Source: Paramecium tetraurelia (taxonomy: Eukaryota > Ciliophora > Oligohymenophorea > Peniculida > Parameciidae). From it: DNA of 64,000 bases. The notes beneath the pieces are model-generated. The model was not told the origin of the DNA, did not search any database, and saw only the letters and a list, made by a program, of their open reading frames with translations. Shown piece by piece: positions 1 through 64,000 of the stretch. The DNA lies in the NCBI RefSeq assembly GCF_000165425.1, contig NW_001799639.1, positions 154,702 through 218,701 of the forward strand, given 5' to 3'. The first letter of the stretch is position 1; the number at the start of each line of letters is the position of its first letter. The position numbers were made by a program, and so were the translations under genes.

Positions 1-512
1 GAAGGAGAATTCTTTTTTGATCATTTTCATGGTCTCGGAAAAGAAATTGACTAAGATAAAAAATAATTTATTTCTGCTGTTTTTAGATAAGGTAAACCCT
101 ATTTACTTTACAGTAAATAAATATATCAAGGAGAAAATTAAGGAGACTAAGAGTGGATTTTGACAGATTATGACTAAAATTAATAGGAGGTGGATAGAAG
201 CTTATGTGTTATTAGTGATTACAATTTTGAATAGAATTTATCTCAAGGAGGAGATAAATATGTATTAGATTTTAATATGCTTAGGAATAATTTAATAAAG
301 ATAATCAAAATTTAATCAATGAAATGAATGTAATTTTGAAGAAAAGTGAAGGATATAAGAAGGAACACTAAATATTAGAAAAAAGACTTAAATAATTAAC
401 AATATTACATTAGCTATAAAAATGGCATTACGAATAAAACTAAGATAGATTTCCTCATCATTTTAGAAGCTAATATCAAAAGTTTCTCTAATAATAATAA
501 CAATAACAATGA
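1..512 (+). CDS. 3' end of a coiled-coil/poly-Q protein (5' truncated by the window)
   Basis: Only the last 162 residues are present. Frame 1 is open from base 1. A 23-nt GTA...TAG intron at 262-284 then shifts it to frame 3, ending at TGA 510-512; the spliced length is a multiple of three. The start (EGEFFFDHFHGLGKE) resembles one MORN-type unit. The tail is a charged helix likely to form a coiled coil and ends in FLQQQQQQQQ, where most Q are TAA codons. No family is recognised. A weak link to MORN proteins is possible because of the first unit, but one repeat is not proof. Confidence 0.6.
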
Positions 513-589
513 TGAATTTATTCAACAATTTATAATCAATTATATGAAATAATTATAAATTTAATTCCATTAATATAAATATTATATTA

Positions 590-2445
590 TCATTTCTTTA
601 CCCATGCATGATAAAATGCAGATGAAGAAGACAAAATAAAAAAAATGCTATAAAATATAGTTAGTAACTTAGCAATGGATTTTGTTATTATATAATGATT
701 ACGAACGACCATTATTAATGTAAATAAGAGATTAAGGAAAGCAGCTAATATAACCATTAATTTAAAAGCGTTTTATTCTATGTCTATAATACTGAATAGA
801 TTGAACTTGATGGGGCCTGAATTAACAAAGTTTTGCTTAAGAAACGCAACGCTGAAGCCAATCAAATTGGTGAACATTTGTCCAACTATAGTATTAGCTA
901 AATCAATTACAATAAATTCCATTTAATGCCATGATTGCTATTAATAAGGTTATTTATTACCATAACCTTCTTCTGCTAATGAAACTAAAGTGATGCAATC
1001 AGGGAGTACATTCCCCATAGCGATTAAGCTGAATCCCAAAAATGTCTTATTCAATTCTGTGATAATTGCCCAAAATTAGAGGAAGTCTATCAGTAATCCA
1101 GATAAAAAGAATATCCACACTAAGGAACCTAAAATACAATATAGTTGAATATAAAAAAAATAGTTGGGAGGAGTTCTTTAGGAAGGAGTAGTTGTGTTAA
1201 TGAAGATTGACATTCCAAATCCAAACATCAAGGCCAAAAAGTAAACCCACCAAGGAGGGAAACCAAACACAACAGAAACCAAGAAAACTGATCCAGGTAT
1301 AGGGAAAACTAAAATAAGTAAATCTTAAATATATTGAATTACTTATGGCTTAATTTTTATCGAATTGATCTTCTTGAGGTTTTGGCAATGTGAATTTTAG
1401 TATCATTTACAATGGATATATGATTACAGCCCTAACTTTTTCATGCATTGATAATCTTTCCCATTTTTATTTTTGGGTTTCTAAATTGGCCATAGTAAGC
1501 TTAACTGCTGATCTGAATTTCTTAGCAAGCATCTTAACTCTTGCATCTCCAGAGACATAATTTAGTCTAATCAATGGCGTTGCCCACTTTACTGGTTTTG
1601 CTGCTTATTCCATTTCTGATTTTTTATCCCATAAATAAATTAATTTCATATCATCAAATTTCTATGCAATCTCTAAATCGTATTTCGCCTCATTAACAGT
1701 CTAAACTCTCTCTCCTAAACTATCTTTTCTGCTTTTTAATATTTTGTCTCTCTCCTAATAGTAAACCAAAGACACCAAAATCAAATACAAAACTGTAAGT
1801 GAGATACTGGAAAAGTAGGAAATCTGACCTATCACTCCAAATACCATGATAACAAATATGGAAATTATTTGAAATCCAACATTCCTCCAGAAATGCACAG
1901 GCTCCATCTTTATTTGAGATTTAGATGTCTTTGTAATCAAATATACGCCTATACTACACAAGAACTAAACAATATAATTTTTGTTCTTAATTTACAAATC
2001 CTGCTCCCATTGTGGCGCCTATATTGTAATCTATGCCTCCAGGATACGATGAAGCCACTAAGGCCGTAAGAACATCTCCTGCTCCATTTCCAAAAGCCAA
2101 AAGTGTGACTCCAGCCATAATCTCAGAAATTTCAAAACGCACTTTCACAGCTTCCAATGAAGGAATTAAATATTCTTTTATCACCTCACTTATCCCATTA
2201 TAAACTAAATAGCCCACAAAGCCAGAGACTATTAAAGTTGTCTATTTCATATACTAATTTACCATTATAGATCCATTCAACCAACAATAACTCAAGATGC
2301 TGTAATTGAAATATAAAAAATCATGTTGGCAATACTATTATGCAATAAAACACTATTAACTATGTTCAGTAGTCTACATGAACTAAGATTTTTAGCATGA
2401 TAAGTTCTTTGGTTCATACGGAGCTTCAGCTAAATGCCAATACAT
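590..2445 (-). CDS. Cation/Ca2+ exchanger (CaCA superfamily, CCX/NCLX-like)
   Basis: Predicted polytopic membrane antiporter that exchanges Ca2+ for Na+, K+ or H+. About 596 aa after removing introns 1965-1995 (31 nt) and 1309-1342 (34 nt); the spliced length divides by three. Alpha-repeat 1 shows LLAFGNGAGDVLTALVA and alpha-repeat 2 shows IAMGNVLPDCITLVSLAEEG, the paired G-N-x-x-x-D signatures of the family. An early Cys-rich segment (CFIAQQYC...SYC) matches the N-terminal pattern of the CCX/NCLX branch. A long charged cytosolic loop of about 110 residues separates the two hydrophobic halves. No clear signal peptide precedes the first helix, so an upstream exon could be missing. The ATG at 2445 lies only 18 bp from the divergent ATG of the next gene. 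Family is secure; ion specificity and organelle are not. Confidence 0.88.
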
Positions 2446-2463
2446 TTTAAATATTTTTTTATT

Positions 2464-3565
2464 ATGGGGAATAATTGTACCTGTTGGAAACATGACCTAA
2501 TAAATTAGATTGAGGTTAGAGGCAACTAAAAACCAAGATGGCAAAGTTTAGAACCACTAAAGAGTTAGGAACAAAAGATCATTAAAATGTAGTCCTGGAT
2601 CCGTGGCTGGTAAGCTCGTTAAAGAGTTTGGAAAATGCAATTACAAAAATACAATGATAGTGTTAATGAATAGTTAAGAACGTAGCCACTGTTTTTTAGG
2701 TAGGTATTCCGCAAGTGTGATTAATGTGGGTTAGAGGTAGCTACATCCATTTGAATTTGGAATTGACGATATAAATGATTAACTTGCTCATTAGAAAGTT
2801 CTTAAAGCACCAAGCAAATTAGAAAATGGGTCAATGTATTTTGGGGAGTGGATAAATGATTTAAGACATGGCAAAGGCATTCTCATATGTGATGTATTTT
2901 ATAATGACAATATTCAAGGATGGATCTAAATATGAAGGTTATTTCAACTAAGGCAATGCACATGGAAGAGGGAGATTGATACATTCAAATGGGGAGGTTT
3001 ATGAAGGGCAATGGGAGAATGATGAAGCGCATGGGTTAGGTACTTATATTCATGAAGATGGGGCAACCTATACTGGTTAATGGGAACATGATTTATAGCA
3101 TGGGAAAGGAAGCGAAAAATGGCCGGATGGAAGGTATGATAATAAGTATAAAGTAGTTATTTCGAAGGGTTCTATAAAAATGGGAAGAAGGATGGATTGG
3201 GTAAATTTGTGTGGATTGATGGTGCTATCTATGAAGGGGAATTTAGAAGTAATAACATTGATGGATATGGAAAATACAACTGGCCAGACAGCAAATATTA
3301 TCAAGGGTATTGGAAAAACAATAAAAAGTAAATCATATTCTTCAATAGAAACGGAAAAGGGAAATATGTATGGCCTGATGGAAAAATATATGAAGGAGAT
3401 TTTGTGAATGATCAAAAACATGGTTAAGGCATTTTGAAGTTTCCAGATGGCCGAATATATGAAGGAGAGTGGTAAAACGATAAATAACATGGGAAGGCAT
3501 TACTAAGACTACCAAATGGTAAGACATCTTATGGAGAATGGAAAAATGGAATTCGTATCAATTGA
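2464..3565 (+). CDS. MORN-repeat protein with IQ-like motif and acylation-type N-terminus
   Basis: 333 aa after removing four introns (2704-2734, 2894-2918, 3134-3156, 3328-3348); the spliced length divides by three. It starts MGNNCTC, a consensus for N-myristoylation plus palmitoylation, so the protein is probably membrane-attached. Residues about 40-70 contain an IQ-like stretch (IIKMQSWIRGWQARQRVWKM) that could bind calmodulin. From about residue 120 there are at least eight MORN units (for example [20 protein letters not shown] and [20 protein letters not shown]), a repeat used for lipid binding and cortical or ciliary scaffolding. The 21-nt intron 3328-3348 has no TGA and keeps frame; removing it restores the MORN spacing, which is why it is called. 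Role at the cell cortex is inference. Confidence 0.85.
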
Positions 3566-3634
3566 TATACTTTAGTCATTTATATAAAACAATTCCCAGG
3601 TTTGTCTCTATATATTTTATATATAAATTTGAAA

Positions 3635-4571
3635 TCATGAGTAAATATTTACACTTAGTTGAGGATTGTAATATAGTTCTATTGGAGAGAAGCCTTTAAT
3701 TAATTTATTAAGACTATTCTATAGATTGAATTGAAATTTTTGTTACAGTTACAGTTTTCTAATTTAGAAGCCTAAAGAATCTTCTAAAAGTAACTCCTAC
3801 TACAATACTATTTTACAAGAAAACAAATTTTTATTACTAAAACCATCACGGATCTCTGTAAGTTATGAATCTCTACTTTTGATTAGGTAGATTTTTTATA
3901 GCCCTTAAAAACTTCTTTTTTTGAACTGATGAGAAAACATTAAGGAATATTAGATAATTTTCTAGAGCATTATGCAATTGTTATGTTTGATTAGACAAAT
4001 TATTGTATTTATGATATGTATTAATTCTTTAAGTTGTGGATTGACTTTATTCTTTATCATTTTTATAATATCTTCTTATAACTCTTTTTGGAACTCTAAA
4101 GATAGATCTACTAACACAAATAATATTTTTAATCTTCACTTCTCATTAATAATAATATTGATTGAACCATTCTTCATATTTCAAAGCTTTTTTATTTTCT
4201 TAATTTCTTTTTTTTTTTTAGTTTTAAATCAATATTTGGCAATTATATTTTGCAAAGTCTTTTGAATAAAAGTGGATTCTTAAGATATTTCTATAACACT
4301 ACAATTTCTTTTTGATCCCAGACGCTTCTTTACCAATAGCTGAAAGATGCTCAAAAACATTACCCTATTTGCTCTTTCTTTCTTCTTCTTTTTCTTTCTC
4401 GTCAATTCCCCATTTAATTTTATCGACAGTATTGAAGTGAGACTTTAGGAGAAGTAATATATATGTGATATATGGCTGCTCCAATAGAATTAAATCTTCA
4501 AACTGAATATTAAAAGCAAAATTATCTATAGATTAACTTTCTTTGGATTCTACCATATTAAATCTATTCAT
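3635..4571 (-). CDS. Hypothetical protein, exon structure unresolved
   Basis: The 5' part reads MNRFNMVESKESQ... then a charged helix up to about 4360 and fits a 35-nt intron near 4300. The 3' part (about 4060-3637) is clearly coding: helical, leucine-rich and ending LYYNPQLSVNIYS before TGA 3635-3637. The two parts lie in different frames, and the middle around the 12-T run at 4208-4219 has in-frame TGAs that no GT-AG intron removes cleanly. A homopolymer indel in the assembly, two separate genes, or a pseudogene would all explain this. No domain is recognised. Confidence 0.4.
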
Positions 4572-4840
4572 TTTAGCCTTATTTCTACTAAGATTAATTA
4601 GTAGTAGTAAAGGATTTTATTATTATAGTTAGCATATCTTCCTTGAAATTTACCTAAATCATGTATTTAAATAAACATATTATAAAAATTTATTAAAAAA
4701 TTATAAATTGTGTTATTCAAAACACATTACTCAATAATGAAAATATATCATAATTGTTGTATTTTTAAGTAAAAAAAAAATGATGAATTCTATTTTTGAG
4801 CAATTGAAAATAAAAAAAGTGTTAAGTAAACTCACATTTA

Positions 4841-7117
4841 TCAAAAAAAATTATTTAAATACTTTTTTAAAATAGTTCTTAGCTTCTATTGATCAATGGG
4901 TTTTGGTAATGTATCCGAAAAGATGGAAAATTCTTCTTTATTTGAATCATAAGCAGTACAAGCTACTATTGCTGGAGGTTATATATTTAGGGAATTAAAA
5001 AATGATATTATCTTATTCTAAATGTTATTTATACCTTTTAAGTTGCTTATAAGCCATTTAGTAGAGGCATCTCTATATCCATTACTATCAATTAATAGGT
5101 AGGATGACATATATTTTACTGATACTTCTTGATAACTAAATCCATAGCCTCAATTCCATTATAAGCAGAATCACTCTTAATCTTCTTTTGCAATAAAATA
5201 GTTTTTAAGGCTTGGACATTAAATGGCACATCATCAACAAGTAATATTTCTGAACAATTGCAAGACTTGCGATTGATGTTCTGAATCAATTTATAATCCA
5301 AGCTCTTGTGCACTGAAATAAAAAGCGCATCATCACTTTGAGCATTTGAAAATGATTCGTTTTCCTCTTTTATTATGATCATATCTGAAATATAAAAGGA
5401 TATGCATGTATATTACTAAAGTGCAGATTTTATAGAGAATGTATTTTTTCTAGGTTCAGAATATGCCAATCCTTGAATTAAGCGATTGGACATTTTCAAT
5501 CCTATACCTGACGACAATTAATTTTGAGTCATCCAGTAGCCACTTTCTTCAGAAGATACTGAGTGCAATTCTCGAAAAATAAAACTTAATTTTTACTCTG
5601 ATATTCCAAATCCTTAATCTTTGACTTTGACTTTAATATATTTTTGAGAACTTTTGTTTTTCTTTTTAAATTAAACCCTTATATGAGTATTCGAAGGAGA
5701 AAACTTTAGTGAATTATTTAATAAATTTATGAGAACCTGTATGATTCGTTGTTTATCATTATTAACGAAATAATTTTCTAATTTAATTTTACAAGTTAAA
5801 ATTATCCCTTTAAGAGAGCAAGCTGAAGAGTACAACAATTTTATATAATCAGCAACCTCCTAAATGTTGAATAAAGAATAATGATGAATGAATTAATTTG
5901 ATTACATGGCTGCATAATCGAGGATATCATTAATTTAAAAAAGCAGTAACCTATTAGAATTTAATATAGGCTAAACATACTCTTGATTCATTTAATCACT
6001 CAATTTTGTTGATAATGCTTCTAATAATTATAATGAACTATTTAATGGTGTTCTTAATTCATGTGAAAATGAATTTAGAATGCTATTTTAAAATTTAATA
6101 AATTAGGTTAATTCTTTTTTCTTTTCTTTGCTGGACACATTTTAAATCAACACAATTGTAACTTCTTCAGATTTAAAGAATTACTGTATAAGTATTATTT
6201 TAACTACTTTAAATTTAATACTTCCATTTTTGTTAACCTCCTTATATTTATAAACTAGATTAAACTACTCCTCCTTTTAGTCTAAAATGATTTAAACGGG
6301 GTCATCTATTTTAATGCTTGATAAGAAAGGCCTGTTTGATTTTTAATTATCATTAACATTATTTAAATCTTCAGGTCCTCCTATATGATCAAGCAACATT
6401 CTAATTGAAATAGAAATATTACTTAATTAATTAATGTTTTAATTGAAGACTAATTTCATCATGTTTTTCACAATCAAAGTTCTTAAAATATTGTTTTGCA
6501 AATGTATTTAAATACTTAATACTTTGTTGTAAATCTAGTATCATGATTCCAATGGGCAGATTATCAAGGATTCCTAATTCACTATCTAATTATTTTAATG
6601 ATACTATCAAGTTAGTCTGAGAATTCTAATATACATTATTATTGTGATCACGAGATGTTTAGATAATGCTTTTTTTCTTTTTTCTCTATTGCAAGTAGGA
6701 TTTCAGCCACAAAATACAGGAAAAAAGCATTGAAAAAATCAACTGAGCTCCCTTAAATATGTCGTTTTCCCAAAACAATATTACCCTTAATATTTATGAG
6801 ATTATAAGTAACACCCTAAAAGCAATGTTTAATTCCTTCTCTATTTCCAATTCACAACTTAAGATCTGAGTTAACACAATAAATAAGAAGGCAAAATTTG
6901 TCTACTATAAAATTTGTTATGCGTTGATAAAAGAAATGAGAAAAACCATCTTGCTTCTTAGATAAGGTTTAATTAGGAAGACACTGCTTGCAATTATTTA
7001 GCTAATGGTTATTGTCAATTGTAATCTATTCATGTCCGAGTTGAAAACTATAATTTATATCAAGATTAGAATTCCGCTTATAAGTAAAGCTATTGATATC
7101 AAGAATGAATTATCCAT
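4841..7117 (-). CDS. Hybrid histidine kinase 1 of a tandem array; receiver domain atypical
   Basis: 758 aa, apparently intronless. The order is a hydrophobic N-terminus with several membrane helices (starts MDNSFLISIALLISG), a PAS-like linker, a HisKA dimerisation domain with H-box FSHELRTPLN (around 6040-6075), a HATPase_c domain (about 5430-5830) and a C-terminal receiver (about 4880-5290). The receiver keeps the acidic pair and Lys (EILLVDDVP... LPKPIDQQKL), but where its neighbours have LILMDIEMP it reads YLLIDSNGYRDAS. The Met-Pro after the phospho-Asp is therefore lost. Expected role: autophosphorylation on His and relay to an Asp. With the altered receiver site, relay within this protein may be weakened. 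Confidence 0.85.
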
Positions 7118-7201
7118 AATTGAATTAAACTGTATAATAATTTTTAATAAACAAATAAATATGAAGCTTACAGTCTAATTATGTTAGTATTTCAAATAAT
7201 A

Positions 7202-9497
7202 TCATCTTAAATATTTTTCTAAGATATACTGCAAGCTTCCTTTGGTAATTGGTTTTGGCAATACATCACTCATTTAACACCTCTAACTCATCTTGACACA
7301 CTCTTAATTATCATAAGCTGAACACATCACTATTGTAGTCTAATCAGTCGAATCCCCAAGAATCTACCTAATTTTAAGAGATGCTTCAAACCCATTCAAT
7401 TTGGGCATCTCGATATCCATAAGAATTAACGAATAAAATGGATGACATTTATTGTTCTTCATTCTCTATTAAACAAGATCAATCGCTTATTACCCATCGT
7501 AAACACTGTCTGCTTGACAATTTAATTCATTTAAGATCATTTTTAAAGCATGGTGATTGAAAGGGATATCATCAACAATCAAAATTTTATTACATTTACA
7601 AATTATTTATTTGATAAATTTAAACTCTCTCGTTGTTAGTTGACTTAACTATCTACTCAGTTAAAAATCTTTTAATTGAGTTTCTGATGCTTAACTCTTG
7701 TTATCTTCTAAGAAATCCTCTATTGTAAAGGAGATTATGGTCCCTTTATTAAGAGTTGAATTTATTTTTAAGCCTTTTTTTAAGGATGACAATCCTGTAA
7801 TTAATCTATTTGCTACTTTTAATCCTAGGCCAACATGAAATTAATTGTATTCATTTTCCAAATTGTCTTATTCAATATTAATTTGTAATTAGCAAAGTTA
7901 TTCTTGTGATAGACCTAGTCCAGAATCAATTACTTAAATTAAATACATATTATGTTTTAACTCTTATACTTTTAAAACTATTTCTCCACTCTATTAAGTA
8001 AATTTAATTGAGTTATTTAAAAGATTGACAATCACCTGCTTCAATCTTTTATAATCATTATTAATCATATGCTTATTTTAACAACTCGATTCTATTTTTA
8101 GTTCTATATTTTTTTGCTTACAAGCCTAGAAATATATTGAAATGCACTCTTAAAATAAGTCTTCCAAGTAGAACAATGAATAATCCCAATTGAAATCATT
8201 GATTTCCAATGATGCATAATCAAGAATATCATTTATTTAACATAGTAATAAATCAGTTTACCACTTTATTGGTTTTAAAATATTTTCTTATAACTCTGTA
8301 TTAACTTTCAACATAATAACTTCAAGCAGTTATTAAATACAATTTAATGGTGTTTTTAATTCATGCGAGAACGAATTTAGTAATTAATTCTAAAAAATAT
8401 GTTTGCTTTTTTAGTCTAATTTTCCAATTTTAGAGGTCTCATCTAATAGATTGATTACAATTTAATAGTGATGCTTCATAAAATGAAATCGAAAGCATCG
8501 TTTTTTGCCTTTATAATTGAATTGAATTCTATCTTTGTTCTTTAAATATATAATATATTACATCCATGAATTATTATGAGTATGGAACAAAATCATTATA
8601 CTAATGCAATATACTATTGATTGGATCAATTTATTTTATAAAGTGATCATCTAAATGGGGCAGACTCACTCTTTGTTTATTATTGAATTTGGATAATAAT
8701 TGGTGGATTCTCGTTTAACTGGGTCTGGATAGGTTTCCTACACTAGTTATTTTTTCATTTATGCATCTTCAATATGTATTGAATTCGTACCTCTTTAGTA
8801 GTTCTTTTATTATAATTACGACGTTGTCTTCTGTAATTTGAGTATTTGAAGCTCTTTCCAATAGGGTTTTTGCTCGTTTGTTCATATATTGGAAATCATG
8901 ATCTTGTGTCAATACAACCAAACCAATTGGCAAGTGGTCAAAAATTTATATTTCATGATTTCTTGGAGTTTATGTTTTGTTTGTGAATATTCTTTGAAAT
9001 TCATTAATTTTGGGAGTAACTAATTCTAAGTCTAATGATTTGATGAATGATTCCTTGCTTTTTTAATAGAAGTAGATAATGAGACCCAGAGCATAGATGA
9101 AGGCAGTGGTGCTGTTGTAATAAAAAGTGGAATTGTAGGTTTCGAAGGAAATAATTATCTTAATTATGGATGAAAATAGTAATTCCAATAAAATGGGTAA
9201 TTCGAAATTCGGATTGTCTGAGATCAGTTGATAAGCCAAATAAATCCAACTCAGTTAATACTGAAAATGTTAAAATTCCATTTAATTATATTTGGAGTTT
9301 TCTTAAATTAGAAGTATTAGTATAAATTGTATGGCTTATTGGAGCTTCGATGATTTCAAAATACTAAATAGTATCGTAAATATTAAAATGGAACCATATA
9401 TTGATAAGGATATGTATTCTTTGAAAAATGCACTGATCAGTATCGCTGCTGTAGAATTGCATATAATCTAAAATATTATTAATTTATGTTTAATCAT
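7202..9497 (-). CDS. Hybrid histidine kinase 2 of a tandem array
   Basis: About 760 aa. The start MIKHKLIIFQIICNS was chosen because the frame upstream has no other ATG and the hydrophobic N-terminus with several membrane helices follows directly. A PAS-like segment (LPIGLVVLTQDHDFQYMN) comes next, then HisKA with H-box FSHELKTPLN, HATPase_c, and a canonical receiver with LILMDIEMPKLNGFEA and the conserved LPKPI lysine near the C-terminus. It stops at TGA 7202-7204, 84 bp from the start of kinase 1 in the same orientation. The total span is not a multiple of three, so one short intron remains unplaced. It has the same architecture as its two neighbours, pointing to tandem duplication. Confidence 0.87.
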
Positions 9498-9576
9498 TAT
9501 TAATTTAATTAATTTAGAATTTAGATATGATGAAAGGCCTTTTTTATTATAAAATTAGAAATTAATAGATACAATA

Positions 9577-11842
9577 TCATTTAATAAATATATTTAGAAT
9601 ATTAAGCAAATTGCTCCTCTAAATAGGTTTTGGTAAATAATCATCTATCATACATTATTTAGCAATTTATCTACTTTCCAAATTATCATATGCTGTGCAC
9701 ATAACAATTTTAGTTTGATATTTGTTTTTTTCTAGTAATTCAGTAATTTGAATGGCCGAATCAAATCCATTCATTTTGGGCATTTCGATGTCCATTAAAA
9801 TTAATTAATAATAAGGATGACACTTATTTGTTTGAAGTCGTTTATGTACACATTGGAACGCTTCTAACCCATCAAAGGCATGATCACATGTTTAATTAAA
9901 AGCACTCAACATGATTTGTAAGGCTTAATGATTAAAAGGAATGTCATCAACAACCAATATCTTAGGACATTTACATTTCAAAGCGGATATAAATTTATAT
10001 TCTGAATTGGTCATAGTCGACAAATTGCCATACAGAGTTCTGGATGCTCTCGATTGACAATCCAGATCCTATTCATCAATTTAATCTTCAATGTAAAATG
10101 AGACACTAGTTTTTGTATTTTAAATAGACGAAATCTTCAATCTATTATATCCTTTGATAAATGATTTCACTTGTTTATTGGCTACTTTTAAACCCAATCC
10201 AATACACATTGAAGTAGTAGCATCAAAATAGTCATTATTCTACTCTAGAACATGATTTATTAATGCTAATTATGATGAACTGAATCCAACACCATTGTCT
10301 TTGACTTTGAGCTTGGCCATTCTCTTGTCATTCTTAATTTTTTCTTTTGCTTGAATAGTTATTATTCCATTTAATGAACAGAATTTGATTGAATTGTTAA
10401 TAAGATTAACTAACACTTATTTGATTCTCATGCAATCATTACGAATTGGAGGATAAAAAGTGTTTTTGATATTTAAATTAATATTTTTCATTTTACATCC
10501 TTATTCATACATTTCATGACATTAATTGAATAGTTGATCAAGAGTAAATACAGAATAAAAAGAGTGAAAGTTATCAGTTTCCATGGAAGCATAATCTAGT
10601 ATATCATTGATTTAACATAGCAGTAGATCATTCTAATGAAAGATCTGATATAAACTCTTTAATTACTCTTCATCCTATTGTTTTACAATCAGACTTTCCA
10701 ATAATTGTTATGAACAATTGAGAGGAGTTCTGAGTTCATGAGAAAAGGAGTTCAAGAGTTAATGTTGGAATTTGTATTTTTTTTCTTGATTTTGTCTTTC
10801 AATTTTGGATGTAACATCTAAGATTAAAATTATTACAATATTTGGTAGTTCTTGTTTTTGAATTTAGAATTTAACACTTCTCATCTTCCCCTAGGATTGA
10901 TATGTCGTAATCAATTTACTCTAATAATAGTTAGCAAATGTTACAGTCATTATTGAAGATCCTTTTTGATTGCTGATGATATGTTCCAATGGAGTGGGTT
11001 TGACATCTTCAGAAGAGTCAATATTTATTATGTTCTAGGGGCTGATCAATTTAGAAACCTGATTTTCAGACTTGTTTTTGGGTGAATTTTTTTTGCTTAA
11101 TAAACTTTTATATGAATATAATTGAGTACCCTTTTAAAACTGAATTTATTAGATCTACAACATTATCTTCATTTGGTTTGATCCCAGTCAAACCATATAT
11201 TTAATCTATGGCCTTTTCATTTATGTGTTGGAATTCATATTTACAGGTCAACAACACCACACCATGGGGAATGATATCCAATACAACAAAATCAGAGCAT
11301 AAAGTATTCATTGATCTTCGAGTAGTTAAAAATCTATGAAAATCTTCACTTATGACTTTTTGAGAGCTTTGAAACGTTTCTGTGTTGTTCTATTTTATAT
11401 GAATTTGATATTCGTAATAACAATAACAAGCAGAGAAGCTCAATACTCCTTGCATGTGTATGATTGCTTGATAAGTATTGCTATTCCAAAGTCTCCAAAT
11501 TTAATATGCCGAGCCGATTACTATAATTATTGAGTACAGAAACCGTACAGCTTTATGAATTTTCAAGAATTTTCGAGTTACAATGAACCATCCAACAAAA
11601 TGTATAAAAATGTATGAGGAATTTATTTAAACAAGCCCTATTATGAATATGTTGAAGGATAAAAGAGTTTAAATAATGAAAACTAGTTTCTTCTCCGTCC
11701 TAAATATAAAAAATAGTAGTATCAGAGCCATTAGCAATCCTTCGATTATTAGTTTAAAAATATCAAGTTCTAAACAATAAACAACAACAGACAGTAAGGT
11801 ATGTATTAAGAAAAAGGATATCACGATTTATTCGGTATTCAT
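9577..11842 (-). CDS. Hybrid histidine kinase 3 of a tandem array
   Basis: About 750 aa. It begins MNTEQIVISFFLIHTLLS with about six membrane helices, then a PAS-like region (DIIPHGVVLLTCKYEFQHIN), HisKA with FSHELRTPLN (near 10720), HATPase_c and a receiver with LILMDIEMPKMNGFDSA and LPKPI. The ligand sensed by the membrane part is unknown; there is no recognisable extracellular sensor domain. It lies 79 bp upstream of kinase 2 in the same direction. The span needs one more short intron to be in frame throughout. Upstream of this start the DNA becomes gene-poor. Confidence 0.87.
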
Positions 11843-13368
11843 TAATTTAATTGAAAAATAATCTAACTTAGTCAATATAACAATATTCAAAAGAATGCCA
11901 TAATAAATAATATAACATTTTTATTTACAACAGCAAAGCAGTTAATTATTCATTTACTATTAGAACATATATAATCATTTTATGAATAATAGCACACTAA
12001 TTTAAATATTATTAAATCTCCTCTAATCCAATCAAACCATAAGACAGAAGCATCAGAATTTTTTTGGATCACTGTTCCATTGCTAATCTAGAAACTAAAT
12101 GGAATAATAAGAGATTTAAGTTGAGTTAAAAATAAATCAATTTTGTAGATAGATAGATATCAAGCCATTTGAGAACCGCTAAATCAGTATCTTTGAATTT
12201 CAAATTATACATAAATTGAAATAAGAAAACTTATTTAAATTGACGGTCATATAATATGAGTAAATTTTATAGAGAATTAAAAAAGTATTCAAAAAATACA
12301 TAAACTAAAATAATAATATTAAAAATTTTGCTTATAAATCAAAAATGAATAGATTATTGTATGATAGCCAAAGTAGTAAATAAGCTAATTAACACATTTA
12401 ATAAATGATAAATTACTAAGTAAAAGGATTTATAATCAATATAGATTGCTTTATTAACATACTAGGAGTATGAGTGAGATTAATTTAGTCAGATACACAT
12501 CTTTTAAATGATCTAATAAAATGAAAAAAAATTGTAGAAGTTATATTTCTTGAGGCGAATTGCGTTATGGAGTATTAAGGGTACCTCATTTATTAGCCTT
12601 TTACATTTTATAATCAATTTAAGTACTTCTAAATATCAATTTTTATTATAAATAAATCAGACATCAAAATTAATGATATTAGATCAAAATACAATCTGAA
12701 TAGCCTTAGAAGGAGATTTAATGGTATGATTGGCTACAATTTAAGTCTTTTTATCAATAGAATCTCAAATTGTCTATGCAGATTTTTTTTAAGTTAGTCT
12801 ACACTAATCTCATAATGCTGTTGTGAAATTTTTATAAAAAAAAATAGTAATAATATAAAGTTTTTAATTAAAGAAAATGTTGTTGAATTTGATTAAAATA
12901 TTGAAGGAATTTATATACTTGAAAAATTCGGCTAGATACTTTGTCAAAACGAAAGGAACTTTAGTTTTCGATTTTAATGAGAATTTTGGAATATTAGATG
13001 GAGCATTCATTGTATCAATATATTAAATGTTGAAATGATTAAATAAAAAGCCCATGGAAAATTCAAAGAGCAAACAATAATTGGAAAATCATTATAAATA
13101 TCAGAAATTTAGGAGGTTAGTACTAAAGTAAACCGAAATATCAAGATTTAGGAGTCTTCTTTAGTGTAACAAAATCAATCAGAAAAGTGCTGCATGCTTT
13201 AAGAAAATCGGATGAATTCTGAATTTCCAGAATCTCTGATTAAAATTGTTAATTCATGCCCTTAAAGGGAGAAGCCATTTAATTTGACTATTCATTTTAG
13301 TTCATGTAAATTTTTGAGTATTCAAACAATAAACATTTATTTAATAATTATTTATTATATAATTTTAT
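11843..13368. other. Gene-poor stretch with short broken reading frames, possible pseudogene
   Basis: No intact gene can be built on either strand. On + several frames look coding in short runs: about 12510-12990 in one frame (contains YNLNSLRRRFNGMIGYNLSL), 12880-13040 in a second (KTKGTLVFDFNENFGILDGA), and 12990-13330 in a third (EKPFNLTIHFSSCKF). Each is cut by TGA or needs a frame jump, and few GTA...TAG introns lie at the joins. The amino-acid texture resembles ciliate membrane PAS proteins, but this is an impression, not a match. A decayed gene is the simplest reading. Confidence 0.35.
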
Positions 13369-16300
13369 TCATATACTCCATGTATCTTTCTCTCTTGCAT
13401 CCAATTCAAATCCAAATTGAATGGAGTCAACAACCTTAGGTCCACAAAATATACATTCACTAGCAACAATTTTATCGAACTTTTCTTTTGTTTCTCTCAA
13501 TAATTTCTCTTCATCTGGAGTTAATGTTGATTATGGTCTCTATTCTTATTTTGCTCCTCCGAAGATATTCATTATTTAAAAGAAGGATTACCCATCTGAT
13601 GATAAACTAATCAATTACCTTATTATTTTTTGTTTGCATTCTGAGTAGGATTTGATTTTACTAAAATAGATTACATCGTCATGTCATATGTCTCTATCGA
13701 TGGAATATTTGTTTAATGCTGAGGCAATGATTTAATCTTTGTAACTATACAATCCTATTTATTTTATATAATATTACTTTATGAAATCCATGATTACATG
13801 GGAAAATATAAAATGTATCATTGAATAGTTGTTTAGCACAATGATCACATTTTTGTTACGTATCAATAATTAAGAACTTATTTTTTGTCATTTTCAATTC
13901 ATTCTTTAATTAATCTGAGTTAGCAGATAGCTTTTTCATTTCATCCTTTAATTTTTCAATTTCTTCATTATACTTTTTTAGAGAATTACAAATCTCATCT
14001 TTGAATTGCTCAATCTTGATGTTTTCATTAAAATGAGGCAAAAGATCTTCAATTTTAATTTATTAACTATTTTTTGTAAGTTCAATGACCTTATCAATAT
14101 CTTAATTTTAGGATAACAATCTTTCAGCAATCATCATCCATAATTTCTTCTTTTTCTCATCATCATCCTCTGGTTTTTGAGCATATTCTTTAGCCTTCTC
14201 AATCATACCATAATCTAACGCTAATGTAACTGATTCAGTATAAAGAGACATCATTCCATAAATAGTGATTTGAGCATCTATACAACTTGCCTATTTGAAT
14301 AGTCTTAATGCAAAATCTAAATCAAAATTTACCTTTTCAGTCTTTTTTAATAATGCTTCTTATTCCTACAAATAATAATTAAGTTTGTCTTTCTATAATG
14401 GTTAAGTTAAGAAGAATATCAAGATATTGTGTATACTTTTATCAGCACAATCTAATTTATTTACTAAATGCTCTAAGAATCTTATTCCAAATTCCCTTTT
14501 TTCTACGGGAATGTTCATAAGACCACCAATAATTTTAGTTTAATCAAATTTCTTAATATTCTTTTATAAAATATCTAATGTTTATTCTGGTTCATGTTTC
14601 ATAAGAATGAATGAATATTTTTAGATGATTTCCATTGAACTCTTTTCTTTCACGTTATTCAAATTTTTAATAGCTTCCTTATAGTTTTCTTCATTAATAT
14701 AATGTTAAATGATCATCTCATAATTATTATTTAGTTTAGCATATTCAACACAATTTTGTAATCTGCCATGACTCACCATAATTTAATAAACTATATTCTA
14801 ATCCAATTCTAACTTATATGTTTTGAGGAAATGATCTAGATCTTCATTTAATTAGTTTAATTATTATTTCTTCTCTTTAATATCTTTGTCTCTCTAAGCA
14901 TCATTCTCATAATTCCTGGTTTCGTGTATTAACTTCTCTTATTCATTTAATCTATATATCAATAATTCTGCAAGCCATCCCAATACAAGAGTTCTCTCAA
15001 TTTCTCCTTTCAAATTATTGATTAGATGTTTTAGATACTATTCTAATCCAATTCTAGCTTTCATGTCATCGCAATTCAAAAATTTCAGAAATATTTCTTC
15101 AAAGTTTTTTGATGATTTTTAGTAATAGGATGCAGCTTCATTATATCTTTTCTAAGTGAATAGTTGATCTCCACATAAACCAGCAATATATTTGGTATAT
15201 TCTGAATTATACTTGTTCGATATTTCATAAGCTTCAATGTACATTTTTTAATCCATCAACAATTTCCATGCTTCCTTATCTTCATCTTCAGTTTCAATCT
15301 TACAAAATGTCCTTTCAGAATAGATCCAAAAGACTTTGCCATCTCTCTCATATTACATACCCATTATTCTACCCATACCTCTGAGTTCATATTTTTAGAC
15401 TTCCTATTAAGTGATTTTGCTGAAAATGGTCAAAGCATCAGCACTTAAAATAAAGTAATGAAAGTCTGTTAATCCAATTTGAACTGGCATCTCTGAATAA
15501 TTGTTAACTGATTTCAATTGTTTTGCTTATTGTAATATTGATTCATTCAAATCCTTCTCAGGAAGAGTGAATAAATTTAATGATTTGCCATTTGTAAACA
15601 GAAATGAGTTTTTCCTCTGAGATACAGCCAATAAACTAGTATGATAACGAGATGGCTATGATTCTGCTCTGGCAACACTTTGAGGATCTTTGTATTTAGT
15701 AAATAAAATGCTAAGACTATTTAATCCATAAAAGAAGAACAAACTAAAGTTAGTTGAAACAACAACACAAGCGTATTTATTATTATCATACATCACTGTG
15801 AATTGTTCTATCTGATTGATTTATCTCTCATTTGGAATGGTGACCATCAATTTTGCTTCTTCCTCTCTTACCTCTGCTTGTCTACAATCAATTCTATATA
15901 TATAGATTTTTGAATCCTTTGTTGCTAGTAACATTTCATGAGTGTCAGTTTCATCGCATTGATCATCCCAACCTATGCATTTGATCTGTTTCCCCCTTAA
16001 TTATTCCATTGATCGGATCTTATCTGATTTGAAATTTATGTAAAAGCTTTCCCCATTGTCTGATACTATCAAAGCATGTGGCCCAAATAAAAATAATTTC
16101 TCCAATATAATGTCTTTCCTTTCATTTTTTTTCCCTCCTAGCAATTTTCCTGTCAAACCACTTTGTTGAGCTTCTGGCAATTCCATCTACACACAATAAT
16201 CATCCTTCTCTGGTCTCCATCGATATATGTTATTTTATCTAGTTATGATGACAAACATATGCGAAGAGATTCCCGCCTGCTTTATTTATTCATTCTTAGG

Positions 16301-16448
16301 AAAATTGGGAATATCGAATGGTTTATTCACAAATAAATCCACTCTTTCTATTTCCTCCTTGTCAAACCCAATATCTTCAGGCTTTTATTTTAACACATAC
16401 TCATACCTGATCCATGTGATCATCGTTGATCCATTGATTGTCATCCAT
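13369..16448 (-). CDS. VPS18: VPS18-like subunit of the HOPS/CORVET tethering complexes
   Basis: 1002 aa after removing three introns (13596-13618, 13755-13777, 16382-16406); the spliced length divides by three. The N-terminal half is a beta-propeller (Pep3/Vps18-type), with segments such as LFLFGPHALIVSDNGESFY and RWRPEKDDY. The C-terminal half is an alpha-solenoid with clathrin-type repeats and a coiled coil, ending in a RING-like zinc finger: CDHCAKQLF...FYIFPCNHGFH and later SECIFCGP. This order is diagnostic for Vps18. It acts in tethering of late endosomes, lysosomes and vacuoles, and in ciliates probably also of phagosomes. Intron 16382-16406 ends in AAG rather than TAG but is required because reading through meets TGA. 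The C-terminal Cys residues are recovered only after splicing the last two introns. Confidence 0.93.
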
Positions 16449-16596
16449 CCTACCTTAATACATTTTATTTATAATTAATATTATTCAATACTCTTTCATG
16501 TAACAATAAAACAATATAATCATTCATTATTCATTATTTGGTATTATCACACTCAAACGATAGGACTTTCTAGGAGTCTCCCATTTCCTTACCAAA

Positions 16597-19583
16597 TCAT
16601 TGATTTTTGATTGTTTCTATTTCAAAGTCTTAATAGATCGTTTCTTGTAAATGTTCAACAATTTCAATCTCTACGTTTTGATCTTTTAAAATTTCACAAT
16701 AAACTCATATGGATAGTACATAAATCTAATAAGTTAATTGATAGGCTTCAAAAGCAAAGCATGAAATTTCTGCTCTGTTTATAATATAATGTTTTCGATA
16801 TTATGATGAACCATGTAAAAACTAAAATTTTTGACAACCTCAAATTACTCAACGCCCTATTATGCTTTAAGTGAAAAGTATAAAATTTAAAGATCCTATA
16901 CTGATCTATCTAAAGGTATTGAAGCACCTTCATTGAAGATTTTATGGTACAATAATTCAATATTCTAATAAATACAATCCTAAATGTCAATCTTTAATGA
17001 TTCATCAGTATCAATCAAAGCAATTTTTGGATTTTATTAATTACACATCTTTTTGTATTTTGATAGTTTTGCACTCATAAACTTATTGGCAGTAAGCATG
17101 CATTATTACCTGGTTGACAATTTCAAATTTTAGATTGAATAATTATCACTTGAAGCAATAGAGTCGTTGATATTTATTTACCTCTAAATTGAAATTGCTT
17201 CTCCACTTTACAAAGAGCATCTAGGTAATTAAATAGATTCCTATCTCTTAAAATGAAATGTCTTATTTATTGGAGACTAGTCATTAATATCAGATTTAGC
17301 CTCGTCAAATTCCTATTCTTGAATCAATTATTTTGATAACTAATTCTAAACTAATTTTGGTTATTCATTTTAAAAGTAAATTGCAAATTATTCTATGATC
17401 TCTCTATCACACCTAGTTGAAAAGGATGTCTTTCCTCTTTTTTTAGATCTCTTATTAAATCTTCTCTGCTAATCTTATGAATATTAATGTCTTTTGATTA
17501 TTAATTCTCTATCAATGCTTATAAATAAGTTTGGACACTCTTTCAAACCATGAGTATTAATATTGCAGGCTGCACAATATTATTCGAATATTAAATTTTT
17601 ACTATTAACTTAAAGAATAAATTAATCTTTTAAATTACAATACTTTTAATAATCTTTGGGGTATTATCTAATTACTGTTGTAAAATCAGACTGAAAATAT
17701 TAATTAATAAATTTACCTTGCTTAAAACAAGTAAACTCACATACCCAATTGCTTTAAAAGTTTAGGCATTATCATTTTCTTCGATGAATTCTGAAACTTC
17801 CAAAAACTATCCTTGATTCTAAACACTCTTCAATGAAACATTAAGAACATTTTGATATTGCAATTAACCCTATTCTACAAAGCACAGATGAGGTTAATAG
17901 ACATCGCTAAGAGTGTAAATGGAGAATGTATTCTAAGGTTGTATTATTTTTCTTTTAATAAAAGGAGATAGGGAATTTTATAACTCCAAACTGAAATTCT
18001 TAAATAGAAAATCACAATGTTTGAAAAATACATTATTAGCTTATTTTTTTAAATCCTATTTCAATTCTTCAGATAGCTCATTTAATAAGGTTTCTTCTTA
18101 TTACAAATCAATCTCTGCTTCCTCCTTCCATCTAAAAGTCAAATATTCCCTAATTCTGTATTGCAAGGAGAAAGGGATATTCCTTTGATGCATATATCTA
18201 TTGATAACTCTAATCTTTCTGCTTCTTTCCATGAAATGCTGATTGATTTCTTTTATTATTGTTCCAATGGCATTAATACTGTAGGAAAACCATAGACAAG
18301 CACTCAGGATAAAGAATATTGCAACAATTTTTTCATTCCAAGTTTTAGGCACATTATCACCATATCCAATAGTGAGCATGGTGACAATGGCAAAATAGAA
18401 GGCTTCTAAATATTAGAGTTGCCATTATTGATGATCTAATTCTTTCAAGGTAATCCAGGAATTACCGTAATTTAATGAACTATTGAAGAACCATATACAA
18501 GAAAACAAGTGAAGTACATAGATCAAGTAGATTAGCAATTTAAATAAATTGATAAATGCTTTTTATTTTTTTGTGAAATATTGAGATTCTTCGCTTTTCT
18601 ATAATGTTTAATTGATTTAAAAGTGCTGCGTAAGTGATATTAAAAGCATTAAATATTAAAATTAATTACCTTAATTATTAATAAAGTAGATTAATAAAAA
18701 TATTAACGCGAAGTCTGACATTGTTTGTAGATTTAGATTATTTTATATTATTTGCCATCTATCATAAACTGCCTATCCACTAGAGTAACAAATGGTATTC
18801 ATTCTTAATACGTTGTCAATAATTAAGATAATGATGATAGTAAGAGTGAGGCCCATCAGTTTGTCAAATAAGATTTGTGGATTGTAGGCAATTTCTAATG
18901 GAATCAATATTAATAGGAGCAACCTAAAAAGAATGGTCCAGTAATCCCAAACGATTTTCTTCAGTGATTCAGGATGTATTTATGGCATTTTGGATAAAAT
19001 TTCATAAATAGTCTTCCTACTTAATTAATATTTTTCTCTTATCCACAGGATGAATGGATGTTCATAGAAGGAGAGTGTATTGTCACGAAACAATTTGGTC
19101 ACATTTCGTATTTGAAAATGCGGATGATTGTTTAGCTTAAGAATTTACATCATCACTTAACTAAATAAAATTGATAATACCTGTCACTCGAATTATCGTT
19201 AATTAATTTGATATGATTTTCATTGACAATAGACAACTTAGTTCTGCTGTTTCTGATGCGTTAAATGAATCGTTTCAGATAAAAATATTTCATGAAATTA
19301 GTGCCTGTCTTTTTGGATGTATTTGTTTTCTTATCTTCATCTTGATTGATTAATGGCTTAGTAATGTGTAAAGTATTACTTCACAATTCCTGCGAGTGTC
19401 TATATTTGTTGTTGATTTAATTGTGAAATTATTTGTACTGGGATTTCTAGTTTTTATTCTTGTTACTAAATCTGCCTCCAAATACTCCTTTTCATATTCA
19501 TTATGATGTTCTGCTTATAATTCAATTTGAAGATTCTCTGGTTATGAATTTAAGGCTGAAAATATTATATTAGTGCCATTCAT
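16597..19583 (-). CDS. Six-TM K+ channel with CNBD-like domain and CCHC zinc-knuckle motif (channel A)
   Basis: About 980 aa. The start MNGTNIIFSALNS is followed by an acidic N-tail (NEYEKEYLEADL) shared with channels D, E and F. Introns 19161-19180 (20 nt) and 19357-19379 (23 nt) are firm; at least one more is unplaced. S1-S6 lie at about 18930-18200, with pore TMLTIGYGDNVPK, the K+ selectivity signature. The C-linker follows (RYMHQRNIPF...LTFRWKEEAE), then a CNBD-like fold (LCFVEQGQLQYQ). The usual FGE...R ligand motif is absent. At 17535-17576 the protein has CAACNINTHGLKEC, an exact C-x2-C-x4-H-x4-C pattern, followed by a basic run. K+ transport is well supported. Cyclic nucleotide binding is doubtful, and the knuckle function is unknown. 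Confidence 0.86.
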
Positions 19584-19599
19584 TTATAAAATTATATAC

Positions 19600-20106
19600 T
19601 CACTTAAAATCTCTTTTTTTCATGTCTTTATTCATATCATTATTCTCTTACTCCCTAAACTTTTTCAATTTCTCCTGTTTGATCATCTCATCATACTCCT
19701 CCTACTCTTTTACAGCCTATTAATAGTTGGCTTCGTAATTGGAATTATCGACTTCTTCTGTTTGCTTCTTTGGTTTCTTTAGTGATCTCAAAAATACAGA
19801 TCCCAAGAAGACAGCCAAAACTGAAATATTAGAAATGCTATTACGTCCACTTATCACAAAATAGGGCAATTATTATTTTGTCTCCTTGTCTTGTATGTAA
19901 GGATCTAATTTGGCTTGCAATTTCAATTCTTCATTCTTTACATAATCTAACTTGTTTATTTTGCCATCCCTATAATAATAAGCCTTCCCATTCTCTTCGT
20001 ATGTTCCAGATTCTCCAACATTTTTTCTTATCCTTTCCCTATCAGCTTCAGTCTGAATAATTTTATTTAGCTTTTTGCTAAATGCAAACTTATTTAATCT
20101 ATTCAT
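19600..20106 (-). CDS. Small single-TM charged protein, ciliate hypothetical
   Basis: 168 aa in one open frame, MNRLNKFAFSKKLNKI... to TGA 19600-19602. The N-terminal half is charged (RIRKNVGESGTYEENGKAYY), with one hydrophobic helix near residues 90-112 (FVISGRNSIS...VFLGSVFL) and a highly charged helical tail of about 55 residues. The N-terminus is basic and amphipathic, so mitochondrial targeting is possible but not shown. It lies 16 bp upstream of channel A in the same orientation. No family is recognised. Confidence 0.7.
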
Positions 20107-20210
20107 ATTTATTAAAATTTAAATTCCTTATATTAGAGAAAATATAAACAACCGCGTAATAAGGTCTAATGGTTTTCCTTGCTTTATAATAAATAATATA
20201 ATATTGTAAT

Positions 20211-21456
20211 ATGTTAACATAAATCAAAGAGAAGCCACTTTCATAACTAATAGTAGAGTTGTAACAGAAATATTAAGAAGAGAATGACCAATCGAATATA
20301 TTCTAGAAACTTTATCAATAATAAGTGGATTTAGAAAGTTCTACAGAATCATCCAATATTGTTCCTGCTCTCTTTTCTGGATCCACAGGTTCTTAGTCCT
20401 CCCACTCACAGGAAGGTATAACACTTCATGTATCAAAGGCGTCGAAAAGAAAATAAAGAAGGCAAGAAAAGGCCAGATTCCTAACAAAACTAATTAGGAT
20501 GATAAAAAGCTTTCGAATGAAACAACAGATAAAAAAACTTTGCAGATGATTCGAAATAGAATATCTGCCTAAAATTCTAGAGATAGGAAGAAGGCCTACC
20601 TCTAAAAATTAGAAGAGGACTTCAATAAATAATCTAATTGTCTCCAGGAATTAACTGAATAAGTTAGTTATTTACAATAACAATTAGAAGAAGTCTAGAA
20701 GCTCAATTCACATTTACAATCCTAGTAATCTAGTCTAATTTGTATTAATTGTGGATGCAAATAATTTGTCCTTGAAGAAGAAGCTCCAATTTCTATTTCT
20801 AAGAATAGAGGTTTGGGCAAATTAGGATTTTCATTTGTGGTTATATTAACTATTTTTGCTTGTTTCACTATTAACTTCGATACTTCAGCTTAGAATTTAC
20901 AATCCATTCCACAAATGTCTAATGAGAAACCCCTCATAAGACATTTGAATAACACTGATCAACAATATGGAATTTTGGAGTAAGTTCAAAATGGAAGAAT
21001 TAAAGGAATAACAGACCTGATGGAATATATAATCAGAATATAATTATAAATTTTATGATACAACCTATCGTGCCATCTTAAATACGAAAGAAAGTTTTGT
21101 CAATGAAATGATCAATTACAATAAGGAAAAAGCCAAATAAACTAATGTTCAGGCATTGGCCCCATTAAACTATCATAAACCATAAGTAGACTCTTTTTAT
21201 TGTCCAACCGTTTATAGATATGACAACCAAACTAAGGAGTAATATTATTCTATAAGTTAGTAAAATATCAGTCAAATACTAGGATGATTAATGGATTCAT
21301 TTGGTTATTCCAAAGAATAATGTCAACATATTTTATTAAAATCATGATAACTCAATAATATTGAAAGAAAACTTTAAAAATTCAGACACTGATATAAAAG
21401 AAAAGTATCAAGAAATTTGGTGTTAAGTAAAAAGTATAAATGACTTCTATGTTTGA
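20211..21456 (+). CDS. Membrane-tethered bZIP transcription factor (ATF6/CREBH-like layout)
   Basis: Starts MLTQIKEKPLSQ; introns 20416-20438 (23 nt) and 21239-21260 (22 nt) are firm. The order is an acidic/Ser-rich N-terminus, a Lys-rich stretch, a bZIP basic region with the invariant spacing (IRNRISAQNSRDRKKAY), a leucine-zipper helix (LEEDFNKQSNCLQELTEQV...), a Cys pair (CINCGC), one transmembrane helix (LGFSFVVILTIFACFTINF) and a lumenal tail of about 170 residues. The tail contains RHLN just after the membrane, a match to the site-1 protease pattern R-x-L-x, plus N-x-T sites. By analogy with ATF6/CREBH, the factor would sit in the ER and be released by proteolysis. An intron of 26 or 35 nt from about 20989 and one apparent missing T near 21055 are needed to join the lumenal part. 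Confidence 0.8.
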
Positions 21457-21553
21457 AAAATTAACTCATTAATTTTGTTATATAGTAATGTTAATAATTT
21501 CATTATAAATATTAATATTTTAAAACATTTAGTCAAACCAAGTAAATTTAAGT

Positions 21554-24178
21554 TCAATCCCCTATTTTAACCTACAATAGCTCATTTTTAATGTCTGCAA
21601 TCAGACAATCAATCTCATATTCTTATTAATTGATTTCAAATTTAGCCATCGATAAAGACGTTTATAGATTAACTAATTTTTTTAATTATTAACTTAAATT
21701 TTGTATTTAATCTCCCATAGCTCCACATTTTTTAATGCTTTCAAGTTTCTGTTTTTGTTTCCTTCTCTCTTCTTACTTTTCATTCTTAGCATTTTCATAG
21801 ATTATTTAATGAAATTTGTTGTAAAATATATCAATCTTATTATTCTTAAATTCCTTCTTTTGAAATTTTAAAATATTTCTAATAATATGAATTAATTTTT
21901 TTCTTGAGAGTCTTTCAGTTGATTCTTGTTTACTCTTTAACAGAAAAGCCTTGATTAAGTTTTCATCCTCTCGAACCTTTTCAAAGTTTTTCAATAATTT
22001 TTATCCCACTTTTTTCTAAATTACTTTCTCCCAAGTACAATCTTTGATCCTATTATTTATCAAATTACGAATTATCTTATAATCTGGATCATGTAAGGAA
22101 ATTCTCCTAATTTTTGATGATCTTTAAACATAATATCTTATTTTATTTATGGCCTATATGATATAGTTTATATACATTGATAAGCTTCTCTCTAATAATT
22201 TTATTTCTAGCTTATTTTTATCCTACAATTTAGAGCATTAAATCTTATTAGACACTTGGATACTCTCGTAAATCAATTTTAAATCGTAGTTCCTCGAGAT
22301 GCTAAGTAGATTCTCTTTTCATATTAGATTGATGACCATCATTAATAGCAGATCCTCTCTTCAATTTTTATTGTTTTTCTAGTATGATAAGAGATTTGAT
22401 TACATCTTTTAATTCTTGCTTATTCAATAATAAGTATCTTCCTTCTTTTATACATCTATTGCAACTCAAAAAACTAAGGCGACTCTTTTTCAAGGAATTA
22501 AGAAAAGTTATCAGATGAACACATTAAAACAACACTTTCTTGTATAGCATGAGCACTCCAACGTCTTAAACTGCTTTCAATGCATTCGATTTCTCCAAAG
22601 CAAGTACCTTCCATAACTCTAACTAAGGTTTCCCCATTATTGTCACACAATCTAATGTCTCCTTTAATAAGAAAGAAGAAATCATTTGCACTTTGACCAA
22701 TGTGATAGACAGTTTCATATTTTTAATAGCAGACCAAAGTGCTAAAAGGCAGAATGGACCCTGAGAAATTGATATCATTCGACATGAAGGGAATAGTTCT
22801 CAAAATATCCTTATGGACTGCAGCAACAGTATATAATGCTAATTGATGAGGAAGTTCTGAAATGATTCTTTTAGATTCCTCTGCCCAGAAGGGATTTCTT
22901 TAGATGTTAAACTTCGTAAATCTGATCCAATCATTCTAAATTCTTTCAGACATATTTATAGTAATGTCTTCCAAATTCAACAATTAATCATCAAACTCCT
23001 GATTGGGATTTGATTAGATCAATATAAAAGTAATGTTACCAATAGTGAAGGAATAATAACCAACACCAATTAACATCCAAATTACACTAAGTAGATATTC
23101 ATCAAAATTATGAGCCTCAAGATCACCATATCCAATAACTGTAATTGTTTAATAGGCCCAAAAGAATGCATCTATCAATTTAGTGTAATCGTTAGCATTT
23201 TTAATATCTTATCGTTCCATCCAATTTTAATTAACATTAAATTTGCATATCCATATCCAAAGACAGGCGAATAAGTGATTCAAAATGATCATCTCCAAAA
23301 ATATTTTCATTAACTTCTTTATTCTTAAATCCAAATTGTACTCATCTCTTACTATTAACTCATCTCTTAGAGACTGTTACTTTTTAAGCAACTCTATTGA
23401 TTGGTTGTATTCAACTCTCCTTTCATAGAAAAAAAACCTTAATAACCGTAATAATTTTATAGGTTTCAAACTGTCTAAATCTAAATCAGGCAATATCGAT
23501 AGTAGATCAATGACGAACCAAGTGGTGATGTAATAATTAGCTATATCCTTCAGATTATGCAATAAATCTAATTGCTTGTTAATGTGGCAAATAATAAAAT
23601 TCATCAATAAATCAACCCAAAAGATCATCTGTAAGATGAATGTCAATTGATGGCCAAATCCCTCTATTATAGCTGTAAAAATGTACTTCATATTCAAAGG
23701 CGACTTGTATTGGATATAGAATGGCAGCTACATCAGTACATAAATTGATTCCCAATCCCCAAACTAAATATACGATATCATCAGGGAAAAATGGAAGGAA
23801 ACCTCTCTTGCGATATTAATATTTAGATCTTTAATTCTTTAATTGATATGCATAATTTCGAAGTTAATTTATAAATTTTTGAGCCATCCCAACCTTTTTA
23901 ATTATCTTTCTTAATTCTTGGTTTTTGGTCACTCTCGATTCTTGAAGTTGAGACATGGTTAAGCTTGTCATTTAAATACTAAATGTCACAGATTTATCTT
24001 ACAAATTTTTTACAGTTTTAGCTCTAATTATTCTTTTAGAGGGTTCGATTTGTTTTAATAAAACACTATTTGATTGTAATATGCCGATCTGAGATCCCAT
24101 GTCAGTTAATTATCTTTGACTGCTCCAATTTTGTTACTGGAACTGTTCTTCCTTTATGCGTAAAGGATAGACTTACAT
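21554..24178 (-). CDS. Voltage-gated K+ channel with intact CNBD (channel B)
   Basis: About 860 aa. N-terminus MQVYPLRIKEEQ..., then a cytosolic helix, S1-S6 at about 23800-23050, and S4 with repeated basic residues (PIKLLRLLRFFFYERR). The pore is TVIGYGDLEAHNFDE, where V replaces the usual T-I, followed by S6 (IWMLIGVGYYSFTIGN). The CNBD at about 22750-22500 keeps FGEIECIESSLRRWSA, i.e. the Glu and Arg of the phosphate-binding cassette, so cAMP or cGMP binding is plausible. The C-terminus is charged and helical, ending LLQVKIGD. One or two short introns in the N-terminal part are not resolved, because the frame changes between about 23960 and 23880. It belongs to the CNG/HCN/EAG superfamily but not to the zinc-knuckle subfamily. 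Confidence 0.85.
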
Positions 24179-24331
24179 TTATTTTGTATTAAAGAAAAAT
24201 AATTAGAATAAATGTAAAATAAGTTATCATAATTAAACAATATTTTATTTTAAGAATGGAAGTTAAGTTGTTGTATTTTATTGTTATTTTTGTTTGAGAA
24301 ATTAGTGGAAAAATAAGGACATAAAAATACA

Positions 24332-27274
24332 TCAATTTGACCTAGGACTATAGAGGCTTGGTTTTATTTTAGACTTACTAATAATGCTTTAAAGATGATC
24401 GGATCTTGATACCTTTTTTGGCTTTTTGAGTTTTTATAGAACCTTATCCAGATTGGAGTTAGTGAAGTAATAAGTAGTTATAAAATATCTATCTAATTCA
24501 AAATCAACTCTTTGCTATTTGTTCTCACCTTACTTATGAGAGAGGACCTCATCCAATTAATTAACAACATTACTGGCAACAATTTCCAATTTAGATTAAG
24601 TTTTATATTACATTTCTTAATCAAAGTTTGTAAATGAATTAGAATTATTATTATTCTTTCTTAATCTTTGCACAATTGAGTTTTAGTGAGAACCAGATTG
24701 ATTTTGATAATGTTGTTCAGAACTAATTATAGAAATATTAGTGAATCTATTATTGGAGAGTTGGGTTAATCTCTTAAAAGTCCTTTGTCTATTGTCTGCT
24801 TTTCTTTTGAATGAGTTTTATGCTCTTAAATTTTTAGGTTCAGGTTCAGAAACATCAGAAAACTTAACTTTCTTTTGCTCTATGCTTTATAACTGAATAT
24901 AACGAGATGATTTTTGAATTTTGGATTAACTTAATACTCCATCAGGATCTTCACCATTTTCTGAAGATTCACCATCCATTTACTCCAAACCTGTTAATCC
25001 TCTTATTAAGGATTTACTAGATTTTTGAGTCTTTATTGATTTAAGTATTCGTTCACCTTCATCATCATCCATATTAAATCCTAACATATTTAAGTATTGA
25101 TCGGTTAAATCATCAATTGCAACCATATTCTCATTTACAATCAAAGCTAATGCATGTTCCCTTATTATATTTCTTTCATGATTTTTCTTATCGGACCTCC
25201 TTTTATGATATAATCTATCCATATCTTCTGTTATCATAAATTTCTTTCTTATTCTATCCTAATTAAAATGAACAAACACTAATGGACATCTAAATAAAAT
25301 AATCAATTTACTTTTTAAATTAGTGTGTCCATTTACATATGTAACAAACTTCGCCATAGTTTTATTTTTCCTCTGTAAATAACATCTAATCTCTCAACAT
25401 ACAATAATTTTCTTCCTCTAATGAATCTTCTCTAATAATCCTTAAAAAATCATCATAACTAGAATATTCTTTTAATTAATTACTTTACAAAGGCAATTTG
25501 ACAAAACTTAACCGATCTAATTGTATATTCATATCTTGCTTATGTAATAAACTCCTTTTCTCCAACAAACTTTCCCTTATCTATTTTTGTCAAAGTAGTT
25601 TCCCTTAATTTTTGATCACCTAATGAACTAAGAACATATAGATACATATCAGACTTAATTCACCTCTTTATAGGAAAATTAATTTATTGGCTTATTCATT
25701 TTAATTAGCAACAATCTCTTCTGGAGGGACTTTAATTTCATGTACATATGAACATAATTTATGCACACTCTTTAAGGATAAAGTCTATCTGATGAGTCTT
25801 GACTTTTTTAGCATTTCACAATACATATCTATTGCGACTTATTCTTTTAATTTCTTATCAAGATTGCTCATCATTTTTTCACCAAATTCATTATACTGTT
25901 ATTCCATTTTTAGATAATATTCAAAATATTTTCTAACTTGCAACATCAACTACTTATTTATTTTCTTCTTTTTTAAAAAGCTATTGATATGCATCATTTA
26001 CTATTTAAATTGTTATTCTTTCTCAGTAAATTATTTTAAAATATTGCCAATACTAGATATAGTATAACCAAACAATCCACAAATTACCATTGCCATTATT
26101 ATAACATATATTCTTTCTAGATCTGTCTGAGGAACAATATCACCATAGCCGATAGTCAAAGTTGTTATTGTACTAAAATAAAAGGCATGGATGTATTTAG
26201 TCGACCAATTGGCTTCTGTTATATCTTTGGCAACTAACCAAGAATTTAATCCTGATTCTAATTCATTTTCTCCAATCAGATTCCACAAACAGGCACAAAA
26301 ATGGGATACAAAGGAAACTAAGAAAATTGATTTGAATAGTTCTAAAAGTGTTTAAATATTATTTGAAGGATTTGTAACTTCTTCGATTGATTCAATCATC
26401 GATTTAACTTTTGTCACTCTGAGTAGTAAGATATATTCTGTGTAAGGTACTGAATAGGAAGATAAGATAAATGGTATTACAATCATTAAATCCCAGGCAA
26501 AATTTGTGTTTACATAGTGTTTAAGTATTTATTGCTTATCTCTATGTATTTATCCTTAACTATAATAGGCGGTGAAGAATGTCAAAACTATATCCAATAC
26601 AAATGTCAAAGAAGGCAAGGTTTCCAAGAATATGCTTGTCAATAAATCTTCCCTTTCAAAGTCAAACCCTAATTTCATGGGGATATAGAAAATATTAATG
26701 ATTATTTGGGTTAAAACAAATATATCCCAAAGCACCTTTATGACAGAATCAGGATCAAGTACTGGTACTTAATTTATAAACCATTTAAAAGATTACATTA
26801 CTTATTCAACTTTATTTAATTTGTGAAGTAAAATATCAGCATCACTAGCAGAGTCTGATATCAAATTGAGAATGTTGTTGGTTAAAGATTTGAACTTTAC
26901 TTCTGTTGAATAGGTTTTCATTTGCTTACTAAATTTGGTTATATAAAACATAATCCTTAATCCCCCATGAACCCATAAATTAACTTTTTATTTTGTTTCA
27001 ATTTGTAGTATAGCTAAACTGTCATCGTCATCATCAGGATCAGGACTCAAACAATCACCTTTAAAAGACTATTTTTCTGGCTGTTACAATTCGATTTTTC
27101 TATTGGAAGTAAAGTTAGGCTCAAAGGATGCGTCTTCGCTATTGTTATCAGATTGCGGGATGCCATAGTCTTAACGGAATTTCAAAATTCCTTTTACAGT
27201 TTGACTCTTAATAATAAAGCTACTTACTTCCTTTATCGTTATTGCCGTAAAACCGAATCTAACAATTATGACAT
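24332..27274 (-). CDS. Voltage-gated K+ channel, EAG/HCN-like (channel C)
   Basis: About 970 aa. The likely start is MSQLLDS at 27274, followed by a 23-nt intron with an unusual GTTT donor; this is the least certain part. After an acidic N-tail (DPDPDDDDDS), S1-S6 span about 26780-26040: S1 IFVLTQIIINIFYIP, S4-like YILLLRVTKVKSMIE, pore TTLTIGYGDIVPQ, S6 MAMVICGLFGYTISSIGN. A C-linker rich in Lys/Glu follows, then a divergent CNBD region and a long low-complexity C-terminus rich in Asn, Ser, Lys and Gln (to SLYSPRSN at the stop). No CCHC knuckle was seen. K+ selectivity is supported by the pore; gating by voltage or ligand is inferred from family only. Confidence 0.83.
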
Positions 27275-27689
27275 TAAACAAAAAAATATAATATTTACAA
27301 TAATTATGTTTCAAATAAAATAAAACGAAGTTATAGAGGCTTACTAATTATAAAATGCTATTAAAGATATATTATAAATATAAAATTTAATAAACTCCTT
27401 TGGATAAATCTGAAATTTGAAACAATTTGGAACAAACAATGATGTACTTTATTATTTTTTTCTTCAATCAAAATTAATGAAAATGTATTTTATGTAAAGG
27501 CTTAATTAAGATATAAAATTTGTTGTTTCAATTCAAAATAACTATTCGCTTTTCTTAAATCCATTTAAAATCAAAATCACAAGTTGTTTATTGACTTGAC
27601 AATTAGATTATACAGACTTGTCTACAATAATAGTGTTCTTCAATATGCGATTTTCTTGTAGTTTCTATGAATTGAAGATTTATTATTAA
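27275..27689. promoter_or_regulatory. 415-bp AT-rich divergent intergenic region
   Basis: Lies between the starts of two divergent K+ channel genes (C on minus, D on plus), so it must hold both promoters. It is almost pure AT with short homopolymer runs. I see no conserved box, no RNA gene and no coding frame worth calling. Confidence 0.4.
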
Positions 27690-30600
27690 ATGTAAAAAAT
27701 TGAACAGAATCATAAATTCAATATTGATTTGGATTTAGAACTCAGAGCTGTACAAAATTATGACTTCGAACAAGAATATTTAGATCATTGTCTAAGAGAT
27801 ACTCATAGATAATTATCAATCAATAACAATCACCATATTCACAGTCAAACAAAAAGTGAAAAAAGCAATGATGGCTACGATTTCAGAACACCAAAGGTAA
27901 CATCCCAAACTAATCTGAATAATATTATCACTTCCGAGGTGTAATAAAATCATGCCATTGCACCTAAGTATGTAAAATAAGAAAAACCAATCAGCACAGG
28001 TTCTAGTATAATGCAATTCTTTTTTATAAGACGTTTTTTGGAAAAACTTACCTTTTAAAGAAAAAGATTGTAGAATTTGAACATTACTCATTTAAATCTT
28101 ATAGATGATAAGGCCTCAGACAAGTAAAAATATTATTTATAATTTTGTAGAGCCAGTTTGCTAGCTTATAAATAAACAAAAGTTCAAAAAGGATTGACCA
28201 TTAATTAGCTAAATAGACTTGTGCAAACGAAAATAGAAATAAAAGAAAGGAAATGGGAGAGTGTGAAGAAAAATTTAGAAGAGAGTAAGTAAAAATTTAT
28301 CAGACAAATTACAAATATTGCCAATAAAATACCTCTAGTACAACCTGAAAACGATTTTAAACTTTATTGGGACATTTTTGCTTCACTATTTAGAGTGATA
28401 CTCGTAGTTCTAGTGCCTTTGGAAATTTCTTTTCACACTTAGATTCTCTTTTAGAATTATGTAGGGCTGACATTAACAATACTATTCATCTTGCAATTGG
28501 ATCTATTTATTAGGATCAACACTCTCTGTTATGAAAATGGAAAGGCTATAACAGATCGATGGGGAATCATAATTCGTTAGCTAACTAAGTCTTGGTTTAC
28601 AGATTGCTCATTAATAATAATAATAGTGGTTTTTATATTCAACTCGAACGCCCAAGATGGTTATGATTTGTTTTTACTCATTTTGTTAACCCAATATAAG
28701 CATATTTATGGGGCTTTATCAAAAACGGATTAGATCTCCTACTTTACAAGACCATAGAGAGGAATAATAGGATTAATCAAATTTATAACTAGTTTATTTT
28801 ATATTATGCACATATTCAGTTGCATTTGGTTTTGGTTCAGTAGCATTGACAAATCTAATTCGTGGATTGTAACTAAAGACTTAGATGGGTAGACTTGGCA
28901 ACTCTAATATTTAGAATCAATTTACTTTGCAATTGTGACAATGTTAACTATAGGATATGGAGACAATGTGCCTAAAAATTCAATAGAGAAAATTGTTACA
29001 ATAATATTTATATTGGGTGCTTGTAAGTTATTAAATTAAATTTATAAGGTTTGTGGTTCTCATACAGTGTAAATTTTATAGGGGCAATCATGAATGACAT
29101 CACGCAGAATTAAGTGGAGAGAAGTCAAAAGATGAGAGTCATCAATAAATACATGACATAAAGACAGATTCCATATAGTCTGTAGCATCAGTAATTTTGC
29201 TATTAATAATTCACTTAGAGTCAAAGAATACCTAACGTATAGATGGAAAGAGGATGATGAGGTTGATTTGCAAGTGGAGTAGATCTTGTTGGAGTAATTA
29301 TCTGATGAACTAAAGGAAGAGCTGGAGAAACAAGCCTATAAAGTATTTATCCAAAAGTCAGAGTTATTGTAAAAACAATTTTCCTTGGAATTCCGAAATG
29401 CTCTATTTAAATCAATTAAGCGTAAGATTATAGAACCATAACATACTTTTTAAAGTGAAATCAATGGTCAATAACACCTTTGTTTCGTTGAATAAGGTGT
29501 TTTGCTATATCAACATAAGGATAGAAAACAAAGATCCAAAATGAATGCTTCAGTTCATTAAGGGCAATTCTTTTGTGTGAAGGAATTTCTTATGCAAACC
29601 CCAGAATATGAAATCTTCAAAGCTCAAAGTTATGTCAGTTTGCTTGTGTTATCAAAACAAGATTTCTTAGAAACATTGCAAGATTTCCCAGAGGATTTCC
29701 AAAAGTACTGCTAATTAAAGGATTCATATTCATCAGAAAATGAAGGCTGTCAAATTCAATTTGGTAGTTTCTGTCCTGCTTGCAATAATTTTGATCATTC
29801 TTTAAAGAGTTGCTGTTAAATATAATTGGTTCTGAATAAAGAAGTCATAGTTAAAAAATATTAGATGAATCAAGAGTAATAAAGAGTATCCTATTTACGT
29901 CAGACTCTTGATAAACCAATCTAAACTAGAGCGGAAATGTAATATGTTTAGGAATGCGCAATCTACTTTTAAGCAGAGAATCAAAACCTAATCAATGAAT
30001 AATTAAAATTGCAAATAGTTTATGACTAAGAAACAGAATCTTAGTAAGGAAACGTGGAAACACAGAATGCATTAGATCCTATTAACTCAGTTAATATCTT
30101 TTAGATTAATGAGATGTACTAAAGTACTCACAAACCTATATTGAACAAGGCAATTTAAAAAGTAGAATTTGAAGAGGAAAAACATAAAGAAAAAATTGAA
30201 AATCACAAACCCAATTCTTTATTGACTCAAAGCTAAAGAATAAATAGAAAGGGAACATTGTTCTCAAAATAACTTTAAAGAAAAAACACTAAGTCCCCTT
30301 CAATATTATTCTCAATGAATGAAATTACAGAAGAAATTATTGAAACTACCTTAATAGAGTAGGAGAGTGACCATATCAAAAATATCAACAACTTTAACTT
30401 TTATATGAAAGAGAATATCAAATCTCTGTATACTAAAATTTAAAGGTTTTCAGAGGATAAATCCGCTTCTATCAACTAGGGTTTAAATTCACTTCAATAT
30501 ATTTATTGGAAATATAATGCAATCACTCTTGAGGGATTTGAATCCTTATTTAATTATGATTATTATTTTCCACAATCAAATTCCATTACCACAATAGAAA

Positions 30601-30914
30601 TGGCCAATAAAAATCAACATGCTTGGCAAAAAGAAATCTTAAGCAAATTCTCAAAATATTTATATTACCCTTATTAATTTATAAATAAATTCTTGAAGCT
30701 CAAAAAAGTTTAATATTAAAGTGCTGCTATAAATGCAGCTACCAAATTCAAAAATGCTCAAAAAAAAATTTGGCTAATTCAGTTAAGAAATAACTTATCT
30801 TCCAAAAAATTGATACCATCTTTTAAAAATATTAAATTAACGAAGTCAAAGTTAAATTCGATCGTACCATATCCTGGAGATAGTATGCAATCTATTTAAA
30901 TTAGCTAAGGCTGA
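27690..30914 (+). CDS. Six-TM K+ channel with degenerate CNBD and CCHC zinc-knuckle motif (channel D)
   Basis: 1047 aa after removing introns 28124-28150 (27 nt), 29023-29048 (26 nt) and 29191-29218 (28 nt); the spliced length divides by three. The N-tail FEQEYLDHCLRDTHRQ is conserved in channels E and F. S1-S6 lie at about 28360-29080, with pore TMLTIGYGDNVPKNS. The S4 position (LLTQYKHIYGALSKTDQISY) has few basic residues. The C-linker is followed by a CNBD-like domain (LCFVEQGVLLYQHKDRKQRS) with GQFFCVKEFLMQ where FGE...R is expected. At 29772-29813 comes CPACNNFDHSLKSC (C-x2-C-x4-H-x4-C), then a Gln/Asn-rich tail of about 350 residues. This copy is inverted relative to its three paralogues. 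The 27-nt intron has no TGA, so retention would only add nine residues. Confidence 0.88.
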
Positions 30915-30970
30915 TAGATTGATTATATTTTTATATTATTTAAAATCAATTACATATAAAATAAGCTTTT

Positions 30971-31300
30971 TCATTATTATTATAAAGTTTAATCTATCTA
31001 TTTTTCTGACTCCTCTTGAATAACCATCTCCTAATCTTTCAGTAGAAGTTATGCACAAGACGAATATTTATGATTGCAGTAATATAGAAGCCTTTAACTC
31101 TTCGGAGTTGTGGCTTCCTCGCCTGTTGATTATCTTGACCTTGAGGTTGTGTGATGGAATTCTCTTTTAGTTTTGGCCTTACAAGCATTTTACTAAGTTG
31201 AACATTTAGTCTGATTCTCAAAAAATATCTAAATCTACGAGGGAGACTTCAGGACTGCCTTTGGGTCATACTGACTTCGAAATTGGTGGTATGATATCAT
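30971..31300 (-). CDS. Small hypothetical soluble protein
   Basis: 109 aa in a single frame: MISYHQFRSQYDPKAVLKSP... to TGA 30971-30973. It is Gln/Lys/Ser-rich with four Cys residues (CSTQQNAC, YCNHKYSSCAQLL) and an acidic C-terminus (MVIQEESEKQ). The pattern is not a known zinc finger. Codon choice, with many TAA/TAG Gln, fits neighbouring genes. It lies 17 bp downstream of the next minus-strand gene and converges on channel D with 56 bp between stops. Function unknown. Confidence 0.6.
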
Positions 31301-31317
31301 TTTCTATTCAATTACTT

Positions 31318-32045
31318 TCAACTTTAATTTACACATAAATTTGTTACCTCTCTTAAGAATTCATATAAGTCAACACTTTAATTTTTTGAGTTCTCATTCA
31401 ATAATATAATAATTGCATTTATTAGATTTTTTTAATAACCTTGAATTTCTTAATAAATATTAAAGGTTAACTTTTATAATAGTCTATCTTGTGGATAGTT
31501 TTTAAGGGCAATCTTCAAATTAGGCACAAGAGAAAGAGCCATATTGACTAAATTCACCATCTTAAAACTATCTATCATGAGACTAGGGTTATGAGTGAAT
31601 TATACTTCGAATAATTTGATTTTCTAAAAAGACTTGTTTTGTAACTTTTTATTTCCTTGAAGCTGATGGCCAATTTTTATAAATAAGATAAAAATGGAAT
31701 TTATATATTTGTGAGTAACCAGGCTTCATAATTTCTATGACTGTGTTTGAGTAAACTAAAATTTGTTAATCTTAAAGAAGTAAATAATTTGGAGAATTCT
31801 TCGTTTGAATGAATAAACTAATGAGTGATAATGAGCATTTTCATTTTAATATTATAGGTCTGCATGTCAGAGTTCGAGTAGAACTCAAAAAACTCCCTCA
31901 GGTTCTTATCCTTAGTCATGAATTATAATAAAAACTCTATTTCTTCTTAGTCGAATACTTAATTGTCTTTGGAAAGACTACTTTTCTTTAGAAATCGAAG
32001 GAATTCAGAATCAAATTTGAAGATTTCGCTTATTTTTTATATCAT
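31318..32045 (-). CDS. Hypothetical helical protein
   Basis: 234 aa after one canonical 23-nt intron (31583-31605), and the spliced length divides by three. It starts MIQKISEIFKFDSEFL and is helical throughout, with leucine-rich segments (LVNMALSLVPNLKIALKN, NLINAIIILLNE) and no membrane helix long enough to be certain. The C-terminus is DLYEFLREVTNLCVNQS. The texture suggests an alpha-solenoid or a fragment of a HEAT-type protein, but no family is recognised. Confidence 0.6.
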
Positions 32046-32195
32046 TTATTAAAATTACCAATCAACATTCTTAAGAGCTTTCTAATATTATAATCTAAGA
32101 AACTGAAAAATCAAATATTCATAATTCATTTTAAATTTCTAGAAATTAAGAAAAATTACAGCTTTTAGCTATTAAAATTTCAAAACCTTGATTAA

Positions 32196-32600
32196 ATGAC
32201 AAGAGTCATAAATAATGTATATATATATCCAATTCATAAACATAAATTTCAAAATAATTTCATACCATAAAAAATAAACTAGGATAAATAATGTTTATTT
32301 CTGTATGCTGTAAGACCATAATTGTTTGGTTAATACTGGAAGAAATAGGGCTGGTAAAAGTAATTAAACATCATTGAAACAAAGGTTGTAAGGACATTTT
32401 TACCAGATCCAAGAAGTAAATTCTAATAACTTGAAGCCAGCAACAATTATATGAATAATTCTATTTCATTCCTTTCCTACGATTAGAGATATCTGTTTTT
32501 AAATGCCCAAGTGAGTATTTTGGCTTAGCTTAGATTATAAAAAAGGTCGTATTAAAAACAAAAGTCATATTTCCATTAGAAGAGTGTAATAAAGAAGTGA
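32196..32600 (+). CDS. Hypothetical basic protein
   Basis: 134 aa in one frame, MTRVINNVYIYPIHKHKFQN... to TGA 32598-32600. It is strongly coding-like in the middle (LFLYAVRPQLFGQYWKKQGW, TFLPDPRSKFQQLEA) and ends in a very basic run (LRLQKRSYQKQKSYFHQK). The aromatic, basic composition and the PDPRSKF segment would fit a small mitochondrial or ribosome-associated protein, but nothing is recognised. The start is the first in-frame ATG and is uncertain, because the first 35 codons are AT-rich. Confidence 0.5.
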
Positions 32601-32651
32601 GCTATGATTGAGTTTATCAATTTTGGTAAATCCCTGTCTTGATATTCAAGG

Positions 32652-32801
32652 ATGATTGATCTAAATAGTAAATCAGCTGAAAAGCATATGGCGAAGCTTT
32701 GGATTAGTTGGTGTAGGAATTACTTATTCTTAATTTTGGTATTAATGTATAATATCTTACCGACCAAAATTATTTCGTAATTGTAGAGGTGGAAGTAATG
32801 A
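32652..32801 (+). CDS. Small open frame with one membrane helix
   Basis: 49 aa, MIDLNSKSAEKHMAKLWISW then a hydrophobic helix (YLFLILVLMYNILP) and a short basic tail, stopping at TGA 32799-32801. It sits between two plus-strand genes. It may be a free small membrane protein, or an exon of either neighbour whose splice sites I could not place. Low confidence because of size. Confidence 0.3.
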
Positions 32802-32966
32802 AAATAATGATAGCCAAGAACAGCTAAAATAAATATAAAAATAATATTCATATAGCAATTAAATTAATTTATGTAATTATTATAAGGTTATGAATTGATG
32901 TCTGGAATATATTTGATAATAATAATTAATGCATTATATTTATCTTAATTTTCAATAATTAATTAA

Positions 32967-33745
32967 ATGGATAATTATTTCACAATCATCAGTTTACTTG
33001 GATTGAGAAACTAGAATCTTCCACCCTTTTAGGTTTGAAATGATAAATATTATTACAGAGAAGCTCGTTTGAAGAGATATAGATCAATTAAGAAGATGGT
33101 TGAGTTGATAGAAACTGCTGGTTGGACTTAGCCAAAAGTCCCATTCAATGCATTTTGCTTGAGTTCTTAAGATCGTACATTTATAGTGTTATTTCTCCTT
33201 TAGCTGAATGGGAAGATGATATGACCTATCCAGTGATTGAATATAATAAGTTTGGCTATTAGGCTATGGCCTTCGGAATGAATTTAGTATAGAGATGTCA
33301 TTAATATTATGATAGTTCCTTTATGCCTACAATTACAATGTTATTACACAAAACATAAGATTTAGAACATTTAGATACTTGTTTCCAGTGGTCTAATGTT
33401 TCATTTTTGGAAGAATATACTTTGAATATAAATCTGAATTGACAAAGGTGAATTTGTTTGATGAATATGTTCAATTGAGAGCTTAGGAATTAGTAAAGGA
33501 GAATGAATTCTTATTGGAACATGAAGGTATGAATATAAGTGAATTACTATATAGACATCAAGAAATTCGTCTGGTGGTATGAAGATTACAAAGAGACCTT
33601 GTGCAGAGTTCATAGACAAGCTAATGATCATGCTGCAACAGATTTTAAAGATTCTGAATTGATTTTGTAAGATTTCATTAGAAGATATACAAATCCAAAT
33701 TCAGCTAGACCACTTAATATCTAAGAGAAGGGTGTTTTATTCTGA
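32967..33745 (+). CDS. Probable ciliate mitochondrial membrane protein, one in-frame TGA
   Basis: Three introns (33175-33203, 33340-33365, 33527-33554) bring the whole span to 232 codons in one frame. The frame still holds a TGA at 33036-33038, between LPPFQV and NDKYYYREARLKRYRSIKKM. The protein is rich in aromatic and charged residues (DPEWEDDMTYPVIEYNKFGY), with one membrane helix (YLFPVVQCFIFGRIYF) and a charged C-terminal part ending PLNIQEKGVLF. This composition resembles the ciliate-specific subunits of respiratory complexes, which is an impression only. Either the start lies after the TGA on an unseen exon, or the TGA is an error or is read through. Confidence 0.55.
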
Positions 33746-33916
33746 AAATATTATTCATTAATAAAAATAAATAAATATATATATATGTTTTATTATATTA
33801 ATGAAGTTATATATCTATTACTACTTTATAATTCTGTATCAATTACTAGAATATTGAAAGGAGTGTTTTTAATGATCCATTATTATACTTTTTATATGTT
33901 GTACAGATAAATATTC

Positions 33917-34334
33917 TCATAATCCTTTGATTTTATCTTCTACAAATTGTTTTTCACCTTCACTTACTTCAATTGCGAAATCTTTGACTGCAACAGATGA
34001 ACATTTTCTTGATTTGATTTTCTTGGTTTTTGTTAAAAACTTTGAAATTCCAATCCATTCACCTAATAAGGCACCTTTTTCTACTTTCCAAACTGGAATT
34101 TAGAATTATTTAGCCAAAGCAACTACTAATTTTTTATAGGATTCCTCAGAGCAATCATCAGCCAAAACTACAAACTTAGCCTATAATGCATAGTATGATA
34201 ATTCAAACTTATTTGCTTTCAATGGCTTTGCATACTTCATGTACTCCCTTTGACAATTAACCTCTATGTAATGATGTTTAAACTACTCTTTTTAAAGTAG
34301 TGAGTTCTTCTGATAATTGTTCGACCTCTGCCAT
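33917..34334 (-). CDS. RPS12: Small-subunit ribosomal protein eS12
   Basis: 129 aa after one 28-nt intron (34181-34208, GTTT donor); the spliced length divides by three. MAEVEQLSEELTTLKRVVQT, GVHEVCKAIESKQAKFVVLA, DDCSEESYKKLV and GEWIGISK follow the eS12 pattern along its whole length, including the L7Ae-like core and the conserved Cys. The exact rejoining at SKQ-AKFVV fixes the intron. It is a component of the 40S subunit beak. Confident assignment. Confidence 0.96.
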
Positions 34335-34540
34335 AATGAAAAATAATTTAAATCTTTATTTTAAATTAAAAAAAAAGAGTATAAAATTTATATAAATAAA
34401 TATGTATATCAAAACAATCTATAAACACTAATTTCTAAACCACAATGCTCTAAGTTTATTTGATAATAGTATGAATGTAATATAAATACTTGATTTGATT
34501 ATATAATTAATTTTAGTATACTCAATATAATGTATTTAGT

Positions 34541-35431
34541 TCACAAAATAAATACAATATAGATAAAAGCAAAAATAAACAAAATTAAAAACACCTTTAA
34601 GATTAACCCTCTATTCGAGCTTATTCGCTTATGTGATTCCTACAATTCCTTACGTCCCTTACTAACATTCACCTATGCCTCATCTGTATATTTATCAATT
34701 CTTTCAATCATCGTCTCCTATAATCTAACCATAGTTCCAACTCTTTGGAACACTCCGGCAATATCATTTAACATAGATTCAATTTTTTGCATAGAAACCA
34801 GTTTTTCCTCATTCTACTTTTGATCAAACATTTAAATTGATTAATGATTAGCCTCTTCCTCAGTTTCATTCAATTTTTAATATTTCTGATTAAATCCAAC
34901 TCTCTTGATTACTCTATCTCTTTCCCCATTCAATCTATTCCTTTTCTCTTCCTATTACTTGATCCGTTAAGTGTGACTCTATACCAACTATAAATTAATC
35001 TCTCAAATGAAATACTTTTTTAAATGAATCTGAAGTTTTCATTGCTTTTTGCTAAACAAAATCGAAGATTGATTAATTTAAATCATTATTTAATTGCGTT
35101 TTAAGCTGATTTAGATGGATATGTATTTAACTAATGTCGTCTTTGACTTGAGAAAGTATAGAATTCAATTTGTAGTCTTAGTCATTAAAAAGTCCTGTGG
35201 ATTGAGATGCTTAAGAATAAGATGAAAACCATACTTGTATGAAATTCCTAAAGTCTTTCATTGGCTGCATCGACCTTCTCTTTGGCAAGTTTGGCTGTGA
35301 GTAGAAATTCTAATTAAAATAAGATCCTTATTACAATTTGGCTATTCCCTTTTCAATGCAACAAGTTTAATGTGTACTTTAGATAGAAATTGTTGAGTGA
35401 TATCTCTGTATTAGGAACTTGCAATCTCCAT
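34541..35431 (-). CDS. Syntaxin-5-like Qa-SNARE
   Basis: 270 aa after introns 34988-35015, 35210-35234 and 35310-35334; the spliced length divides by three. The N-terminal helices (MEIASSQYRDITQQF...) and STGLFNDQDYKLNSI resemble the Habc region of the Sed5/syntaxin-5 group. The SNARE helix is near residues 185-245 (MLNDIAGVFQRVGTMVRLQE), with the ionic-layer glutamine in GVFQRV. It ends in a single C-terminal anchor (VFLILFIFAFIYIVFIL) right before the stop, as in tail-anchored SNAREs. It acts in fusion at the ER-Golgi or within the Golgi if the subgroup is right; the Qa assignment is firmer than the subgroup. Confidence 0.88.
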
Positions 35432-35757
35432 AACGTGGCAATTTATAATTTCTTTTATTTATTTATAATTATAAATACTTAATCGCAATAAAAAATATTG
35501 TTACTTGTAAAATACAAAAAGAACCCAAGGAATGGATTACTATTTATAGTGCTATCCCAATAATAAGGAGTCACATATGAATGCATAATTATGTCTTATG
35601 TAAATTTCAGACATTTAGTTATATCAAAATTAATTACAAATGCATATTTTGCTTGATAAATATTCTTATTTAATTTAATTATTTAAAGTTTTCATTTTGA
35701 TTAGACAAATAATTTAATAAATGATTTTTATTCACACAAACATAGAAATAAAAATGC

Positions 35758-37791
35758 TCAATCCTATTAATCGATATTTGAAATAAAGCTAATATCTTAA
35801 TCAAGAATTTATTTTTTGTTCTTATTTCCGTCAATTTAAGAAACATCAACACTGAATAAATCAAATTGCTCGGATTACTACTTCTTTTTGCTTGTTAATT
35901 CAACTAATAATTATTAAATTTCATTTTTGGTCTATATAAAATTAAAATAAATTAATTACTATAGCTACAACAGATTATTAAGGAGGTTTCGAAAAAGCGA
36001 CTTGAGTTTCATTTGAAAAGTAAGAAAAAGGATTACTATAAGATCGTTTTACTCTTTTGTTTTATGACAGAGGATCTTCCATTTATTTAATTAACTATTT
36101 TTTCTTTATATTACTTATCTAGAGTTAAGATGATATCATACGTCGAAATGCTAAAAGAATTCACTTGACATTGACATAATGAAGTTAACGCATTCTTCCC
36201 TTGTCATATCATAGTACTAAGCTTTCTAAGATTGCATTTGATTTCTAGTAATTGGTTTTGAATCAGCTCTGGCAGTCTAACAATAGGGTGCTTGCTCAAA
36301 GTTCTCATCAGTATTGATTTCTAACTCTTTTAATTGCAATTTCTTCATTTTCATTTAGGGGACAACCTATTGATTTTATTTCTGATTCTGAGTTTTCTGA
36401 TTAGAATTGCTTAGTTGAACTGAGATATTTTCCTTTGGTTCTGTGTCATCAAATTTCACATCAGCATTTGATACCTGTTAAGATTATCTGACAAAATAGG
36501 ATGGTTAAGTATTGACTCGTTCATTATTTTAATTGAATCTGGGACTGAAGATGCCAACAGCTATATCTTACTCTTGATTTAATTGTACAGAGTTGAATTA
36601 TTTTCTAGTTTTGAGTTGTTCCATAAAGTTTTAGTTTTATTTCTTATAAAATTACAGTTCTGCCATTAATTGATCATTCCTTTAATCTTTTAATTGGTTT
36701 GATCGTATTAATAATTCATTGGTGTCTTGAATTTATTCGTACCTCTTGATTAATTCATTATACAATTTGCTCACATTTAAATTACTGTTTTTTTCTTTTT
36801 CAAATAGTTCTTTGAATCCTTTAACCATCATCTCCATTTTATGTAATTTCTCTTAATAAATCATCCTTTCATTTTTGCTCAAATATTTCAACTGTTATGG
36901 CTCTGGAGAAAACCCATAGCCGAGACTTGTTGTTCCATACAGGTCTTAATGCATTTACTCTAGTCTGCCTCTGTGATTTTACAACTCCCTATTCAATTCA
37001 AGATTGTTATCTGTTTTTTCAAGATACTCATTGTACACGAAATCTAGATTATGTAGATTTGATACCCTTCATATTTTAATAGTTCACTTAACTTCTCAGT
37101 ACTATTCTCATTTTGAATATTTCCCTTTTCAGATGATAATTTACTTCCCTTAATGCATTATTGCTCTCTGAAACACTCTAAGCTTCCGCTGTAATTTTCT
37201 GCAAGACTCCTCTCACACTTTCCAACTCCTCATGCAATTTTAGATTCTATTCGGAAGGAGTTACTACTTCAACCAATTTAACTAATTAGCCCTCCTTCTC
37301 CTAGATCGGCTTCATTCTTTCTAACTCTTATATAGCGTATTCCTTATCGTGAATATTGCGTTTCAATTCAATTAACTTATATTCTAAATCACTAATCAAG
37401 TCTTTATAATAATTTGATTGTTCCTCAGCTATCTATTCAGATAGGAGTATTTTGGTTTGTAGTTAGCTGCTCACTTTTTGTTGTTTTGTTAAGGCCTCCA
37501 TTAATTTCTTATTCTCCTCATTTAAATGTTTGACCAATTCTGAATTCTGAAATTATTCACTTGAAGAAGTGCTGCTTCCATCTTTTGTTTGCTGTATTGA
37601 AATTAATATCGAACAATTACTTGAGATCGCTTGCTATCCAAAGCCAATGACATGGCCTATTTATTCAACTTCAATGCATTCTCTAAGTCAGCAATATACT
37701 CTTGTAGAAGTTTATTCTCCTAAGACAGGTAGTGTATTTTAGACTATTGACGATTTGTCACAAACTCGTTTACTTCTGTGCCTAATATCAT
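35758..37791 (-). CDS. Long coiled-coil protein
   Basis: About 658 aa. It starts MILGTEVNEFVTNRQQSKIH, and removing two introns (a 29-nt one near the 5' end and a 28-nt one near 35950) makes the span divisible by three. Most of the protein is heptad-type helix (ENKLLQEYIADLENALKLNK, LEYKLIELKRNIHDKEYAIQ). A Ser-rich linker lies after the first 60 residues (DGSSTSSSEQFQ), and the tail is acidic and Gln-rich (SVDVSQIDGNKNKKQ). No motor, kinase or SMC head is present. It is possibly a basal-body or cortical scaffold, which is inference. The C-terminal exon was recognised only after splicing. Confidence 0.75.
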
Positions 37792-37986
37792 TAATATTGG
37801 CAAATTTATAGTTATAAATTATAAATTCAATCAAAACACTGAAGTAAAATGATGACTTTATATATAAATATAAATTAAACAATTTCTGTTTAACTAAATG
37901 AGATTAATATCTTTATAATTCAATTATGAAGATTATGAATAGTGACAAAATTTATAAATATTTTTAACGAATAGAATATTAAAATT

Positions 37987-38731
37987 ATGCCTCAAGAGTC
38001 TATAGAAATATAAATGTTAAAACAACAAGTTTAGTTATTACAATAAGAACTTCAATAAATTCATTAATATGGCAATATACGCATACTCTGGAATAATATA
38101 TTCTCAAAGTTAGAAACCATCACATTTACATCTCAACAACCTCTCAAAATCTATTAGCAGTTGATGTTTCGACAAAGCTTATCTCAAGATCAAATCAAAC
38201 TAGAGAATCTCACCTAAGATGCCGAATGTCAGACTGAAGATGATTAAATTAAATTTTCAAGACACAATCAAATCCTGCATTTCATCAATTAAAATTGAAT
38301 TGAAACTGCAATAAGACAAGTATCTCCAGGAGAATTTCAATTAAATCGAACTCTGTTTAGATAATATTCAAAACTACTCAAAACAAAAGTCGATCAAATC
38401 AAAACAAAAATTAAGATCATCCATTAATTCATCTCTCTCTATACCAACTACTATCATTAACTTATCCATTAAAGAAAGCTATCTTCCAAAACCTATATGC
38501 AATTTAGAATAAGAGGTCAAGGTATGATTACAATATAAGTCTGAGGACTCTCAAATTAATAATCTAAAATAATAGATCCAAGCACTGAAGTAGGATATTT
38601 CAAATCTATAATTAATTAATAATCAATTAAGCAAGGAAGCCAAATTAAAACTCTTGAATTTCATGGTATTGAATAAACAGCAACAAAAAATTGAAATGAG
38701 AAAGATAATTTGTGATAATTTTAAAATATGA
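37987..38731 (+). CDS. Gln-rich coiled-coil protein with an 18-nt intron candidate
   Basis: 230 aa. MPQESIEIQMLKQQVQLLQQ opens a Gln-rich helix, and later segments (ENFNQIELCLDNIQNY, LKQQIQALKQDISNLQ) are also coiled coil. Two splices are required: one of 34 nt starting near 38229, and 18 nt at 38522-38539 (gtatgattacaatataag). Both flanks of the latter are in the same frame and a TGA lies inside. The result divides by three. It converges on the dUTPase gene with 17 bp between the stops. No family is recognised. Confidence 0.65.
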
Positions 38732-38748
38732 TAACTATTTTATATGCA

Positions 38749-39468
38749 TCATTCTTCAATCAAATTATGTAACTATTAGATTATTATTTATTCATTCTTT
38801 CCCTCATTCTTTTTAAATAATTCATACACTTTCTTGTCTCCTTTCATTGTAATCTCACCCAATTGCTGTTTTTATTTACTATTAATATGTCCATTTGAAA
38901 ACAAACTGTATAAATCCAAAATGGTCAATTCTTACCAAGGCTCTGGTTGATCATGATTCAATTGTTGAATATTTTATAATTTCTATTTTAATTGTTGAGA
39001 TTAATTGTTAGTATTTTAAATTAGTTTGACTCCAGTTGATCCAAACCCTCCCTCTCCTCTTTGAGTTTCAGTCAGATTATCAGTTTCTTAAATATCAGTT
39101 TGAACAACATATTCAATGACCATTTAAGCAATTCTATCTCCGTAATTTACTTTGAAATCGTTGTCTCCGAAATTAAATAATAACACACATATTTCTCCTC
39201 TGTAATCTTCATCAATTACACCAGCCCCAACATCTATAAAATTTTTGGCTGCCAATCCAGAACGTGGAGCTGTAATCATAAGAACATACATACCTATTCT
39301 ACCATAAGTGCCTTCAAGTAAGGCCATTGAGATTCCGGTTTTAATTACTTGTTTTCCTTTTGCAGGTACAACGGAATCCTCAGCACTAAATAGATCATAG
39401 CCAGCTGCTTTGAGGGATCCCTTTTTGGGGAGGATGGCTTTCTCGACTAATCTTTTCACATAGATCAT
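38749..39468 (-). CDS. DUT: dUTP diphosphatase with C-terminal extension
   Basis: 231 aa after a 24-nt intron (39270-39293), which has no TGA; removing it restores GRIAPRSG. It hydrolyses dUTP to dUMP and PPi, preventing uracil incorporation into DNA. All five trimeric dUTPase motifs are present in order: [34 protein letters not shown] (with the catalytic Asp), a motif 4 around GDRIAQIVIEYV, and [10 protein letters not shown] near residue 140. The protein continues for about 80 residues past motif 5. That Gln-rich linker is followed by [20 protein letters not shown] and a Lys-rich end, which is unusual for the family. Confidence 0.95.
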
Positions 39469-39562
39469 TTTATTTAAATTATTTATTTAAAGCGCGGCTA
39501 GATGTATTATAATTAATAGTCATACCTGTTATAAATATTCTTTAGTTTTACTAATCAGCTTA

Positions 39563-39633
39563 GGTCGTATGGTGTAGTGGTTAGCACCTTGGACTTTGAA
39601 TCCAGTGACCCAGGTTCGAGTCCTGGTATGACC
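39563..39633 (+). tRNA. tRNA-Gln, anticodon TTG (UUG)
   Basis: 71 nt, intronless. The acceptor stem GGTCGTA pairs with TATGACC with one G-T wobble. The D arm contains GTGTAGTGGTTAGCAC. The anticodon loop CTTTGAA holds TTG, and the T arm is CCAGG-TTCGAGT-CCTGG. It reads CAA. It is the standard glutamine tRNA and not one of the two extra ciliate tRNAs (anticodons UUA and CUA) needed for TAA and TAG. CCA is not encoded. A and B box sequences look normal. Confidence 0.95.
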
Positions 39634-39638
39634 TAAAC

Positions 39639-39643
39639 TTTTT
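39639..39643 (+). terminator. Pol III T-run terminator of tRNA-Gln
   Basis: Five T residues begin five bases after the tRNA 3' end, as expected for RNA polymerase III release. Confidence 0.6.
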
Positions 39644-39734
39644 AATTTTTAATTAATTTATTTTAATTTTTGAACATCGTAATAAATTTGAATTTAAACA
39701 AATTAATATATCGTGTTATTTATTATAAAACCCA

Positions 39735-41157
39735 TCATTTCTACTTTTGTTAGAATTCTGGAAGGATATCTTCTTCTGATGAAGACAGCCTTTGATTTTT
39801 GTTTCCACTTGTTTCTCCCCCTATAGAACCATTGCTACTGATGGATGAGAAAATTTAAGTTTGGCAGTATTGCAAATATAATTTGAATGAAACATTTGGA
39901 AATATCTTGTCATAATTATCAAATAGGATTTTCAGAAATTTCAGCTAAAGTTTAATTTATTCAATTGATTATGTCTAATTTACCTAAACTCTCATGAAAC
40001 AAGGAGCAAATAAAATTGCCAAATTATTCATATTCATTCGATTGAACTCAGAATAATTCCCTACACAAATTAAAAAGTTGACCATTACGATCAGCAACTA
40101 TTTATTTAAATTGGGTAATTAATCAAATACTTCTTTTAATAAATCAATCTCTGTTTGGGGAGTTGTTTCTAATTATGTTTTAATAGCAACTTACATTCGA
40201 TATGCTCACAGATCCATTTGTAAATGTGTTCAGGAATCAACGGATCAGGTAACTCTAGAAAAAACCTCTTTATGAGACTACAGATTATCCGCACATCTTC
40301 TACAATCTTCAAACATTCATAGTTCTCATTAATTAACTGTTGTTATAGTTAGTCTTCTTCAGTTATTAAACCTTATTTTCTAAAAATATCTGGTATCAAA
40401 AATCTATCTTAATTGACTACAAAGTAGGACAACAAATGATCAATTACTACAGGGATTTGGAATTGATTTAACTTTTAGCTATTCAAAGATGAACCAAAGG
40501 AAGATGATGATTATTTTATTAATTGAACTGGTTCGATTTGTTCGAAGCTCTAAATTTATTTTGGGAATGTATTCATCCAACTGCCTTAAAAATTTGGTAT
40601 CTATAATAGTTCCTTTACTCTTAAAATGAATTTAAGATTACTCGTATATATATTTAGTTTTCTTATACAAAATTTTCTCTCTCCTTGATCTCTATCGTTA
40701 GATCAATAGGTTTGCTTTTATTTTAAAGCTTGGTTGATATATATAAAAGCACTTTAATTAAATGTAATATTTGCTTGGGAGCTACCTCATTAACTTTCGA
40801 AATCTGATCAACTATGATAGTCCATCATGCTATGACATTATATATACAATAGTATATGTACTAATAAAATATTGTGATTTAATACTTCTGATCTATTTTA
40901 TTGTCTATACAGTTTATTGTGTAATACATGATCTTATTGTTATCAAAGCTGTTCTACATACTACCATTAAATAAAAAGCACACATTTTATTGTTCGAAAC
41001 CTAAATACAAATCCAAAATACCTTAATTTTGTATAAAATTGCTTTTTTCAATATCAGACAAATTTGTGTATTTGGCAATTTATAATTTTTATTAATAATC
41101 CTAGTCCAATTTGGGCTAATATTTTTTAAGGGCCTTTTGAATATCCTTAATTTTCAT
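39735..41157 (-). CDS. RhoGAP-domain protein
   Basis: About 455 aa. It starts MKIKDIQKALKKYQPKLD. An N-terminal region of about 200 residues, without a recognised domain, precedes a RhoGAP domain. That domain holds IPVVIDHLLSYF, the arginine-finger segment IPDIFRKQG, ICSLIKRFFLELPDPLIP and NMNNLAILFAPCFMR. It would stimulate GTP hydrolysis by Rho/Rac-type GTPases and so affect actin or phagocytosis. Intron 40169-40194 (26 nt) inside the domain is firm. A second intron of about 33-36 nt around 40810-40850, which covers a TGA, joins the N-terminal part; its exact ends are uncertain and one more short intron is probably missing. The C-terminus is Ser/acidic (RLSSSEEDILPEF). Confidence 0.85.
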
Positions 41158-41654
41158 ATATCTCTATTATTTGTTTAATTTACTAATATATTATAAATGA
41201 TTAATTATTCCTCTCATATCCATATCCCGTATGGAATAATTTCATGCATTTCCTTCACAATATCTTTTTTAATTAATCTATTAGATACACAAACAATATA
41301 ATAATATTTCACAAAATTTCATCCTCTATTTTATAATTATTTTTCTCATTAAATCTAATCATACTGAGGTAATCAATACAAATATCGTAATTATTACTCG
41401 CAATTTAGACATCAAAATGATTCCATTACCGTAAGAAAAGAAATCTTTATTATAATTTTAATTGTAACGTTATTTATTTCTAATTACAAAAATACAATCT
41501 GATAGTAGGTATTTTATAATTTAAGATAGTTTTGAATAATCAAATCCATTCAACATTAGATATATACAATCAACCATAAAAATATACTAAATTTAAATAA
41601 TTTTATTATTAATAATAATTAACAAACTTATTGATAGATTACGAATTAACAATA
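41158..41654. other. 497-bp AT-rich intergenic region
   Basis: Lies between two minus-strand genes: 5' of the RhoGAP gene and 3' of channel E. I found no coding frame, RNA gene or repeat in it. It should contain the RhoGAP promoter and the channel E 3' end. Confidence 0.4.
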
Positions 41655-44600
41655 TCATTATTTTTTTTACAATTTACAATTTTTAATTTAAACTTCTGGA
41701 AGCACCTTGTTTCTTTTAAGCTGACTTTTTGTAACTCTTAAAAGCATCATCTTGTGTCTCACTCTTTATATGGATTCAAATTTATTTATTATAGAAACAT
41801 ATGCTTTCGTTCTTTTATGTTTCAAAAATTTAAGGATAAATTAAAACGGATAAAACATGAACATTTAAAGTCTATTTAGAATTAATTGTTGCCAATTCTA
41901 CTTATTTTTATTAATCTGCTCTATTATTGAAGTGATATTATGCGAAGGGAAATAATAATCATAGTGATAAATGGAGTCTAAATTTGGTTCAGATTCATAA
42001 TACAATTGAATGTAAAGATAAGTGATTTCCTTTATTTGTTTAACAAGTTATGGGTCATCAATATACTTTTGCATCTTATTATAGATTATTTTGATGTTCT
42101 CTGCATGGACTTATTCAAATTCCTTAATTTAATTTCTATATTCCTCAACTTCATTGCTGATAATTGTTTCACCAGGATAAGATTCAATTGAAGGTTCATT
42201 TAGATTAGATAATAAAGACGGACTCTTTGTATTCTATCTCAAGAATTTATGGTCATAAATAGACCCTGATTTATAGATTCTTTTGGAATTATATTTTTAA
42301 GTGAATTTACTTTGCTTTTCTATTCTAACATCAGATTAGATTTCTAAATCGATACATTTAACTGCTCTCTGATGACCTGAAGTAACAAGAAATTCTTCAG
42401 TAACTGGAAACACTTTCACGGAAGGTAATTAATCTTCATTGCCCAGAAATACTATATTAGGTTCAAGATCCTAATCCACAATATTTTAGCACTTTTATTG
42501 ATTCTGAATGAGTTAAGGATTATCCAAAGCAAAGATCCTAGCACATTCTTAAACAAACAACATTTCTGCTCTGGTCATTATTGGTTTTTCAATAGTTCTA
42601 CGTTTATGATACTTTCTCTCTTAATATTAATTGTAGGCATGTCTCTTAAGCACTAATTCTTTATTGGGAATCAATTGCACTTAAGGACATTGATTTAATT
42701 GATGATCAATTTTATTACAGACAGGACAAAATTGACCTTCCTTGATTAATTATTAATCCAAATTAAGAATTAATTAATCTCTCAATTAACAATACTTTTG
42801 AAAATCTTCTGGGAAATCTCTTAATGTTTCCAGGAAGTCAGATTTTGATAGCATTAATAAACTGACATATCCAGCTGCTTTGAATAATTCTTTTTCTTGA
42901 CTATGGAGTAAAAACTCTTTGACACATATAAATCTTCCATGACTAATGTGAGAATTAATCTTCGATCTTTGTTTTCCATCAGAGTGTTAATACAATAGAA
43001 TTCCTTATTCAATGTAACATAAATGATATTCTCCATCAAATTCAATTGAAAATGTATTTTAAGGTTGTATAATTTTTCTTTTTATTGATTTAAAGAGAGC
43101 ATTTCGAAATTCAGCACTGAAGTACTTCTGCAAAAACTCACATTTCAAGTTGAATATTTTATATGCCTATTTATCTAATTCTTCTTTTAATTCATCTGAC
43201 AATTATCCTAGCAATGCCTATTCCATTTCCAAATCTATCTCATCATCTTCTTTCCATCGATAAGTCAAGTATTCCTTTATTCTAATATTTAATTAATAAT
43301 ATCAATTACTAATATTATAATGCATAAGGGATCTCACGTTCTCTCATATACTTGTTTATCACTCTCATCTTTTTGTTTCTCTCGACTTAATTTTGAGTGA
43401 TATCATCAATAATGCCTCCAATAAAGTTTACACTATAAGAAAACCACAAGCAAGCACACAAAATAAAAATGATTGTGACTATTTTCTCTATTTAATTTTG
43501 AGGCACATTGTCTCCATATCCGATTGTTAGCATTGTAACTATTGCAAAGTAAAAGGCTTCCAAATACTATGATGACCATCTAAGATTCCCTAATCTCTTA
43601 GAGATAATCCAGGAATCCTCATCATCTATACTGCTGAACCAAAACCATATACAACTGAATAAATGAGCTATATAAATTAAAGATAGCAAAAACTTTAGCA
43701 ATCCTATTCTACCTCTTTAGGGTCTTGTGAGATATGAGATTTAATCCACTTTTAGAAAAGATTCATAGACATATTTGAGTTAACTTAAAAGTAGGATCAA
43801 AATTAAATCATAATTTCCTGAAGGCATGTAAGTATTGACTAGCAGAATAATGGTTATGCCTTGATCTATTAGAGTGGATCTATTAGTTTGCAACTTGATT
43901 ATTTCCCAACGGTCTTATATTGCTTTGCCTGTTTTGTAGGTGATAGTGTTGATATTTACAATATAATCCAATTATAATATTATAAATAGTAGTGTTGAAA
44001 ATATCCGATCTTCAGATACCAAAATTTTTGAATGAAATGAAATTTCCAACGGTACCAAAAACACCAATATCCCTCTCATGAATGTAACAAAAAAGTCCCA
44101 ATACATCTTAAACTTACTTTCTGGCTGAATCAATGGTATACAAGAGAGTAACAACAATAACTGCTTAAATAATGAAGTTTATATTTATTGAAGAGTTTCC
44201 TTCAATTCCTCAAATGCTCGTTTTTTAATAATTTATTTGGTCAATATTCTTTATACTGAAATAAATGAAAGTTCTTTGCGCTTGAACTACTTGGCATAGG
44301 CAATCACATTTGAACTATGTAAATTTTAAACTTTACTTTTCTGAGGCTTTATCACTTATTAAATTTAAAATACTCTCATTTAATGTCTCCAATTATCGTC
44401 TTTTTTATCCAACTTTTTCTAAGAACCGTCTTATGAAAAAAAAAGTCATAAGACTTGAACCTGTATCTTTGGAGGATCTATTGATTTGAGTCGGCAGCTC
44501 TGATAATGAAATCACATCGTTTTAGAGAAAATCTTGTTCAGGTTTAGGAGTGTATGTTATATCAGGAGTTTTATCTGTTCTACTCATAGAAAACATTCCA

Positions 44601-44737
44601 TTTTGAAAAACACTGCTAGGTCGTGATTCTTTGAGACAATATTCTAAGTACTATTGTTCAAAGTCTTCGTTTTACTCTGCCCTTAACTCCCTATCTAAGC
44701 TGTTACTATAATTATCTTCGGGTTTCAGATTTTTCAT
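41655..44737 (-). CDS. Six-TM K+ channel with degenerate CNBD and CCHC zinc-knuckle motif (channel E)
   Basis: 1010 aa after introns 43282-43309 (28 nt) and 44315-44336 (22 nt); the spliced length divides by three. N-tail EDFEQQYLEYCLKESR, S1 YWDFFVTFMRGILVFLVP, pore TMLTIGYGDNVPQNQ, S6 LWFSYSVNFIGG. The C-linker (RRIKEYLTYRWKEDDEID type) leads to a CNBD-like domain (LCYIEQGILLYQHSDGKQRS), where HGRFICVKEFLL replaces the FGE cassette. At 42687-42728 it has CPVCNKIDHQLNQC, exactly C-x2-C-x4-H-x4-C, then a basic stretch (LKRHAYNQYQERKYHKRR) and a long helical tail. Unlike channels D and F, it has no intron before LWFSYS. It is closest to channel F, its upstream neighbour in the same orientation. 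Confidence 0.88.
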
Positions 44738-44899
44738 TAAAATTAAATCAATTAAATTAACAATCCTTTACAAGATAATAATTTTTAATTTTGAAGCATA
44801 ATTGTTGCCCAAAAATAATAATAATAAATACTCTCAACCAAATTTGTAGAAAATATATAAATATATATAAAAATCAATTATTACAATTTAAATTTGGGT

Positions 44900-47800
44900 T
44901 CATATTTCTGGAACTATTTACCCTAATTTCTAAATTGGTTTGACTATCACTGATTTCTTTTTCAATTTCAAACTATTTTTCAAAGTTTTCAGTCTATTAT
45001 TCAATCTCTTGGAAGAGTCATGTTTTATTTTTTGAGGATTGATCACATTCCTTTTTTTATTGAGGTATTTTTAAATAAAAACAAATGGATAAAGCATATA
45101 TTTTTGTAATTTTTCAAGAAATAGTAATTACCAATTCGAATTATTATTATGACTATGTTTTATGATTTCATTAAAATTATCATTTTTAAAGAAACAATCA
45201 TACGATGTCATAACTTCAAAGTCATACAATCTCTGCTAATTAAATTACCAATAAAGAGGTTCGATCTAAAAGTAAGCCTTCTAAATAGTTTGATCGTTTT
45301 CATTGAGTTCCAATTCCCTCTAAAGTTGATGGTATAAATTGGTTATATTCTCTATCATATTATCATTGAAATCTGAAACTGTCAATCCATTCTTTTCCTG
45401 TTTCTCTTCTTTGTTCTCACTATCATCACTACTATTACTACTCTCCTCACTCTCCTTTCCTTCCTTGATATAGTCTGGCTAACAAAGAAGCATCCCCTTT
45501 GGACTTCTCCCCAATCCTGAAGATATATTTAAATTAAATATTGATTATTTTCTATTTTACAATGCTTGATGGAGATTGGACCTAACACCATTTATTTTTG
45601 GAGTACTAGACCCTTAACTTTGTGGTTCACTTATAATTCTCTTTGATTTTGATACTGCTGCTTAAAACCTGCCATCATTCTGAACTTTAAAGCAAGCACT
45701 ATTCTCAGCACTTGAACTCATTGATTCTTATTCATAAACTAATTGAATTTTTTATTATTCTTAAATCAAATTAATATTTTCAGTTTAGAATACCTGAGCA
45801 AATTACTAAATCAAATCCTTCTCAAATCTTGCTCTTCTTATAGTTTAATCACTTTAAAATCTCTTAGAGTTTTCTCTACTTTGATATTTCCGTTTCTATT
45901 CTCCTGGTAACAAATACTTTTTTAAGATAACTTCCCTATCAGGAATGTATTAAATTTGAGGACAACTTTTCAAGTTATGATTAAATAACAGACAAGCTGG
46001 ACAAAATACTCCATTCTCTATTTAAGGAGGATAGAGATTTAAATTCATTTATTCTTTTAATTCACAAAACTTTTAGAAGTCCTCAGGGTAATTCTTTATT
46101 GTGTCCATAAAATCCTTTTTAGAAAGTATTAACAAACTGACATAGCCGTTAGATTTGAAGAACTCAATATTTGGACTTTGAATTATAAATTCTCTCACAC
46201 AAAAAAACTATTCTTGCTGTATTTAGGAATTCATTTTTGATCTTTGCTTTCTATCAGGATGTTAATAAAGTAAAATTCCCTATTCTACAAAACACAAATG
46301 TTATTAACCATCAAAATCAATTGAAAATGTGTTTTGTGGTGGAATAATTTTTCTTTTGATTGACTTTGATAGAGCATCCTTAAAATCCTCTCCAAAATTT
46401 GAAAGAAATGCTGATTTCTTAATAAATATTTTGTGCACTTCCTTATCCAATTCTTCCTTAAGTTCATCAGACAACTATTCTAATAGAGTTTATTCAATCT
46501 CCAGATCAACTTCATCATCTTCTTTCCATCTGAATGTCAAATACTCTTTTATTCTAAAAATGAAAGTACTCATTACTTGTGTTTCATATTAAATGGAATC
46601 CTTCTTTGATCCATATATTTATTGATAACTCTCATTTTTCTATTTCTCTCAACTTAATTTTAAGTGATATCGTTGATTATTCCTCCAATGAAATTGACGC
46701 TATAAGAGAACCACAAACCTACGATATTATTGTGATTATTACATGCCCCTAAGATGAAGATTATCGTCACAATCTTCTCTATAGAGTTTTTTGGAACATT
46801 GTCTCCATACCCAATTGTTAACATAGTAACTACTGCAAAATACAACGCTTCCAAGTATTACAACTCCCATGATTTCAGATCTAAACCATTAAATCTTATC
46901 CAAGAATCCTCCATACTTATTTGACTAAACCAAAACCAAATACAACTAAAAAGATGGAGAATAAACAATAATGTCAATATAAATTTTATCAAGCCTATTA
47001 CTCCTCTTAAGGGTCTTGTTAAATAAGAAATTTGATCACTCTTAGCAAAAGTCTCGTAAATATATTTATATTAAGCTAAAACAACAAGTAAAAATAAATT
47101 AATTTTGTTATTGATTTCTGGTACAATCATAAAAATTATAAGCACAAATGATGTAGAAAAATCGGTCAAAAATTCCTATTTCAATTGATATATCAATAAA
47201 TCCCATCTATTTTGAATTGCAGCTCCATTCCTATATGATAAAGTGTTTATTCTTATGAGAAAGTCAATCTGCAGAATTACAATGATTAAAGCAGTCAAAT
47301 ATATATAATGCAGAAACAATATCCCAGGTTCAAATGCTATTTCCAATGGAATGAGCAATACTAAAATAATTCTAAAAAAAGAAGCAAAGAAGTCCCAAAT
47401 CATTTTAAAACGTGATTCCGGTTATATTATTGGAATCTTGTTTACTACAGTAGTAATTAGATCGAAACAGTTTTTCTTGATTATTTTAACTCTCGATTTC
47501 ATCTATTCAAGGATACTTTTATTCCTAATTCCAGTATCTTTCCTAAGGAAAGCCTTCATTCTGCCTAAAGACGATCCTTGCTTTTTGCATTGATGTTAGT
47601 AATTGAATAAATTTTACCTACTTATAATAATTTATACATATCAGCAGCTCTATCTTCTATCAAATTAAAATGGATCTCATTCATACTCAATATTCTCTTC
47701 CTACTTTAAGAAATTTTTTCAATGAATCTCCTAATATAAAAACTGCACATCAAACTAGTCCCTGTAGGAACGCTTCCCCTTCTTTCATTATGTTAGCAAA

Positions 47801-48044
47801 ACCTACGACTAAGAAGTTCTGAACTTTAAGCAGATGTAATAATCTCATCAAATGGGGTTTCTGGTATTTTATGAAGACATTCAGCTTCAATACTTTTTGA
47901 ACTAATGCTTCTGCTTATACGAGGGTAGGTAGTATTGGGTTAATTTCTCGATTCCCTTAAGCAATGATCAAGATACTATTGTTCAAAATCTTCATTTTAG
48001 ACAGCTCTTAATTCAATATCCTAATCAAATTCAATATTAAACAT
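44900..48044 (-). CDS. Six-TM K+ channel with degenerate CNBD and CCHC zinc-knuckle motif (channel F)
   Basis: About 1000 aa. It starts MFNIEFDQDIELRAVQN, followed by EDFEQQYLDHCLRESR, matching channels D and E. S1 FFASFFRIILVLLIPLEI, pore TMLTIGYGDNVPKNS, then a 24-nt intron at 46719-46742 just before LWFSYSVNFIGG; the intron has no TGA and is in phase. The CNBD-like domain shows LCFVEQGILLYQHPDRKQRS with QEQFFCVREFII instead of FGE...R. At 45962-46003 it has CPACLLFNHNLKSC, the same C-x2-C-x4-H-x4-C pattern, then LPGEQKRKYQSRENSKRF. The C-terminus ends GQIVPEI. One or two short introns near 47600 and at the 3' end remain unplaced. Confidence 0.86.
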
Positions 48045-48512
48045 ACTTATATATTATATTACGAATAATGCTCTAAGGATTATTATAAATTAATTCAAAG
48101 AGCACCAAATTGTAGTAAATCATTGAATTGAGCTTTGAAATTTTGAGAGATATCAAAATATTGAAATATTAGTTTTCAAATTCATCATTCAAAATCAATG
48201 AAATAATAGATAAGGAATTCGATCATAAGTGTTAATAGTAAAGAGATGGGATCATAAATTACATTAATTTATATCTAACTCATTTAAATGTTCATCAAAG
48301 TCATAATATTTCAATAATATACTATATCTTGTTCTGCTTTTAATTGGCGCTTAATTTAGTAAGAATAACAAGACTTAAAATATTTCTTTATATAAATATT
48401 TAATGATATTACATATTTAGATGATAAAGTCTAATAACATGTAATTAGAATTTTCTAGATGACAGATTTAAAATTGAACATTTCATTAATAATTTATTCT
48501 CATTGAATTATA
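48045..48512. promoter_or_regulatory. 468-bp AT-rich divergent intergenic region
   Basis: Lies between the start of channel F (minus) and the start of the zinc-finger/SPRY gene (plus). No reading frame or RNA gene is convincing here. It should contain both promoters. Confidence 0.4.
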
Positions 48513-49715
48513 ATGTCTATAAATTTTGATAATGGCTTTGATAGGAGGAGAATTATAAACTATAATACAGATCTTTTTGATTGCGCTTTCTGCTCATGTG
48601 TGCCAAGAGTACCAAGACAATGTGCTAATTGTGATTCTATTTATTGTCGTTTATGCATTGAAAAATGGTTTAAACAATCGAAGTAATTTGTCGATATAAC
48701 TCATTAGCGGTTAAAGTAGAGATAATTGCTGTTAACAATAGACAATTACTAATTTATCATAAATATTATAATCAAATTATAATGATCTGCTTTTGAGATG
48801 TAATGTGTAAGAATATTTAGGTATAAAATGTTAAAAGGCTATTTGTATCAATCAAATTGATTAGCATGAGTTTGAGTGCGGTTTAATCAAATAGTGTGTA
48901 AATTACTAATGTTGTGGGAACATCATTCCATAAGAGAATATAAATAATAATTCTAATTAAGTAATTTGTCATCTCATATTAGTGTAGTGATTAGTGTTGC
49001 TAATTTTTGAGTAAAGTGAAAGAAATTAATAATAAGTAAGAGATATATAAAAGAGCAAGAGAATTTTTAATATCAAATCCATTTAGTAACAGAGAATAAC
49101 TTTTAAGTGACGAGGATAGATAGAATATAATGAATCCCTATAATTAAATCACCATCGGAAATGCTCCTATCATCTTAAGATGGGATAAAGCAAGGTGCGG
49201 TTCTAATATAATCCTAACAGATGGAGATTAGAAAGTCTTTCTTTAAGAATAAGGATATATTTTTAAATCTGTGGTTGCTAACTATGGCTTTGAGTCAGGG
49301 ATTGTATATTGGGAGATCGAAGCAGACGACAGGACTGAAAACTATTTAAAAATTGGTGTGACAACTCAAAGGGACTTTAATTTTAATTCATCCTTCTGTG
49401 ATTATGAGTTTGGCTGGGCTTTCTATGGATCAGCACAAGTAGAAAATTGTTATCTAAAAGTAGATACGTCATAATCAAAAATAAAATGGTACTGCTTTTG
49501 GAAAGCCATTCAAAGATAAGGGCACTTTGGGAATTTGCTTAAACATGGATTCAGGGACTTTAATGTTCAGTTTGAATGGAGAAAACATGGGTTGTGCTTT
49601 CAAAGATGAAAAATTGAAACGAGGACCCATTTATCCAGCTGTATCACTACTTCACAAAGCTGGTTGTAAAATAATAAGTGAAAAACCTGTTCCATAGATA
49701 TTTTAATAATTTTGA
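48513..49715 (+). CDS. RING/TRAF-type zinc finger plus SPRY domain protein, putative E3 ligase
   Basis: 377 aa after introns 48683-48707 (25 nt), 48961-48982 (22 nt) and 49439-49460 (22 nt); the spliced length divides by three. The N-terminus has a RING-like Cys array (DCAFCSCVPRVPRQCANCDS, IYCRLCIEKWF). TRAF-type zinc finger segments follow (LLLRCNVQEYLGIKCQKAIC, HEFECGLIKQCVNYQCCG), then a helical spacer (SKVKEINNKQEIYKRAREFL). The C-terminal half is a SPRY domain: IVYWEIEADDRTENYLKIGV, FGWAFYGSAQ, GTLGICLNMDSGTLMFSLNG and YPAVSL. RING plus SPRY suggests a ubiquitin ligase with a SPRY substrate module, similar in logic to TRIM proteins although the middle part is TRAF-like. The first RING Cys pairs are somewhat irregular, so ligase activity is inferred. 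Confidence 0.85.
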
Positions 49716-49736
49716 TTTAGTTAATATCATTAATTT

Positions 49737-51953
49737 TCAATTCTATTGGCTCTGTTAATCAAACATTTTTACACAGAGATCTTCCTCTTCCTACTACACA
49801 GCTCCTCTCCTAGTAGGATGTTTTTGTTTATGATAAATTTTATGTTGTATATCTATCAACTTGGACAACTTAAACACTATCTATAACTCAGGTCCAAGTT
49901 TTTGAATCAATGCTTTATTTGAATATACCGTATCACTAGATTGTAATATATCATCATATGCCTAAATTTATAATAAAAGAAAGTACATTGAATATTTTTG
50001 AGTAAATTAAGTAATCCCCAAAAAGATTTGGTTAATTTCTGCTCATTTTCTTATAATTAATCATTTCAATAGTATCAGAATCAGTCTTATCTATTTTTGT
50101 AGATTATTAATCATACCCATAGCCTCAGGAGACTTCACTATTTGTTCAATGAGCTGTCTTGAAGGTTCCTTGGTAATGCTATCAAGATTTATTAAAGGTT
50201 TGGGAGTAAAATTGAACATCATCAATTATTTATAATTCAAAATAGTTTCTTTGAGTTTTTCTAATTCGTTCAACTTCAATAATATATGATGTACATCTAA
50301 TTAGTCAATTATGTTGTCACTATAATGATAATACTTAAATCAATTACAAAGCTTTGTTCATCAGAATAACTTTTGGTTAATTTTTAAATAGTTTGCCACA
50401 ACTAATATAATTGCATAAAATCTGAAAATCTAAAAAAATCGGTTTCTGCCGTTCTATTATTTTTATTATTTGTTTTTGGAAGTAATCCAGCCCAGATATG
50501 AACTTCAATTTTTCAGCCAGAATGTAATGTTGCTTGCTGGTTTCTTTGCTTGATTTTGTTTGATTAGTAGGTTTTTATACCATGCCTCCAGTATTTAAAA
50601 ATAAATTCAGTAAATTATATCTTTGCGAGATATCAGGTGAGAGTTTGTCCTCGACCTATTAATTGTCTATTTCATCTATTTCTGCATTAGAATTTACGTG
50701 GAGATGATTTTCTCTATGTTAGATGAATTCATCAATCAATTCAAGATTTTCCTGGTATTATCTATTCTAAATAGATGAATCCAATTAAAATTCAAATAAT
50801 TTGTTAGCCAATTCAACCAAAACTATTTAAGTTAGATAATAATACATTGTATTCTATTGTAAATACCAACAAGTAATCCAATGAAGAAGAAGAATATCTA
50901 CTAGATACCACCTAGATTGGATAAAAGCTCATCAATTTTTTAGAAACTTCGAGTGAATTTAGTCTTGAATGGATTTAATCGAAAATTGAAGGTTGCATAT
51001 GATGCATCAAGAGTGGTGCCAATGTCTGACATCTCCTTAATGTCAGATTGATCAATTAGGAAAACTGTATCTTCTTATATATCACTTGATAATTAGGATT
51101 GATACCTGAACGGCAATAGACTTTCATCATTAATGAACTCATATTTCCTAAAGTATATGTTAGCTTTTCGATTGAGTTGATTGGGTACAAATGTGAAATA
51201 TATCTGATCATCCAAAAATGCTGATCCATATCTTTATTTGTACGGATTAATTATCTACAATATTTAATAGATGACTATACTTAATTGATAGTGTAAATTT
51301 GTAGTTTAAATGAACCAGTACTTGAAAAATATTAATCTACTGTTTCTTTTGACGCACATGAAATTTATTCATTACTTTCGCAATGTGATATGGTTAGGGT
51401 CAAAAATTGGAAATCACTGCCTAAATGATGGTTTATAATGTTTACTTGTGTAAGTGCCTCCAACAAATATTGTGTTATTGTACCTAGTATATTTGTTATA
51501 CATTTTACTCGGGACATAAAAAATCACCAATTCCAAAACTATTGAAATTCTCTACAAAATCAATCCCATATCTAGAGAAAGTGGATTGAAATCTCTCACT
51601 TGTACAAGGCACCAGAGGTATGATGGTTGATATTTTGTTTTATTGGCCATTTGGTAATCTTTAATATTTTCTTGAATATCATTTTCATCAATTTACTTTT
51701 ATTCCAGTGTTAAATTAAAGAAAGGTGATGTAGTAAAATTATTTTACTCTATTTTAAAAGCAAACATGAAATCGGATTGGTCTAATTAGATTGACTAGAC
51801 TTCGTCTTCATATTAATTGGCTGAGATAACTCTTAGTTGTTCTTTAAGGAAAAAAGATCGTAAACTTTAAGAGTAGAAATATATCATTAAAAATAACACT
51901 GCCAATGATATTGTACCTCCTATCTTGGTTCGAAAATAGGCTTGTTTATTCAT
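49737..51953 (-). CDS. Ciliate-type two-TM membrane protein, copy 1
   Basis: 738 aa if uninterrupted (span divides by three). MNKQAYFRTKIGGTISLAVL leads into a first membrane helix (ISLAVLFLMIYFY). A large extracytosolic part of about 450 residues with several N-x-S/T sites (NKTKYQPSYLWC, EQNNFTTSPFFN) follows, then a second helix around 50900 and a charged cytosolic tail (KLSKLIDIQHKIYHKQKHPT). The layout and the RTKIGGTIS-type start match a large ciliate-specific family of unknown function. It converges on the SPRY gene with 21 bp between stops and is a tandem paralogue of the next gene. Confidence 0.7.
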
Positions 51954-52062
51954 ACGAAGAAATACTATTTAACCAAATACGTCGACCCGTTCCAATCCTT
52001 ACTATTGCAGATAATAATACCCCATTTTAGTGTTTTCATTAATAATATAAATAAAAGATCAA

Positions 52063-54423
52063 TCATTTGTTCATCATCTCTTCAGGAACATTTTGAGTGT
52101 TCCTGCATATTAGATCTATATTTGAATTGGCTCTCAGTCTCCTGATTCCATCAAAATCAAGCAATTTAGACAATTTGAAAATGGTCTACATTTCATCTCC
52201 AAGTTTCTTAATCAATTTCCTGTTCACTTCATGTTGAGGGTGTTAATCTGCACTCTATTACAATATCAGATCATAAGCCTATCTCCATTTATTCAAATAC
52301 CCTATAAATTCTATTGTAAATTCTATTATCCCTATCAATACTTTGCGTCCGAAAAAAGGATTTATTACCAGTTTATATTACCTAACTTTTCCTGGATCTT
52401 TTCCCTTAATAAGGTACATTTCTAAATTATAATACCAAACATTTACGTGTGTCTCGCCCTGTTTTCAAGGAAAGTTCTTGAAATAGGCATCTCCTTCTCC
52501 TCTATCATTGAAATAATTGGTTTTGATGCAAAATCAAATAATAATTACTAAGAATTTGTAAGTAGTATTTCTTTAAGTTTGTCAATCTCATTCAATTTAG
52601 TCAAGATGTTGAACACATCCAACTGCTCATTGATTTTATCACTAATATTAAATTATTTATTATTATACACTGCTTGATTATAAAATAGGACAGAAAGGGA
52701 GTTCGAGAAAGCCTTTCTCAGACACAACTAATTCACAAAGATCTTCATATTAAACCTTAATGGTTATGATCGATTTAAGATAAGATTGATTTATTTTTTA
52801 AAGTAATCCAATCCACTTACACAATTAAGCCTTTAAGCCAGAATATTATGGTCTTTTATTGCCAGCTATGTATTTTAATTACTTTTATCTTCATTATCAT
52901 TCAAGCCTTGATTAACACACTCATTATTTTCAGTCGTTGGACGATCAATCAGCATAATATGTTTATCAGGTTGGCTTTTACCGAAAAGTCTTAGGATTTT
53001 GCTTTTGTGTTTAATTTCACTATTGGGAATCTTTTATTATTAACCTTCTCTATTCACATAGTATTCTTGTTTGAACTGTTTCTCTTCATAAGCATTATCT
53101 ATTAATTTTAGATTTTATTAATGCTATTTAGTCTACTCTTCAACATCAGGACTAAACTCATAAATCTTATTCGACAATTCGACAAACACTACTTAATTTA
53201 AAACAAACGCTAACTTGTTATTTTATTATACGCTGATATGATGAATCCCATAACTATTAAGGATATCTATAGTAAACCCCCCAATTTAGAGAGCAAATCA
53301 GTAACATTTTAATTCTTTCTCTCAACCAAAATAGTGATTGGACTTTTACGAAAATAGAATGCTGCATAAATAGTATCGGAATCCCTTCCCAAATCAGTTA
53401 TTTCTTTGGTCTCTGTATTATCTATCGAAACAAAATTCAGATTCTGATCCTCACTTCAAATTCACAATGATGTTCTTACTTAAATGGATAAAGATCAAGA
53501 CTATTTTAAAATTAATATTATCTAAAGTAAATGTTTGCATATTTGCTTATCTTTTTAGGCACAAACGATAAGTAACTTTGATCATCCAAATAGATAGATA
53601 CATAGTCCGATCCAATTTTATTGGGATTTATTACCTATTTTAAGATTACATACACTACCTTGTTGACAGAATATACCTATACCTTGAAATTCCCAGCTTC
53701 TTCTAATTGCTGTTTTATTTCATCATCTGATGCACATGTTCTATCAGTTGAAGAACTTTAATTGCATGGTGTAACTTCGATTTTGAGAAAGTTAAAATTG
53801 TTTGCTTTAATAAAATTTCTAATATACATGTATATGTTCCTCCGATATTCAAATTTATTTATGTTCTATCATTATATTCAAATACATTACTATGGACAAA
53901 GCAAGTTCTTAAGTTAAAGTCTCTCGAAATCATCTGAAAAGTTCTTTCCATAGCGATCAAAAATTTATTAGAAACGCTCTAAAGTGCATGGAACCAAAGG
54001 AAGTTAGGTAATGTTTTTAATAAGTGTTCCATTTGGGAGTCTTTCATATTCCCTTCATAATCCTCAATTGTTATACCTTTATTAGAGATTTATCGTGAAG
54101 TATGGTTGATCCAAAAAGTTAGTCTGATCAATTCCTAATGCCATTATAAAATCTTAATCATTCAATTGCAGATTTGTTAGGTCGTCATCATAAATTTAAG
54201 TTTACTTAGTAATTATATTTTTTCCAGCCAAATAATCGACAAAATTTGTTGAAAAAAATAGAAACACAAGAATTATTGTTGTTATGGAGGTAAAACCACC
54301 AAATGACGATTTATACGTAGATTTATGATTCATTCCAAGGCTTGGGGACTGAGCAAAGATATCACAAACTCTTAAGTCTCATTCTACTAGCAATCTATTT
54401 TTACATTAATTTATTTTCTCCAT
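52063..54423 (-). CDS. Ciliate-type two-TM membrane protein, copy 2, early in-frame TGA
   Basis: About 760 aa. N-terminal MEKINQCKNRLLVE is followed in the same frame by TGA (54379-54381) and then DLRVCDIFAQSPSLGMNHKS, YKSSFGGFTSITTIILVFLF. The FGG-T-S plus first membrane helix are family hallmarks. The extracytosolic region includes NGTLIKNITQLPLVPCTLER, TPCNQSSSTDRTCASDDEIK and SDYVSIYLDDQSYLSFVPKK. A second helix and a cytosolic tail (LIKKLGDEMQTIFKLSKLLD) mirror copy 1. At least two 25-nt introns (near 54020-54100 and 53870) are needed. Translation could start at the internal Met (GMNHKS), which would bypass the TGA but drop the conserved DIF-Q segment. Confidence 0.65.
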
Positions 54424-55307
54424 CACAATGTATAATTTTTTTATTTATTTTAAACAAATTTCCTATATTAAAAAATCAATTCTTCAATTGCTTTTAGATT
54501 TTAATAATAAGATAATTTATATTTAAAATTTAACTCTTTCAAAATTAGAAATTTATGAGTAGAGTAAATTATCAAAATCATAATATTTCAAAATATAAAA
54601 ATGTAAAATATGGAATCAATAAAGAATACTGCAATTCTGTTCTATCTATTTAGAAAATATTAACAAAGATGTCAACAAATATGGTTAAAATTTAAGATTA
54701 TCTCTTTAGAACAGACTATATTTCTATCAATTTATCAACATAAATGGATTTCAAAAAGTATTATGAATTTTATCGAAGAATTTTTTTATTTAATAAATCC
54801 TAATACAGACTAACTATAAATATTTAAAATTGTTTAAGCTTAAATTACACTAAGTAAGAAGACATTAGAGTTGATAAATTTTGATGTGTAAATGTCCTTC
54901 ATAAGGCATCTGGATGATAATATTTATATGAGTCTGATTGAATGCAATAATCATGTTGAGATTACAGAAGAAGTGAATTGAACTACTTAGGAAATAATTA
55001 GTTACTTATCTATCGAATGATTCGGAATTATAATACTTTTATAATATATACTTATTCAAGAGACCAATAAATATCCTTTTGTTATTACATTTGACCATCT
55101 CTGTGTACAATAAACCTATAAATGTTAACGACAGGGAAGAAACTAACAAAGTGATCACATCTTCTTCTCATAATTAATAATAATTATGAGAAGAAAATAG
55201 ATGATAAAAATAAAACCCCTATCGTTTATATCTAAATGGTTTGATTGATTGAATGTAATTCTAAACATTTAATTATATTATATTTATATATTATTTTCTT
55301 AGAGTAA
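54424..55307. other. 884-bp mostly noncoding AT-rich region with a strong palindrome
   Basis: Contains a perfect inverted repeat (listed separately). A short plus-strand frame at about 54742-54980 (MDFKKYYEFYRRIFLFNKSQ in one frame, LIECNNHVEITEEVN in another) looks faintly coding but has no clean gene model. Nothing else is supported. Confidence 0.35.
55162..55195. repeat. Perfect inverted repeat, 15-bp arms, 4-nt loop
   Basis: ttcttctcataatta and taattatgagaagaa flank ataa. The arms are perfectly complementary and would form a stable hairpin in either strand. It lies in the intergenic space about 110 bp upstream of the small repeat-containing gene. It could be a transcription-related hairpin or a remnant of an excised element; neither is shown. 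Confidence 0.75.
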
Positions 55308-55622
55308 ATGAATTATCGACCACCCAAAGTGAATCAGCTATAAAGAGGATAATAAGTGCTACCAGATTAGTAATAACCTGAAGAAAATTCATTTTTTAAT
55401 GATTTGGATTATTAATAGGACTAGAGACTTTTTGGTAGTGGCTACCCTTCTATGATAACTGCACTTAAGTGTCCTCAGCTATAAGAAAATAAAGGACCAA
55501 CAAAGTATCAATAACCTGAACCTGAAGAAAATTCATTTTTTAATGATTTGGATTATTACAGCTAAAGGGTTTTAGAGAGTGACGACACTCATTTTGATAT
55601 TATGTATACTTTAAGCAATTGA
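55308..55622 (+). CDS. Small Pro/Gln-rich protein with duplicated acidic segment
   Basis: 104 aa, MNYRPPKVNQLQRGQQVLPD..., intronless. The segment PEENSFFNDLDY occurs twice (around residues 24 and 72), encoded by an exact 38-bp DNA repeat. Between the copies lies LFGSGYPSMITALKCPQL. There is no membrane helix or signal peptide and the protein is probably disordered. The repeated acidic/aromatic segment looks like a short linear binding motif. Family unknown. Confidence 0.65.
55377..55414 (+). repeat. 38-bp direct repeat, copy 1
   Basis: Identical to 55521-55558. The copies are 144 bp (48 codons) apart, so both are read in the same frame and encode PEENSFFNDLDY plus one codon. Confidence 0.85.
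55521..55558 (+). repeat. 38-bp direct repeat, copy 2
   Basis: Second copy of the repeat at 55377-55414, in frame within the same small gene. Identity at the DNA level suggests recent duplication or gene conversion. Confidence 0.85.
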
Positions 55623-55888
55623 TTTTGCTTATGCTATTTGCAAACGAATTATGTACATAATAAAAACAAAATACAAATAATTATTACATTCAGGAGTCAG
55701 TTCTCTTTGTCTGGTAGTTTTTTGAAATCATTTATTTATATAGAATCTTTTTAATAATACAATGAGTTAAGTAAATAATTATACTTAATAATTGGCTTCA
55801 GAAGTCGTTTTTAATAATTAAATGACTTCATCATATAATTAAGGTTTCTGGCAGTGATAATTCTAATATTTAATTATTTAAAAGAAAA

Positions 55889-57217
55889 ATGAAGAAATAA
55901 GATTGGAAATTCATGTAGGTGTTCGGTGACAAGGCATCTTCGGATAACGTTAGTGATGAGGATATCATATCTGCAGTTCAATTTGAAAGGACTGGAAGAT
56001 TGTTAGGATTAGGAGACAGAGCTGGTCGATTGATAATATTTGAAGTACCATAGAACAAAAAGAGGGAGAAGGCAGAATATTAGTATTAATTTTAATGATT
56101 GCTTAGATATCTAACAGAATTGTAATCACATACGAGAGAATTCGATTTCCTCAAGAGTACTGATATTGAGGAGAAGATTAATCAAATTTAATGGCTGAGA
56201 GCTCAAGGCAAAAATATGTATGTTTTATCAACAAATGATAAAACGGTGAAGTTGTGGAAAGTCAGTGAAAAAAATGTGACAAAAGTTATCAAACCAAGTG
56301 GTAAGGATTTGGCAATGCCTAAATTGTAAGTGGTTGAAAGTGGATTGATTCCAAGGTAAACACTTAATTAGATTAGGAAAGTGTGAGGAAAGTGTTTCCT
56401 AATCTACACAACTATCATATAAATTCATTGACTGCTTCAAACAATGAAGAATTTGTTTTAACATCCGACGACCTAAAAGTGTATTTATGGAGTATAGAAT
56501 AACCATCAAAAGCATTTGTGGCAGTAGATTTGAAGCCTGAGAATTTGGATGAGTTGAGTGAAGTGATAACATCATCAGCTTTTCATCCAACCTTAGATAA
56601 TTAATTTTTGTATACTACAAGCAAGGGAATCATCAAATTATGTGATATGAGAAAATCAGGAATTTGTGACAACACAGCTATTTCTATGGCAGAACCAGAA
56701 GATCCAGCCAAAAAGAATTTCTTCACTGAAATAGTCACTTCTATATCAGATGCTTGTTTCAGTCGAAATGGCAAATATATATTTTCAAGAGATTTCTTGA
56801 CTGTCAAAGTGTGGGATATTGCTATGACCAATAAACCTGTTGCTACCGTCTAGGTATTTGAACCACTGAAATCTAAACTATGTGATCTATATGAGAACGA
56901 ATGCATTTTTGATAAGTTTTCAATTCAATCAACCCTTGATTCAAATAGCTTTGTGACTGGTAATTTTAATAGTACTTTTCACATTGTGGACAGATTGGGT
57001 ATGATAATTCATTAATATCACAATAGGTGAATGCAATTCACAATATGAATTGAATTTTAATAAGAAGACAGTTGTGAGGCAGATTCCACCAAAATATTTT
57101 GAGAATTTTGGATCTTCATATGATTTTAATCGTAAAGTTCAGAAAATCAGTATGTGCTAAACTTAAAATCTTGTTGCTTTTGCTTGCCTCAATTGTCTCT
57201 ATTTCTACACAGCATGA
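55889..57217 (+). CDS. PP2A regulatory subunit B (B55 family), WD40 protein
   Basis: 414 aa after introns 56083-56106 (24 nt), 56356-56387 (32 nt) and 56999-57026 (28 nt); the spliced length divides by three. It follows B55 from end to end: DEDIISAVQFERTGRLLGLG, TREFDFLKSTDIEEKINQIQ, LSTNDKTVKLWKVSE, LIPRKVFPNLHNYHINSL, ITSSAFHPTLDNQFLYTTSK, IKLCDMRKSGICDN, EPEDPAKKNFFTEIVTSISD and VKVWDIAMTNKPVATV. It forms a seven-blade propeller that directs the PP2A catalytic/scaffold dimer to substrates, including cell-cycle targets. The 24-nt intron is in phase but contains a TGA, so retention would truncate the protein. The 32-nt intron ends GAG, which is unusual for this genome but needed. Confidence 0.95.
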
Positions 57218-57302
57218 CAATTTATATATATATATATAACATAGTAACATAGATTCTAATTCTGATAAGTATAAGTATAAACCCCTTTTACTTTAAACAT
57301 AC

Positions 57303-57722
57303 TCATTTTAGTGATTCTTACTCCTCTTTTAATATAGATATCATCAAATAGGATTAATTTCTTAGATTCTCTCTCTATTGTGGAAACAATGAGATGAATA
57401 TTATAAATAATATATATAAGAAATTGCATCTATTTTACAATAATAAAAATGACACATACAAATATATGGCTAAAAATAAAAACTAAACAACAAAGCAGCT
57501 GTGAGAATATTGAAATGTGGCGATGTGTTATTTATTATACTGTGATATACTATCATTTTTTTGTTTTGTATTTTGCTCCAAGAACAAGTTGTAATTTTCC
57601 TCCGGTTGATCTACCCAATTGACTGGAGCATTTGCTAACATATTATTGACATTCTTTACATGCATGTGACAATTCCTCTAGCATGGGAAAATACAGTGTT
57701 ATTAGTTGAACACTATGGACAT
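57303..57722 (-). CDS. Hypothetical small protein with two hydrophobic segments
   Basis: 139 aa in one frame (span divides by three). MSIVFNQQHCIFPCQRNCHM contains closely spaced Cys/His (C-x4-C-x3-C-H-x-H), followed by VKNVNNMLANAPVNWVDQPE and, further on, hydrophobic stretches (FVVQFLFLAIYLYVSFLLL, LFIIFISLF). The first 65 residues look genuinely coding. The rest is AT-driven and may be UTR if an intron was missed. An overlapping frame with KCPQCSTNNTVFSHARG starts a few bases upstream and could be the true N-terminus after splicing. Function unknown. Confidence 0.4.
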
Positions 57723-57871
57723 TTGACATCCATGAAATATGAATTAGGTGCTTAAATCAATCTCTTTAATTTGTGCTTTCTCTTTTCACTCTCATATTAG
57801 GGTCTCAATAAATCTTGGTCCATTATTTAAATTTATTTTTAAATTAATTTATTTATTTCAAACTTACTCTA

Positions 57872-59028
<1,157 letters not shown>

Positions 59029-59133
59029 AGAATTGAAATTATAAATATTGTGTACTCATATAACATCTAAATATTTTCAGTTGTAATCACATATTGTTTA
59101 TTGGTTTATAAGTGGTAAATATAACAAATATAC

Positions 59134-60090
59134 TCATTTTTGTTTTGAGAATGGATTTTGAATAGTTTAAAATAATAAGCTAGAAAGATCTGAAATATTG
59201 TTTTATACGGTTCCAACGATGTTGTATATCAATTCTACTGATGTGATGATGGACTGATAGAGATTAGTTATTATAGCAATAGCAATTGCTATCACGTACA
59301 TATATAATTGAATCAGTAAAATGAATTTATAGAACAAGTACTCATGAGATAGAGCATATCTCACATATAAGTTTATATAAGTGTATATCCTCAAAAATAA
59401 ATCAGAAATTAATATAAAGGGAAAAATTAACACGCTAATAAGCAATGCCAAAGAGAGACCAACAAACAACTTAAGAATTGTTAGTCCAAATTTTTTTAGC
59501 CTAAAGTTAGATTTAATATTTTAATTTCTCTCTACATCTTAACTTTAAGTGATTTTATTTCCTTCTTATCTCCTGTGCTTGATTCCACGAAGCAAACTCA
59601 AAACAAAAAGTACTATATTGACACTAACCTTCCATCTCCTCATAGCATCGGAATCCCAATTAATTTCTTTTTTCTTTTTTTCCTTTTATACGTATTTAGG
59701 GTTTCTAGACTAAATCCTCTTCTTCTAGTATTTAATGGTTTATAAGCTTAACATACCCTTTTAAAACCTAGAAAATTCTTCTTTATCCCCATGATCCGTA
59801 GTATTGATCTCGATAAGTTTATCTGATTCAGTGATATTTTAAATAGCAAATTATGTATTTTTAGGATCTGAGGAAGACTCATCTTTCAATTCCTTTTTAT
59901 CTTTTATGCTGTCGGATGGTGAGAATATATTTTGTACTCCATATTTATTGTTTTCATTTATAGAATCTTTTAGAGTATCATTAATCCGATTTAAACTGTT
60001 GTCGTCTGTAATTTAAACCATTTTTGTAGTATTTGGATCCTCATTGTCCCCTCTATGATTTTGATATTCCCTATAAATTGGTTTATTCAT
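59134..60090 (-). CDS. Hypothetical membrane protein with charged N-terminal half
   Basis: About 318 aa. The N-terminal half is hydrophilic and Asn/Asp/Ser-rich (MNKPIYREYQNHRGDNEDPN...IFSPSDSIKDKKELKDESSS). The C-terminal half holds three to four hydrophobic helices: VSVNIVLFVLSLL, LFVGLSLALLISVLIFPFIL, YKFILLIQLYMYVIAIAIAI. It ends with SSLLFQTIQNPFSKQK. A frame change near 59660 implies a short unplaced intron. No family is recognised; a tail-anchored or multi-pass trafficking protein is possible. Confidence 0.6.
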
Positions 60091-60447
60091 TATTAATTAT
60101 TTTTTTTCTTAGAATATAAAATTAGAATTCAGTAATGGAGATTTATTGTTTTTATTAGAAATAAATAGCTTCCAAATGGATTTTTTATGGTTCCTCTTAA
60201 TTGTAAAGATAAAGAACTTGAATTTTATAAATAATAGCATCAAATTAATATGAATAATTATTTAACTATAATTAAAGTTCCAAATTATTTTAAGAGAATT
60301 CTTATATTTTTTTTATTTATTTATAATTGATAAGAAATCAATATGAGAATTAAGTAATGGATTGAGTGTGAATTCAGATTTAATTTGATGATTAAGAATG
60401 CTAAATATCAAAAACAGTCAAAAAAATAAATTAATATTTTAATAAAA

Positions 60448-60866
60448 ATGGGATGTGTAGCTTAGAAGAAAAAAGTTGAAAAGTAGATTTATAGAATGGA
60501 AACTCAAATAAAAAAGTTAGTTTAGTAGAATGAAGAGATGACAAATCAAATCAATACTATGAGAGAGTAGGAATAGTTACTATCTCAACTTTGTGAATAA
60601 AGGTCTGAAAGATAAGTATCTCCTAAATAATCTATAGAAAATAGATTTGACTGCTTTGACAGATGAATTGAATAATAGATTTGAGAAGATGAGTAATGAT
60701 CTAAAATAGATTGATATAATTTGTGAGGAATAAAAATAGGCAAAATTAAAAGAGATGTTAGATTGGAAGAACGTAAATAATGTATTAATGGTAATAGTTA
60801 TTTGATAAATTGGATAATGTATCTAAGAATAACTTATCTCAAATATCAGAAGAAGATGAATATTGA
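60448..60866 (+). CDS. Small coiled-coil protein with acylation-type N-terminus
   Basis: 124 aa after introns 60593-60611 (19 nt, GTG donor) and 60773-60797 (25 nt); the spliced length divides by three. MGCVAQKKKVEKQ has Gly2 and Cys3 followed by a Lys cluster, the pattern of dual myristoylation/palmitoylation with a polybasic membrane contact. The rest is heptad helix (METQIKKLVQQNEEMTNQIN, LTDELNNRFEKMSNDLKQID) with an acidic end (NNLSQISEEDEY). Likely a membrane-peripheral adaptor; identity unknown. Confidence 0.65.
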
Positions 60867-60914
60867 TTGTTATTTGTATTTTTATATATATAAATAACAA
60901 AGTGAATTATATTA

Positions 60915-63546
60915 TCATAAATACTACTACAATACTCTTTAGAGATCATTTAATTAAATGGGTTTTGTTAAGTAATCTTTCATACCTGCTTGTAAACACT
61001 CATTTTTCTATTCATTACTTTCATAAGCAGAACATCCTATAATTGTGACATTTGTTCCGAATTTTTAGGATAATTCTAACAATTTTTTCGTTGTCTAAAT
61101 TCCATTGATACTGGGCATTTCCAAATCCATAAAAATCAATTTATAGAAGTCGTGGTTGATTTACCATTTTTTTTCACATTTCTCTATTGCAGAATAACCA
61201 TTATATGCTGAATCTACCGAATCAAATCCTCTTATAATATTATTATTATTTTACAATCTATCAAGTTTTAACCTCATCATTTCTATATTCATGCAAGTGT
61301 CATCTACAATCAAAATCTGTAAAGTCATAATGGCCTTAGTTGATCGTTTAAATATTGAGATGTGATTATGAACATAAACTTTGTGAATGCTTTCCTCTTA
61401 TTATTGTTGCATAATAATGGACTCTTCACTTTCTTAATTACGTTCTTCCAAGCTGTTCAAAGATTAAATTTCGTTTAGATCTTAAAATCCTATTTGAAAA
61501 TAGAATATTGAACCTAGAATTGATTTTATCAATGTACCTTTCTTATATTAGGACTTAAATTTGAGACCACTTTGCAAATCTTAATTCAAGTTTTACAGGA
61601 TTTGATTGCTAATTAATAATCCTAAACCAACTCCTGATTTATTCATCTTTTTATGTTCTTCACTATTTCCTTTACCAAAAGCCTGAAATATTTTGGCTTA
61701 ATCTTCTTCTGTCATTCCAATTCCAGTGTCAATGACTGAAACATCCAGTTTCTGATTAACCAATGAAACTTTTATAGTAACAGAACCATCGTCTGTAAAT
61801 TTGAATGCATTGCCTAGAAGATTGATCATGATTTGTTTTAATCTGCTGGAATCTGAGTAAATATACGTTGGAGCCTTGCTTTCATAATTTATGAATAGTT
61901 TGATTTATTTTTTTTCTGCTGTAACCTAAAATAAATCAACACAACTTTCAAGTAATAAATTAAAATTAAATTTGGCTTTATTAATCTTAAATTTTCCAAC
62001 TTTTATTTAAGCTAAATCCAAAAGATCATCACTCAAATTCAATAAATATTTTGCATTGTCCAAAGCAATTTTTATTTATTTAGTGATTTTAATTGGATAA
62101 TTAACTTTCATAACTCTCCTGCATTCTTTTTCCATTATCACTGTTTATGACTAATGCTTCTATTCTTCATCAATTCCTAATTCCAACATCTCTATGATAC
62201 AATTCAAAGGTGTCCTGTATTCATGACTCACGAATGATAAGGTTGTTGATTTCTACTTGCTATAATCTTATAAAGCTTAAATATAATCTCGGTGAGTTAT
62301 GTCCCGAGTCAATATCAATATGTAGGGGGTTTCACTGATCAATGCATTGTACAACTTGACTTCGATTGTCCTTTTTTTATTTCCATCTTAAGCTTTTTAG
62401 TATCCATAAACGACAATATGTTCTTAAATAAATTCATTTTAACATTTCATCTGACTTTAGAATTCAGACTTACTCATTTAATGTGCTAACACTCTAATCT
62501 CTGATTCCAAAATCTAATGAATAATCATAAATTCTTACTGATTCCTCATGTAAAGTATCACATTTTTTTAACAAAACTGTTTTATGTTCGAGAGAATTCA
62601 AGACAGAATTCTGCCTGAGTATTTCAATCCTTTGAGATGATTATAACTGATTAGTTTGGGATCTCCTTTGATTACGAAAAGCATTATGAATGAAATTACA
62701 AGGAATTGGGGTTTATTAGAAAGTAGAGAATGAACTCATTGAGTTTTTTTATTCTTATTACTATTTTTATTACATATCTGTTATTTATTGTTATTCAAGG
62801 CTAAACAATTTCTATAAGATCTCATCGGATGATTATGCAGCTGACAACTTTAACATATTTTCATTATGATACTCCAATTCTAATTACTTATTACATACTT
62901 TGAACAATCCTATTCCTTAAGGGAAGATGCTTAAAATCTCCAATTTATTGTCTCTAGGACTGTCATTATGACTTGGTTTGTCTTGAAATTTGATTCTGGA
63001 ATGATTGTTCGTGTGACCTGCACTGTCTATTACTATTTTGTCTGGGATTTCCCCTTGAGTATAACTGTCTGTGATCTTTTTAATTTTTTTAGGTTTAGAA
63101 TTAGAAATTAAAATTAGCCAATGAATTGAAATTGCTACAATCGATAGATGGGCTTCCGTCATGGAGTTTATTGAACACAATATAAATAGAAGTAAGTCAG
63201 AAACTATGTGATGAATAATCAATAGCTTCTTAAGTTATATGGTTTATAAATTTATTTTTGTATTAAAGAACTATTTAACATTGCATAATGCTAAGACTGA
63301 CATAGAGCTTTGATTGGATCCAAAATAAATTGCTAAAAGCAAACTCCATTACTATATCAAATCAAAATATTGGATATATTCTTTGATTTAAGTGATGAAA
63401 CATAATATAATTCTTAAACCCTAAACTAATACTATCAATATTGCTATTAATATTGTGCCATTTCCAAAGATATTTTGAAACATTACCAATAGAGTCATAA
63501 TAATCGTTGGCAAGTTGTCTTTAAACACTCTTTTGAATCTATTCAT
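60915..63546 (-). CDS. Hybrid histidine kinase 4 (separate from the tandem array)
   Basis: About 870 aa. MNRFKRVFKDNLPTIIMTLL begins a domain with five to six membrane helices (VMFQNIFGNGTILIAILIVL, LLLAIYFGSNQSSMSVLALC, HHIVSDLLLFILCSIN). A long Gln/Ser-rich cytosolic linker follows, then a PAS-like segment, HisKA with FVSHEYRTPLNCIIEMLELG, HATPase_c with a clear G2 box (KSGVGLGLLISNQI), and a C-terminal receiver with LIFMDLEMPSINGIQTTK and YLTKPIQLNDL. The receiver retains the phospho-Asp. It is more divergent than kinases 1-3 (HEYRTPLN against HELRTPLN). One short intron must exist because the span is not a multiple of three. Confidence 0.87.
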
Positions 63547-63663
63547 ATAACAAAAATTAATTTATTTATATATTCAATTAAGTTATCACCAAAATCCTTA
63601 AAGCGTATTCTCCATTTAAATGTTAAATTTCCATGTCATCTTCCTTCTCCGTCCCAAATTCCA

Positions 63664-64000
63664 TCAATTCTTGGACATGCCTTACACAAATACTTCTTTT
63701 AAAAATATTATCATAAAAGTCAGTTTATTCATTTTGTTTCTATTATAACAATTAAAGAAAATAATTATTGTTGTCATCAAATAAATTATAATAATTTAAT
63801 TTTGGATTGCTTACACAAACTTAAATTACAAATTTGAATCCTATTGAACATAAAAAGAGTAACCTTTGTAAATCCATCCCTCAACTATATTGATTTCATT
63901 TCTATAATCTTCATTAAATAATGCCGACTTAAAGATTCTAATTTCTCAGTGTGTATTCTAATTTAAAATATGGAGTTCTCAAAATTACATATATAATAAT
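63664..64000 (-). CDS. 3' end of a membrane protein (5' truncated by the window)
   Basis: The frame LFNEDYRNEINIVEGWIYKG, SFYVQQDSNLQFKFVQAIQN, QIIIIYLMTTIIIFF is open from about 63968 to TGA 63664-63666. One membrane helix lies near the C-terminus and the tail is basic (NCYNRNKMNKLTFM). A further frame just downstream (FGTEKEDDMEIQHLNGEYAL) also looks coding and could be a last exon, but I found no clean splice. Family unknown. Confidence 0.4.

Follow-up and report, generated by a model that had tools for sequence, protein, structure and literature searches.

Does a CCHC zinc knuckle form part of the cytosolic gating region of Paramecium K+ channels and, if so, what might it do there? This question was raised by a stretch of 64,000 nucleotides of Paramecium tetraurelia DNA (the window), for which an earlier note had claimed four K+ channels with an exact C-x2-C-x4-H-x4-C motif about 100 residues past a cyclic-nucleotide-binding domain (CNBD). 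A Paramecium K+ channel (PAK) gene family was reportedly described by Haynes et al. in 2003. According to the available part of one report, P. tetraurelia has several hundred K+ channel subunit genes, among which CNBD types are abundant (PMC3283738). The word zinc had 0 occurrences in the available parts of PMC3283738, PMC3556005, PMC8208649, PMC8535419, and PMC8964087, and the portion of the open-licence PMC literature covered contained no channel with a zinc motif by title and no CCHC among the matches listed.

All four peptides were recovered exactly upon translation with NCBI table 6 (Table 1), and they were the only C..C....H....C matches in the 127,996 six-frame positions of the window. 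Residue shuffles of the window yielded a mean of 0.02 exact matches, at most 1 in 200, which ruled out chance as the source of four. The count of four knuckle channels proved too low: removal of a predicted 22-base intron (25290-25311), which splits the motif, revealed a variant knuckle in gene 24332-27274. The distance to the CNBD had been overestimated. In gene 27690-30914, the Pfam CNBD match ends near residue 646 and the knuckle begins at residue 677, a gap of about 30 residues.

Each of the window's five knuckle channels, including the four in which the earlier note had placed the motif, showed the TIGYGD filter and hydrophobic peaks. Where the scan covered the pore, in two knuckle channels, Ion_trans_2 (cut-off 22.5) scored 44.1 (gene 27690-30914) and 57.9 bits. 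The Pfam CNBD cut-off (cNMP_binding, 27.5 bits) was passed by genes 24332-27274 and 21554-24178; three other knuckle channels scored 25.6 (gene 27690-30914), 12.5, and 13.6 bits, and gene 16524-19583 gave no match over a scanned exon that contains just the end of the CNBD. Within the first 699 residues of gene 24332-27274, Ion_trans, Ion_trans_2, and cNMP_binding were all above their cut-offs. No NCBIfam families were found in the two window exons scanned. The scoring of the gene finder itself prefers introns near 25 bases; in gene 44900-48044, a further in-frame intron of 24 bases (46719-46742), visible by eye, was left in by the model. A sixth CNBD channel gene (21554-24178), which had no knuckle and in which both cassette residues, Glu and Arg, were retained, provided a natural contrast.

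Table 1. Knuckle motifs and channel genes located in the window.
Feature	Position	Strand	Basis and details
CCHC knuckle CAACNINTHGLKEC	17535-17576	-	translation; module including C-helix and tail 17463-17660
CCHC knuckle CPACNNFDHSLKSC	29772-29813	+	translation; module 29688-29885
CCHC knuckle CPVCNKIDHQLNQC	42687-42728	-	translation; module 42615-42812
CCHC knuckle CPACLLFNHNLKSC	45962-46003	-	translation; module 45890-46087
Variant knuckle CYICKWTHQFKKC, C-x2-C-x3-H-x4-C	25286-25346	-	gene model, intron removed
K+ channel gene, predicted 996 aa	16524-19583	-	splice-aware gene model; filter TIGYGD 18356-18373; introns 19357-19379, 19161-19180, 17691-17716
K+ channel gene, predicted 1056 aa	27690-30914	+	splice-aware gene model; filter 28947-28964; introns 29023-29048, 29191-29218
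K+ channel gene, predicted 1010 aa	41655-44737	-	splice-aware gene model; filter 43510-43527; introns 44315-44336, 43282-43309
K+ channel gene, model 1033 aa	44900-48044	-	splice-aware gene model; filter 46801-46818; introns 47618-47637, 46554-46576
Fifth K+ channel gene, predicted 948 aa	24332-27274	-	filter 26139-26156; four introns
Sixth CNBD channel gene	21554-24178	-	gene model; filter VIGYGD 23122-23139; no CCHC knuckle

Overall, the knuckle was present in 68 of the 72 CNBD-type channel homologues read, with exact spacing in 63 and one residue fewer before His (x3) in 5. A first genome search gave 124 places, and the best 40 of these 124 regions contained 46 modelled channel genes, all with exact spacing; six of these models, being cut short, were without a filter, among them L025, whose pore and knuckle the gene finder had assigned to two separate halves. 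In all, the module search returned at least 150 places. When the best 150 scored candidates from each of the module and pore searches were compared, a module match lay downstream in at least 68 of the pore matches; among the other 82, at least 12 were channels whose knuckle had been read by other means (27690-30914 and 24332-27274 of the window, L010, L014, L022, L049-L053, L055, and L058). Loci L001-L008 were dropped as repeats of other loci. Ten places with pore and CNBD and no module match nonetheless included seven with a knuckle (6 exact, 1 x3), and a knuckle was found at all ten weak module matches (7 exact, 3 x3). Its presence in every CNBD channel was ruled out by window gene 21554-24178, L054, L056, and L057, all without knuckle, the last three being near copies of one another. 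A scan of viral contigs identified no relative, and a scan of genome contigs with a pore segment gave 17 bacterial loci.

Since the set of 63 was chosen by the exact pattern, ligand invariance within it holds by construction; fair tests were provided by the 46 region models, the re-read unmatched and weak places, and an alignment of 32 modules, picked for spread from the 51 then at hand. The invariant columns of this alignment were C, C, H, and C and one Lys, which lies in the tail and was kept in 53 of the 63 exact members. No gaps occurred in the first 24 residues past the last Cys, and the spacing before the knuckle was variable. The earlier picture of plainly diverging flanks was thereby corrected. 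In the exact set, the mean net charge across 25 tail residues was +2.7 and the last Cys was followed by Pro in 46 of 63, while non-ligand positions within the knuckle varied widely among paralogues. Synonymous codons (TGT/TGC, CAT/CAC) varied at all four ligand sites in 50 exact models, and whole-gene pN/pS values of 0.087-0.191 in six pairs indicated purifying selection. A retroelement remnant was ruled out, as the motif lies within channel genes under such selection.

When compared, as knuckle-only fragments, with Pfam zf-CCHC (PF00098, cut-off 20.8 bits), the window's four knuckles remained below the cut-off. Two of 19 knuckle-only genome peptides (35-54 residues) passed it (L060, 21.6; L058, 21.7), longer stretches of L058 (19.0) and L049 (17.8) were both below it, and a stretch of chain C of PDB entry 7W5Z, from Tetrahymena, reached 28.4 bits. 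A profile search of the PDB with the module retrieved 7w5z_C (1.5e-11), TUT7 (2.9e-5), TUT4 (3.4e-5), HIV NC (0.002), and AIR2 (0.0023). Both of two AlphaFold2 models were of low confidence, and comparisons with Foldseek and VIA-align led nowhere. The sub-threshold scores of the window copies alone would fit Cys and His residues that arose by chance or were inherited without a role in metal binding, but the shuffles, the varying ligand codons, and the purifying selection make this extremely improbable.

HCN, CNG, KCNH, and plant AKT/SKOR channels share with the Paramecium proteins the order of membrane part, C-linker, and CNBD (phmmer E 6.5e-24 to HCN1), but among the best 60 of 98 matches all except 7w5z_C stopped before the knuckle. 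Chain C of 7W5Z is annotated as 'Cyclic nucleotide-binding domain protein' (1471 aa) in a complex IV entry, from which the organism, Tetrahymena thermophila, was inferred. Its membrane part, TVGYGD pore, C-linker, CNBD, and knuckle all aligned (query 47-583, E 1.3e-59), with knuckle CYNCKKIGHISSSC at the same place, so that the order of channel, CNBD, and CCHC sought in other ciliates was present in one. It differs in its intact cassette (FGEISFF...RKASAR) and in a canonical knuckle that scores above the Pfam cut-off. The exact motif, the invariant ligand columns, and the profile similarity bear out the joining of a CCHC zinc-knuckle signature to K+ channels, and at sequence level they establish its position, invariance, and profile-level homology. 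Very probably, this is a genuine zf-CCHC knuckle on the end of the CNBD C-helix in a large family of ciliate K+ channels, predating the split of Paramecium and Tetrahymena. The knuckle is a domain found across one family of channels whose kind is known, and does not constitute a separate system; the interpretation in the earlier note was, as a whole, partly supported.

By alignment, 50 of the 57 rows with an exact knuckle had lost the Glu as well as the Arg of the phosphate cassette, and in the window both were absent from the four channels with an exact knuckle; gene 24332-27274 kept the Glu and lacked the Arg. Judged from these alignments, the knuckle persists after loss of the cyclic-nucleotide cassette. 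In a tree of the CNBD alone, built without L057 and L059-L068, a branch with SH-aLRT 90 separated the 59 knuckle rows from the 4 knuckle-less rows, a topology with which a single origin of the knuckle channels would be compatible. Retention of the ligands in the 50 cassette-less rows is what might be expected of a Zn2+ or redox sensor, in which metal release or Cys oxidation alters gating and replaces the lost cyclic-nucleotide input. Kv4 channels, whose T1 domain contains a zinc site sensitive to redox state, offer a precedent. Like the knuckle, the metal site of Kv T1 consists of conserved Cys and His residues in a cytosolic part of a K+ channel, but it is N-terminal, is formed between subunits, and has a different fold and spacing. 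Against a sensor, CCHC knuckles usually hold Zn2+ tightly. The knuckle also coexists with an intact cassette in four exact-knuckle rows (L049, L053, L058, and Tetrahymena), which rules out its origin as a replacement for cyclic-nucleotide binding. Overall, a sensor of this kind appears unlikely.

The channel knuckle shares with zf-CCHC domains of retroviral NC, Lin28, AIR2, and TUT4/7 its spacing, the frequent Pro after the last Cys, and profile similarity, but it differs in being a single copy, in sitting on an ion channel, and in its variable base-contact positions. Binding of nucleic acid, such as RNA at the cytosolic side of the channel, is suggested by the top non-channel profile matches, which are RNA-acting knuckles (TUT7, TUT4, HIV NC, AIR2, and Lin28). 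Classical knuckles contact bases via an aromatic residue at position 2 and the Gly before His. Position 2 was aromatic in 34 of the 63 exact members and Pro in 11, and the Gly, claimed to be missing, was indeed so in most and present in 7. These variable positions favour a role in fold or protein contact over conserved RNA binding, which, for a single knuckle, is very improbable.

A docking site for a partner in ciliary trafficking, the cytoskeleton, or a kinase would use the knuckle and its basic tail as contact surface. The conserved, gap-free, positively charged tail is consistent with such a site, and some knuckles, for example in AIR2, bind proteins. To our knowledge no partner has been identified, and the wide variation of non-ligand knuckle positions among paralogues argues against docking, which was given a low probability. 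A structural or protein-contact knuckle on the gating domain, ancestral to the ciliate channels, was preferred, and this putative explanation as a whole was given about an even chance. Three Cys and one His would hold one Zn2+, and the knuckle with its 24-residue tail would form a metal-locked cap where the C-helix ends; in HCN and CNG channels, this helix is the part that shifts when ligand binds. The gap-free stretch after the knuckle and the variable spacing before it suit such a compact unit. That the putative cap steadies the gating ring on the cytosolic side or mediates contacts between subunits, and thereby preserves the architecture of the gating domain where ligand is no longer bound, was considered slightly less probable than not.

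It is possible, if improbable, that a very large set of ciliate K+ channels exchanged cyclic-nucleotide gating for control by the knuckle through zinc, redox state, or a bound partner; if so, a metal module fused to the C-helix would serve as the readout of a CNBD with a dead ligand pocket. Here a domain familiar chiefly from proteins that bind RNA is joined to an ion channel, and a candidate metal-site module, kept in nearly all homologues read and also after decay of the cassette, may offer a mutable handle on channel gating or assembly.

Six-frame translation of the window placed the four exact zinc-knuckle motifs (C-x2-C-x4-H-x4-C) precisely where the earlier note had located them, and these were its only exact CCHC matches, versus a mean of 0.02 after shuffling. 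With TAA and TAG read as Gln, a simple splice-aware gene finder assigned each motif to a predicted channel gene roughly 1000 codons long; 72 of 80 predicted introns were within 22-29 bases, the finder favouring about 25. A fifth knuckle channel was also predicted, whose spliced knuckle has three residues before His instead of four (C-x2-C-x3-H-x4-C, x3). The six K+ channel genes occupy about 31 kb (16524-48044). The window's channels have a long C-terminal tail (in gene 27690-30914, roughly residues 880-1000), and a Tyr/Phe-rich segment close to its end was seen by eye to recur in paralogues; in the exons scanned, the tails matched no Pfam family above its threshold. Candidate histidine kinases with receiver domains were likewise recognized by eye.

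Channel genes, knuckles and neighbouring features in the window (contig C220) and channel counterparts on contigs C30 and C167
Feature	Position	Strand	Remark
Channel	16524-19583	-	exact knuckle, 17535-17576
Sixth channel	21554-24178	-	cassette Glu and Arg both kept; no knuckle
Fifth channel	24332-27274	-	x3 knuckle, 25286-25346, split by 22-base intron; spliced CYICKWTHQFKKC
Channel	27690-30914	+	exact knuckle, 29772-29813
Channel	41655-44737	-	exact knuckle, 42687-42728
Channel	44900-48044	-	exact knuckle, 45962-46003
Candidate histidine kinase	4841-6949	-	
Candidate histidine kinase	7202-8314	-	
Candidate histidine kinase	9577-11172	-	
Candidate histidine kinase	60915-63162	-	
Counterpart, C30	123871	-	
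Counterpart, C30	129778	-	from order and strand solely
Counterpart, C30	132909	+	
Counterpart, C30	151916	-	
Counterpart, C167	136126	-	
Counterpart, C167	140842	-	from order and strand solely
Counterpart, C167	145321	+	

Near copies of the window's channel genes occur in the same order on other contigs; counterparts of four (C30) and three (C167) agree in kind, order and strand, as whole-genome duplication would predict. Taken with the reassigned stop codons and the short predicted introns, these copies suggest a Paramecium.

The module (C-helix, knuckle and conserved tail) was aligned for 32 of the 51 examples at hand. The four putative metal ligands, whose conservation among paralogues the earlier note had proposed as a check, were invariant, as was one Lys, while Asp3, Gln64 and Arg66 reached 90%. 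Spacing from C-helix to knuckle was free, and the 24 residues after the knuckle were gap-free. Besides the window's fifth channel, loci L050, L063, L065 and L068 carry x3 knuckles; since the flanks of L065 and L068 are, by eye, unlike those of the others, the x3 form may have arisen more than once.

Searched against the PDB, the module profile had its best match in a channel-like protein from 7W5Z, followed by the zf-CCHC knuckles of TUT7, TUT4, HIV nucleocapsid and AIR2, which the module resembles at profile level. Passages of two papers identify 7W5Z as a Tetrahymena thermophila complex IV entry (PMC10263302, PMC10227065). Its chain C is listed as a 1471-residue K+ channel-like protein, and no second PDB entry for this sequence was among the matches listed; chain C may be a real subunit or may bear a mis-assigned name. 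L041, taken as a whole member of this genome's family, aligned with it from ahead of the first membrane segment to beyond the knuckle (E 1.3e-59). The channel-CNBD-CCHC order, which the earlier note had proposed seeking in other ciliates, exists in this protein of the Tetrahymena entry. The Tetrahymena knuckle passes Pfam zf-CCHC (28.4 bits, cut-off 20.8), as do two fragments from this genome, although L058, one of the two, scores just 19.0 when a longer segment is scanned. The four knuckles of the window are divergent and score under the cut-off, and the identification is therefore grounded in the family rather than in these four. Channel family and knuckle are each already known; no discussion of their fusion was found in the open-licence papers searched, and, as some members exceed the Pfam cut-off, the domain pair may already be visible in databases.

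In the 69-Mb, 231-contig assembly, a CNBD-plus-motif query from gene 27690-30914 matched 124 places. The top 40 regions yielded 46 knuckle-bearing channel models, all exact; the sole model having a filter but lacking a knuckle was the pore half of L025, split by the finder from its knuckle half. Because this query included the motif, a second test started from PF07885 pore matches followed by a Pfam CNBD match. Ten such places had no module match among the matches listed; seven carried a knuckle (six exact, one x3), and the other three were near copies of one another. Ten places were also read from among the weakest module matches, and all had knuckles (seven exact, three x3). Overall, with the window's six, 68 of 72 channels read carried a knuckle (63 exact, five x3) and four had none. 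The family exceeds this set, since the 81-residue L041 module scored at least 150 genome places; cassette-intact L049 matched 112 at E 1e-6 or better.

A tree of 63 rows was built from CNBD positions only, excluding the knuckle; the x3 forms of L063, L065 and L068 were not among its rows. One branch (SH-aLRT 90) separated 59 knuckle rows, including the Tetrahymena protein and two sister x3 rows, from HCN1, 21554-24178, L054 and L056. On this split, a single knuckle gain pre-dating the divergence from Tetrahymena is the simplest reading, to be taken cautiously, as the tree is short and quick and some of its long branches meet. In HCN1, the Glu and Arg of the phosphate-binding cassette hold the cyclic phosphate. 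Both were kept in four of 57 exact-knuckle rows (L049, L053, L058, Tetrahymena), one in three and neither in 50, six of which have Arg one column further on; both x3 rows retain Glu. The knuckle has therefore outlasted the cassette. In six gene pairs, pN/pS ranged between 0.087 and 0.191 for complete genes and between 0.044 and 0.182 within the module, synonymous sites being near saturation.

Structures predicted from the window's four sequences were of too low a quality to reveal a metal site. The knuckle could possibly be a zinc or redox sensor or a partner docking site; an RNA-binding element is the least likely role. Closure of the C-helix over the ligand is a feature of HCN and CNG channels. 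The knuckle's fixed place, the conservation of its metal ligands above its other residues and its persistence after cassette loss are consistent with a zinc-locked cap which, with the gap-free tail, would sit at the C-helix end. Whether or not ligand is present, such a cap would lend stability to the gating ring or to its contacts.
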